The position numbers and the translations under genes were made by a program. DNA of 64,000 bases from contig OZ024874.1 of assembly GCA_964017185.1 (NCBI GenBank), forward strand, positions 37,176,721 through 37,240,720, given 5' to 3'. Below the pieces are notes generated by a model. It was not told the origin of the DNA, searched no databases, and saw only the letters and a list, made by a program, of their open reading frames with translations. This document shows positions 1-64,000 of the stretch, in pieces. How positions within the stretch are numbered: position 1 is the first letter of the stretch; every line of letters starts with the position of its first letter. The DNA is from Rugalucina vietnamica (Eukaryota > Mollusca > Bivalvia > Lucinida > Lucinidae).

Positions 1-45
1 ACAGTTAGTTTCAAGTATGTTAAATCATAAAATTGATTCAATATT

Positions 46-87
46 GGCGATAGCTCAGTGGATTTATGCAAGTAATTTTTTCTCTCT

Positions 88-129
<42 letters not shown>
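46..129. repeat. tRNA A-box-like stretch followed by CT run and poly-T
   Basis: The stretch TAGCTCAGTGG near 50-61 resembles a Pol III A box. It is followed by a (TC)n run and a 39-base T tract (91-129). No B box is visible. The mirror copy at 35145-35213 has only 21 bases in the homopolymer. It may be the head or tail of an old SINE; that is a weak inference. Confidence 0.4.
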
Positions 130-942
130 CAATATAAACACATGTGCTTAGATTTACCAACTATTTAGACTATTTCGTCTGTAAATCTAAACCAAATCTC
201 GTTAACACCAGTGTTGACCTTATACACTGTATGATAAACCTGATGCATCGGGCGGCCGATCTGTTTATCAAAGCCCTGTTATAGTCAATTTGCCATATTG
301 AACTTAGGCCTAGTTATACTCGCAATTATGTATACAGTTTATGAATAAAAAATGGCCCCATTTGGGCCGTGAGAAATAATAGATGGACTGCTTGTACCCG
401 CGGCTCCAAGCATAGCTTATACGCTACTTACTAGTCATCTGATTAGGCTACTGGTTAACCGCTCAGGTCTAAGACTGCCTAGAAAAAACGTTGTTGGGTC
501 AAAGCATCCATACACATAAGCCTTACTTTGGTAGTTACATGTATATACTGAGCCAAACAAAAAGTATCCCGATTATGGCATGCTTTCGCATTTCAATGAA
601 ATGTAAGAGAGTCTACCATACACATGCTGGTCAGCAATCGCCTACATGTAAAAAGTGTTTTGTTTTCAGAGTATGGACCATATTGAGCTCAAAGGGATTG
701 ACCAAAGTGGGTATGTTAGAATTCAGTTTTATGGGTCGTGAAAAAATGATTAATTTCTTGAGACGCATAATACAGAATGTTACAACCAAGATATTGTTAG
801 ATGTGTCAATCGACTGGCAATCTTATTCACTGGAAACAAAGTTTATTCGTATAACATAACAAATAAACCGATGTTGCGTTATAAGTTGGGCTCAGTATAT
901 TTGAAACACATTTTGGATGCCATGACATCCTAATTTTGTATA
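130..942. other. No gene recognised (arm flank)
   Basis: A 122-codon open frame spans 491-859 and is kept in the mirror copy with a single amino-acid change. The two arms are ~99% identical, so this does not indicate selection, and the protein matches no family I recognise. No repeat unit or hairpin of note was seen here. Confidence 0.6.
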
Positions 943-1619
943 AACGTCTCATTAAGAGCAATTCTCTGTAACCACTTAAAAAGTTGTGCCACGCATAGTC
1001 ACCGATTTTGCTGAAACTTTCCTATCTTGGTCGTTTGAGCACAAAACTAATTAATCAACACTCATTTGGTTCAATTTCATACTCGTTGTGCACCATGGAA
1101 ACGGCAAATGAATATTTTGGCAAAAAGTGTGTCCAAAAATCACCTAAAATTGGGTATATTACTTTATACAAATTCAGATCCAACTTATGGTCCACATATA
1201 TGAATATATAACACATTCTGGTTATAAATACAAAAACAAAACATGATTTGGAAATTCTCTGATTTTATCATGGCTCGACAAAGTGGGTGGGGTTTCGAAG
1301 ATTTGAAAAATGTGATTTTTAAGCATTTTTAGGGACAATTATCATAGTGAGTGCGGTCGGTTGCAGATATACGCGCACATTCACGATATACAACAATGTT
1401 TTGTTAACCAATTTCTGAAAAGACATGTTCGGGAAGTTAGGTCTGAATAACCATAGCAACAATGAGGATACTGTCGCAAAACGCAAATTTATGAGTGTCT
1501 GTCCTTTTGGTCTCATAGAATTCTACTGCGAGGACATAATTGATTGTAAATTATGTGATATGTTGCAATTGAAACTAGTCTTCAAACAATATGGCATTTA
1601 ATCTGCAGTGACCTTCTAT

Positions 1620-3398
1620 AGGTCAAGGTCAAGGTCACAGAATAGAGAAAAATGACACAAACTTGACTTTTTTGCCCATGTTTAAGTTGATTTTGCCATA
1701 ATCGAGAATCAAATTTATTTCTTTATTGAATATTCATACATATCAACACAAAGTCTTTCATCCTGAGATATTTTTGTCCACCAGGTGACTTCAAGGTCAA
1801 GGTTAAGGTGACCAAAAGTTTAATTTTTTAGGGGGTAAAATGGAGTTTTTGTTGAAGAAGTAAACAAATTAAAGTACTAATTTTTATTGTATTATGCTTT
1901 TTCATTTATATATGTGTTGCAAAGTCTGATATGATTCAGACAATTGACCTGCTGACCTTGAAGAACCTTTTAAGGGCCAAGGTCAATGTCAAAATGAAAA
2001 AAAAATGGCTTAAATTGGCATTTTCTTTCCAGTATTTTGTTATTTTTCCCAGAGTTTGGTGCAAAATTGCTTTAATATTTGTTTTAAACGCTTGAGATAT
2101 GTTGTATATGAAACAACGGTTAATAAAATATGGCATTGAATCTGCATTGACCTTCGGAAAGTCAAGGTCAAGGTCACAGAATAGAGAAAAATGACACAAA
2201 ATTGGCTTTTTTGCTCATGTTTTAGTTGATTATGCCAGAATTTAAGATCAAATTTCTTTCTTTATTAAATATTTATGCATATCAACACAAAGTCTTTCAC
2301 GCTGAGATATTTTTGTCCACCAGGTGACTTCAAGGTCAAGGTCAAGGTCACCAAAAGTTTATTTTGTGAGGGGGTAAAATGGATTTTTTGTTGAAGTAGT
2401 AAGCAAATTAAAGTACTATTTTTTATCGTATTATGCTTGTTCTTTTATATATGTTTTGCAAAGTCCGATATCATTCAAACAATCGACCTGCTGACCTTAA
2501 ATAACCTTTTAAGGGTCAAGGTCAAGGTAAAAAATGCAAGAAAATGGATTAAACTGGCATTTTCTTACCAGTATTTTGTTATTTTTCCGCGAGTTTGGTG
2601 ACCAATTGCTTTAACATTTGTTGTAAAAGCTTGTGATATGTTGTATATGAAACAACAGTGAAGAGAATATGTCATTGGATCTGCAGTGACCTTCGGAAAG
2701 TCAAGGCAAAGGTCACATGTTAGAGAAAAATGACACAAAATTGGCTTTTTTGCTCATGTTTATGTTGATTTTGCCATAATATAGGCTCAAATTTCTATTT
2801 TTATTGAATATTTATGCATATCACCACAAAGTCTTTCACGCTCAGATATTTTTGTCCACCAGGTGACTTCAAGGTCAAGGTCAAGGTCACCAAAAGTTTA
2901 TTTTTTTAGGGGATAAAATGGAGTTTTTGTTGAAGAAGTAAACAAATTAAAGAATCAATGTTTATCGTATTATGCTATTTATTTTTACATGGTTTGCAAA
3001 GTCCGATATTATTCAGGCGATCCACCTGCTGACCTTAAAATAACCTTTTAAGGTCAAGGTCAAAAATGTAAGAAAATGGCTTAAATTGGCATTTTCTTAC
3101 CAGTAAATTTTGTTATTTTTCCCAGGGTTTGGTGCAAAATTGCTTTAATATTTGTTTTAAAAGCTTGAGATAGGTTGTATATTAAACAGCGGTTAAGAAA
3201 ATATGGTATTGAATCTGCAGTGACCTTCGGAAAGTCAAGGTCAAAGTCACATGTTACAGAAAAATGACACAAAATTGGCTTTCTTGCTCATGTTTAAGTT
3301 CATTTTGCAATAATTAAATTTAAGGCTAAAATTTCTTTCTTACTGAAGTTTATTGAATATTTTTGCATATCACCACAAAGTCTATCACTCTGAGATGT
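1620..3398. repeat. ~537-bp tandem units with AAGGTCA clusters
   Basis: The landmark AGAAAAATGACACAAA recurs near 1648, 2186, 2725 and 3260, giving a period of about 535-539 bp. Each unit carries two or three blocks of TCAAGGTCAAGGTCA and the conserved stretch CACCAGGTGACTTCAAGGTC. The inverted half of the inner palindrome (3399-5600) carries the same units on the other strand. The family is typical of bivalve repetitive DNA. AAGGTCA is also the monomer site of ERR/FTZ-F1-type nuclear receptors, but nothing here shows it is used. Confidence 0.85.
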
Positions 3399-3999
3399 CA
3401 CGTCATTTTCTTGATTCTGTGACCTTGACCTTGACTTTCTGAAGGTCATTGCAGATTCAATGCCATATTTTTATATACATGTACATAATATTACAAGCTT
3501 TAAAATCAAGTATTAAAACAGTTTCGCACCCAAATCGGGGGAAAATAACCAAATACTGGTAAGAAAAAGCCTTTTTCTTACATCTTTGACCTTGACCTTT
3601 ACCCTTTAAAGGTTCTTTTAGTTCAACGGGTGTATTGTCTGAACGTAATCGAACATTGCAACACATATATAAATGAAAAAAGCATAATATGGTTGACATC
3701 AATGATTTAATTTGTTTACAATTTAAACAAAAACTCCATTTTACCCCCTAAAATTCAAAGTTTTGGTAACCTGGTGGACAAAATTATCACAGATTGAAAG
3801 ACTTTGTGTAAATATGTATAATCATTCATGATTACAAGACTGTACAAGAATGTGAAGGATCAATTATTGCAAAATAAACTTGAATATTGGCAAAAAATGA
3901 CATTTTTATGTCATTTTGTCGATTCTGTGACCTTGACCTTGACTTTCACAAGGTCACTGCAGATTCAATGCAATATTTTCTTAACCGTTGTTTCATATA

Positions 4000-4970
4000 C
4001 GAGGGGGTTTCAAAAAGTTCGCGGAAAAGTGCCGTCATATTCTTATTTTGTAAATCAGCTGAATTAAACTAATACAGTTATATAGACCAACATGATTTGT
4101 ACGTATACAGCAAATTTTGCTGCTCTGGCATGAACACAATGTTAACAGTGGTTGCTATGGAAACCGTACATCACGATTACCGGCCCACTTTTGTTCATTT
4201 TTGCAAAAAGTCGATGTTTAATGATGAGGTTGCATTTGATAATTAACCGTGCTTTTTTCACCAAACTTTGTATGAGCAAAGTTCAATATGTTTGCGATGA
4301 GCCCGTTGCGTCATATAAGTGTGTGACGTCATTTGGGCGTTAAGCGCCCATATTGTTTGGTGGGTATGCCTAAAATGCGAAGGGAACAACGTTATTCGAT
4401 AAATTGTGTGTTTGGAACGAACTATAAATGAAAGAAACACTGCTAAGAGCAGAAAGCGCATATGGCAACAAGAAAATTAAGAAAACGGCAATCAACAAGT
4501 AGTAAGCATGAGTTCTACACGACCAGAAAAGCGTCCATGTCGACTCGCGCAGCGTAACGTCAAAAAACGTCATACTGTCGAAAATGATCGTCGTGATAGA
4601 AAAGAGTAGAATTCGTGAAATACACAACATATTGAATTGTAGCTTCGGCACATTTACCGCATTACACACACAGAACTGACAATTAGACGCCCGTATGCAA
4701 GGTTGATTCCGAAAATGCTTAAGAGCTAGCCAACAGCGGCATGAATGCGTGTAGCATGACGTTGTTGTGACGTTGGGCCGGTTTTACTGTTGTTACCTTA
4801 GAAACGCACGTGATTTAATGCCTAATTTTCATCCGATTTTATTCAAATTTTGTGCATATGTTAACTATATGTTAATTTACAAAATGCACAGAGAAGGTAA
4901 ATTTCCGAAGACAATTACAAATTTGGCAGCACTTTTCCTCGAACTTTTTGACCCCCCCCCCCCCCCCTCG
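4000..4970. mobile_element. Mariner-like non-autonomous element (left arm)
   Basis: The inverted ends begin CGAGGGGGTTTCAAAAAGTT on the left; the right end is the complement with an expanded C tract. Both ends sit directly against TA (3998-3999 and 4971-4972), the target site of Tc1/mariner elements. The flanks TTTCATA and CAACATATC are contiguous in sister repeat units that lack the insertion (for example near 33178), which marks the exact empty site. The 971-bp interior encodes no visible DDE transposase, so it is non-autonomous. It contains a hairpin GGGCGTTAAGCGCCC near 4335. Confidence 0.85.
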
Positions 4971-6308
4971 TACAACATATCTCAAGCGTTCAAAACAAAC
5001 ATTAAAGCAATTTGGCACTAAACTCTGGGAAAAATATCAAAATACTGGCAAGAAAATGCCAGTTGAGTCCATTTTCTTGCATTTTTGACCTTGACCTTGA
5101 CCCTGAAAAGGTTATTTAAGGTCAGCAGGTGCATTGTTTGAATGATATCGGACTTTGCAACACATACATAAATGAAAAAACAACAACAACAAAAAAAAAA
5201 ACAAAAAACATAATACGTTAAAAACAAATACTTTAATTTGTTTACTTCTTCAACAAGAACTCCATTTTAACCCCTAAAAAATAAACTTTTGGTGACCTTG
5301 ACCTTGGCCTTGAAGTCACCTGGTGGCCAAAAATATCTCAACGTGAAAGACTTTGTGGTGAAATGCATAAATATTCAATAAAGAAATAAATTTGAGCCTC
5401 AATTATGGCAAAATCAACTTAAACATGGGCAAAAAAGTCAATTTTGTATCATTTTTCTCTATTCTGTGACCTTGACCTTGACCTTTATAAAGTCACTGCA
5501 GATTGAATGCCATATTTTCTGAAGACTAGTTTCAGTTGCAACATATCACATAATTTACAATCAATTATGTCCTCGCAGTAGAATTCTATGAGACAAAAAG
5601 GACAGACACTCATAAATTTGCGTTTTGCGACAGTACCCTCATTGTTGCTATGGTTACGCATATTCAAACCTAACTTCCCAATTATGTCTTTTCAGAAACT
5701 GGTTAACAAAACATTGTTGTATATCGTGAATATGCGCGTATATCTGCAACCGACCGCACTCACTATGAGAATTGTCCCTGAAAATGCTTAAAAATCACAT
5801 TTTTCAAATCTTCGAAACCCCACCCACTTTGTTGAGCCATGATAAAATCAGAGGTTTTCCATATCAGTTTTTGTTTTTGTATTTCTAACCAGAATGTGTT
5901 ATATATTTATATATGTGGACCATAAGTTGGATCTGAATTTGTATAAAGTAATAGTTTCAGCTTAAAAATACCCAATTTTAGGTGATTTTTGGACACACTT
6001 TTTGCCAAAATATTTATTTGCCGTTTCCATGGCAACGGGTATGAAATTGGACCAAATGAGTGTTGATTAATTAGTTTTGTGTTCAAATGATCAAGATAGG
6101 AAAGTTTCAGCAAAATCGGTGACTATGCGTGCCACGGCCCTATGTAAAAATTTAAGTGGTTACAGAGAATTGCTCTTAAATGGAGGCAACGTCTCGACAT
6201 GAAAATATCTGTTGACTGAGACGTTATGCATTAATTCAAAGAAACTAACTAAAATAAAATGAATTCTATTGGCCTTTATCAATATTGAAGCAAACAATAA
6301 AAATTATG

Positions 6309-6560
6309 ACTCGGTGGCTCAGTGGTAAGCTATGTTGTCTTCTGTCCAGACGATCAGAGTTCGAATCCTGTCTAGGTAATATTTTGTTGTTTCTTGCCCT
6401 CACATAAACACGGCCGCCAATTTAGTTTACTATTTATGTCCTATTGTTAGGACTAAAGTTAGGATATCTTAAGGATGAGACATATCTAATACCGAAATTA
6501 GTAATAAGTTCTGACTTAGGATAAGACATGTCATAAAACGCTTCGTGAAAGATTGAGGTT
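6309..6560 (+). mobile_element. tRNA-like head of a probable SINE (left arm)
   Basis: TGGCTCAGTGG (6316-6326) fits a Pol III A box and AGTTCGAATCC (6359-6369) fits a B box; the 43-base spacing is that of a tRNA. The implied acceptor stem (6309-6315 with 6373-6379) pairs only partly, the T stem pairs poorly and the anticodon loop lacks U33, so it is not a functional tRNA gene. The following ~180 bp contain CTTAGGATAAGACATGT and CTTCGTGAAA, which recur in modified form near 35380-35420. A tRNA-derived SINE is the best reading. Confidence 0.55.
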
Positions 6561-6830
6561 ATTCAATACACGCATTTTACAAATAGTTTCTTTGTAAAAC
6601 TGTAGTTATGACCCTCATATTTCTCAAACATTTTTTTCCGATTATTATTATTAAAATTTAGTTTGATTTCTTGAAGTTTTATAGGCATTGATCTTTTTTG
6701 TTATTTAAAAACGAACAAAAATCTAGAAAAAAGATCGCAAGCAGGTGCTTGCAGCCAGTTCTAATCTAACAAAGTCTAGAATGCAGAAGCCAATTGTTCA
6801 TTGTTTTATCGCCATTCTCTTTCAAGGAAA

Positions 6831-7716
6831 ATGGAATTTTCTACCTTACAGCCGCTGGGTAACTGGACAGCCAATGGAGATCTAAAACTCAAATCAACTT
6901 TAACAACAGCAAATACTGGAAATTGGCCAAATACAGATACCGTGACAAACGTTTCGGAAGTTATCATTTTGTCTTTTACCTCTGTAAATGTCAGTTATTC
7001 CAATTTCGCCGACAGCAGGGAAAATACAGCAGCATGGATGTTATACGCGCTGTTCTGCTTGAATTGCTTATTCCTGGTTTTTGGCTTTTTTGGAAACGTT
7101 TCAAGCATTATTGTTATGCTACAACCACCAAGGAAACTACAAACATACGGCCTGCTTGTGGTCGTTCTTGCTCTAACTAACACGCTGGGTTTAACAACTA
7201 ACTTTTTCCGCCTGTTGCCATTACCAGTAATATTAAACAGCGACTTTAGGGCATTGACGACACTGGGTGTACAATATCCATGAGTTTTGACCTAATAGCG
7301 AAAATGTATTCCTCATATATCATTGTTCTTATATGCATTGACAGATTCATAGCTGTACAATATCCTTTACAATTCAAGCAAATTATATCTAGAAAGGTTA
7401 GAATTCTATCATTATGTATATGTGATCATATGTGAATGTGCTTGTTTGTTATTTGGCATTGCAAATGCACTCGTGTTTCCCGAAATCAAAAATGGCATGT
7501 GTCAACTCGGTACCAATGGACCAAAAACGTTCATGCAAAATATTTTACGTTTTTTAAGCATTGGTATATTTAATGTCATGCCCCATGGTTATTTTACTTT
7601 CTCTTACCCCTATTATCATATTCAAACTTAAACAACAATATGATGTAAGGGCGCGTCTCACAACTAAGGATGAGAGCAACATCTTGCTCGTGCAAGACTG
7701 GGCGATCAGGGATTGA
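6831..7716 (+). pseudogene. Rhodopsin-type (class A) GPCR pseudogene, left copy
   Basis: From the ATG at 6831 the frame encodes an N-terminus with sequons (NWT, NVS), TM1 with the GN motif and TM2. The conserved TM2 Asp is Asn here (LALTN). A 14-bp insertion near 7238-7251, absent from the other arm, breaks the frame before TM3 and ends it at 7281-7283. The TM3 sequence with its IDRFIAVQYPL motif continues in another frame. A second frameshift near 7418-7424, shared with the other arm, separates TM3/ICL2 from a TM4-ECL2 segment (GMCQLG). A further shift leads to a TM5-like LTPIIIFKLK stretch ending at 7716. TM6-TM7 are not convincing. It is a dead receptor gene; ligand unknown. Confidence 0.85.
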
Positions 7717-8059
7717 ATCGGATCAAGTCATGCCAAAGAACGAAATACCAACTTCATAAACGCTGCAATATGTGGACATGGCGAGATTTCAAACGAATTC
7801 ATGTAGTACCCTTGCTGTACTAATGGCCTCGAGGATCATGATACTGCTTTTTTCATGCTTATCTCACTTGAGGTTATCAGTTTTAAAACTGCTCAAAATA
7901 CTGAAGTAGCCATTTTTTTCAAGTTTGAATCACAAAAGCCAGCCATTTATACTGTTCATAAATAAAATGTAAATATACCGACAGTTGATTACCGTAATCA
8001 AAATTTACCTTTTAACATTTATCAGCAGGATAAACTTCAGTCTCTGCTGAGTAGATCAT
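7717..8059. other. Possible GPCR 3' remnant, no clear gene (left arm)
   Basis: This follows the TM5-like segment. A hydrophobic stretch (LAVLMASRIMILL, around 7812-7850) could be a decayed TM6, but the W-x-P motif is absent. The region ends with TTTATCAGCAGGATAAACTT, an end shared with the palindrome near 17735. Confidence 0.3.
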
Positions 8060-8355
8060 GAAAAAGGTTCCAAAGCGATACTTCTGTTGTAGTTCTATTT
8101 GTTTTATGTTTTGGTGTCGAATTTTTGTGCTGTTTGAACTTTATGTACGTTTTCATATTTCTATTTAAGTTCGGGTAACTGAGTGGCCGCTTATTGGGAA
8201 ATAGCTGCTCACTCGCCTTACGATATGTTTTCTAAGTAATTTAGTCTAAGTAATTAAGTCTACCTAATTTAGTTCTCCCCACCTCGGTTTTTGGAGTGGG
8301 AATTTCCTCCTGATTACGCTTTTTCCTGATCATTGCCCACTTGTACATTTTTATA
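8060..8355. repeat. Dispersed repeat family, copy 1 (left arm)
   Basis: This ~295-bp sequence matches 45005-45290 at moderate identity. Landmarks are GCGATACTTCTGT, AACTGAGTGGCC, GGTTTTTGGAGTGGGA and TTTCCTGATCATTGCC. The mirror copy lies at about 26990-27265. It has no coding content; the element class is unknown. Confidence 0.8.
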
Positions 8356-8412
8356 ACTTCAGGTTTTAATTTGTCTCGTTGTGGTTCCTGAATGTTGAGT
8401 GCATCAGCAAAT

Positions 8413-8560
8413 CATTACGAAAACACACCCATACAATATACAGAGATTTTTTAAGTTGTAAAAATATGAAAAATAAGTGTACCCTTGTTTACCCCATTTT
8501 TTGCTATATAAAAGTGGGGTTCAATGGGGGTATACATTTTACAAACATGTTTTCCTGTCA
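8413..8560. mobile_element. CATTACGAAAAC MITE lacking its central hairpin (left arm)
   Basis: It starts CATTACGAAAACACACCC and ends with the near-complement ATGTTTTCCTGTCAG. It keeps the family landmarks ACAGAGATTTTTTA and TATATAAAAGTGGGGT, but the central ~100-bp hairpin present in the copies at 13798, 45949 and 48968 is missing. The mirror copy is at 26759-26906. Confidence 0.75.
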
Positions 8561-9800
8561 GTCTGTCACAAATCGTTTGCGCTCTGTAACTTGAGATTCG
8601 TTTAAGACATTTTGATGAAACTTAACAGGATTGTTGAACAACATTAGATCGGACGTGCAGAACACAAGAACCATAACTCTGGACTGTGTATATTTGGAGT
8701 TATTGACCTTTGAAATGGAAAATAGCAGAATTTGCTTTCTAGTCGTGTTCGCTCTGTAACTTGAAAATGGTTTAAGATTATTATCATGAAACTTCATTAA
8801 TTTATTAATCAACATGAGACGATGTGCAGAACACAAGAACTGTAACTCTGGGTTACATATTTTTCGAGTTATGACCCTTTGAAATCGGAAATAGCCAAAC
8901 AGGCATTTAAGTCTTGTCCGTTCTGTTTCTTGAATACCATGATGAAACTTCATACGAATATCAATTAGCATAAGAAGATTTGCAGACCACAAAACCCTTA
9001 ACTCTGGATTTGCTATGATCCTTTGAAATGGGAAATATCGGAATTTGCCGCTTAGTCTTGTCCGCTTTGTAACTTCAAGACTGTTTAAGATATTGTTATA
9101 AAACTTCATAGGATTACTAACCAATATAACATGGTGTACAGAACACAAGGTCCGTAAATCTGGGTTGTATATTTATCGAGTTATGGAAAAAAAGGATTTG
9201 CATTCTGGTTGTGTACACTCTGTAATATAAGAACCGTTTAAGATAGCTTCATGAGACTACATAGGAATATCAAACAGAATTCAAGAACGATTACCCTGGG
9301 CTGCATGTTTTTGGAGTTATGGCCCTTACAGATGCAAGGTAAAGGATTTTGAATAGTAAGTTGTGTCCGCTCTGTAACTTGAAAGTCCTATGAAGCTTTG
9401 TAATATTTGTAGGATGAGACGATGTTGCAGAACTCAAGAACCATAACTCTGGATGGCATATTTTTGTTATAGCCCTTTGGAATGAAACATTGCAGATTTC
9501 GCATTGCAATCAACTAAATAATGGTGTCCTCTTTGTAACTTGCCAATCGATTAAGCTTCATGAAACATCACAGGATAATTGCAAACATCAGAAGACCTGT
9601 AGAACGCAAGATTTGTAACAGTGGAGTGCATATTTTTGGAGTTTTGGTGCTTTGAAATAGAAGATAATGGATTTTGCAATATTTGTCTGTTCTGTAATTT
9701 GGGAACCAATCAATCTTTTGTGTTGAAACTTTATAGCATTATTTACATCCACGGCAATGTGCAGAACACAGAAAACGTAACTCTAGAATATTGAATATGT
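8561..9800. repeat. ~160-bp tandem array (left arm)
   Basis: About eight diverged units, each with a GCAGAACACAAGAACC-like stretch (near 8655, 8825, 8980, 9138, 9275, 9427, 9598 and 9762), a CTCTGTAACTTGAAA stretch and CATGAAACTTCATA. The period varies from ~137 to ~171 bp. Long open frames on the minus strand are by-products of the repeat. Confidence 0.8.
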
Positions 9801-10228
9801 TTGCATTTAGAAAGGGGCGACATCAGTTTTCGTGTAGAAAACAAATTTTAGTCACTTTTTATCACTAAGGCATAAAGACTAATTTCTCAGCCATTCTTAT
9901 GAAAATTATATGATATGAAAATATAAAACCTGTAGAAAATGCATTTTTTTTTTGCACGTTAGCGATATTTTTGTGAATTATTTTAAAATCAGCAGCTTCA
10001 AAAACTGTACCATTTCCTAATGTCGGCATTTTTTCTATTTGTTTAACCATTTTATGTGTACTTAGAAAAGGTACGAGAAAATATGTTATCTTATGTAAAG
10101 CTGAACAATTTGTGTTATCTTATAGCACCTGGACAATTACCTAACGGACTTTCTTGGGAATGTGATATGTGAATCTTAGTTGTGTTTGTGTGTACCAGAT
10201 ATGGGTTGCTTTGGTAATGACTTAAGTG
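9801..10228. other. No feature recognised (left arm)
   Basis: AT-rich sequence between the tandem array and the hAT remnant. Short open frames differ between the arms by a 3-bp change in a homopolymer, and none resembles a known protein. Confidence 0.6.
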
Positions 10229-10980
10229 CAGGGCCGTCGTCGGCTTTTGAAAAGAAACATCAAATACGTTATACGAGTGCCGAAGGCACGAGTTGGGACG
10301 ATTTTAATGCACTTTGTGACAATTTTTGCCCTTGAAGGGCTGCTTATTTTATAGGTTTCATTATAATGAAGCCATGTCCTGGTCGAAAACCATGAAGCTG
10401 GAAAGCTCCTATTCAAAGGATTTGCCTTGCCGAAGGAACGCTTAGGTTGATTAGGAACCGGCGGTATATCCATGATAGAAGAATAACATGCACGTTTTAA
10501 CAAATTTTGGAATATGGAGCCAAAATAATGTTTACGCGTAAACAATTTTTCGGCATGTTGTTTGATTTAATGCAATAATTATAAACAGTGATTGGGTTAT
10601 TGAAAAATTATGTTTAACTTAAGTTTTTTCAACTGTGAAATACAACTTTACACTTTTTCTAATTCTTTTAAGATCACCATGATCACAGAGAATCGGTTTT
10701 ATTCACAATGAATTAATGAACACTTTGAAGCACCTTCACCACTTCAAACGATAATACCTGTCTTTAAAAAGAGGTGTCATTTTCATGATTGTTTTTATAA
10801 CGACCGTCTTTCACACCCTCGGGAAGATTGACCGAGTATGCTCACACTTCAAAAAAAGTCGAACAGGGCTATCACATTTTCGGCCGAATAATCGAAAATT
10901 GTGGTCCGGCCGAAACCATTTTCGGCCAAAAAAATGGTCCGGCCATGGCCGAACCGGCCGGACCGCCGACGACGGCCTTG
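10229..10980 (-). mobile_element. Deleted hAT-type element (left arm)
   Basis: The ends are CAGGGCCGTCGTCGGC (10229) and the complement of CAAGGCCGTCGTCGGC (ending 10980). These are near-perfect inverted repeats with the CA-G-GG start common in hAT elements. The interior carries a TTF zinc-finger remnant at 10269-10545 and a GC-rich stretch full of CGGCC motifs near 10880-10975. No 8-bp target duplication is evident, and most of the transposase is missing. Confidence 0.65.
10269..10545 (-). pseudogene. TTF-type zinc-finger fragment of hAT-related protein (left arm)
   Basis: The minus-strand frame reads QPKRSFGKANPLNRSF then SWFSTRTWLHYNE. This fits the N-terminal TTF-type zinc-finger pattern of hAT-derived proteins (basic-FGK, RSF, SWF, WLHY-E). 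After LHYNE the frame shifts; the plausible continuation AALQGQKLS lies in the +1 frame and stops at the position mirroring 25052-25054. The zinc-ligand cysteines expected after this block and the catalytic RNase-H-like region are absent. It lies inside a pair of hAT-like terminal repeats, which supports the assignment. Confidence 0.65.
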
Positions 10981-11519
10981 AAATGTGTATCTTTGTAATT
11001 GCCTATGTGTATTTGTATTTGTGAAAAGTCAAGTTTCGTCACTATTATGCAATAAAATAATGTTATATCAATCATCGTTTTGTTTAAGACTAATCCCACC
11101 TAACCACCAAAATATTTTGGCAACGCATAGTCAGGGATTCCAATTTAATTGTTTTAGTTATATTAGGATGCTTAAACAATGAAGGGAATTGATTATAATT
11201 TTTAAAAATATGCTTCTGTTACCATGGCAACCGGGATCAAACATTGGAAAATCTGAATAAAATTGTGTTTAAGAGGTCTTGGTCTTTAGTTGGATTTCTA
11301 TGATATCCAAACATTATCATTTCATTTTTTTCTTACCAGAATTGTAGGATATAAAATCTTTAGTTGATCAGATGACCCCAAATAAAGATATACACAGGAT
11401 TGGTAAATTTATTGACTTTTAAATATGATTTTTGGGTAAAAAATCTTGGTTTTGGGTGCTTATTTTGATTGAATATTTTTCTGTAAGGCAGGCATTCCTA
11501 GTATAGGCAGTATTAGTTT
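10981..11519. other. Arm edge without recognised feature
   Basis: The last ~540 bp of the left arm. Short AT-rich open frames only. The final 300 bp appear identical between arms. Confidence 0.6.
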
Positions 11520-12087
11520 TCTATAGAACACGCATCAAAATCATGATTTATGAAAAAATATCTGTGGGCCTCTTTGAACCTAGACAGAAATATGACATTG
11601 AAGATTAGATTTTAATGGCCTGATGTAATCATTAAAAAGGCATTATTATTACTCTGTCAAGGCTTAAAAGAGAGTTTTTGCAAATATATATTGAATTTCA
11701 TATTGTGTTAATGGTAAAAATGCGCTAATACCAATCAGTTAATGAATTGGGCTTGAGGGAGACCCTTTATAGGGGGATTTCCTTAGCAACAACAATAACA
11801 CTGAGAGTTACTTCCCCTTGAAGCTCTTCATTAAGAAGGTACAACTGAAATGCATTGCCGCTGACGGTCAGTGAGGACGCAGCCAGCGTGCAAGCGGTAA
11901 TTGTATTTTATTTTGAAACCTTACTCGACGCAAAATAATCCGAAACAAAATGGCGACCACTTTTTGGTCGAAATTTCAATCAAAATGACACGCTTATTGC
12001 TGTGCTTAAAACAATAGCGGCTATACGGTACAGCTAGATCCGCCTTGTCCAGGATTTCATGTTACCGCGTAACACTGAGACGCCACA
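11520..12087. other. No feature recognised (spacer start)
   Basis: Single-copy-looking AT-rich DNA just inside the left arm. No convincing coding region, repeat or hairpin seen. Confidence 0.6.
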
Positions 12088-12596
12088 TATGGTGGCATAT
12101 AGGTGCCATCCTCATAATAAGTTAGTATCACGTTAATTTAAGTTTCTAAGTCGACTTATAACGTGTTGGTGCGATACTATCTAGTCTTCCGGTAAATAAA
12201 ATTGTATCTGCTATTTGACATGATTCCGCTCTTAAGTGCCATTTTGTTAACGAGATAGTAACTCGTTAGCTCTAGTTTTATGTCGACTTAGGATGACAGT
12301 AACGAGATAGTAACTCGTTAGCTCTAGTTTTATGTCGACTTAGGATGACAGGAAGTCAAGATTGTATAAGAACCATTCATCCTAAGTCGACATAAAAACT
12401 AGAGCTAACAAGTCACTATCTCATTAACGAGATGGCGCTTAAGAGCGGAATAATGTCCAATAGCAGATAAAATTTTATTTACCGGAAGACTAGATAGTAT
12501 CGCGCCAACACGTTATAAGTCGACTTAAAAACTAAAATTAACGTGATACTAACTCGTTATGTGGATGGCACCTATATGCCACCATAGCCACATGAC
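12088..12596. mobile_element. Foldback element with 6-bp target duplication
   Basis: The two ends are perfect inverted copies starting TATGGTGGCATATAGGTGCC. The inverted arms are about 220-270 bp and meet around 12352-12385. The hexamer GCCACA flanks both sides directly (12082-12087 and 12597-12602), a convincing target-site duplication. The left arm carries an extra 51-52-bp tandem copy of a block with GTCGACTTAGGATGACAG (12249-12299 and 12300-12351) that the right arm has once. It has no coding capacity, so it is a MITE or foldback element. Confidence 0.9.
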
Positions 12597-12602
12597 AAAC
12601 TT

Positions 12603-13207
12603 TTTTCAACGAAAACGACACAAAACAATATTGCCTGTCACAGCTTTCCCCTGAATTTCCCATTTCAGAGGGTGCCATTTATTTTAGAACAAAAAATTGT
12701 TCACACTCGGATCTTGTATTTGACCGTACGTAAGTCATCAAGATAGATTTGACCGTGTTGAGGCTAATTCTGTGTATTTGAGAAGATCGTTTTACGTCAC
12801 ACCACATGTGTAAAGTCGGCGGTCGTTTTTGAAGTATTTCTGTGGTGTAAACAGTCACATCATGACACGTTCTTCTCTGTAAATCAAAATGTGTGATACT
12901 TTAAATGTTGTCAACTTTCTCCATTTTGTGGAAAGGATTTAATTAATCAGTTTGGTGAAATTTCATCATGTAATTCTGGATTTACCAAACCATCATTCCA
13001 TGGACATGAGGAGTGGGTGGGGGAAGGTCATGTAATACTCTGAATACTGCTACCTTCCTGAGATAATGTATGGGGTGTACACCTGGCAGATTAGACATGT
13101 GAGACTCTAGCACTGCTCGTAAGTACCCACAAATATGTTTATAACAGCATAGCTCTATCCACAATCGTGACAATGGTCTCTAAAAGATCTTTGCGGAACC
13201 CTAATTG
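12603..13207. other. No gene recognised
   Basis: It contains a short stretch TTTTAGAACAAAAAATTGTT near 12690 that recurs near 18762, suggesting an old dispersed repeat. Nothing else was identified. Confidence 0.5.
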
Positions 13208-13508
13208 CACCAGTCATTTGTAACCACTGCCCCCTCCCCCCCACCTACGGGGAAGGGTAGGGGAAAGCTGGGCCAAAGTGCAGGGCAGTTACTTTTCGAG
13301 TGTCCCTGCAGTGTAGGGGAAATGACAGGGTTGACAATAGGATCCTAACCCTAGGGAGATTTTGTACTGCAAAGGGCAGGGCAAAGAGCAAAGTTTTGAC
13401 CTCATTGTTTGCCCCCTGGGGGTTGGGCTTATAGCAGGGAACTGAAAGCTTATCATAATCCCCGCCCTTCACCGTAGGTGGCGGAGCAGTGGCTACAAAT
13501 GTCTTGTG
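13208..13508. mobile_element. CACCAGTCATTTGTA MITE, copy 1
   Basis: The left end CACCAGTCATTTGTAACCAC is matched in inverted form by GTGGCTACAAATGTCTTGTG at the right end (mirrored over ~24 bp). The interior is G/C-purine-rich (many GGGCAGGG and CCCC runs) and non-coding. A second member lies at 14252-14487. No clear target duplication. Confidence 0.75.
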
Positions 13509-13647
13509 CATAAATTGGTGTGAACAGGTGAACCACCATGAACCACGGCAGAATTGAGAAATTAATAAATCTGGTCTAAGCTTCTCTGTACATTTTAAGG
13601 CCGCTTCTGTTGTGGTTCTAGTTCTATGTTTTTATTGTCTTTGCTTG

Positions 13648-13684
13648 TGTGTGTGTGTGTGTGTGTTGTTGTTGTTGTTGTTGT
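13648..13684. repeat. (TG)n(TTG)n microsatellite
   Basis: About nine TG repeats pass directly into about six TTG repeats. Confidence 0.95.
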
Positions 13685-13797
13685 TTAATGGCTTTTTTTA
13701 ACATAATAACAAGTGTGGTGTATTAATGAAGAAAAGCTGTGTATTAATCATTATCAGTCTATTCTTGTGGGTATGCAGTGTTAGTACTCTGCTGTTA

Positions 13798-14084
13798 CAT
13801 TAGGAAAACATGCCCTTGTAACAGACATTTTCTTATGTTGTTAAGATTGAAAATTTTCACCGGTAAATTTTTAATATTTGTCTTATTTTTGCTCAAAACA
13901 GAGATTGTGGGTGCACAAAGAATCACCACGGCGAGGCGGTTCTAACGAGTACCCACAATGGAGCTTTGCTTTGGAGCAAAAATAAGAAAAATACTAGGTA
14001 TACCCCTGCATACCAAAGTTTTATTACCATATATAAAAGTGGGGTTTGAAGGGATATACTTTACACAGACATGTTATCCTGATG
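13798..14084. mobile_element. Hairpin MITE (CATTAGGAAAACATG ends), copy A
   Basis: The terminal repeats are CATTAGGAAAACATG and ATGTTATCCTGATG. The centre (13881-13988) is a long imperfect palindrome whose core runs from ATTGTGGGTGCAC (13904) to GAGTACCCACAAT (ending 13959), with GGCGAGGCGGTTCTAACG in the right half-stem. A TATATAAAAGTGGGGT block lies near the right end. Non-coding. Confidence 0.85.
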
Positions 14085-14251
14085 TCAATGCTGATTTATA
14101 TTTACTTCTGTAAACAGGAAATATTAGAGAATTTTGGGGAACATCAATTTTCCCCGTCTCTTTGGACAGTATTTGTGGGGTCAATGGCTTCCAACAGGGT
14201 TCAAACAAACAGTTTTTGTGGGCTAGGGAAAAATATATGCGTTACCATACG

Positions 14252-14487
14252 CACCAGTCATTTGTATTCCCAGCCCCTATGTGACCGGGGATAGGGACAC
14301 AGCGGGCTTATGTGCCGGGTTATAACCTCCGATGAGTGTCGAAGATATGACAGGACACAGTCACATTTAATTCAAATGAACTAGTAGTTGTATCTTTCGT
14401 ATTTTACTACAATGTACTTTTCTAGTCTGGCTTTTATGCCCTGCTTTTTCCTGGCACCATAGTGACTGTGGATACAAATGGCTGGTG
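14252..14487. mobile_element. CACCAGTCATTTGTA MITE, copy 2
   Basis: It starts CACCAGTCATTTGTATTCCC and ends GGATACAAATGGCTGGTG, which is the inverted match. Same termini as copy 1 at 13208 but a different interior, which suggests several subfamilies sharing one transposase. Confidence 0.75.
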
Positions 14488-14689
14488 AATTACTACATAC
14501 CATGCAACTTTATTAAACATGATTTCAATTATCTTTCAGAGGTCTGAGGCATGCAAAGAATGTGATGTGATCCCTTGACATGGTCAACAACATGATGTGA
14601 ATACCCAGGAAAATTCTGCACTGCGAAATAAACAATAGAAACAACTGTTAACGAAAGTAGAGAAAAAGACTAACATGGCCTTGGAATTT

Positions 14690-14905
14690 ATACCACACTT
14701 TTATATATATAGTAAAACTGGAGTGTGCATGGGTGTACCTATTTAAGCTATTTTTCTTATTTTTGATCCAAAGGTTTTTGTCTATGGGTACTTGTTAGAC
14801 CCACCTCACCAAGACCATTCTAACATGTAGTACCCACAATATAGGTTACAGCAAAAACAACCGGCATCTTTCAATTAAAATCTTCATGGGTGTGTTTTCG
14901 TATTG
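14690..14905. mobile_element. Hairpin MITE, diverged copy D
   Basis: It carries the family blocks in reverse order relative to copy A: CACTTTTATATATATAG near 14697, the hairpin core TATGGGTACTTGTTAGA to GTACCCACAATATA (14783-14842), and the end GGTGTGTTTTCGTATTG (14905). The left end is not sharp. Confidence 0.65.
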
Positions 14906-15328
14906 TATCATGGTTTAATTTAGACTTGAAGTTTTGGATTTTGGAAGAAGAGGAATTGTACTATCCCTGTAGTGGAAACAAAGCCACTGATCACTGCACA
15001 GCTGATCTGCGCCTTTGTTTTCACCTAGGCTAAAATGGAATCTCTCATGACGCAGCTCATATATGAACGCGAGATAAACAAGGCCTGTAAAAAAGTGGTT
15101 TTGTTTGTTTGGGGTAACATCTTGGAAAACTCAAGGTAGGGTTACTATAAAGATGCATTTTTATTTATTAATTTTATTTTATTCTCTTATTATTTTTTCT
15201 GTTGAAAGTCATTAATTTACCATAAATACTGTTGTTTTCTTCAATTTCTTAGAAATATTGAGATAAAAAAATTAGGATTCACCAAAAAATCTAGGTAGGG
15301 TCAGGTTACCCTAAACACTCCCTTTTTT
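14906..15328. other. No feature recognised
   Basis: AT-rich with a T-rich stretch near 15160-15200. Two AGGTAGGGT stretches (near 15135 and 15293) frame it weakly. No gene seen. Confidence 0.5.
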
Positions 15329-16878
15329 AGCTCACCTGAGCCGAAGGCTCACAGGTGAGCTTATAGCATACCCATGCTCCGGCGTCTCTCTGTCGTCTGT
15401 CCGTCCGTCCGTCCGTTGTCCGTCGTTCACAATTTCAAAGATCTTCTCCTCTGAAACCGCTTGGCCAATCAAAGCCAAACTTCATATGGAGCATCCTTAG
15501 GAAGGGGGAACGAAAGTTTGTATAAATGGTCCAGGTCACATGACCAAGATGGCCGCCATGGCTATAAATAGCAAAAACCTTTAAAAATCTTCTTCTCCAG
15601 AACCAGTGGGCCGATTTCCACGAAACTTGGTATGTAGCATCGGAAACGCAAGCCCATCATAGTTTATATAAATCATGACCCTAGGATGACCATGACCTAT
15701 TTTACGGCAAGGTCAACTTAGGTCTCCAATGCATTTAAATGGGAAAAATGGTAAAATACTATTTAATGGGTAAAACTTACTGGAAATAGGCAAATGGACA
15801 AAAGATTAATGTTAATGGAAAATTTTAGCCCCTGGGGGTTGTCTGCCCCTGCCCCGGGGCTATATACATGCATATTTTCATAATAATGAAACATCTTCTC
15901 CCCTGAAACCACTTGGCCAATCAAAGCCAAACTTCATATGGAGCATCCTTGGGAAGGGGAAAGAAAGTTTATATAAATAGTCAAGGTCACATGACCAAGA
16001 TGGCCGCCATGGCTATAAATAGAAAAAAAAACTTTAAAAATCTTCTTTTCCACAACCAGAAGGCCAATGATTTTGAAACTTGGTGTGAAGCATCAGTGAC
16101 TGGAGCTCTACAAAATTTATATAAATCATGACCCTGGGATGACCTTGACCTATTTTACGGCAAGGTCAACATAGGTCGCTCATACATTTGAATGGGGAAA
16201 AGTGTTTAAATGTCATTTGTAGGAAAAAACTTGCAGGAAATGGGCAAATGGACTTAAGATTGATGATTCTGAAAAAAATTTGGACCCCAGAGGTCTGTCT
16301 GCCCCCCCCCCCCCGTGGCAATATACATGTATATTACAGTGATATTCAAAGAGCTTCTTCTCTGAAACTGCATGGCCAATCAAAGCCAAACTTTATGAGG
16401 AGCATTGTTAGGAAGTGGGATTGAAAGTATATATAAATGGTCAAGGTCACTTGACCAAGATGGCTGCCATGGCTATAAACCTTTAAAAAAAAACCTTTAA
16501 AAATCTTTTTCTCCAGAACCAGAAGGCCTATGATTTTGAAACTTGGCATGAAGCATCGGGCAAAGGGACATCTACAAAGTTTATATAAATCGTGACCCTT
16601 GGATGACCTTGACCTATTTTACGGCAAGGTCAACTTAGGTCGCCCATGCATTTGAATGGGGAAAATTGTTAAAATGTCATTTGAAGGGCAAAACTTGCAG
16701 TAAATTGGCAAATGGACTGCAGTTTTATGTTTTCAAAAAGAAATTGACTCCAGGGGTTACTCTGACCCGGCCCTGGGGTTATATACATGTATAGTACCAT
16801 TCTAGTCAAACAAGTTTATTGGTATATATCTCGGGTTTCAGGTGAGCGTTTACAGGACCATTGGTCCTCTGGTTATTT
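15329..16878. mobile_element. CTCACCTGAGC bivalve repeat with three tandem monomers
   Basis: It opens with a hairpin (GCTCACCTGAGCC GAA then the complementary strand, 15331-15360) and a GTCCGTCC run. Three ~450-bp monomers follow, starting near 15430, 15895 and 16345. Each contains CCAATCAAAGCCAAACTT, ACCAAGATGGC-GCCATGGC, GAAACTTGG and a GACCTATTTTACGGCAAGGT block. It closes with CAGGTGAGCGTTTACAGGAC (16841-16860) and TGGTCCTCTGG. I recognise this family from many bivalve sequences; its coding potential is nil. Confidence 0.85.
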
Positions 16879-17039
16879 TAGGCCTAAAGTATACATGCTC
16901 ACAGCTGACTTGAGAAATAAAAGAAAATGTGTTTTTATTATAACAATGGCCAACTCAGAAATCCAGAAGTCATTTCTTATGAACCAGTTTAAGTATGGAA
17001 ATCTGAGCTTCGTTGTTGTAGAAATTGACCGATATTTAA

Positions 17040-17184
17040 CATGGGGGTAATATTCAGAGGGGGGACAGGGGGTCGGGACGGCCCCTAGAATTGCCAGATT
17101 ATTAGTTTTGCCATGTTGAAATTTTCCGTCAGACCCCTTCTGGGAATTTTGACCCCCCTGAGAAAATTTTCTGGATCTGCGCAT
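17040..17184 (-). mobile_element. GGATCCAGA-ended MITE, partial copy
   Basis: Read on the minus strand it begins ATGCGCAGATCCAGAAAATT, matching the left end of the element at 42651. The rest is C/G-run-rich. The far end is not clear and no target duplication is visible. Confidence 0.5.
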
Positions 17185-17190
17185 GTTTTA

Positions 17191-17734
17191 TGTCAAAAAC
17201 ATTGATCACAGGCAGAGCTACACACAAAGGAGGTTTTCTGTCTGAATCCCTTGTTATAATATGCAATTATTGTATATAATGCTTTGTTTGTCTTGTTATA
17301 TGTTGTATGTACAGAATTAAAAGTTTAAACCATAGAAGTTTCATGCATATATTAATTCATCAAAGCCACAACCAAGCCAGATTCACACAACACCTTATAG
17401 CCTGGTTTTACAAACAGAGAAGGTTTCTACATACATGAAGTTGAAGAATACGAGGAAATGTTCTGTAAATTTTTGAACCCAGTACTCATTACATTTCGAT
17501 CAGTAGTGTGTACGTCTGAATTAATCTTGAAGCTGTAAAATCGCAAATGAAATGCTTTATACATGTGATACTTCCAATGATTTTCTTAAATCTACATTCT
17601 ATATACGTTTTTCAAATGCCTCCATCAAATGAAAGAAAAAAATCTCTGATGCATCTTAAACTCATCACATGTACATGTATGACTGGTGGCCCCAGGTTAT
17701 AAAACTTCTTTCATGCTCAACTCAGCTAAGACTA
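17191..17734. other. No feature recognised
   Basis: AT-rich, no convincing open frame, repeat or hairpin. Confidence 0.5.
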
Positions 17735-17812
17735 AAATTTATCCTGCTCATAAATGTTAAAATGCCAACAATTGTTGGCATTTTAATATTTATTAGCAGA
17801 ATAAGTTACTAG
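17735..17812. repeat. Near-perfect ~76-bp palindrome
   Basis: The core TTAAAATGCCAACAA and its complement (17757-17786) form a perfect 30-bp palindrome. It extends outward with single mismatches through ATAAATG and TTATCCTGCT on each side. The outer block TTTATCCTGCT-ATAAATGTTAAAA also occurs at 27285-27310 and its mirror near 8010, so it is the end of a dispersed family. Confidence 0.85.
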
Positions 17813-18112
17813 TTTTTGAGTTTTGAACCTGAATTTTCCCATTTTTTTACCATTTCAACATTTATAAGCAGTTGAAATTTTATGCTCACCTACGCTGAGC
17901 TTGAAAAACGTTTTATAGCCTCAGGGCCTGGACTTCTGGACTCAGGGCCTGAGATTCTTGACACAGCCTCATATGTTTACTACCAGACTGAAAACAACAA
18001 ATCAAACTACATGTATTAGAAATGACACAAGCTTGATAAATTTCTAGAAACACTTTCTAGAAACACTGGACAATATCAGTCATAATAGTGTGGCAATTAC
18101 TGAACATATTTA

Positions 18113-18175
18113 CCTCATCTGAGCCTTCAGGCTTACTAGGTGAGCATTCAGCATATCTATGCTCTGGTGTCCCTC
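18113..18175. repeat. Fragment of the CTCACCTGAGC repeat
   Basis: CTCATCTGAGCCTTCAGGCT and TAGGTGAGCATTCAGCATAT resemble the diverged left end of the element at 15329. It breaks off after ~60 bp. Confidence 0.55.
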
Positions 18176-18372
18176 AACCATTTCCAAAAATGATAAGTAC
18201 ATAGAGAATCGCAGAGAAGGGGGCATAATCACCTTGAGGTCATTGACAACAGACAGTGCCATAAAAGTTGTGGCATTGAGCAACTCACAAGCCATTACAC
18301 AGTTCCTGAGCCTGAGCATGGAGGTTAAATCAAAACCTCCATGGCCTGAGGCTTGGATTTATATGTTTGCCT

Positions 18373-19388
18373 AAGGTAATAGTCAGATATATTTATCAAC
18401 TCAGTACAAAATAAAAAGAAAATGATGATAAATGTGTCAGTCTAACATATTGTCCCCTATATAGGATCTACCGACAATCTCAAGTAGCTTTGCTACCTTT
18501 TTCAACATTGATATTTTCCTCAAAGCTTTTACTTGTGTTCTAAAAATAGTATCAAACTGCGACAATTTCCAATTTGGCTTTACTTTTCTCAAATATTTCT
18601 CGATAAAATTGAAATCTGAATGAAAGTGACAATCTTTTATACAGCATCGGTTGAAATGAACCGTATTTGACGGATTAATAGCGATTATGCTGACATTTTT
18701 TCATAAAAGTTCAAATTTTGGGGCATAAACGCCATTCTCATCGTCAGTACCAATTTTCTTTTTTAGAACAAAAATTTGTTCACACCGATCATATCGTGAT
18801 TCATACATCAATATTCTCACAAAAGATTGAATTTTCAGAAAATATGGGTCTCGACACGGGAGAAAATCAAATACTCGTTAAATAAACGATTTAACACGAC
18901 TGACATTTTTGACAGTTGAATCGCGAAGGAAAATCCCCTGAATCAATGCGCCGACAAACTGTCATGACAACGAAGCAGCTTCATAGGGCGGATATAGCAT
19001 TGCTTAAAAAGGGCTGCGTGTTTGATGAAAATCAGTTTCGTCTTTGGTACACACGAATGGAATTATTTAAGGCACTGTCTCTCGCTTCAAAGTGGATGGC
19101 TTAATTTTCGAACGTTTTTGGTTGCTACGATTTTGATTATATCATTGCGCCTTGGCTACGCATCCCGACTGGGTAGTACTACTACAAGGATAGCTTTTAA
19201 AAAAGCTAGAAGCGGCTTTTTTAGCATTTTGTATTATTACCACACCATTTTGGAAATCTATACATTTTTTAAACAAATAAACTTGTATGCTAGTGGTTTC
19301 CAAGAAAACAAATTTGTTATTTTGATGTGCATGACTGAGCTCAAGATTACTCTCACACTGATCTCATGAGAATTAGTCGTAAAGTAAA
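18373..19388. other. No gene recognised
   Basis: Two overlapping open frames (18916-19104 and 19022-19369) are not similar to proteins I know, and their composition is that of translated AT-rich DNA. The block TTTTAGAACAAAAATTTGTT near 18762 is shared with 12690. Confidence 0.5.
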
Positions 19389-19433
<45 letters not shown>

Positions 19434-19434
19434 T
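19389..19434. repeat. (TG)n(AG)n compound microsatellite
   Basis: About ten TG units run directly into about eleven AG/GA units. Confidence 0.95.
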
Positions 19435-19614
19435 TCCGTTACACTTTTATAGGCTAGAAACGGCTCTGTGTGCATAAACATAATGGACAACTGGGATAAA
19501 ACAATATGTTGATTTCCGACCCACACTAATCAGTCATTAAGTAGGCATAAGCCACAGTGCTGCTTGCAATGAAATAGCTATAGAAATTAGAGGTGTTTCG
19601 GAGGCGAACAGACA

Positions 19615-20620
19615 CCCCAGCCAGCATGCATATATCGGCCCGTCAGCGGCATTAAGTGGGCATCGCGGCATATCGGCCCCATGACGGCCCGTCATGGGGC
19701 CGGGATAACAAATTGTCTGACAAAAATACATATCAGTGTCAGGAATTGACATTAATCCATTTCTTTATTATGTAGAAATGGCTAAGAAAGAAAAATCTTT
19801 GATCTTTGAAAGAAATTCACATTCTCTTAGAGTAGTAAGCGGGCCGCTGGCGGTCCGTCAGCGACATCTTGGCATATCGGCCCAACGACTGCCCGCCAGG
19901 GGCACGAAATAGGACAATGCCCTACAAAAAGCTGATTTTTGAACGATACATTCTTGCTTCCTAATAACTAGAACTCATTTATTTATTGAGTGTTTGATCA
20001 TTGAGTGTTTCACAAACGTAACAAACAAAAACACAAGAGGGCCCGCTGTCGACCCGTCAACGGCTAGAGCTTTATTAAAGGGAAACAACAAAATCGATAA
20101 CATCGACTTTTCGTTATTTTTACACATTGTTCTTAAATAAAGGTGTTTTGATAAATATGTACATGATAATTCATAACAGATAGTAATTCTAACTATTAGT
20201 TATTTAACTTTTCTAAGTGTATAACTTGTTTTGGTCAATCTAATGGCACTTCAACTTCGAAATAAATTTGTAATTATATATAGATAATTAATTACATAAT
20301 TTAATATATTCATAAAGACGCCTCTGGTGTCGTGTTCATGGGCATGTCTTCTTTCATGTTCTAATATACGCAGAGTCTTCGTAAAAATGCGATATTCTTT
20401 AAATAAACCTTTAATTCCTTAAAATTTTGCATGTCGGTAAAATGGGGGCAACATCGCGGCAACATAGCGGTTTTCCGACAGCGGGCCGTTGATTTGCCGA
20501 GTTGCATCCCCGCCAGGGGCCCGTTGACGGCAGCCGACAGTGGGCCGCTGTGTTTGCAATGGAGACCCGTTGGCGGCCCGATATGTCATTGCTGACTTGG
20601 ACGGCCCAATGTATGGAAGT
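19615..20620. repeat. Cluster of GC-rich GGCCCGTCAGCGGC-like motifs
   Basis: In otherwise AT-rich DNA, motifs such as GGCCCGTCAGCGGC (19638), a perfect 12-bp-stem hairpin (19675-19701, GGCCCCATGACG with its complement), GGGCCGCTGGCGGTCCGTCA (19841-19862), CCCGCTGTCGACCCGTC (20042), and GGGCCGTTGATTTGCC to GGCAGCCGACAGTGGGCCGC (20482-20560) recur in both orientations. They look like degenerate copies of one ~25-bp unit. Confidence 0.55.
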
Positions 20621-21120
20621 CGTGTACATGGTTTACTTGGTGTGAATTGTGTCAGTGAAAGTGGGGTCCCTTTGATCACGGTGCGAGACCTTCTGCTTGC
20701 GGTTTGCCAGATGGTTTTTCTTGTGGACCTCTCGTTTTCATACCACCCACTTATATGAGCTGAAATTATCTTAAAAGGGACATAAAATTGAATTAAAAAA
20801 GAAAAAAAGGCCGAGTGGACTTGGTTAGACGGAAATGTAAAAAGGCAGAGATGACCTGCTTCCTGGATTTGCTGTTCGGTAATTAGTCGACCCTTACGGC
20901 CCCGATATCAGCATACGCAAAATGGTCTACATCCGAACTTCGCTTAAAAGAAAAATGATGATTGGCTGGATTTCATTAAACCAATCACTGCTAACGTTTA
21001 AAACATCACATGTTTTCGGCTAACCAAATGACTAATTAGTGTAGATCGGAAACCAACCTGTGTAGTCATGCGGAGTGTTCGGTATTTTTCGTAGGTTCCC
21101 AGCCAAAATCCTATCGTATA
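20621..21120. other. No feature recognised
   Basis: Ordinary AT-rich DNA without open frame or repeat of note. Confidence 0.5.
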
Positions 21121-21144
21121 TTCGGCTCGTCGAGACGAGCCGAA
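21121..21144. repeat. Perfect 11-bp-stem hairpin
   Basis: TTCGGCTCGTC and GACGAGCCGAA are separated by two bases. A second short palindrome AGCTTTTTCAAAAAGCTT follows at 21154-21171. Confidence 0.85.
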
Positions 21145-21294
21145 ACAAGTATTAGCTTTTTCAAAAAGCTTGCGGGCGTTTAGCCCTAGTTATAGGATGA
21201 AAGCTGACCCTATTCAACATATGTGCTTTAATTCCTGGTTCCTGGTGTGCAGAAAAAAATGGATAGTCAAATAATATGAAATAAAGGCACGCTG

Positions 21295-21478
21295 TGAAAG
21301 TGTAGGTAGGTAGATAGGTAGGTAGGTGGGTAGTGTGACAGAAAGGTAGGGAGAGAGGGAGGTAGTGTAGGGAGCGAGAGAGGGAAGGAAGATAGGTACG
21401 GTTTGAGGAAGGGAGGTAGGTAGGTAGGTAGGTAGTGTTGGAAGGTAGGAAGGGAGGTAGGAAGGTAGATGGAACCCA
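21295..21478. repeat. (GGTA)n-rich simple sequence
   Basis: Purine-rich stretch of GGTAGGTA, GGGAGGTA and GGAAGGTA blocks. Proline/threonine/tyrosine-rich minus-strand frames are artefacts of it. Confidence 0.9.
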
Positions 21479-21654
21479 CCCCAGTTTTCAAAATTCAATT
21501 AGATTCTTGCTCCATATCTCCTAAAAACCAAAAAAAAAAAAAAATAAAAAAAAATAAAATAAAATAAAAAAATGTCATTCACCATTTTTGCATTATCCGC
21601 TGGTTCCTAGCTTAAAAAAATCAATATTGGAAATGCAGGTAACCAGAACCTCCC

Positions 21655-21985
21655 TCAGGGAGTTGACTAAGGTGTGAGTTGACAGGTACTTGTGTGCGAG
21701 TTGACTTGGTTGCGAATTTATTTAGCAAGTTGACTTGTGTGCGACTTGGGTGCGAGTTGACTTGGGCGCGAATCAACTTGGGTGACAGTTGACTTGTGTA
21801 CGAGTTGATTTGGGTGCAAGTTGATGACTTGGGTACGAGTTGACTTGGGTGCGACTTGACTTGGGTGCGACTTGACTTGGATGCGACTTGACTTAGACGC
21901 GACATGGGTGCGAGTTGACCTGTGTACGAATTTACTTGGGTACGAGTTGACTTGGGTACGAGTTGACTTTGGCGTGGTATGTAAG
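21655..21985. repeat. ~16-bp minisatellite, GAGTTGACTTGGGTGC unit
   Basis: Roughly twenty imperfect copies of a 13-19-bp unit with core GAGTTGACTTGGGTRC run in one orientation. The serine/threonine/glutamine-rich minus-strand frames here are repeat translations, not proteins. Confidence 0.9.
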
Positions 21986-22417
21986 AGGAGTGACTCATAG
22001 AGTGAGAACGGATCGAATTGACCTGGTATGAATCTTATCTCATGCACGGTATCTGTGTGAATAGAGAAATTGGAAAAAAAATATCAACCAATGAAATTAC
22101 TTGTTTCTGAAGAACCCGACTGTCAACAAAAATGGCCGTACTAAAAAGCTTTACCGAGCAATTTGAATTTAACGCTATGTAAGTTTATCCTATATCGTGT
22201 ATAGCCTTAAAGCAAACACATGTGTGTTTGCTATTAGAACAAGTAAAAAAGAGAGCACAGGAATGGACGCAATTTATACACATAGGCATTTGGCCCAAAT
22301 TCCCGCACTTAGAAAATGAATTGCTGGGTTTTAACTTTTTATAGGTTTCTGACAATTGTGACAAATTATGGCATGCCAAAAACACGCACAACATCATATT
22401 ACCTTAAACAATACCAG
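21986..22417. other. No feature recognised
   Basis: Between the two GAGTTGAC arrays. AT-rich, no gene seen. Confidence 0.5.
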
Positions 22418-22500
22418 ACCGAGTTGACCCGGCCAAGTAGACACAGGACCGAGTTGACTCAGGAGCCGAGTTGGTATCAGGCCGAGTTGACCCGCTTCCG
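22418..22500. repeat. Short array of GACCGAGTTGAC units
   Basis: Four copies of a CCGAGTTGACYC-type unit in ~80 bp, sharing the GAGTTGAC core with the minisatellite at 21655. Confidence 0.8.
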
Positions 22501-22766
22501 CTAACTTCATCTTCGCAACATAGATAGACCTTACTATGCTTTGCTTTTAATATCATCAGAAAAACTCCAAATAAATAAGTATCATTTTATCAAAATATAT
22601 TGGGCTTCAAGATAGCAATGTTTTTTTGACCATTCAAAATAAAACTTTTAAATGGCCTTTGTTAAATCAAAACAGTAATTTTGGATTATTTTTTATCATC
22701 TTTCACAATAATAATGTTAACACATGGAATCAATTGCCATTTTGTTCAATTCTTGGAACAGCTGAT

Positions 22767-22975
22767 TTGGTTCCCCACTCATTATTCGCCATCTGTGGAC
22801 TTGTGGATGAAGACGCGGAAACAATGATGGGTTCGGTCTAATTCCGAAATAATTCGTTTACGATCTTAGCTTGTATCATTATGGTTGGTACCCTACTCGT
22901 TTTTCACCAGGTACTGACTTATGATGATGCGGGAGCAACAGTGGGATCGGTCTAATTGCCGTCATTTCCGGATTG
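22767..22975. repeat. Two diverged ~85-bp direct repeats
   Basis: CCCACTCATTATTCGCCA to GGTTCGGTCTAATTCCG and CCCTACTCGTTTTTCACCA to GGATCGGTCTAATTGCCG align along their length with about 70% identity by eye. Confidence 0.6.
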
Positions 22976-23004
22976 ATGTGTGTTTGCATCAACGTATATA
23001 TATG

Positions 23005-23025
23005 CGGGCGTTCGTGAACGAACGC
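23005..23025. repeat. GGCGTTCGT hairpin
   Basis: GGCGTTCGT and ACGAACGCC flank two bases. It is similar in form to the 21121 hairpin and to the GGGCG-CGCCC hairpin in the mariner-like element. Confidence 0.75.
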
Positions 23026-23209
23026 CATAAAAAATACCATTGCTACTAATGCAAAATCAGGTCATTTCACCAACCTGTCAAATTTTGTCTGGGCTAATTC
23101 ACTAATATGAAATAAAGGCACGCTGCCTTATCTGCAAACACACGGTAAACTTTACGCTAGAAAATTAACATAATCATTACCGTCGAGTGTATCCAGCTGT
23201 CCAGTGCGA

Positions 23210-23800
23210 GGGGAAGTAGTATGAGATGGGGAGCGAGGGAGGGGGAGCTATGGAGTAGTGTAAGTAGGGAGATAGGTAGGTAGTGGATGGAGGGAAAGAG
23301 GTAGGAAGTTTAGGGAGGGAGGGAGTTAGGTAGGGTAGGGAGAGAGGAAGGTAGTGTAGGGAGTTATGTAGTGTATGTAGGTAGGGAGGGATCGAGCTAT
23401 GGGGTAGTGTGAGGAGAGAGATATACGGAGGGAAAGAGGTAGGTAAGAAGTGTAGGGAGGGGTAGTTAGATAGTGTAAGGAGGAAGGTAGTGTAGGAATA
23501 GGGTTAGGGAGGTAGTTAGGTAGAGTAGGGAGGGAGGGAGGTAGAGTAGAGGTAGGTAGTGGGAGGTAGGAAGGTGATTAGGGATGGAGGTAGGTAGGTA
23601 GGTAAGTAGGGGGGGAGTTAGTGTAGGGAGTAAGGTAGAAAGGTAGGTGTGTAGTCAGTAGACAGATAGGTAGTGGTGGGAGGGGGTGATTAAGGTGGTA
23701 CTGTGTGGAGGTAGGGAGGGAGGGAGTGGGAAGTTAGGTAGTGTAGGGAATGGGTAGGTAGGTAGAGAAGGAGGCAGGGCGGGGTATGTAGTGTAGGCGA
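23210..23800. repeat. GGTAGGGA minisatellite abutting the right arm
   Basis: About 590 bp of purine-rich G-strand sequence built from GGTAGG, GGGAGG and GTAGTGTAGGGA blocks, ending within a few bases of the right-arm boundary at 23804. G-rich on the plus strand throughout, so it could form G-quadruplexes or R-loops. Confidence 0.9.
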
Positions 23801-24342
23801 GGTAAACTAATACTGCCTATACTAGGAATGCCTGCCTTACAGAAAAATATTCAATCAAAATAAGCACCCAAAACCAAGATTTTTTACCCAAAAATCATAT
23901 TTAAAAGTCAATAAATTTACCAATCCTGTGTATATCTTTATTTGGGGTCATCTGATCAACTAAAGATTTTATATCCTACAATTCTGGTAAGAAAAAAATG
24001 AAATGATAATGTTTGGATATCATAGAAATCCAACTAAAGACCAAGACCTCTTAAACACAATTTTATTCAGATTTTCCAATGTTTGATCCCGGTTGCCATG
24101 GTAACAGAAGCATATTTTTAAAAATTATAATCAATTCCCTTCATTGTTTAAGCATCCTAATATAACTAAAACAATTAAATTGGAATCCCTGACTATGCGT
24201 TGCCAAAATATTTTGGTGGTTAGGTGGGATTAGTCTTAAACAAAACGATGATTGATATAACATTATTTTATTGCATAATAGTGACGAAACTTGACTTTTC
24301 ACAAATACAAATACACATAGGCAATTACAAAGATACACATTT

Positions 24343-25094
24343 CAAGGCCGTCGTCGGCGGTCCGGCCGGTTCGGCCATGGCCGGACCATTTTTTTGGCCG
24401 AAAATGGTTTCGGCCGGACCACAATTTTCGATTATTCGGCCGAAAATGTGATAGCCCTGTTCGACTTTTTTTGAAGTGTGAGCATACTCGGTCAATCTTC
24501 CCGAGGGTGTGAAAGACGGTCGTTATAGAAACAATCATGAAAATGACACCTCTTTTTAAAGACAGGTATTATCGTTTGAAGTGGTGAAGGTGCTTCAAAG
24601 TGTTCATTAATTCATTGTGAATAAAACCGATTCTCTGTGATCATGGTGATCTTAAAAGAATTAGAAAAAGTGTAAAGTTGTATTTCACAGTTGAAAAAAC
24701 TTAAGTTAAACATAATTTTTCAATAACCCAATCACTGTTTATAATTATTGCATTAAATCAAACAACATGCCGAAAAATTGTTTACGCGTAAACATTATTT
24801 TGGCTCCATATTCCAAAATTTGTTAAAACGTGCATGTTATTCTTCTATCATGGATATACCGCCGGTTCCTAATCAACCTAAGCGTTCCTTCGGCAAGGCA
24901 AATCCTTTGAATAGGAGCTTTCCAGCTTCATGGTTTTCGACCAGGACATGGCTTCATTATAATGAAACCTATAAAATAAGCAGCCCTTCAAGGGCAAAAA
25001 TTGTCACAAAGTGCATTAAAATCGTCCCAACTCGTGCCTTCGGCACTCGTATAACGTATTTGATGTTTCTTTTCAAAAGCCGACGACGGCCCTG
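24343..25094 (+). mobile_element. Deleted hAT-type element (right arm)
   Basis: Mirror of 10229-10980. It starts CAAGGCCGTCGTCGGC and ends with the complement of CAGGGCCGTCGTCGGC. Flanking octamers (ACACATTT and CACTTAAG) do not match, so target duplication is not supported. Confidence 0.65.
24778..25054 (+). pseudogene. TTF-type zinc-finger fragment of hAT-related protein (right arm)
   Basis: Mirror copy of the fragment at 10269-10545, identical at the protein level through the FGK, RSF, SWF and WLHYNE landmarks. It has the same frameshift after residue ~63 and the same early stop at 25052-25054 in the shifted frame. Both breaks therefore predate the arm duplication. Confidence 0.65.
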
Positions 25095-25529
25095 CACTTA
25101 AGTCATTACCAAAGCAACCCATATCTGGTACACACAAACACAACTAAGATTCACATATCACATTCCCAAGAAAGTCCGTTAGGTAATTGTCCAGGTGCTA
25201 TAAGATAACACAAATTGTTCAGCTTTAAATAAGATAACATATTTTCTCGTACCTTTTCTAAGTACACATAAAATGGTTAAACAAATAGAAAAAATGCCGA
25301 CATTAGGAAATGGTACAGTTTTTGAAGCTGCTGATTTTAAAATAATTCACAAAAATATCGCTAACGTGCAAAAAAATGCATTTTCTACAGGTTTTATATT
25401 TTCATATCATATAATTTTCATAAGAATGGCTGAGAAATTAGTCTTTATGCCTTAGTGATAAAAAGTGACTAAAATTTGTTTTCTACACGAAAACTGATGT
25501 CGCCCCTTTCTAAATGCAAACATATTCAA

Positions 25530-26758
25530 TATTCTAGAGTTACGTTTTCTGTGTTCTGCACATTGCCGTGGATGTAAATAATGCTATAAAGTTTCAACAC
25601 AAAAGATTGATTGGTTTCCAAATTACAGAACAGACAAATATTGCAAAATCCATTATCTTCTATTTCAAAGCACCAAAACTCCAAAAATATGCACTCCACT
25701 GTTACAAATCTTGCGTTCTACAGGTCTTCTGATGTTTGCAATTATCCTGTGATGTTTCATGAAGCTTAATCGATTGGCAAGTTACAAAGAGGACACCATT
25801 ATTTAGTTGATTGCAATGCGAAATCTGCAATGTTTCATTCCAAAGGGCTATAACAAAAATATGCCATCCAGAGTTATGGTTCTTGAGTTCTGCAACATCG
25901 TCTCATCCTACAAATATTACAAAGTTTCATAGGATTTTCAAGTTACAGAGCGGACACAACTTACTATTCAAAATCCTTTACCTTGCATCTGTAAGGGCCA
26001 TAACTCCAAAAGCATGCAGCCCAGGGTAATAGTTCTTGAATTCTGTTTGATATTCCTATGTAGTTTCATGAAGCTATCTTAAACGGTTCTTATATTAGAG
26101 AGTGTACACAACCAGAATGCAAATCCTTTTTTTCCATAACTCGATAAATATACAACCCAGATTTACGGACCTTGTGTTCTGTACACCATGTTATATTGGT
26201 TAGTAATCCTATGAAGTTTTATAACAATATCTTAAACAGTCTTGAAGTTACAAAGCGGACAAGACTAAGCGGCAAATTCCGATATTTCCCATTTCAAAGG
26301 ATCATAGCAAATCCAGAGTTAAGGGTTTTGTGGTCTGCAAATCTTCTTATGCTAATTGATATTCGTATGAAGTTTCATCATGGTATTCAAGCAACAGAAC
26401 GGACAAGACTTAAATGCCTGTTTGGCTATTTCCGATTTCAAAGGGTCATAACTCGAAAAATATGTAACCCAGAGTTACAGTTCTTGTGTTCTGCACATCG
26501 TCTCATGTTGATTAATTAATTAATGAAGTTTCATGATAATAATCTTAAACCATTTTCAAGTTACAGAGCGAACACGACTAGAAAGCAAATTCTGCTATTT
26601 TCCATTTCAAAGGTCAATAACTCCAAATATACACAGTCCAGAGTTATGGTTCTTGTGTTCTGCACGTCCGATCTCATGTTGGTCAACAATCCTGTTAAGT
26701 TTCATCAAAATGTCTTAAACGAATCTCAAGTTACAGAGCGCAAATGATTTGTGACAGA
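25530..26758. repeat. ~160-bp tandem array (right arm)
   Basis: Mirror of 8561-9800, about eight diverged units with GTTCTTGTGTTCTGCA as landmark. Small differences from the left arm change open-frame lengths, as expected for non-coding repeats. Confidence 0.8.
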
Positions 26759-26906
26759 CTGACAGGAAAACATGTTTGTAAAATGTATATCCCCATTGAA
26801 CCCCACTTTTATATAGCAAAAATGGGGTAAACAAGGGTACACTTATTTTTCATATTTTTACAACTTAAAAAATCTCTGTATATTGTATGGGTGTGTTTTC
26901 GTAATG
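26759..26906. mobile_element. CATTACGAAAAC MITE lacking its central hairpin (right arm)
   Basis: Mirror copy of 8413-8560 with the same missing hairpin, so the deletion predates the arm duplication. Confidence 0.75.
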
Positions 26907-26989
26907 ATTTGCTGATGCACTCAACATTCAGGAACCACAACGAGACAAATTAAAACCTGAAGTTATAAAAATGTACAAGTAGGCAATGA

Positions 26990-27265
26990 TCAGGAAAAAG
27001 CGTAATCAGGAGGAAATTCCCACTCCAAAAACCGAGGTGGGGAGAACTAAATTAGGTAGACTTAATAACTTAGACTAAATTACTTAGAAAACATATCGTA
27101 AGGCGAGTGAGCAGCTATTTCCCAATAAGCGGCCACTCAGTTACCCGAACTTAAATAGAAATATGAAAACGTACATAAAGTTCAAACAGTACAAAAATTC
27201 GACATAAAAACATAAAACAAATAGAACTACAACAGAAGTATCGCCTTGGAACCTTTTTCATGATC
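26990..27265. repeat. Dispersed repeat family, copy 2 (right arm)
   Basis: Reverse complement of 8060-8355 within the other arm, related to the diverged copy at 45005-45290. Confidence 0.8.
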
Positions 27266-27603
27266 TACTCAGCAGAGACTGAAGTTTATCCTGCTGATAA
27301 ATGTTAAAAGGTAAATTTTGATTACGGTAATCAACTGTCGGTATATTTACATTTTATTTATGAACAGTATAAATGGCTGGCTTTTGTGATTCAAACTTGA
27401 AAAAAATGGCTACTTCAGTATTTTGAGCAGTTTTAAAACTGATAACCTCAAGTGAGATAAGCATGAAAAAAAGCAGTATCATGATCCTCGAGGCCATTAG
27501 TACAGCAAGGGTACTACATGAATTCGTTTGAAATCTCGCCATGTCCACATATTGCAGCGTTTATAAAGTTGGTATTTCGTTCTTTGGCATGACTTGATCC
27601 GAT

Positions 27604-28474
27604 TCAATCCCTGATCGCCCAGTCTTGCACGAGCAAGATGTTGCTCTCATCCTTAGTTGTGAGACGCGCCCTTACATCATATTGTTGTTTAAGTTTAATA
27701 TGATAATAGGGGTGTGAGAAAGTAAAATAACCATGGGGCATGACATTAAATATACCAATGCTTAAAAAACGTAAAATATTTTGCATGAACGTTTTTGGTC
27801 CATTGGTACCGAGTTGACACATGCCATTTTTGATTTCGGGAAACACGAGTTAATTTGCAATGCCAAATAACAAACAAGCACATTCACATATGATCACATA
27901 TACATAATGATAGAATTCTAACCTTTCTAGATATAATTTGCTTGAATTGTAAAGGATATTGTACAGCTATGAATCTGTCAATGCATATAAGAACAATGAT
28001 ATATGAGGAATACATTTTCGCTATTAGGTCAAAACTCATGGATATTGTACACCCAGTGTCGTCAATGTTTAATATTACTGGTAATGGCGACAGGCGGAAA
28101 AAGTTAGTTGTTAAACCCAGCGTGTCAGTTAGGGCAAGAACGACCACAAGCAGGCCGTATGTTTGTAGTTTCCTTGGTGGTTGTAGCATAACAATAATGC
28201 TTGAAACGTTTCCAAAAAAGCCAAAAACCAGGAATAAGCAATTCAAGCAGAACAGCGCGTACAACATCCATGCTGCTGTATTTTCCCTGCTGTCGGCGAA
28301 ATTGGAAAAACTGACATTTACAGAGGTAAAAGACAAAATGATAACTTCCGAAACGTTTGTCACGGTATCTGTATTTGGCCAATTTCCAGTATTTGCTGTT
28401 GTTAAGGTTGATTTGAGTTTTAGATCTCCATTGGCTGTCCAGTTACCCAGCGGCTGTAAGGTAGAAAATTCCAT
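27604..28474 (-). pseudogene. Rhodopsin-type (class A) GPCR pseudogene, right copy
   Basis: The frame runs from the ATG complement at 28472-28474 for 196 codons. Visible features are sequons N11, N40 and N53, TM1 (~69-96, G88-N89), TM2 (~105-126, L113 and D117), TM3 starting at C142 and the DRF motif at D166-R167-F168. The spacing C142 to D166 is exactly the 24 residues expected between positions 3.25 and 3.49 of class A receptors. The frame then breaks in TM4 at the same place as in the left copy. In the shifted frame this copy has its own TAA (complement of 27850-27852) where the left copy has GCA. A TM5-like segment follows to 27604. It resembles peptide-type receptors, but the subfamily is not determinable. 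Confidence 0.87.
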
Positions 28475-28749
28475 TTTCCTTGAAAGAGAATGGCGATAAA
28501 ACAATGAACAATTGGCTTCTGCATTCTAGACTTTGTTAGATTAGAACTGGCTGCAAGCACCTGCTTGCGATCTTTTTTCTAGATTTTTGTTCGTTTTTAA
28601 ATAACAAAAAAGATCAATGCCTATAAAACTTCAAGAAATCAAACTAAATTTTAATAATAATAATCGGAAAAAAATGTTTGAGAAATATGAGGGTCATAAC
28701 TACAGTTTTACAAAGAAACTATTTGTAAAATGCGTGTATTGAATAACCT

Positions 28750-28998
28750 CAATCTTTCACGAAGCGTTTTATGACATGTCTTATCCTAAGGCAGAACTTA
28801 TTACTAATTTCGGTATTAGATATGTCTCATCCTTAAGATATCCTAACTTTAGTCCTAACAATAGGACATAAATAGTAAACTAAATTGGCGGCCGTGTTTA
28901 TGTGAGGGCAAGAAACAACAAAATATTACCTAGACAGGATTCGAACTCTGATCGTCTGGACAGAAGACAACATAGCTTACCACTGAGCCACCGAGTCA
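28750..28998 (-). mobile_element. tRNA-like head of a probable SINE (right arm)
   Basis: Mirror copy of the tRNA-like sequence at 6309-6560. The B-box complement lies near 28939-28949 and the A-box complement near 28981-28991. It has the same defects in tRNA pairing. Confidence 0.55.
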
Positions 28999-29109
28999 TA
29001 ATTTTTATTGTTTGCTTCAATATTGATAAAGGCCAATAGAATTCATTTTATTTTAGTTAGTTTCTTTGAATTAATGCATAACGTCTCAGTCAACAGATAT
29101 TTTCATGTC

Positions 29110-32100
29110 GAGACGTTGCCTCCATTTAAGAGCAATTCTCTGTAACCACTTAAATTTTTACATAGGGCCGTGGCACGCATAGTCACCGATTTTGCTGAAA
29201 CTTTCCTATCTTGATCATTTGAACACAAAACTAATTTATCAACACTCATTTGGTCCAATTTCATACCCGTTGCCATGGAAACGGCAAATAAATATTTTGG
29301 CAAAAAGTGTGTCCAAAAATCACCTAAAATTGGGTATTTTAAGCTGAAACTATTACTTTATACAAATTCAGATCCAACTTATGGTCCACATATATAAATA
29401 TATATAACACATTCTGGTTAGAAATACAAAAACAAAAACTGATATGGAAAACCTCTGATTTTATCATGGCTCAACAAAGTGGGTGGGGTTTCGAAGATTT
29501 GAAAAATGTGATTTTTAAGCATTTTCAGGGACAATTCTCATAGTGAGTGCGGTCGGTTGCAGATATACGCGCATATTCACGATATACAACAATGTTTTGT
29601 TAACCAGTTTCTGAAAAGACATAATTGGGAAGTTAGGTCTGAATATGCGTAACCATAGCAACAATGAGGGTACTGTCGCAAAACGCAAATTTATGAGTGT
29701 CTGTCCTTTTTGTCTCATAGAATTCTACTGCGAGGACATAATTGATTGTAAATTATGTGATATGTTGCAATTGAAACTAGTCTTCAGAAAATATGGCATT
29801 TAATCTGCAGTGACCTTATAAAGGTCAAGGTCAAGGTCACAGAATAGAGAAAAATGATACAAAATTGACTTTTTTGCCCATGTTTAAGTTGATTTTGCCA
29901 TAATTGAGGCTCAAATTTATTTCTTTATTGAATATTTATGCATTTCACCACAAAGTCTTTCACGTTGAGATATTTTTGGCCACCAGGTGACTTCAAGGCC
30001 AAGGTCAAGGTCACCAAAAGTTTATTTTTAGGGGGTAAAATGGAGTTCTTGTTGAAGAAGTAAACAAATTAAAGTATTTGTTTTTAACGTATTATGTTTT
30101 TTTTTTGTTGTTGTTGTTGTTTTTTCATTTATGTATGTGTTGCAAAGTCCGATATCATTCAAACAATGCACCTGCTGACCTTAAATAACCTTTTCAGGGT
30201 CAAGGTCAAGGTCAAAAATGCAAGAAAATGGACTCAACTGGCATTTTCTTGCCAGTATTTTGATATTTTTCCCAGAGTTTAGTGCCAAATTGCTTTAATG
30301 TTTGTTTTGAACGCTTGAGATATGTTGTACGAGGGGGGGTCAAAAAGTTCGAGGAAAACTGCTGCCAAATTTGTAATTGTCTTCGGAAATTTACCTTCTC
30401 TGTGCATTTTGTAAATTAACATATAGTTAACATATGCACAAAATTTGAATAAAATCGGATGAAAATTAGGCATTAAATCACGTGCGTTTCTAAGGTAACA
30501 ACAGTAAAACCGGCCCAACGTCACAACAACGTCATGCTACACGCATTCATGCCGCTGTTGGCTAGCTCTTAAGCATTTTCGGAATCAACCTTGCATACGG
30601 GCGTCTAATTGTCAGTTCTGTGTGTGTAATGCGGTAAATGTGCCGAAGCTACAATTCAATATGTTGTGTATTTCACGAATTCTACTCTTTTCTATCACGA
30701 CGATCATTTTCGACAGTATGACGTTTTTTGACGTTACGCTGCGCGAGTCGACATGGACGCTTTTCTGGTCGTGTAGAACTCATGCTTACTACTTGTTGAT
30801 TGCCGTTTTCTTAATTTTCTTGTTGCCATATGCGCTTTCTGCTCTTAGCAGTGTTTCTTTCATTTATAGTCCGTTCCAAACACACAATTTATCGAATAAC
30901 GTTGTTCCCTTCGCATTTTAGGCATACCCACCAAACAATATGGGCGCTTAACGCCCAAATGACGTCACACACTTATATGACGCAACGGGCTCATCGCAAA
31001 CATATTGAACTTTGCTCATACAAAGTTTGGTGAAAAAAGCACGGTTAATTATCAAATGCAACCTCATCATTAAACATCGACTTTTTGCAAAAATGAACAA
31101 AAGTGGGCCGGTAATCGTGATGTACGGTTTCCATAGCAACCACTGTTAACATTGTGTTCATGCCAGAGCAGCAAAATTTGCTGTATACGTACAAATCATG
31201 TTGGTCTATATAACTGTATTAGTTTAATTCAGCTGATTTACAAAATAAGAATATGACGGCACTTTTCCGCGAACTTTTTGAAACCCCCTCGTATATGAAA
31301 CAACGGTTAAGAAAATATTGCATTGAATCTGCAGTGACCTTGTGAAAGTCAAGGTCAAGGTCACAGAATCGACAAAATGACATAAAAATGTCATTTTTTG
31401 CCAATATTCAAGTTTATTTTGCAATAATTGATCCTTCACATTCTTGTACAGTCTTGTAATCATGAATGATTATACATATTTACACAAAGTCTTTCAATCT
31501 GTGATAATTTTGTCCACCAGGTTACCAAAACTTTGAATTTTAGGGGGTAAAATGGAGTTTTTGTTTAAATTGTAAACAAATTAAATCATTGATGTCAACC
31601 ATATTATGCTTTTTTATTTATATATGTGTTGCAATGTTCGATTACGTTCAGACAATACACCCGTTGAACTAAAAGAACCTTTAAAGGGTAAAGGTCAAGG
31701 TCAAAGATGTAAGAAAAAGGCTTTTTCTTACCAGTATTTGGTTATTTTCCCCCGATTTGGGTGCGAAACTGTTTTAATACTTGATTTTAAAGCTTGTAAT
31801 ATTATGTACATGTATATAAAAATATGGCATTGAATCTGCAATGACCTTCAGAAAGTCAAGGTCAAGGTCACAGAATCAAGAAAATGACGTGACATCTCAG
31901 AGTGATAGACTTTGTGGTGATAAGCAAAAATATTCAATAAACTTCAGTAAGAAAGAAATTTTAGCCTTAAATTTAATTATTGCAAAATGAACTTAAACAT
32001 GAGCAAGAAAGCCAATTTTGTGTCATTTTTCTGTAACATGTGACTTTGACCTTGACTTTCCGAAGGTCACTGCAGATTCAATACCATATTTTCTTAACCG

Positions 32101-34330
32101 CTGTTTAATATACAACCTATCTCAAGCTTTTAAAACAAATATTAAAGCAATTTTGCACCAAACCCTGGGAAAAATAACAAAATTTACTGGTAAGAAAATG
32201 CCAATTTAAGCCATTTTCTTACATTTTTGACCTTGACCTTAAAAGGTTATTTTAAGGTCAGCAGGTGGATCGCCTGAATAATATCGGACTTTGCAAACCA
32301 TGTAAAAATAAATAGCATAATACGATAAACATTGATTCTTTAATTTGTTTACTTCTTCAACAAAAACTCCATTTTATCCCCTAAAAAAATAAACTTTTGG
32401 TGACCTTGACCTTGACCTTGAAGTCACCTGGTGGACAAAAATATCTGAGCGTGAAAGACTTTGTGGTGATATGCATAAATATTCAATAAAAATAGAAATT
32501 TGAGCCTATATTATGGCAAAATCAACATAAACATGAGCAAAAAAGCCAATTTTGTGTCATTTTTCTCTAACATGTGACCTTTGCCTTGACTTTCCGAAGG
32601 TCACTGCAGATCCGATGACATATTCTCTTCACTGTTGTTTCATATACAACATATCACAAGCTTTTACAACAAATGTTAAAGCAATTTGTCACCAAACTCG
32701 CGGAAAAATAACAAAATACTGGTAAGAAAACGCCAGTTTAATCCATTTTCTTGCATTTTTTACCTTGACCTTGACCCTTAAAAGGTTATTTAAGGTCAGC
32801 AGGTCGATTGTTTGAATGATATCGGACTTTGCAAAACATATATAAAAGAACAAGCATAATACGATAAAAATTAGTACTTTAATTTGCTTACTACTTCAAC
32901 AAAAAATCCATTTTACCCCCTCACAAAATAAACTTTTGGTGACCTTGACCTTGACCTTGAAGTCACCTGGTGGACAAAAATATCTCAGCGTGAAAGACTT
33001 TGTGGTGATATGCATAAATATTTAATAAAGAAAGAAATTTGATCTTAAATTCTGGCATAATCAACTAAAACATGAGCAAAAAAGCCAATTTTGTGTCATT
33101 TTTCTCTATTCTGTGACCTTGACCTTGACTTTCCGAAGGTCAATGCAGATTCAATGCCATATTTTATTAACCGTTGTTTCATATACAACATATCTCAAGC
33201 GTTTAAAACAAATATTAAAGCAATTTTGCACCAAACTCTGGGAAAAATAACAAAATACTGGAAAGAAAATGCCAATTTAAGCCATTTTTTTCATTTTGAC
33301 ATTGACCTTGGCCCTTAAAAGGTTCTTCAAGGTCAGCAGGTCAATTGTCTGAATCATATCAGACTTTGCAACACATATATAAATGAAAAAGCATAATACA
33401 ATAAAAATTAGTACTTTAATTTGTTTACTTCTTCAACAAAAACTCCATTTTACCCCCTAAAAAATTAAACTTTTGGTCACCTTAACCTTGACCTTGAAGT
33501 CACCTGGTGGACAAAAATATCTCAGGATGAAAGACTTTGTGTTGATATGTATGAATATTCAATAAAGAAATAAATTTGATTCTCGATTATGGCAAAATCA
33601 ACTTAAACATGGGCAAAAAAGTCAAGTTTGTGTCATTTTTCTCTATTCTGTGACCTTGACCTTGACCTATAGAAGGTCACTGCAGATTAAATGCCATATT
33701 TTTTGAAGACTAGTTTCAATTGCAACATATCACATAATTTACAATCAATTATGTCCTCGCAGTAGAATTCTATGAGACCAAAAGGACAGACACTCATAAA
33801 TTTGCGTTTTGCGACAGTATCCTCATTGTTGCTATGGTTATTCAGACCTAACTTCCCAAACATGTCTTTTCAGAAATTGGTTAACAAAACATTGTTGTAT
33901 ATCGTGAATGTGCGCGTATATCTGCAACCGACCGCACTCACTATGATAATTGTCCCTAAAAATGCTTAAAAATCACATTTTTCAAATCTTCGAAACCCCA
34001 CCCACTTTGTCGAGCCATGATAAACTCAGAGAATTTCCAAATCATGTTTTGTTTTTGTATTTATAACCAGAATGTGTTATATATTCATATATGTGGACCA
34101 TAAGTTGGATCTGAATTTGTATAAAGTAATATACCCAATTTTAGGTGATTTTTGGACACACTTTTTGCCAAAATATTCATTTGCCGTTTCCATGGTGCAC
34201 AACGAGTATGAAATTGGACCAAATGAGTGTTGATTACAAACGACCAAGAAAGGAAAGTTTCAGCAAAATCGGTGACTATGCGTGGCACAACTTTTTAAGT
34301 GGTTACAGAGAATTGCTCTTAATGAGACGT
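29110..34330. repeat. Inner palindrome nested in the right arm
   Basis: Mirror of 943-6190. Its own centre is near 31888, with ~537-bp AAGGTCA-rich units running away on both sides and the mariner-like insertion at 30330-31291 in one half. Confidence 0.9.
30330..31291. mobile_element. Mariner-like non-autonomous element (right arm)
   Basis: This is the mirror copy of the element at 4000-4970. TA dinucleotides flank it at 30328-30329 and 31292-31293. Its G tract is shorter (about 7 against ~16 in the left copy), so the homopolymer changed after duplication. No transposase frame is visible. Confidence 0.85.
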
Positions 34331-35257
34331 TTATACAAAATTAGGATGTCATGGCATCCAAAATGTGTTTCAAATATACTGAGCCCAACTTATAACGCAA
34401 CATCGGTTTATTTGTTATGTTATACGAATAAACTTTGTTTCCAGTGAATAAGATTGCCAGTCGATTGACACATCTAACAATATCTTGGTTGTAACATTCT
34501 GTATTATGCGTCTCAAGAAATTAATCATTTTCTCACGACCCATAAAACTGAATTCTAACATACCCACTTTGGTCAATCCCTTTGAGCTCAATATGATCCA
34601 TACTCTGAAAACAAAACACTTTTTACATGTAGGCGATTGCTGACCAGCATGTGTATGGTAGACTCTCTTACATTTCATTGAAATGCGAAAGCATGCCATA
34701 ATCGGGATACTTTTTGTTTGGCTCAGTATATACATGTAACTACCAAAGTAAGGCTTATGTGTATGGATGCTTTGACCCAACAACGTTTTTTCTAGGCAGT
34801 CTTAGACCTGAGCGGTTAACCAGTAGCCTAATCAGATGACTAGTAAGTAGCGTATAAGCTATGCTTGGAGCCGCGGGTACAAGCAGTCCATCTATTATTT
34901 CTCACGGCCCAAATGGGGCCATTTTTTATTCATAAACTGTATACATAATTGCGAGTATAACTAGGCCTAAGTTCAATATGGCAAATTGACTATAACAGGG
35001 CTTTGATAAACAGATCGGCCGCCCGATGCATCAGGTTTATCATACAGTGTATAAGATCAACACTGGTGTTAACGAGATTTGGTTTAGATTTACAGACGAA
35101 ATAGTCTAAACAGTTGGTAAATCTAAGCACATGTGTTTATATTGAAAAAAAAAAAAAAAAAAAAAGAGAGAGAGAGAAAAAATTACTTGCATAAATCCAC
35201 TGAGCTATCGCCAATATTGAATCAATTTTATGATTTAACATACTTGAAACTAACTGT

Positions 35258-35430
35258 TTGATGTATTTGACCTTGAAATGAGACAAATCTTATGAGCAAG
35301 TCACAACCTCAAACATAAGACAAATCTTACCGATAAGATGGATCATAAGTTAATACTAAGATCACTCTTGATCATAAGATAAGATATGTTATAAGAGATC
35401 TTCGTGAAACGAGCCACTGGCCGATGTTTT
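35258..35430. repeat. SINE-tail-like sequence with TAAGATAAGAT and CTTCGTGAAAC
   Basis: Repeated short blocks GACAAATCTTA, GATCATAAG and AAGATAAGATATGT end in TCTTCGTGAAACGAGCC. The same order occurs after the tRNA-like head at 6309. This is the first sequence beyond the visible match to the left arm. Confidence 0.45.
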
Positions 35431-35756
35431 GTGGGTCAAAATTTTGAATTTTTCTTACCTTACTGTATTTGTTTTAAATTTGAATATTGCCTTGCTGTTT
35501 TGTGTGCAAAATCGGATTCCTTTTAAGTCTTATAAAGATTTCGCCTTATTCTTGACATGTATATATACTAAAGGACTTTGAAAACGCCTCATTATGCATC
35601 GGTTATCATTTTGCTAAAACTGGTTACAATTATTCTGTATTATAAATTACACATAATAGTGTGTATCTTAACATGATAAACAATATTTATTCATAAAGAT
35701 TTGTTTGCTAAATTGTTTGGTAATACTGTTTTCTTGATACGTAACGTTTTTGTTTT

Positions 35757-35760
<4 letters not shown>

Positions 35761-35801
<41 letters not shown>
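35761..35801. repeat. 41-base poly-A tract
   Basis: Uninterrupted A run preceded by TTTTGTTT. It could be a retroposon tail, but no retroposon body was recognised upstream. Confidence 0.95.
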
Positions 35802-35805
<4 letters not shown>

Positions 35806-37961
35806 AGGACGGCTACCTAAAAAAGGTTGTTTGTGAAAACAAACCATCTCCGGTGATAGCTTACAACCTTAAACACAAGAAAAAAAGCAAACTAACAATG
35901 AGGACTTTCGTTCCATGCCGTTTATATTAAGAGCTAACGGTTTTCGCTGACGTCAAGCGTAAAGTGGTCAAAACACACAGGCATATGATTACAGCGCCAA
36001 AAGTTATGGTAATTGTTACACAAGTCCATGCCTTTTTATTGTTTTTGAAAACTTTCGAATTCGTTTCATTTTACGCGCAAAAATTAAAGTTTTCTTCATA
36101 AACATTAAAATGACGTAATTACCACAGTTTTCGTGCAATTGAAAGCCAACTGACAGCATTTGCTTGTCTTTTGGTGCAGCTTTCCAGAAATCATGTTAGA
36201 TCGGATGAATGTTTTTCTTCCTCAGAGTATTTATGGTAACGTCTGAAATCATACTGTATGACATAAATCACTGGCGTTGACGTTTCGGTTTTGGTATGAA
36301 AATTAAGGACACTGGTTGCACTTTCTGTTCGAAAATAGTTTTGCAGAATTATCCTGTATTCTAAAAGAAATAATCATCATCGCGGCAAAATTATCGTGAG
36401 GCGTTTTCAAAGTCATTTAGTATAATAATAATAATAATAATAATAATCACAATAATCACAATAATAACTTATAATAATCACGTACCTCGATTAAATCTGT
36501 TTCAATACACTCTTCATATACAGGTGTATGTACATGTATAAACCGATAGAACCACAATTGTAGAGAATCTAAACGTCTTAGCAATTAGCTGGTGTTTTCT
36601 TTCCTGCTGTCCTCAAAACTAAATGCATATTTCTTTTTTTTTATATCAGAGCTTTGCAGCTTCAGCTGAGCCTCAGCACGAAAATGTCATCGGAAATAGC
36701 GCGGAAATAGCGACCAGTTAAGACTTGGAAAATAACATTTGTTAGTCCACCAAAAACCATGGTAAGCACTTTCAGCAGCACAGCTAGTCTGCGAGTCTGT
36801 TGTACACTGTATGATTGTGGGGGGGGGGGGTTTAATACGACGTGGCATTTTATTCCATGTTCACCCAGGATTACCTGTCACAGGGAACTCGGAGGTTCGG
36901 CGAACTCGGAGGTAACCAATGGAAGGCGCCTCAGACTAGGGTCAGTATTTATCCTTTTTATATTCAACTTACGTCCACTTTAGAAAGTTTAACATATCGC
37001 ACATATAAAGTTTAGAAGACGAGGCCCCTGCATGCACCATCAGTTTAAGCTGACACGTCAATTTTCAATCAAAAACAAATAATATAGACTGGAAATTGTA
37101 CGATTGTAAGGCACTTTCAACTCGGACCACTTATTTTTGAGTATTTACGATATTTTAGCATTAAAAAGCTGCAGGTTTCTAAAAAATACAGAGTCTTTAT
37201 GAGCATCATGCAAAATTTTAGCCTCATGTATGTAAAATATCCAGTGTTTTTACCCAGGTAAATGTAGGAGCTGTTACAATTTTGGGTACGGTAATTATCG
37301 TAGGTATGATCTAGATAACTCGGAGTAACGTCAAATTTAGGATATGGGTGAAGTCGGAGGGTCAGTTCATTGAAAATGACTCGTGATTTTGCTTCTGGAA
37401 CAAACTAGACTTTAATTTTATGACATGCAGTCAAGGTAGTATGTGAAGTACCAAATATACATTAATATGTCACTCTAACCTATGTTACTCTAACCTAAAT
37501 GTATGGCATAGACATATTCTTACAGCTGGGGAACTCAAAGTATGGCCAAAATAACACCTAAGTTCTTTCTAATATTGCAAACAATCTATATAAATTCATT
37601 GATGAACTGTTGAATTCTTTGTGAAGTAGTGAAGAGATTACCCTATCAACTTGCTAACATAGAAATAATCTTCCTGACAATTTTCATGTGGTGATTGATT
37701 TATAAAGCCTGTTAGATACACAATTGAAATCAGCAGATTTGGCCACCTTTTGTTGGTTCTGTTCAGGGTTGACCAGAGCAATTTGCAATTGAGGAAAAGT
37801 AGGAAATTTAAGTTTGGCCACCCTAAACAATTTAAAGATTAAGAAGTAATAAAAGAACCATTCAGTTACTTTGGCCATAATTTGTCTTCTTTTGGTGTAA
37901 CATATTTAAGTGTAGAAATATTTGGGATTATTATTATGTCGTCGATTTCATTAAGCATTCT
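35802..37961. other. No gene recognised; one (AAT)n run
   Basis: It contains an (ATA)n run at about 36421-36448 and a G10 tract near 36821. An ATG followed by GTAAGC at 36759-36767 could be read as a start codon next to a splice donor, but there is no supporting exon. Open frames are short and unrecognised. Confidence 0.5.
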
Positions 37962-38694
37962 CACGGGTGGTAATCAGGGGAACTAGCTCCAAAAAGAGTC
38001 AACGAGATTTTGTTCCCTCGACACATCCGGGAACTCACGAGCTAGTCCTCTCGACGGAAAAAAACAGTAAACAAAGGTATGTCTCGGAGCATTTTATCAG
38101 TATTTATTTCTTTATAAGCTGTCTGCTGCAAACTCCGGCAATGGTAGTCTGTGTAGATATGATTTAACTCCACTCGCTGATAGGACTGGTCCTTGGATTA
38201 TGCACGGTGCGAATATGAATGTAAAGAGCGTTGAAGACACGAAATGAAAATATGTCAACACGAAGATTTGGGACCACTATTTTTTTCATTTTTTCGTCAA
38301 ATATATATCCTTCCAATCGCATGAAACATCATCCCTGATAAAACTAAGCCCCTGAAACCATATAAAAGCAAAATAATCCGATGGAAACGTTGTTTTGGGA
38401 GGATATTGACTAAATTACCGTCCGAGCTAGTCCTCTCGACGTGGAGCTAGGTGCCTCGTCAAGAAGATAGCACCCTCGTTGAGGTTTTACTGAGTCAAAA
38501 ATGTCATTTCATGATAGCTGTCGTTCCTGGTTGTAGCACCATAGATAGGAAATGATCATAAATTATATACACAATTAGCATGGGCCATGATGGTATACTA
38601 TTTTTTTAACTTGGACATTATGATCTACAATATAAATATCACGAGAAATGGGATAGTTAACTGCAATTTTACAAATGTTTTACAGAAAACAACA

Positions 38695-38740
38695 CATTAC
38701 GAAAACACGCCTATAATACAGCGATTTGTCATAAGTAAAC
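38695..38740. mobile_element. Truncated hairpin MITE fragment
   Basis: CATTACGAAAACACGCC followed by ATACAGCGATTT matches the left end of the family at 45949 and 48968. It breaks off before the hairpin, shortly before a T tract. Confidence 0.6.
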
Positions 38741-38758
38741 TGAAAATTCGTATTATGT

Positions 38759-38775
38759 TTTTTTTTTTTTTTCTT

Positions 38776-38811
<36 letters not shown>
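38759..38811. repeat. Poly-T tract (with one TCTTTC interruption)
   Basis: About 50 bases of nearly pure T inside the foldback loop. A second tract of 38 T lies at 39196-39233. Confidence 0.95.
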
Positions 38812-38814
<3 letters not shown>

Positions 38815-39193
38815 TCATATGGTGACTCACCCGTTTACCGGTGTATACCGTTTACCGGTGCAATTCATAAAATTGCTGTATTTTATATGTTTCTACGATT
38901 TTTCTTTGCCATTTTTGCAGTTAATGTGCACGATGTGCTGTTTTAATTGGAAATAGTAGAATTAATCGAACTTGCCACGCATTCTTCATAAAAGTATAGC
39001 TTTTATCAAAATAGCGGCTTTTTGCCGTGTCAATTTTGAACCAAAATGACCTTTGACAAGACATGTTTACAAAATGTCAATTATAGTTTATCATGTTTCT
39101 ATGATCATGATTTTAATAAATTCAAAGCTCTAGTTAGAACCGGTTCAATTCTTCATGACAACATATGTATTAAAAGTATACGCCGAATGGGAT

Positions 39194-39195
<2 letters not shown>

Positions 39196-39233
<38 letters not shown>
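39196..39233. repeat. Poly-T tract
   Basis: About 38 T in a row. It creates polyphenylalanine or polylysine frames that are not genes. Confidence 0.95.
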
Positions 39234-40343
39234 CACACTTGTCAAACTGAACGAAATCATTTTGAAAACCCAAAGTGCAAAAATGACGACATTAGAAGTG
39301 TCGCATAAATAAAGAATCAATGAAATTGGGAAATTCAGTTTCTTACGGCTGACTTCAATCTTTGCTGGCATAGTTTCTCATTTACAGAAAACAATGATTC
39401 CGAGCGTCGGACCATCTTCTTTAGCTAGATAGACTAGTTTGTGTCTGATATGGCCTAGAAAATACAATTTTTAGCGACTTTAATGTAAAATCATTTGGAA
39501 ACACCACGGTATAAGAAACACAAAAATGCGAGATAATAGTCGACATAACATTTCCAAATCTGTGATTCAGATTTTGTTTGTGACATAGATGTAGAAACTT
39601 TATGTCTCGAATTATCCCTGTTACAAGGAACAGTCAATTGTACACGTAGCAGTTATCTCAACGAGGGTGCAATCTCCTTGACAAGGCACCTAGCTCCATG
39701 TCGAGAGGACTAGCTCGGACGGTAATTTAGTCAATATCCTCCCAAAACAATGTTTCCACCTGATTATTTTGCTTTTATATGGTTTCAGGGGCTCAGTTTT
39801 ATCAGGGATGATGGCATGCGATTGGACGGATATATTTTTGACGAAATATAAAAAATAGTGGTTCCAAATCTTCGTGTTGACATGTTTTCATTTTTTGTCT
39901 TCAACGCTATTTTACAATCGTATTCGCACCGTGCATTACAAGGACCAATCCTATCAGCGAGTGGAGTTAAATCATATCTACACAGACTACCATTGCCGGA
40001 TTTTGCAGCAGACAGCTTATAAAAAAATAAAATGCTTCGAGACATACCTTTGTTTACTGTTTTTCCGTCGAGAGGACTAGCTCGTGAGTCCCCGGATGTG
40101 TCGAGGGAACAAAATCTCGTTGACCCTTTTTGGAGCTAGTTCCCCTGATTACCACCCGTGATTCTTAATCATTCAATCACTGACCGCTGTGAGCTCAAGC
40201 CTCTCTCAGGGTAACAAGTGGAGCAAGCCAAATTCTGCTTGCGGATATGTCAGGTATTTATTCTGGGGTTCTCCCGTGTTCGCCCAACCTATTGATCTCG
40301 GCATGTCTGAAACAACATTGAAAAGGTGAAAGGGACATCAGAC

Positions 40344-40368
40344 AATAATAATAATAATTATTATTATT
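40344..40368. repeat. (AAT)n/(ATT)n palindrome
   Basis: AATAATAATAAT runs directly into its own complement ATTATTATTATT. Confidence 0.9.
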
Positions 40369-40430
40369 GGGCGACCGCATCAGAAAGCCAACAATTAGCA
40401 TAACTCGCCTGAAAATTGCCAAAATCTGTT

Positions 40431-41120
40431 CGTCTAAATGACATTTCGTCTAATGGACATTTTGTCCAATGGACATTTCGTCTAATACGACATTTCGTCT
40501 AAAATTCGTCTAAAAATGTCTAAAATCGTCTAAAATTCGTCTAAAACTCGTCTAAAACATAAATGATAAGGAAAATATTTTTGAACATTTTATTGGATAT
40601 CGATTTCAAGACATTTAATGGCTCAAGTTGTAGCCAATCCCATAGACAATCCATGTTTTTCATATTTAAATATTTAAAATTGTATAATAAAATTTAACAG
40701 TCAAAGGCAGATAGTATGGGCCATATTGTGCAATTCCATGCATACTGTGCAAGGTCAAATAATAATAATAATAAAAAACATTGTTTAGAATATGTTTAAA
40801 TACTAGGAATGATCTAACAGGACTGAAGGAAAAATATGATTTGCACTAATATCTTTGTAAAAAGAAATGATTTAAACAAATATAGACCTACCACATTGTT
40901 TAATATTGATTTAAAGTGGGGTGCGACATTTGGTCTAAAAAATCTTAATTTTTCTTAACTTTTTTTAGACCAAATGTCGCACTTGCTTGATTCTTTAGAC
41001 GACTTGTCCATTAGACGAAATGTCTTTTAGACAAAATGTCATTTAGACGAATTGTCCATTAGACGAAATGTCCTTTAGACGAAATGGCATTTAGACGAAA
41101 TGGTTTTAGACGAAATGTCC
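40431..41120. mobile_element. Element with tandem TTAGACGAAATGTC units as inverted ends
   Basis: The left ~125 bp consist of repeated CGTCTAAATGACATTT-like units. The right ~140 bp consist of the complementary unit TTAGACGAAATGTC repeated about eight times. The interior is AT-rich and has a perfect 22-bp-stem hairpin (40921-40982) carrying GACATTTGGTCTAAAAAA, a variant of the same motif. No coding region. Confidence 0.85.
40921..40982. repeat. 22-bp-stem hairpin inside the TTAGACGAAAT element
   Basis: GTGCGACATTTGGTCTAAAA and its exact complement are separated by ~18 bases. Confidence 0.9.
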
Positions 41121-41134
41121 TGCACCCCCACAAA

Positions 41135-41530
41135 ACATGCGCGAGTGTCACGCAAGCGTCGTCAGAATTTTCATGTGTCGCGAACTGGTCGCGAAGGTTT
41201 CAAACATGTTTAAAAATTTTATGTGAATTTTTTCGCCAAAATATTTCGCAAGACTGTTGCGCGACTGTCGTGCGACGTTCGTGCGAGTGTCGCGAACCTG
41301 TCGCCGCGAAATTTTGGCGAATTAACAATGCGAAATTTTGGCGACACTCGTACGAATGTCGTGCGAGTGTCGTTCGTGACGGTCGCGCGACCGGCTTGAG
41401 AAAACATGCGATCCCCTCGCGACTATCTGGCGAGAAAATAAAACTAAACGATATTCGTACGAATGTCGCGCGACTGTCGTACGAATGAAAATGAAAATTA
41501 GCTACATTCGTGGGAAAGTCGTGAGACACT
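41135..41530. repeat. CpG-dense TCG/CGA degenerate tandem repeat
   Basis: About 400 bp built from overlapping TCGTGCGAGTGTCG, TCGCGAACTGGTCGCGA and GCGAAATTTTGGCGA blocks, with dozens of CG dinucleotides in AT-rich surroundings. Arginine/serine-rich frames on both strands (longest 134 codons) are repeat translations. Confidence 0.85.
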
Positions 41531-41544
41531 CTCACTTAAACCAG

Positions 41545-41740
41545 GTTTAACAACTGTTATCATAGGTTTTGTAGTTAAACCTAGTATATGTCCGTTAAAC
41601 CTGGTTTATGTAATGAAACTTAGGATAACGATCGAGAAACCTAGTATATGTCCGTTAAACCTGGTTTATGTGCGATAAACCTGGTTTATGTAATACATAA
41701 ACCTGGTTTAACGGACATATCCTAGGTTTCTCGAATCATA
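41545..41740. repeat. AAACCTGGTTTATGT repeats with a 39-bp-stem hairpin
   Basis: Direct copies of TATGTCCGTTAAACCTGGTT near 41585 and 41647, and one inverted copy (41695-41733), form a hairpin with stem 41631-41671. The block GAAACCTAGTATATGTCC is part of the stem. Confidence 0.85.
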
Positions 41741-42650
41741 GTGTGCATTTGGTTTGATTGTATTGTCCCTAAAGCTTTCGAAAGCACTCAATAATTTAAA
41801 AACATTTGTAAGCTATAAGCAGGTCTCAGAATTTCAGAAATAGGGATCGCCTTAGAACTTGCAATATCTCTTCAGTTACAAGTGAAAGTGTTCTAGTTTT
41901 GGTATTGAAGGACCATTGACTCTTTCCTGTAATATATGCCTTGGTTTCGAAAGCCCAACACTCCATTTTAAAGCAATTTCTACGACAACCTTGCATTGAG
42001 GACGGTAGTATGATATCTTAAGAACGGATAAATTCTATAATGTGTGAAGCATTCCTCCACATACTGTAGATGGCTAGCGAAGCGGAGGTAGGGGTCAAAA
42101 ATTTGAAAATATAAATTGGAATTAAACCTTTTTTTTTGCTGCATATCTGTATTCAGTTCCAAAATTGTTGTAATTTTTAAACATGTAGGCCAGTGTCAAG
42201 GGACACCCTAAAATTCATCTCAAAAGTTTGATGCTTAATAACAGACAATATGTTCATAAATTATTTTGGGAGTTACCTGTATATCATTGCTAACAATGAT
42301 AAGTATATTGAGCAAAGGCTTGAAAAAATCTGTCATTAGTTTCCAAAGTTATATAGCCAAAGAACATGGCAAAATACTTCACAAATCGGGGTTTAAAACA
42401 CAGAGGAAGCATAATATGTCCATGCCATTGGCGACTACCACACAGCTGATCTGTACTTTAAGTTTGGTACACGTATATGCAAAACACATTTTCTCAAGGA
42501 TGCCTCAATTACTGTATGATTTTTGCAAACATAAAATGACACCAGAATTTATTTGCAAGTCTGGAATGAATGCACGCATGCCACCATGCCTTCTGTTGTT
42601 AAAATGTTCCTACACTGATCTTTTTTTTCCAATGTTAAAACTATGGCATA
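41741..42650. other. No gene recognised
   Basis: A 136-codon frame at 42266-42676 was inspected; it shows no family motif and runs into the neighbouring MITE. Confidence 0.5.
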
Positions 42651-42838
42651 ATGCGCGGATCCAGAAATTTTCATGAGAGGGGGTCCAACGAAAATGGTAA
42701 TTTTTGGTCACAGACGACGGGGGGGGGGGGGGGGGGCAAGCCCCCAAATATCCCGAAATTACCTTCTTTTAGGTAAAATTTTCAAATTCCAGGGGGGGGG
42801 GTCCGGACCCCCGGTCCCCCCCCCCTCTGGATCCGATC
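42651..42838. mobile_element. GGATCCAGA-ended MITE with 8-bp target duplication
   Basis: ATGGCATA occurs directly on both sides (42643-42650 and 42839-42846). The ends carry CGGATCCAGA and its complement TCTGGATCCG. The interior has long G and C tracts (about 17 G from 42720). An 8-bp duplication fits hAT-type or a few other superfamilies. Non-coding. The copy at 17040 shares the left end. Confidence 0.85.
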
Positions 42839-42846
42839 ATGGCATA

Positions 42847-43869
42847 GACACCTGGTATACATGTACCCGTTTAGCTATAACACACCCTGCTATCTCTTTA
42901 ATGGAATGTATGGAGAAAGAAGTACATCAGTGAAATATTGTTGGTCTAAATGAGTCAAGACATACTGTAAAGAGTAAACCAAGATGATACCACTTAAGTA
43001 TTTGACTAGATTTACAGACCTTAATTCCCTGTAAATCATAGCTTAAGAAATTTAATAAAGCAAATGCCTGGAGTAGTCAAAATCTTCATGTCATGATGCT
43101 GACACCAAAATGCTTAAAGATCATCCATGACACAATTTTAATACTGACAACTTTCCAATGTATAGTCTAAGTGCATTGAGTGACAAATGCCCATTATCCG
43201 TTAATCAAGACAGATCTCTTCACGATGAAAAAAAAAAAAATAAAAATAAAAATAAAAATAAATAAATAAATAAAAAACATGATTTTTTACCAACTTTTTT
43301 TTCGCATAAAATGTTCTCCTGAGCACTGTGAGTATGAAACTGAAAACTGCTTTTGAATACGCACCCTGGTTTGCTCAAAACAGCTTTTTAAAATGTGTTG
43401 TTTAATGTTTTAATCACATAATGCAAATTTCCATTAAGAAAATGTCCAGTCCAATGACACATGTTTTGAAACGCTGTAAAATCTAAACCAATGCCCGAAG
43501 CTCAAATCGGTTTTCTGTTCCAAACTCGCGGCCTAAAGGGCAACGTTTTAAGCAAAAAAATCGTTTTGGTAAAAAGTCGTGTTTTTAACCAAATATCACA
43601 GATTTCTGAAATTTTCCATTTTAGTGCATTTTAGACACAAACGTATCGACATTTCAGTCCATCAGTCGAACAATTGAAACTGAATTGCCTTGCGCAAATG
43701 CAAATACGTATTGGCCGACATCAGATACATGATACTATTTTTTAATTATTATTGTTTTAATTATTTTACTTTTAATGTTTGAAAAAGAGGTCACTGCTAC
43801 ATCCAAGTCGCTTTTGAAACTTTTTGTAGAGTTGCTGAGATATAATGACCATCACAATTTTACAATGAA
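42847..43869. other. No gene recognised; A-rich (AAAAT)n run
   Basis: An A/AAAT simple-sequence run lies at 43227-43276. The rest is AT-rich with no recognised features. Confidence 0.5.
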
Positions 43870-43889
43870 TGGCACCGGCATTCTGATTT

Positions 43890-43975
43890 AGCGCCAGCAT
43901 CAGCAGCAGTAGCAGTAGTAATAGTAAGGTGGGCATGGCTTCCATAGTAGTAGTAGTACTAGTAGCAGTAGTATC
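43890..43975. repeat. (CAG/TAG)n trinucleotide stretch
   Basis: Imperfect CAGCAGTAG and TAGTAGTAG triplets over ~85 bp. Confidence 0.85.
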
Positions 43976-43999
43976 AACAAGAGCGCAAAACCGAGTGTA

Positions 44000-45004
44000 A
44001 CATCTGGCACATGTACATGTAGTTTCTTGCAACCTATTTTGCACCAAACTTCAAGCCGCGGTGTTCCACTTCCGGACGAAAGTCATCTCAATATTGGAGA
44101 GCGACGGAGGTGTTGGCACTGTTGGGGCACTGTTGGGGAGTTTGATTTTTGCACATCATCATAACATGCTGCATATCGTAATAGTACGAGTAAGTTCTAA
44201 AAAGGAAACAAAACAAGACAGAAAACAATAACCTTTTGAAATGAAAGTTAAGTTAATAGTGTTTCAAATGAAAGTTGTCACTTTTCAAAATAAAGTGACG
44301 TTAGTTGACCGTAAAGTTACGATACTGTTAAGTTGTCACTGCAACTTAAGGTCATTTCCAGTTAGTCACATTAATCCCTGAGAGATGCTTAAGTTGGTCG
44401 TAAGATGATCTTAAGGTTTAAGGTGGCTTTGAGTTACCAACCCAAGAATTCTATGGTGACTTGGTTTACTAATTTAAGAAACTTATAGGAAGGAATGATT
44501 TTTCATTTCAGTTCAGATAAAAAAAATCATTATACGTATAGGATATAACTTTAAAGGTTATGCGACAGTCTCCATGCTAAGTTTTTAACCCAAATATGGG
44601 TTGATAACTATGCTGCCTTCTTTAATTGAACACCCGTGGGTCGGGCGTCAGACTATGATGCCCCGACATAAAGCTATTCATTTTAGTTGGTTGGGGCCGA
44701 AGCTTCTTGTCTGTTGCTTGACCCACCGGGGTTCAACTGGTGTTTTTCTTTTGCTCTGGATTTCAGTAAGTTATTCGGCGCCCAGGGATCTCCATCGTCG
44801 GGCAACTTATTGAATCTGTGAGTCCTCGTTTTTGATTCATCATGGTGGTTGTCATGATTTATTTGTTTGTCCCTTGATGATTCATTGACTAGTTATCGAG
44901 GACCGAACAACTAACTAAATGTTGTGGACCACTGCAGAAGCTGAGGGTGAGGTTATGGCCATGTAAAATCAATTTAAGCCGGCTAGTAATTTTATATTAA
45001 TGAT
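44000..45004. other. No gene recognised
   Basis: The stretch 44215-44450 has several AAGTTAAGTT, GTTGTCAC and CTTAAG blocks of a possible old SINE. GGGTCGGGCGTC and surroundings (44640-44830) have an unrecognised 70-codon frame. Confidence 0.4.
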
Positions 45005-45290
45005 CGTTCCAAGGCGATACTTCTGTGGTAGTTCTTGGTGTTAATTTTTGTGCTGTTAGCACCTTGTGTTTGTTTTCATATTTTTGGTTATGTTTGAGTA
45101 ACTGAGTGGCCACCATTTTTATTGGGAAAAATAACTGCCCCTTTGGCTTACTACATGTATATGTTTTCTTAATATAAGTACCTGATTGTTAATTAAGTTT
45201 TTTCCCACTACGGTTTTTGGAGTGGGATTTTTTTTCTGATTCTCTCTGATTGTGCCGTTTCCTGATCATTGCCTACTTTTACTTTTTCAT
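45005..45290. repeat. Dispersed repeat family, copy 3
   Basis: Diverged copy of 8060-8355 outside the palindrome. Landmarks are GGCGATACTTCTGTGG, GTAACTGAGTGGCC, GGTTTTTGGAGTGGGA and TTTCCTGATCATTGCC. Confidence 0.8.
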
Positions 45291-45504
45291 CGAATAATAT
45301 GAACGGACGGCTTCGAAGTTATTAGCATTTGGTTAGTGATGCGTAATTTTTGTGTGCCAGTATAAATAACGATGACACTAAAAATAAACAGAAACTCAGC
45401 AAGAGAAACTCAGCAACCGCCTTCCATGGAAGTAAAACTGAGAGTTTCTTCTTGCTGAAGAGCTGTACTAAAAGAAGTAGGGCCCTACCCGGGGTTTGGG
45501 AGAA

Positions 45505-45560
45505 AAAAAAATAAAAAAAATAAAAAATAAATAAATAAATAAATAAAAATAAAAAAATAG
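45505..45560. repeat. (AAAT)n simple sequence
   Basis: About 55 bp of AAAT/AAATA repeats. Confidence 0.95.
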
Positions 45561-45948
45561 AGAGCTTGAGAGAAAGGTAATCTTATTGCAGAAAGCTAAG
45601 GCCTACCCCGTAGGTCTAAGGGTCTAAGGTGTATTTAGTGTCGTCCACGTGATATGCTTGTCTCGTGGCTGGGAACAGCACAGTTATGAATCCGAACAAC
45701 AAACGGCCATTTAAGGCAATTTATGCGCCTCTAACTGACTATAATAGAGATTGTTATTTATGCTCAAACACGCAAGTACAAAAACATGCGATTCCATGAT
45801 TCTTAATTTGGGCGCATCATGGTAAAATCTCACGTCTGCAAACAGTCTCACAGTTAATCAGTCTTTTGTACCGCTATATATGTTATTAGGACTCATCTAC
45901 ATGTAATCCAAATTCGAAGTTGCAAGCCCTTTTCAGTAGTTCAGACCA

Positions 45949-46220
45949 CATTACGAAAACTTGCCCATGTAACATGCAGAGAATTTTTTAGCTGTAAAAT
46001 AAAAAAAAAAAATCATTAAAAAAAGTTTGATATTTTCCTTTTTAGCTCAAAACATATATTGTGGGTACACGTTAGAACCGTCTTGCCGAGGCGGTTCTAA
46101 CGAGTACCCACAATCTATGTTTTGGAAAAAAAGATAAGAAAAATAGGTATAGCCCTGCAAAGTGTTTCTATATATTGGGGTTCAAGGGGGTATACATTTC
46201 ATAGACATGTTTTCCTAATG
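45949..46220. mobile_element. Hairpin MITE, copy B
   Basis: It begins CATTACGAAAACTTGCCC and ends ATGTTTTCCTAATG. The hairpin core from ATTGTGGGTACACGTTAG (46058) to ACGAGTACCCACAAT (46114) is nearly perfect, flanked by GCTCAAAACAT and ATGTTTTGG. Non-coding. Confidence 0.88.
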
Positions 46221-46439
46221 GAACTGTAAGCAGCATGGAGATAAATGTTCTTCGGACGCAGGTGATTTGGCAAATTACTGTTGTTTGAAAAAACATGGTT
46301 TCTCATTTTGCTATTTACAAAATGGAGATCGTACCTAATTATATATAGTTAAGGCAATTAGAAATATTCGTAGAAGGCTGGGAGCAGCATGAACGTAAAT
46401 GAAAGCCGATCATCAGTCCATTTTACTAATTATACTTAA
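46221..46439. other. No feature recognised
   Basis: Short AT-rich stretch between two repeats. Confidence 0.5.
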
Positions 46440-47480
46440 GGAATTAAGATACGCAACACACTAAATTCAACTTTTACGTATGTATTTGGCATTTTGATAA
46501 AATCCTTTTATGGAATGACCTACTGACTGCTTTTTGCACGTGATGAAATGAGAAAACGTCATTTTATTGACAAAATTATTGACAAAACGTCGAAAACTAT
46601 GAAAAACGCAAATTGTGACGTAAACGTCGGGGCGGAGGGGAAGATGACAAATTCTTTGCATGTGGGTTACGTGACGTCGACTTGATAATGTGCAATAAAG
46701 ACTAGGATCATTGTATACTTAGGTGCGGTCCTATGTTGCGTTAAATGTTGTTAACGTAATGCTGAGATTTACAATAACGAAAAATGAGTAATTAACGTCA
46801 TTTAAATTATTCGATTTTGGCTATTTGTACCTAAACGGTATATATCGAACAAACATACGACACGACGTGCTTTTAAATCAACCGTGACGTCACAGGTACC
46901 GTAGTAATGGATCATCGAAGCGTTTGTTTTGACGTTCGTTAAAACAGAATATCACGTTATGTAAAGAAGCGAAACGGATTATATGCTTTGAGTAACATTC
47001 GATTTACGCACTGTAATCAAACATTTGGCAATTGATCATTTTTTAAATCAGAAAATTGGAAAACATAATGAGAGTCTTTAAAATGCAGGATGTTGGTTTT
47101 TGACGTTATAATGGATGTTCTATGAACGTCTGAAGTACAAAGGTCATAATGTTTACGTAAATGATCATTGTATTGAATATAATGCATGCCGAAGGAAATT
47201 TTAATGGCTTTTGACTCATTTTTTCGATTGAGGTTGGTGACGTTAAACGTCCCATAATATACCAAATTGTAACCAACTGATCAATGATTACATCTGCAAT
47301 CACTTTTAGGGGTTTTGGAAACAAAATATTGGATTTGATTTCAAATTTGACATTTTACTGATCATGGTTACAGGGCCCGGTGTGCTACTGTAGTCACGCA
47401 TACGCCATTAAGCATACGAAACCGACATTGTGACTCAACCTCTTGCAATTTGACGTTTAGATATTGTTTTCATATAAGAA
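46440..47480 (+). repeat. Old ACGT-rich repeat, left copy
   Basis: This aligns, at moderate identity, with the reverse complement of 51300-53120. Corresponding blocks: GATGAAATGAGAAAACGT (46543) with 53100; TTGTGACGTAAACGT (46613) with 53030; ACGTGACGTCGACTTGATAA (46670) with 52975; TTTAAATTATTCGA (46800) with 52130; TTGGTGACGTTAAACGTCCC (47235) with 51520; CAAATTTGAC (47342) with 51420. It is rich in TGACGT. No coding frame is conserved between copies. Confidence 0.8.
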
Positions 47481-48967
47481 GCTCAGTTATACCACAGACT
47501 TGCATTACAAAGCATGTCTTTAGTAACCCAAAGTATTTGTTGCGTTTCTTTATTCCTTAAGTATATTATCTTCAAATATTGTTTGTACCCTCAGTCACTT
47601 CTTTCATATCAGTCAAGAAATGCACTTTAGGTGGCAAAATTCTGCTGTTTCATGCATAATGTTCGAAAGAAAGGACATTTCAAAAGTAGGGCGGTCAAAC
47701 TGCCTTAACGTAAGTGCATACGCATTAAATCCAAGTTAGCTTATAGGTAGCCAGCTATAGATACATGTACACACAAAAGCTTATGTATGTTTCTTAGTGT
47801 CTGATAATGGTACTTGGCAGATATTTTGCAACTATTTGAATGTACATGACTTGGTACAATTGGGCATTTGGTTTGTCGCATATTGTGCAGCAAACGTATT
47901 AAAATCAGTTGACCTTGACTAATAAAGAAGTTCTGGTGAAAACATTTATGAATAGGGATTTTCAGTACAAAATTTTCATGGGGACCTCCGACTGCTCCGG
48001 GCACATTTACATGGGATGACACGTGGGAAACCTTTTTCGTAAGAGCCCGGTGCCTGCTGTCCCTGGTGAGCCAGTTCTTCCGACGGCTTTCAGCTTCAAC
48101 GCTGGTTAATACGTCTTTGTGTCGGGTAGATGTTTCTATAGATATGACATATGGCACTGCTATGAAATATCATTTTATTTTTATTTTTTATACTTATAGT
48201 GCCAATTTCACTTTAATGTATCATAAAGTATATTGTATATACGCGTCATAATATATCTCATTTTTTACGAATTTGTTTTACATATGTGATTCAATTCTAT
48301 CACAGTAGTCAGGCTGGATATCAAATATGTCCATGCTGTTTTAATGTTTAATTTATATTCTATATGTACATTTGATATGTGACACTTTAATAAAACATGA
48401 CTTACATGTAGTTACTTACTGGAAGAAAGGTAAATATCATTATTTTATCATGGTTGCTCAAAATCATTATTGGCTTGCGGCGCACACGCGCCGCATGTAG
48501 ATTGAAATTATATTTCCTGTTTAGACTGCATTTGTTTTCGGGTTACTAGTCATGCGTTTGAAGATAATTTACTGTCAACCGTTCTAGATGGAGGTTTTTT
48601 GGGTTGGTATGAAAGCTTCATCCGAGCCGAGCTGCCAAACCCGAAAGCTCTGCCGAGCTAGCTGGATATTTTGAATTCGTATTTTTGTCAAAGTTAAGAT
48701 TTGGATTTTACAAAAGACGTTTTTCGGTAATTCCTAAAATACATTAAATAGAAGCGTCAGCAGTAGAATTTTTATTAAATTTCTGGAAAATTATGCGTTT
48801 ATTTTCATTTTCATCTACGTCAGGGGTATGAATTTTTCGCTTCGATATGTTTGGCTTTTATACAGTCCAGTTTATGTTGGTCGGGTATGTAAGCCCGTGC
48901 CGAGCCGATCTGTCGAGCTTTTAGGTTTTTTAACAACAATTACTTGAAATAGGTTTCTTACAAAATA
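47481..48967. other. No gene recognised
   Basis: A 138-codon minus-strand frame (47741-48157) and others have no recognisable motif. GCCGAGC blocks recur near 48620-48660 and 48895-48920. Confidence 0.5.
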
Positions 48968-49231
48968 CATCAGAAAAAGATGTCAATGAAACCCCACTTT
49001 TATATAGCAAAAACTGGGGTTTACAGGGGTATACCTATTTTACTTATTTTTGTTCCAAAACATGGATTGTGGGTACTCGTTAGAACCGCTTTGGCGAGGC
49101 GGTGCTAACGTGTACGCACAATCAATGTTTTGAGCAACAACTTAAAATTATCATTTTTTTCCAATGGAATTTTCAGTTTTTACACATGTAATACTGAAAA
49201 ACATTCTCTGTATTGGCGTGTTTTCGTAATG
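48968..49231. mobile_element. Hairpin MITE, copy C
   Basis: It begins CATCAGAAAAAGATG and ends CGTGTTTTCGTAATG, i.e. reversed relative to copy B. The hairpin core ATTGTGGGTACTCGTTAG to GTGTACGCACAAT (49076-49122) has the same GCGAGGCGGT loop. The TATATAGCAAAAACTGGGGT block is near the left end. Confidence 0.85.
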
Positions 49232-50075
49232 GTCCGTAATGATAAACTGACAGATTTCTTATGAAATTTTAAATTGTAATTATTTATCGGATGGATTTGT
49301 CGGGAAACTTTAAATTGTATTATTTATTCGATTGTTTTTTGTACAATCTAAGACTTGTTTATTTGCAAAAATATATTGAAATTGATAGAAATTCTCATTT
49401 TTCATACCAAAAAAAGAGAAATAATGTCGTCAAAGTTACTGTTTACATTAAACATGATGACGATATTTTCACCATCCATAGAACTTAATCTATTTATCAC
49501 TTGGGATAATGGAGTTTACGTATTTTAAGTGTATATGGTCGCTTTTGTTAAAAACACTGCTCATTCTTGGCTTGTATTGTATCGTTTTGTGTGTAGGAAC
49601 CCCAGCCAATATATGGCTCACCCCAAATTTTGCCACAAGGTAGATGGGCAATTGTCAAGTCTGGAAACTACACATCCCCGTGCCCAAGATATGGCAAACA
49701 ATCCCCAAAAACTCAGACTTTGGGGGTTTAATTTATATTTCCAACCATAACATGGTCACGGCATGTGGTTGTGCCAGATTGACTACCGGAGTCTGTGCAT
49801 AGGTGTGGAAGAAGAACCCGAGTGCCGATAGAAAGAATTGCAGCAAGCTTGCTCTGTTTACAGACGAACCGAATCAGACTAAAGTCCCCATCTGCATGAG
49901 GCGTCCAAGACTAGTGGTCTGCTGACATGGGCCGGAACCCATGTCAAACAAAATGCCTTGACTTGCCGGTGGGTCACACTGCTTCATCGAAAAAGAAAAA
50001 GCCTGGCATGTACTTCCTCTCAACAGCCTACGTCATCAAGCGGAAAGCCCTCACTCAGCATCTCTCAGTAAACTT
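49232..50075. other. No gene recognised
   Basis: Short frames only, without motif. It is higher in GC between 49750 and 50050, but I cannot name a product. Confidence 0.5.
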
Positions 50076-50303
50076 TTCTTACCAATGTTTAATGTATTTG
50101 GTCCCATTTAGATAATTCTAGTCTTTGTATCGACTACCATGTTGAAACTTGCAAAATTTCAGTTATTCGTTTTGGCTCCATATTGCCAAATCTCAAGGGT
50201 CACTGACGGGACTTTAATAGTCGAAACCGCGGTATGGCCCACCCCCATCCTCATTAATGTGTTCGCTGCTCTTAAAGGATCTCAGTTTTAATTTTTATTT
50301 GCT
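50076..50303. repeat. Direct duplication, copy 1
   Basis: ~228 bp starting TTTCTTACCAATG that recur at 50452-50679 with about five differences (roughly 98% identity). Period 376 bp. Confidence 0.92.
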
Positions 50304-50451
50304 ATTACTGCAGCTGGTGTTGTGCCGTGTGGCGGCCCTAAAAAGTCTCCCCGTACATCATCCATAGTGCAGGTTATATTTTTCTTTCGGTCCTTTGAGA
50401 TCAGCGAGGATATTCTGAGAAACCAGAAATTTATTATCGGTTAAGATTCAT

Positions 50452-50679
50452 TTTCTTACCAATGTTTAATGTATTTGGTCCTATTTAGATAATTCTAGTC
50501 TTTGTATCGACTACCATGTTGAAACTTGCAAAATTTCAGTTATTCGTTTTGGCTCCATATTGCCAAATCTCAAGGGTCACTGACGAGACTTTAATAGTCG
50601 AAACCGCGGTATGGCCCATCCCCATTCTCATTAATGTGTTCGCTGCTCTTAAAGGATCTCAGCTTTAATTTTTATTCAG
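50452..50679. repeat. Direct duplication, copy 2
   Basis: Near-identical to 50076-50303, same orientation. The ~148-bp interval between the copies is unique in the window. Confidence 0.92.
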
Positions 50680-50957
50680 TATTGTGGGCCACAGGTCGAA
50701 AAAATATATTCTTCTTTTCATTTGTTTAAAACTGGCAAATCTTTCCTTTTAAAAGGAAACTTTATTAAATGACACAAATGACTTATCTGAGATGAAATCT
50801 TCATGATCAAGTAAATATTTTCAGAAAATATCAATTTCAATATCATTGCCGATGAAAATTCCTTATTGGCCATGAAAATTTTATCTGCTGACCGATTTTC
50901 ATTTTTTTTTGCAGGTCCTATTAGGACAAACTAATATAGAGATTTTGATATCGTCTA

Positions 50958-50958
<1 letters not shown>
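50680..50958. other. No feature recognised
   Basis: AT-rich lead-in to the CA microsatellite. Confidence 0.5.

Positions 50959-51007
<49 letters not shown>
50959..51007. repeat. (CA)n microsatellite
   Basis: About 24 CA units followed by an A-rich stretch with CAAAAAA blocks to ~51050. Confidence 0.95.
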
Positions 51008-51008
<1 letters not shown>

Positions 51009-51299
51009 TATGCGAAAAAAAAAACACACAAAAAAAACAAAAAAACAAAAAACATGATCAGGGGCAAGATATTTAACTAGAAAGGAGAAATCAAATTTAG
51101 ATGCAGCGACTTGCAGAAATCATGTTGATGGAAGTTTCCGTATAATTTATTTTATTTTTATACATACCGTACAGGTCACATGAAATAAAGACTTTGAAAT
51201 CGAATTTTCACAAGGGTTTGTTTGCCAATAAAGGAATATAATTAATGAAGAAAGATGTAGGCTGGCTTTGTATTGTAAGCCTGTGGTGTGACTGGTCTT

Positions 51300-53120
51300 A
51301 TTCATGAAAGCAGTATCTGAATGTCAGATTTACAACAGGTGAAGCCACGCATGTCGGTTACATACGCATAACATCACTGACCCAGAGTAACATACACTGG
51401 AGACATGATCAATCAAAGTCAAATTTGTACCAGAACGAATTTTAATGTTTACAAAACTGCAAAAGAAAGTGATTACGGATATAACCATTGACCCGTTGGT
51501 AGCATTAAGTTATGATTTTGGGCTTTTAACGTCACCGACGTTATTAACAAATTCTAACACACCGCGCCTATATAGCCAATGATTTGAAAACGTGTTATAT
51601 TGATTGCACAACAATTTCACACTTTGTAAGCGCGGGAGCTATGACGTCAATTTCAAATGCAAATGTGACGCCAGTTACGGCGACAGACGGACGTAACGTC
51701 ATTTTTGCTCAAAAGACGTGACAAATACATGTAGACGTTAGTGAAACAGTCTAATTTTTGGCGGGACTTCTTTAATGCAATGGCGTCGAAATAGTAGCAA
51801 CGGAAGGCTTCATATGTATTTATGTCCATGATTGTGTGTTAGAATGGAAATAGATCAGCTCTAGTGCGTGAATTGTTGAGTAATAAGTCACTGTTTGTCG
51901 GTCAGTTGTAAGCAGATAAATCACTCGCGCTACGCGCTCGTGATTTGATCTGCTTTACAACTACAAACAGTGAATTATTACTCAACAATTCACTGCTTGA
52001 GCTGATATATTACTTAAACAACGCCAGATGCGCCATTTCTACGGTACATATGACGTCATTGTTGCTTGAAAACCATGTGTGGTCTCTCGGTTCGCTGAAT
52101 ACCGTATAAGCAAAAATGTCCACATCGAATAATCTAAATGAAGTTAATTGCTGATCACTTATTTTAGTGCACTCTTTTATTCCGTTAACCCGCTTTAAGG
52201 ATTTATCAATATTGACATGAGTGGGTGGGGTATGTAAAACAGAAATCCACTGTTTTCTTGAATCTGTTAATCAAATGATGATGTGTATTTATTGCAAATA
52301 GACACCACTGATACTAGGAATGAGTCAATATAGTTATTATTTTAAAATTTTAAATAGCTTGGTGTAAAATTAGAAATGTAACTGGTTTTGTGGGACCCAT
52401 TTTCTGGAAAATGGAATGCATTTGAATAAAAATTACGCAAAGCCTAAATGTCTAGGATACATAATCTGACAAATCAAAAGTTATTTTGGGGTCATGGAAA
52501 TGTATTTCTCTGGAAAAAGTTAGTGTAAACATGTTTTTCTGGAAAATTCTGAAAGTGGGTAACTTGGGGCGGATCGTGTGCGCTTACATGCTGAAAGATG
52601 ACATACCTTTTGTTTCAGGTTCTTATATGATTGAAGTCAATGACTACATCGAAAAATCTGTCTTATTGTTTTCAGAAAGCTAAGAAAAATGGGTCCGACG
52701 ATTTCAACCCGGAAGTAACTGAAAAATGACTCACTTGCTCTGAGTTGGCCACTCATTCCACAATCATGTATACACAAATCCATGTATTTGCAACATATTC
52801 AATAGTCCCATGATAAAGCATGCTAAAGAATGTAGTATTGTTGACAAAATAAACAATGCTTTTTATACGGGTAAATCTTCAATTATGTATATACAGTATA
52901 TAAGTCCTTAACGCAACACGGGATGGCAACAAAATATGCAATGACGCCAATCTTGATTGCACTTTATCAGGTCGACGTCAGATTACCAAGCATACCTAAT
53001 ATTGGGCATCTTCAGCTTCACACCAACGTTTACGTCACAATCTGCTCTTTTCATGTAGTTGACATTACCACGTTTTGACATTAGTTTTGTCAATATAATA
53101 ACGTTTTCTCATTTCACCAC
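51300..53120 (-). repeat. Old ACGT-rich repeat, right copy (inverted)
   Basis: Inverted relative of 46440-47480. It is longer because of two insertions: a hairpin element at 51851-52008 and ~700 bp of unmatched sequence at about 52200-52905. The unmatched part has no recognised gene. Confidence 0.8.
51851..52008. mobile_element. Hairpin element with ~75-bp stem
   Basis: ATCAGCTCTAGTGCGTGAAT through TCACTCGCG folds onto GCGCTCGTGATTT through CACTGCTTGAGCTGAT, with a 4-base loop. It is absent from the corresponding point of the sister repeat at 46440, so it is an insertion. Non-coding. Confidence 0.85.
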
Positions 53121-53134
53121 ACGCCTTAATTTAA

Positions 53135-53869
53135 GGGGATGCCAATTGTTAAAGTCTAATACTTGTATAATTTTACCTGTATAAAGAAAAATGACAATTT
53201 TTCCAAGGAGACTGGATATTCTTGAAACATTCTTGTATGAGTCATTCAAACATCGAATACAGATTATTTTATGCCCAAAAACTCAGCTCTAGAGGGCTCA
53301 GCAGCACGCTTATCAGCATTGGTCAAGTTACTTCCTGGTTTGATTCCGTTGTCATCTGTCTGGCATGCTGGATAAGTTTTACTAAAAGCTACCACCATAA
53401 ACATGATCTCCAAAAGCCAGACTACAATCTGTGAAAGTTTGTCCACTCGGAGATGATTTCTTCTCGGGGAAAACATGGTATTTATCATATATGCTGAAAA
53501 CCTTATACAGCAGATACAGTAAATAGTATGATTTCTCCCAAAATATTGACTTTTTGTTCAAAATACTTTCACAGATTGTAGTCAAGACATTGGAGATCAT
53601 GTTTACGGTGAAAGCTTTTAGTAAAATTTATCCGGCATGCCAGACGGATGACAATGGAATCAAACCAGGAAGTGACTTGAACAATGCTGATAAGCGTGCT
53701 GCTGAGCCCTCTAGAGCTGAGGTTTGGGGCATAAAAGAATATGTATTCGATGTTTGAATGACTCATACAAGAATGTGTCAAGAATGCCCAGTCTCCTTAG
53801 AAAAATTTTCATTTTTCTTTATACAGGTAAAAATTATACAATTATTAGTTTTTGACAATTGGCATCCCC
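53135..53869. mobile_element. TTAA-flanked foldback element
   Basis: TTAA at 53131-53134 and 53870-53873 flank ends GGGGATGCCAATTGT and its complement. The inverted arms are ~305 bp each (to ~53440 and from ~53565), around 85-90% identical by eye, with a ~125-bp loop. TTAA targets are used by piggyBac and Kolobok elements. Mirrored open frames in both arms are by-products of the palindrome; no transposase is present. Confidence 0.88.
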
Positions 53870-53873
53870 TTAA

Positions 53874-54228
53874 GCAGTCTGCAAGATCCATACGGTTGCA
53901 CGTGCTGGTCCTTGTATATGTAAAACTTAGATCAAGACCCCCAGATATGAACAGCCCCTTCACCAGACTGACAGCGATCTGTTATGACATTGAGAGAAGC
54001 AACTGTATAACGCTTATTGTGCGTCGATAGGTTTTTCCACCTGAGCTGAAATAGATAGCTTTAGAGAATGAACTAGTATATCTTTTTTCCAAATGTATTA
54101 CATTAATGATGTAATTATTTCCTTTTTTATAATTTATTCTTTTGATCACAGCATCTTTCAAATAATACATACATATATAGTAACAATGTATCTAATGTTT
54201 ACTCGTTACTTGTCACTTTTATGTGACT
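53874..54228. other. No feature recognised
   Basis: Short unique-looking interval between two foldback elements. Confidence 0.5.
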
Positions 54229-54230
54229 TA

Positions 54231-55139
54231 CGAGGGTGGGTCAGAAAGTTCTGTCATAGGTGTTATAACTTTGTGAATAGACATGGTGGGTTGTTGTATT
54301 ATACCTTGATTGAAAGGGCTACGTTTCTCCTTTATAATGATGCCAAAAGAATGCACGAAAGAAATAAATGCTTCGAAATAGACGCCTTCAAAGACACCTG
54401 GGGTAAAACCAATGACACTTTTTCTTGAATGTGTGAATATTATTTAAAGAAAAATGACTTCGAAAAAAATAATCTATGCAATATATTTTTCAAACATAGA
54501 TAAATATATCCTGCAAAAATCAAAATTATTCAATTGAATTTAATTGAGTTATTGCAAAATAAAATATTGAAATTGGCTTGTTGTACATATATAAAATTAC
54601 AGGTTAAATTCAAAGGGCATTTATTCACATCTTCACGTAGAACAGGGACCTAAAATGCATTTAACGATTTCACTGTTTCATCTTAGTGTGCCCTGTAGTA
54701 AACTCATACAAATGCAGGCAAATATAATGGTTCAGCGAGGCCAGAAATGCTATAGGGGTACTTATTTTAATGACGTCATGTATATCGCTTTATTATAAAG
54801 TCAGCATAGCATCGATAACGATAATTTTTGTCACATTGCTTTTCTAAATATGCTATAATTTATCACTGTAAAATTAGAGAAAATTTGATCGGTATTTATG
54901 AAGATATCACCCATGAAACGCACACCATAATATTCATAAATTCTAGAAAACGTGCCATTGGGTTTACCCTAGGTGTCTTTGAAGGCGTCTATTTCGAAGT
55001 ATTTATTTCTTTCGGGCATTATTTTGGCATCATTATAAAGATGAAATATAGTCCTTTCAATCAAGGTATAATACAACAATCTATCATGTCTATAAACAAA
55101 GTTATAACACCTATGACAGAACTTTCTGACCCACCCTCG
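54231..55139. mobile_element. TA-flanked mariner-like foldback element
   Basis: The ends CGAGGGTGGGTCAGAAAGTT and its complement lie against TA at 54229-54230 and 55140-55141. The inverted arms reach ~220 bp (to ~54450 and from ~54915). The end sequence resembles that of the element at 4000 (CGAGGG...AAAGTTC), so both may use related Tc1/mariner transposases. The loop encodes nothing recognisable. Confidence 0.85.
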
Positions 55140-55439
55140 TACTTCTAATCAATTATTGTTAGTCATATAAATATTAGCAAACATGCTTTGAAAACTGACC
55201 AAAGAAACTATACGTCTGTGCTATTCGGTATAGTATTCCATACCTTTACAAACTAGTTAGAGCCCCAGCCATCAGAAAATTGGTGATAGGTGGTCGGAGA
55301 GTAGCACAAATTTCATTCATACCCTCTTCTAGAGGAACCCATTGGAAACTTGAAAACCAACGTTTGGTCAATTTTAAGTCTTGCAAAAGTGTTGAAATTA
55401 TGGGATGTATACTGCTACACATGACATTCTATAATGTGA

Positions 55440-58190
55440 TTCTCGAAAATGAGGGTGTACATACAAAATTAGTCATATCTCTGCTGTTACTTATCCTACA
55501 TCACTGAACCTGGTCTCATTTAAAAGCTTAGACATAGCCCTTTTATCCTATGATAAGTAATGCAAGTCATCTAATCTGTATATTCGTGAATTTTAATGAA
55601 AACATTAAAATGACAGAAAAAAAAATCCATAAATAAACTAATTTGAGGCCCAAACTATCTCTGTGACACTTTGTTAATGAGCCAGTAATATCATATGGCA
55701 AGTGTATTGATGTCAAGGGCCTAAATTAAAAAAAAACATCCTTTGGATATTCATGAATTTTAATGAAAATGTCAAAAGGAAAAACAAGTGAAAAACAATA
55801 TCCATGCAAGGTTTTGGATAGGTTATAAGATCTATCTTGCATCCCTGGGACCATACTATAATTGGTCTGGTAGTGATGCATTGACCTAGCAATTTAACCT
55901 TGATACCTAATATTCAAATCATTGGATATGCTTATTCATGAAAATTAAAAAATACCCCATAAGAAATCGGAAACAAATCATGGATAATAGGGGGTGTATG
56001 TACCAAATCACTTGTTCCAGAGCTGTTAATAAACCCAGGATACTAGAAAAGGTATCAAATAACTGTTATGGCAATGTACTTTGATCCTAAAGTATGATAT
56101 AGGAATAATCTTATTTTCAATTTCATGAATTTTAATGAAAACTTTAAAAAATGGAGAGAAAAAGAGGAAAGATTAAACGGGTAAACCTACAAAATTACTT
56201 GTATCTCGACAATCAAAAGCCCTAAAGTGCTGAAAATGGCATCAAATTGTTGCTAGAGCAATATTATACCATCGTGTACTACAATATATAAGTCATTTGA
56301 TTTTTAGTTTTAAGAATATTAGCAAAACCTTCAGAATTTAGAGAAAAATATACGGAAAATAATGAGGTATACATAGAAAGACGCATATATCTTGGCTACT
56401 GATAGACTTAGATAGCTATAATTGGTTGCTAGGACTATGTTATATAACCATGCTTTCTTATATATAAATAATAAGCTAGTTTTGTTGTAGGGCTGTCAAT
56501 GAGATCTTTATAAATAAGACAAAAAGCAACGAAAGGTGAAGGGGTACACAAACAAAATCGTGTATATCTTGACTGCCAAGAGCTGTAGAGAAATTAAAAT
56601 GGCATCAATTTATTGGTAGGACACTGTTTTATTACCATGTGTTTAGATAGATAAAGCATGCTTGCTGGCAATCAAGATTTAATAAATTTTGTTGGAGCAG
56701 AATCTTCATTTATCTGTCATTTCCACAATTTTTCCACAATTTTTCAAACTTTTGTGTAACATTTAGAAAATGCAATAATATATGCTTAAGCTATCAGACC
56801 ACATGGCAATAGTGCATTGTCCCAGCATTCTATTGGTACCATTTTCATTTATCTAAGGATATTGGCAGCTGAGATACAAGCGATTTGGTTGGTGTACCCC
56901 CTCGTTTTTCGTTGATTTTTCTCTTATTCATAAAGAACCTATTAATATCCATACAACAAAAATAGCTGATTATTTATTTACCAGATTACGTGGTTATAGA
57001 ACAATTTCCTAGCAATCATTTGACACCAATTATAGCTCTCTAGGTCTATCAGTAGCCAAGATAAATGTGATTTTCTATGTATATTGCCCTAACTTTTCCG
57101 TAATTTTCCTCTAAATTCTAAAGGTTTTGTTAATATTCATAAAGCAAAAAATCAAATGACTCGTATATTGTAGTAGAGGACGGCATAGTTTTGCCCTAGC
57201 AACCATTTGATGCCATTTTCAGCATGTTAGGGATTTTGGTTGCCGATATTTAAGTCATTTTGTATGTTTACCAGTTTCATTTTTCCTTTTTTTCATTCCT
57301 GTTTCTATAGTTTTCATTATAATTCATGAAATTGAAAATCAGATCAGTATTATATCAAACTTAAGGAACATAGTATATTGCCATAGCATTCAGTTGATAC
57401 TTTTTACAGCATCCTGAGTTTGTTTCCAGCTCTGGTAACAAATGGTACAAGTGACTTTGTATGTCGTTCACTATTATTTTTACAGATTTCTTATGTATTT
57501 TATTAATTTTCATAAATAAGCAAACGCAACCATTTGAATAATAGGTATTAAGGTTAAATTGTTTGGTCCATGCATCACTATCTAATCAGACCAATTATAG
57601 TATTCTAGAGCATGCTATTGTTGGTATATGTATATCTTAAGTACCCTATTCATTAGAATCACACTAGGGATAGGAGTGGAAACTATGTGATTTTACATAA
57701 TGTAAATGCGTTCATTGTTGAGGACAATATTTTATGGCATTTAGGTGATACCTCTGATTACACTGGCAGCCATGAGAATTGGTCCCAGTGATGCAAGAGA
57801 TCTTATAACCCATCCAAAACCTTGCAATGGCTACAGTTTTTTCCCTTGTTTTTCCTCGATTTTTTTACTTTTTCATTAATATTCATGAATATGCAAATGA
57901 GATCATTTTTATTTAGGCCCATGACATCTATACATTTGTTATATGATATTACTGGCTCAATAACAAAGTGTCACATTGATAGTTTGATCCTGAAATTAGT
58001 TTTTCAATGGTTTCTTAATGTTTCTTCTGTCATTTAAATGTTTTCATTAAAATTCATGAATATGCAAATTAGATAACTTGCATTACGTACCATAGGTTGA
58101 AAGCGCTATGTCTTAAGCTTTAAAATGAGACCAGGTTCAGTGGTCTAGGATGAGTAACAGTGGGAATATGACCAAACTTGTATGTACACC
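55440..58190. repeat. 2.75-kb palindrome of ~180-bp monomers
   Basis: The left half carries about seven diverged monomers with landmarks ATGGCATCAAATTGTTG (near 56057, 56236, 56418 and 56600, spacing ~180 bp), GTACATACAAAATYACTTGT and CATGAATTTTAATGAAAA. The right half, from ~56750, carries the same monomers inverted (for example GTTTTCATTAAAATTCATGA near 58040). Weak similarity may extend to ~55260 and ~58365. The centre is near 56720. No coding frame. Confidence 0.85.
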
Positions 58191-58365
58191 CCCATGTGCA
58201 AAAATCATGTTAATGATTGCCATGGAAACCATGCATTTTTTCATAGAACAAAAGAGTTTATCTTTGACAACAAAAATGATTTGCATTTCTAGGGTCTCAA
58301 TGAATGATTTGGCACCCTTGAAAGATTCTCCTGGGAGGGGATGTGCAAGGTAGACCAAATTAGCC

Positions 58366-58745
58366 CCCGGGGTACCCAGAAGTAAATGTCCTTAATGTCG
58401 CGGATCAAACAAGCTAGGGTACTTCATTTTCACCCGGAATAAAAGTACTTTTGCAAGACCGAAAAAAATTAAAACATTGGTTTTCATTCTTCCTAAAGAC
58501 AGTACTAAACAACTATACCAAGGAAATTTGTGCTAAACAGGTGGCCAACAAAAGTGATTTTTTGATGGCTTTTCTCAGTCTGGGGCTTTAGCTAAACGGA
58601 GCTGAACTACGCATTTCTTTACACTATTTCTTTAAGATTTCTTCAATTTATAATTGTTCAAGACTTATGAGATAAATGGTCAGTGAACACTCGTGATTCG
58701 TTATTTAATTTACTAGTAATTTGCGTCCATAAATAATATCATATC
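58366..58745. other. No feature recognised
   Basis: AT-rich gap between the palindromic array and the LINE fragment. Confidence 0.5.
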
Positions 58746-58748
58746 ATA

Positions 58749-59471
58749 TTGAAAATCGAGGCGGCGCGCATTGTTACTGGTTTAACTAGATCTGTATCAC
58801 TTGAACGACTATATAATGAATGTGGGTGGGATTCGTTGGCATTAAGAAGAAGAAACCAAAAGTTAAAATTTATGTATAAAGTTTCACATAGTATGGCACC
58901 ATCATACATAAATGAACTTATACCGCCTACTGTAGGCAATTCTACGCCATATAATTTACGCAATAGAGCCAATATTTCTACTTTTTTCCAACGGACAACA
59001 ATATTTAGCGAATCTTGCATTCCTTCATCTATAAATGCATGGAATAATATACAGGTGCACTATCGAGATAGCCAATCATATGACTCATTTTGTTATCGAA
59101 TAAAAAAGGATTTTTGCTCAAACATTAAAGTACCTGCTTACTACATTTATGGAAAGAGAAGGCTGGCTGTATTACACTGTAGATTGCGAAATTCCTGCAG
59201 TAATCTCAATAATGATCTTTGTCGAAATCACCTCCGGGATAGCCCACTTTGTGACTGTTTAGATGAAATTAAAGATGCAGAGCATTACCTTTTTAGATGC
59301 AGGCGATTCACAATACCAAGACTCTCACTTTTTCAAAAAACACGGCATCTCCATCCATTAAATACACATTTACTATTGAATGGAAATTCTAATCTGTCAT
59401 ATGATGATAATGTCATCCTTTTTGAAGCGGTGCAAAAGTTCATTAAAGATACAGCAAGATTTAATACATAA
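58749..59471 (+). CDS. C-terminal part of a LINE (non-LTR) reverse-transcriptase ORF, 5'-truncated
   Basis: The 240-codon frame begins within EAARIVTGL and contains ERLYNECGWDSLALRRR, MYKVSHSMAPSYI and YNLRNR. These are landmarks of the region downstream of the reverse-transcriptase catalytic core in jockey/CR1-type LINE ORF2 proteins. A zinc-knuckle-like motif C168-x-C170-x8-H179-x4-C184 follows, as is usual near LINE C-termini. The catalytic YxDD core, endonuclease and ORF1 are absent, so the copy was truncated at integration and is not functional. The listed start is only the first in-frame near-cognate codon. The frame is uninterrupted, suggesting a fairly young insertion. Confidence 0.8.
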   Translation: MKIEAARIVTGLTRSVSLERLYNECGWDSLALRRRNQKLKFMYKVSHSMAPSYINELIPPTVGNSTPYNLRNRANISTFFQRTTIFSESCIPSSINAWNNIQVHYRDSQSYDSFCYRIKKDFCSNIKVPAYYIYGKRRLAVLHCRLRNSCSNLNNDLCRNHLRDSPLCDCLDEIKDAEHYLFRCRRFTIPRLSLFQKTRHLHPLNTHLLLNGNSNLSYDDNVILFEAVQKFIKDTARFNT

Positions 59472-59607
59472 TTTTATTCATTGTAAAAACATGCTCGCAA
59501 TGTTATAATATCTATCATTTCTTTTTCAGGTTGAACGTATTCCATCCTGTTGTGAGTCTGGACCACCGGGGCTTTGAGGAGGCAGAGAGAGAGCAAATCA
59601 CTTGAAT

Positions 59608-59654
<47 letters not shown>

Positions 59655-59832
59655 TTTTGTAATATATGTTTGTAAATGATTAATTTGTATATTGTTCTTG
59701 CCATGTTGGTTGTTCTGTATGTCATGTTATAGGGGAAGGGCTGTAGCTAAGGTTGGTAGAACTTGTAGCCCGACCCCATTGTTTGTACTTATTATGTACA
59801 GAGGCAATTAAATATGTTTAAACTAAACTAAA
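59472..59832 (+). mobile_element. LINE 3' untranslated tail with (ATTT)n run
   Basis: Follows the stop of the LINE frame. It contains an ATTT run (59607-59657) and ends in TTTAAACTAAACTAAAC, a short-unit tail. CATAAATGAT after the tail resembles CATAAATAAT before the frame (58728), a possible target duplication. Confidence 0.65.
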
Positions 59833-60104
59833 CATAAATGATGATATATGGGAGACCATTTTCCTAGAAATATATCATATGTATTATTTATCATAGCAAC
59901 ATACATTTCATTAAAAATACCTTTGCATCCGCTCCAAAACGTCGTTAAAGGCCTCCTTTGGCTTATCCAAGTTTAAAGATATTCCAGAACTCTCTAACTT
60001 TATGACATGTACACGGTAAGTGATAAATACTTTCAGTGTCTTTCCGACAGAAAGAGCACAAATGATGACTATCAGTTTTAATGATTTTATAAGATGGGTG
60101 AAGT
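59833..60104. other. No feature recognised
   Basis: AT-rich interval between the LINE and the GC-rich tandem repeats. Confidence 0.5.
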
Positions 60105-60218
60105 TAGCCGAAGTAGCCTGACCAGCCGAGGTAGGCTACTTCGGCTGGCCGGAGTAGCCTGACCAGCCGAGGTAGGCTACTTCGGCTGGCCGGAGTAGCC
60201 TGACCAGCCGAAGTAGCA
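60105..60218. repeat. 41-bp tandem repeat, self-complementary
   Basis: About 2.6 copies (starting 60112, 60153 and 60194) of a unit containing AGTAGCCTGACCAGCCG and GGTAGGCTACTTCGGCT; the two halves can pair with each other. Confidence 0.92.
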
Positions 60219-60250
60219 GAAATTGCTGGCATATGTAGCCGAAACAGCCG

Positions 60251-63200
60251 CATTGACGTGCGCGGAGTTTAGGGAGCAAGCGACCTAGTGGGATTTACAG
60301 TAGAAGGGATGTACTTTCAGACCACATAAGCGGCTATGTCGGGAAAACTTTGATGACCGAAAATGGAAATTTCTGTATAGTATTGCAATAGGTCGGTACC
60401 AACTCGGGCTGGTTTCTCACGGAACCCCACCGAGTTTAGGGAGTTCGAGACCCAGTGGGGCTTGTAGTCTATACAAGTGCCTTTACAGCCCATAGGTCGG
60501 TTATATTGGGAAAACTCTGGTTTGTCGGAAATTTCAACTCAAACATTGGGAAACGTGAACATTCATGGGTTTGGGGGTGGGGTATAAGGCACCCCTGTCA
60601 TTGACGTGCACGGAGTTTAGGGAGCAAGCGACCTAGTGGGACTTACAGTAGAAGGGATGTATGTTCAGACCACATAAGCGGCTATGCCGGGAAAAACTCT
60701 AGTTTTCTAGAAATAGGGGTACAAAAATGACCAAAAATGGAAATTTCTGTACAGTTTTGCAATGTGTTGGTACCAACTCGGGCTGGTTTCTCACAGAACC
60801 CAACCGAGTTTAGGGAGTTCGAGACCCAGTGGGGCTTGTAGTCCATACAAGTGCCTTTACAGCCCATAGGTCGGTTATACTGGGAAAACTCTGGTTTGTC
60901 GGAAATTTCAACTCAAACATTGGGAAACGTGAACATTCATGGGTTTGGGGGTGGGGTAAGAGGCACCCCTGTCATTGACGTGCGCGGAGTTTAGGGAGCA
61001 AGCGACCTAGTGGGATTTACAGTAGAAGGGATGTACTTTTAGACCACATAAGCGGCTATGCCGGGAAAACTCTAGTTTTCGAAAAAATAGGGGTACAAAA
61101 ATGACCAAAAATGGAAATTTCTGTACAGTATTGCAATGTGTCGGTACCAACTCGGGCTGGTTTCTCACAGAACCCCACCGAGTTTAGGGAGTTCGAGACC
61201 CAGTGGGGCTTGTAGTCCATACAAGTGCCTTTACAGCCCATAGATCGGTTATACTGGGAAAACTCTGGTTTGTCGGAAATTTCAACTCAAACATTGGGAA
61301 ACGTGAACATTCATGGGTTTGGGGGTGGGGTATGAGGCACCCCTGTCATTGACGTGCGCGGAGTTTAGGGAGCAAGCGACCTAGTGGGATTAACAGTAGA
61401 AGGGATGTACTTTCAGACCATATAAGCGGCTATGTCGGGAAAACTCTGGTTTTCGAGAAATAGGGGTACAAAGATGACCGAAAATGGAAATTTCTGTATA
61501 GTATTGCAATGTGTCGGTACCAACTCGGGCTGGTTTCTCATAGAACCCCACCGAGTTTAGGGAGTTCGAGACCCAGTGGGGCTTGTAGTCTATACAAGTG
61601 CCTTTACAGCCCATAGGTCGGTTATATTGGGAAAACTCTGGTTTGTCGGAAATTTCAACTCAAACATTGGGAAACGTGAACATTCATGGGTTTGGGGGTG
61701 GGGTATAAGGCACCCCTGTCATTGACGTGCACGGAGTTTAGGGAGCAAGCGACCTAGTGGGATTTACAGTAGGAGGGATGTATGTTCAGACCACATAAGC
61801 GGCTATGCCGGGAAAACTCTAGTTTTCTAGAAATAGGGGTACAAAAATGACCAAAAATGGGAATTTCTGTACAGTTTTGCAATGTGTTGGTACCAACTCG
61901 GGCTGGTTTCTCACAGAACCCCACCGAGTTTAGGGAGTTCGAGACCCAGTGGGGCTTGTAGTCCATACAAGTGCCTTTACAGCCCATAGGTCGGTTATAC
62001 TGGGAAAACTCTGGTTTGTCGGAAATTTCAACTCAAACATTGGGAAACGTGAACATTCATGGGTTTGGGGGTGGGGTAAGAGGCACCCCTGTCATTGACG
62101 TGCGCGGAGTTTAGGGAGCAAGCGACCTAGTGGTATTTACAGAAGAACGGACGTAAGCGGCTATGCCGGGAAAACTCTAGTTTTCGAAAAAATAGGGGTA
62201 CAAAAATGACCAAAAATGGAAATTTCTGTACAGTATTGCAATGTGTCGGTACCAACTCGGGCTGGTTTCTCACAGAACCCCACCGAGTTTAGGGAGTTCG
62301 AGACCCAGTGGGGCTTGTAGTCCATACAAGTGCCTTTACAGCCCATAGATCGGTTATACTGGGAAAACTCTGGTTTGTCGGAAATTTCAACTCAAACATT
62401 GGGAAACGTGAACATTCATGGGTTTGGGGGTGGGGTATGAGGCACCCCTGTCATTGACGTGCGCGGAGTTTAGGGAGCAAGCGACCTAGTGGGATTAACA
62501 GTAGAAGGGGTGTACTTTCAGACCATATAAGCGGCTATGTCGGGAACCTCTGGTTTGTCGGAAATTTCAACTCAAACATTGGGAAACGTGAACATTCATG
62601 GTTTTGGGGGTGGGGTAAGAGGCACCCCTGTCATTGACGTGCGCGGAGTTTAGGGAGCAAGCGACCTAGTGGGATTTACAGTAGAAGGAATGTACTTTTA
62701 GACCACATAAGCGGCTATGCCGGGAAAACTCTAGTTTTCGAGAAGTAGGGGTACAAAAATGACCAAAAATGGAAATTTCTGTATAGTATTGCAATGTGTC
62801 GGTACCAACTCGGGCTGGTTTCTCACAGAACCCCACCGAGTTTAGGGAGTTCGAGACCCAGTGAGGCTTGTAGTCCATACAAGTGCCTTTACAGCCCATA
62901 GGTCGGTTATACTGGGAAAACTCTGGTTTGTCGGAAATTTCAACTCAAACATTGGGAAACGTGAACATTCATGCGTTTGGGGGTGGGGTAAGAGGCACCC
63001 CTGTCATTGACGTGCGCGGAGTTTAGGGAGCAAACGACCTAGTGGGATTTACAGTAGAAGGGACGTACTTTTAAACCACATAAGCGGCTATGCCAGGAAA
63101 ACTCTAGTTTTCGAAAAAATAGGGGTACAAAAATGACCGAAAATGGAAATTTCTGTACAGTATTGCAATGTGTCGGTACCAACTCGGGCTGGTTTCTCAC

Positions 63201-64000
63201 AGAACCCAACCGAGTTTAGGGAGTTCGAGACCCAGTGGGCCTTGTAGTCCATACAAGTGCCTTTACAGCCCATAGGTCGGTAATACTGGGAAAACTCTGG
63301 TTTGTCGGAAATTACAACTCAAACATTGGGAAACGTGAACATTCATGGGCTTGGGGGTGGGGTATGAGGCACCCCTGTCATTTACGTGCGCGGAGTTTAG
63401 GGAGCAAGCGACCTAGTGGGATTTACAGTAGAAGGGATGTACTTTCAGACCATATAAGCGGCTATGTCGGGAAAACTCTGGTTTTCGAGAAATAGGGGTA
63501 CAAAGATGACCGAAAATGGAAATTTCTGTACAGTATTGCAATGTGTCGGTACCAACTCGGGCTGCTTTCTCACAGAACCCCACCGAGTTTAGGGAGTTCG
63601 AGACCCAGTGGGGCTTGTAGTCTATACAAGTGCCTTTACAGCCCATAGGTTGGTTATACTGGGAAAACTCTGGTTTGTCGAAAATTTCAACTCAAACATT
63701 GGGAAACGTGAACATTCATGGGTTTGGGGGTGGGGTATGAGGCACCCCTGTCATTGACGTGCGCGGAGTTTAGGGAGCAAGCGACCTAGTGGTATTTACA
63801 GTAGAAGGGATGTACTTTTAGACCACATAAGCGGCTATGCCGGGAAAACTCTAGTTTTCGAAAAAATAGGGGTACAAAAATGACCAAAAATGGAAATTTC
63901 TGTACAGTATTGCAATGTGTCGGTACCAACTCGGGCTGGTTTCTCACAGAACCCCACCGAGTTTAGGGAGTTCGAGACCCAGTGGGGCTTGTAGTCCATA
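60251..64000. repeat. ~373-bp dimeric satellite array
   Basis: Units begin at CATTGACGTGC at 60251, 60599, 60973, 61347, 61720, 62093, 62452, 62632, 63005, 63379 and 63752, running off the window. Standard length is 373-374 bp. Exceptions are the first (348 bp), the sixth (359 bp, small deletion near 62150) and the seventh (180 bp). Each unit is two related halves: half A has GGAGTTTAGGGAGCAAGCGA and ATGCCGGGAAAACTCTAG; half B has CGAGTTTAGGGAGTTCGAGA and TACTGGGAAAACTCTGG. Copies are highly alike. Minus-strand 61-77-codon frames repeat with the units and are not considered genes. Confidence 0.95.

Follow-up and report, generated by a model that had tools for sequence, protein, structure and literature searches.

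Inverted duplications that lie on either side of a single segment have been described in several systems. In human, delINVdup and dupINVdup variants range from 298 bp to Mb in size, and a replication-based origin was proposed for them (PMC6286558). Inverted duplications are also found at the breakpoints of inversions (Ranz 2007, as cited in PMC12368964 and PMC11499932). Those of herring measure 8-60 kb, have cores of 7-21 kb that are 95-99% identical, and contain one or no gene; the authors favoured ectopic recombination between the duplicates for three of four inversions (PMC11499932). According to the authors of the cod study, short and non-repetitive duplications are expected from end joining (PMC12368964). 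Template switching is the process to which inverted copies are attributed in ODIRA and in template-switch inverted amplification (PMC10766183, PMC4689423).

The locus described here lies in the window, the whole stretch of 64,000 nucleotides that was analysed (C6:37176721-37240720; the assembly has 1.09 Gb in 47 contigs), and consists of two mirror-image arms (Y and Y') around a spacer (S). Like the delINVdup/dupINVdup variants, it combines a presumed inversion with a duplicated flank, repeats close to the junctions, and a small insert; in human, inserts of this kind were reported at some junctions, one patient having inserts of 5 and 48 bp. Unlike it, those variants came from a disease cohort and showed microhomology of 3 bp or more at each of their eight junctions, whereas junction J2 has 1 bp here, and our locus further differs in its transposon-rich DNA and in an extra inverted piece (X') (PMC6286558). 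As in cod and herring, inverted copies flank a segment, here presumably inverted, at both ends (PMC12368964, PMC11499932); in contrast to both, the duplication exceeds this segment (12.3 kb) in length, and it is long and transposon-rich, unlike what the cod authors expected from end joining (PMC12368964). The locus also resembles the inverted copies attributed to template switching (PMC10766183, PMC4689423), although it has two copies rather than the three of the inverted triplications (PMC4689423).

We regard the whole feature as a recent local inverted segmental duplication that arose by rearrangement and represents no functional unit, with a probability of about 0.72. Its origin is most likely a replication or repair accident; its size is above that first claimed, but it belongs to an ordinary kind already known.

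Structure of the inverted repeat

Flanks were added to the window, giving 164 kb for comparison in total. Window coordinates equal the C6 position minus 37176720, and coordinates below 1 lie outside the window, leftward. Self-BLAST of the window aligned 1-11519 with 35257-23804 on the minus strand over 11,522 columns at 98.88% identity (58 mismatches, 71 gap bases), and exact inverted matches reach up to 744 bases in the window, against maxima of 15-22 bases in 20 first-order Markov resamples. The self-BLAST confirms in the assembly the giant inverted repeat of the first-pass annotation, with arms of at least 11.5 kb around a 12.3-kb spacer and about 99% identity. Its statement that the inner 300 bp carry no difference proved conservative, as the innermost 724 bp (10796-11519) are identical. 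It had also suspected that the arm is longer than the window, and indeed the leftward extension aligned past 35257 and the match runs to -4422/41693 (Table 1). Position 35257 was rejected as an arm boundary, being merely the place where the window edge truncates the left arm.

With the flanks included, -3193..11519 pairs with 38431..23804 (14,725 columns, 98.79%). Past a length difference, an outer block follows, in which -4422..-3251 pairs with 41693..40546 at 97.27%; the right arm includes 2.1 kb (38432-40545) that are absent from the left arm. Other repeats were seen in and near the window. A 464-bp tandem repeat (2.8 copies) occupies 15434-16718 and has a 79% relative about 61 kb leftward, at -46209..-44664, and a 743-bp near-palindrome at 53131-53873 is 85.6% identical to its own reverse complement.

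Table 1. Features of the inverted repeat and its surroundings, in window coordinates
Feature	Position	Strand	Remarks
X	-14221..-9531		Second inverted duplication, 4.7-kb arms
X'	-9094..-4422		Mirror partner of X, 99.2%
Left arm (Y)	-4422..11519 (15,942 bp); in-window part 1..11519	+	Left end at C6:37172298
Foldback-like element in arm	951..6181		Inverted arms, ~540-bp tandem sub-repeats
~960-bp element nested in foldback-like element	3997..4958		18 other copies at 97-99% among matches listed
768-bp dispersed repeat	11084..11851	+	Unbroken across inner end of left arm into spacer; natural boundary
Spacer (S)	11520..23803 (12,284 bp)	+	Between the arms
GGTAGG-type polypurine tract	23200..23803	+	Adjoins J1
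Right arm (Y')	23804..41693 (17,890 bp)	-	Mirror copy of left arm
Same 768-bp repeat in right arm	23804..24240	-	Truncated at 23804, a broken boundary that forms junction J1 (23803/23804)
TIR element, complete in right arm	37961..40161		Copies elsewhere
Dispersed repeat with imperfect palindrome (41632-41734)	41560..41756	+	Unbroken across 41693/41694; natural boundary
Giant foldback-like element	60092..83203 (23,112 bp)		Starts at right end of window; inverted termini AGATGGGTGAAGTTAGCC...; perfect 9-bp target-site duplication

Content of the arms

The arm sequence is nested transposon DNA. Copies of the foldback-like element were found on several contigs, mostly at 82-91% identity (33 scored of 18,080 candidates). 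These copies often form inverted pairs at most 10 kb apart. The ~960-bp element nested in it appears to be young because its other listed copies are so alike. A query with the whole arm (33 of 18,080 candidates scored) returned a set of matches from which the window's own two arms were absent, and it is hence uninformative on further whole-arm copies. The 4.9 kb at 6182-11083 were found at full length at the two arms only, and elsewhere as fragments, the long ones at 76-91% (40 scored of 13,568 candidates).

Opposite the complete TIR element of the right arm, the left arm carries a partial single TIR, followed by a 57-bp filler and then the outer block. No template longer than 11 bp was found for the filler in the 164 kb searched. 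A deletion with filler is thus present in the left arm, which suits error-prone copying or later repair, and a filler that has no long template is compatible with end joining as much as with replication.

Searches for genes gave no Rfam match and no tRNA with ARAGORN (bacterial model). Three Pfam matches were obtained from the 10 longer frames, all under the family cut-offs. Among stop-to-stop pieces 62 aa or longer (150 of 151 scanned), a type of search that overlooks short spliced exons, four single-member families matched at E 0.006-0.007, where about 1.5 chance matches are expected; this set left out pieces lying entirely inside 23804-35257, ending at or beyond 60000, or with fewer than 15 residue types. 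No convincing Pfam domain and no recognisable gene was found in the pieces scanned, so that the functional weight of the locus is small.

Natural and cut ends of the arms

Copies of the 768-bp repeat at the inner end matched at 24 other places, and all six that were read align from 11083/11084 to 11851 at 95-96%, across 11519/11520; as the query that found them stopped at 11519, crossing played no part in their selection. On the right-arm side, the same six copies all end their alignment at 23804. For the repeat at the outer end, all 39 other scored copies span 41693/41694 at 95-98% (40 scored of 231 candidates), as do 5/5 copies read. The query for the scored copies (41560-41860, with the boundary falling between its bases 134/135) covered sequence on either side and was thus biased toward spanning copies. 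The left arm ends at -4422, where the repeat of the right arm would continue. At the level of sequence, these copies show the inner end of the left arm and the outer end of the right arm to be natural, and -4422 and 23804 to be cut. This pattern, in which each arm has a natural end and a cut one, follows directly from an inversion with a duplicated flank; an inverted copy with two cut ends beside an intact original yields it too, provided that the spacer was later flipped via recombination between the arms.

Many outer-end copies have an additional match on the opposite strand that stops at query base 132, two bases short of the cut. J2 sits 2 bp from 41691, where the repeat's internal mirror similarity ends in 5/5 copies read. 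Position 41691 was considered as a natural end of the repeat and rejected, as the element extends past it on both sides in 5/5 copies read. The nearness of J2 to 41691 is a coincidence that the best explanation does not account for and that counts against it.

A second inverted duplication beside the left arm

The pair X/X' lies directly leftward of Y and encloses a spacer of 437 bp with CG-rich inverted sub-repeats. X and X' differ at 17 of 4,672 sites (Fisher p 0.32 versus Y/Y'). All eight X-family copies read extend beyond -14221, like X itself; compared with X', six of them align exactly to -4422 and two end 44-45 bp earlier. Hence X' too is cut at -4422, and J2 (-4423/-4422) unites two cut pieces, X' and the left arm Y. 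In favour of the best explanation, J2 falls within an imperfect palindrome and J1 adjoins the polypurine tract; the small extent of the microhomology at J2 (1 bp) counts against it. Given the truncation of X' at -4422 (8/8 copies read), it is possible that DNA was lost at the other breakpoint. A single event behind X/X' and Y/Y' is the simplest reading, not a proven one, and X' may alternatively have arisen on its own at about the same time.

Divergence of the arms and alternative explanations

The main block contains 69 mismatches in 14,616 ungapped columns and the outer block 8 in 1,148, which gives 77 mismatches in 15,764 aligned bases for Y/Y', or about 0.49%. If substitutions accumulate at an assumed 1-5e-9 per site per year, the arms would be 0.5-2.4 million years old. 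The first-pass annotation had suggested gene conversion as a possible reason for the identity of the arms. Conversion is not needed, since a divergence of about 0.49% is compatible with a single recent origin, and we consider it very improbable that this is an old palindrome homogenised by arm-to-arm gene conversion in the manner of mammalian sex-chromosome palindromes. The mismatches are slightly uneven along the arms (variance/mean 1.57, p 0.027) and scarce toward the inner end (at most one in the inner 1424 bp; p 0.009, for a region picked post hoc), which together would be weak evidence for conversion at best, and the longest identical run between the arms is within expectation (p 0.36). 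Against conversion, the divergence of X/X' is similar, so that a single recent date covers both duplications, and the pieces scanned yielded no gene family. Still less credible is a giant transposon of the foldback or long-TIR type, with the arms as its terminal inverted repeats. The genome does contain giant foldback-type elements with 9-bp target-site duplications, and smaller foldback-like elements lie inside the arms; however, the flanks at -4422 and 41693 differ and form no target-site duplication, the arm ends slice through unrelated repeats and delimit no element, and the 4.9 kb tested are full length at two arms only among the 40 candidates scored. Arms as transposon ends were thus rejected on the boundary data and the copy survey of 6182-11083 (40 scored of 13,568 candidates).

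An assembly artefact, in which both haplotypes of a single F-Y-S locus were joined consecutively with the second one inverted, deserves more weight and is still unlikely. A difference of about 0.5% and one 2.1-kb length difference would be plausible for two alleles, J1 lies at the edge of a low-complexity tract, a frequent site of assembly breaks, and a mis-join would likewise leave each arm with one natural and one cut end; moreover, no third copy of 6182-11083 was seen in the assembly among the 40 scored candidates. On the other hand, the 164 kb contain zero N, so there is no scaffold gap at J1 or J2, and X/X', with its own 437-bp spacer, would demand an artefact of its own that terminates at exactly this position, -4422. 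In addition, 17 and 77 differences probably exceed what a fold-back read of one molecule would produce.

Possible routes of origin

Under our main reading, a rearrangement within the chromosome, the present order X-M-X'-Y-S-Y'-F' would derive from an ancestral order, in present orientation, of X-M-(perhaps lost DNA)-S'-Y'-F', and the spacer S would be inverted relative to it. A duplicated segment lies inverted on either side of one segment, and each copy has one ancestral neighbour and one new junction, as in delINVdup, an arrangement that a later flip of the spacer could mimic.

The route that we tentatively place first, at slightly less than even odds, is a template-switching inversion of the spacer that retained one flank in two copies (delINVdup type, MMBIR/FoSTeS-like). 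In this route, X would be copied backwards to give X' during repair or replication within the palindromic tract M; a jump to the outer end of Y' would be followed by backward copying of Y' and S' as far as the polypurine tract; and a further jump into Y' would lead onward to F'. A staggered-break inversion would produce the same main repeat (Y-S-Y'), but X' would require a second event. In the other route, which we judge doubtful, X' and Y alone arose as inverted copies next to S', and recombination between the two arms turned the spacer round at a later time. The present sequence is compatible with both the template-switching and the later-flip route and does not distinguish them.

It is also conceivable, though on balance improbable, that X', Y, and S all stem from a single replicative event in which the template was switched serially among repeats prone to form hairpins (the M tract, the palindrome at 41632-41734, and the polypurine tract), similar to chromoanasynthesis in the germline. 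This proposal is rated lower because of the possible later flip of the spacer. If it is true, the event has been caught young and is perhaps still segregating in the population.

A giant foldback-like element family

The giant foldback-like element at the right end of the window contains two opposed arrays of a 373-bp satellite. Its terminal 27-mer (at most 2 mismatches) gave 87 forward and 83 reverse matches genome-wide, while the reversed control gave 0. From 100 listed termini, 44 convergent pairs were built and 12 termini remained unpaired. Among these pairs, 42 are spaced 16.9-72.2 kb apart (mean 43.8 kb) and two are mini pairs of 215 and 277 bp, with none between the mini and the 16.9-kb sizes. 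Perfect 9-bp target-site duplications flank all four large pairs whose ends were read, or 5/5 with the window's copy counted; of the mini pairs, the 277-bp one has a target-site duplication and the 215-bp one has none.

The 373-bp satellite was seen in three of the four large pairs read. In the 70.8-kb copy, it was present in 9/9 interior samples, on the plus strand in the left half and on the minus strand in the right half; the 72.2-kb copy has it in one interior sample and at both ends, and the 18.5-kb copy at both ends. The 300 bp read at each end of the 37.4-kb copy contained no satellite. Either whole satellite arrays transpose in this family, or mini-elements grow in situ to a size of tens of kb.

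Of the described elements that we found, Tetris from Drosophila virilis comes closest; this foldback element carries 220-bp tandem repeats within TIRs of up to 1.7 kb and has 8-10-bp duplications, and longer arrays are derived from it (PMC4079207). Judged by title and opening of the abstract, the papers listed in literature searches on foldback elements and satellites presented no element with satellite arms of tens of kb. The giant foldback-like element family seems more unusual than the main inverted duplication.

Implications

The first-pass annotation had regarded palindromes of this size as rare outside sex chromosomes, amplified regions or misassemblies, which does not hold for this genome: the 164 kb contain a second young inverted duplication, and 42 long-spaced pairs of termini were listed. 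The formation of inverted duplications in transposon-rich genomes can be read and dated at this locus, where dispersed copies of the cut repeats discriminate old from new arm ends without an outgroup. Long palindromes in transposon-rich genomes need not indicate sex chromosomes or selection.
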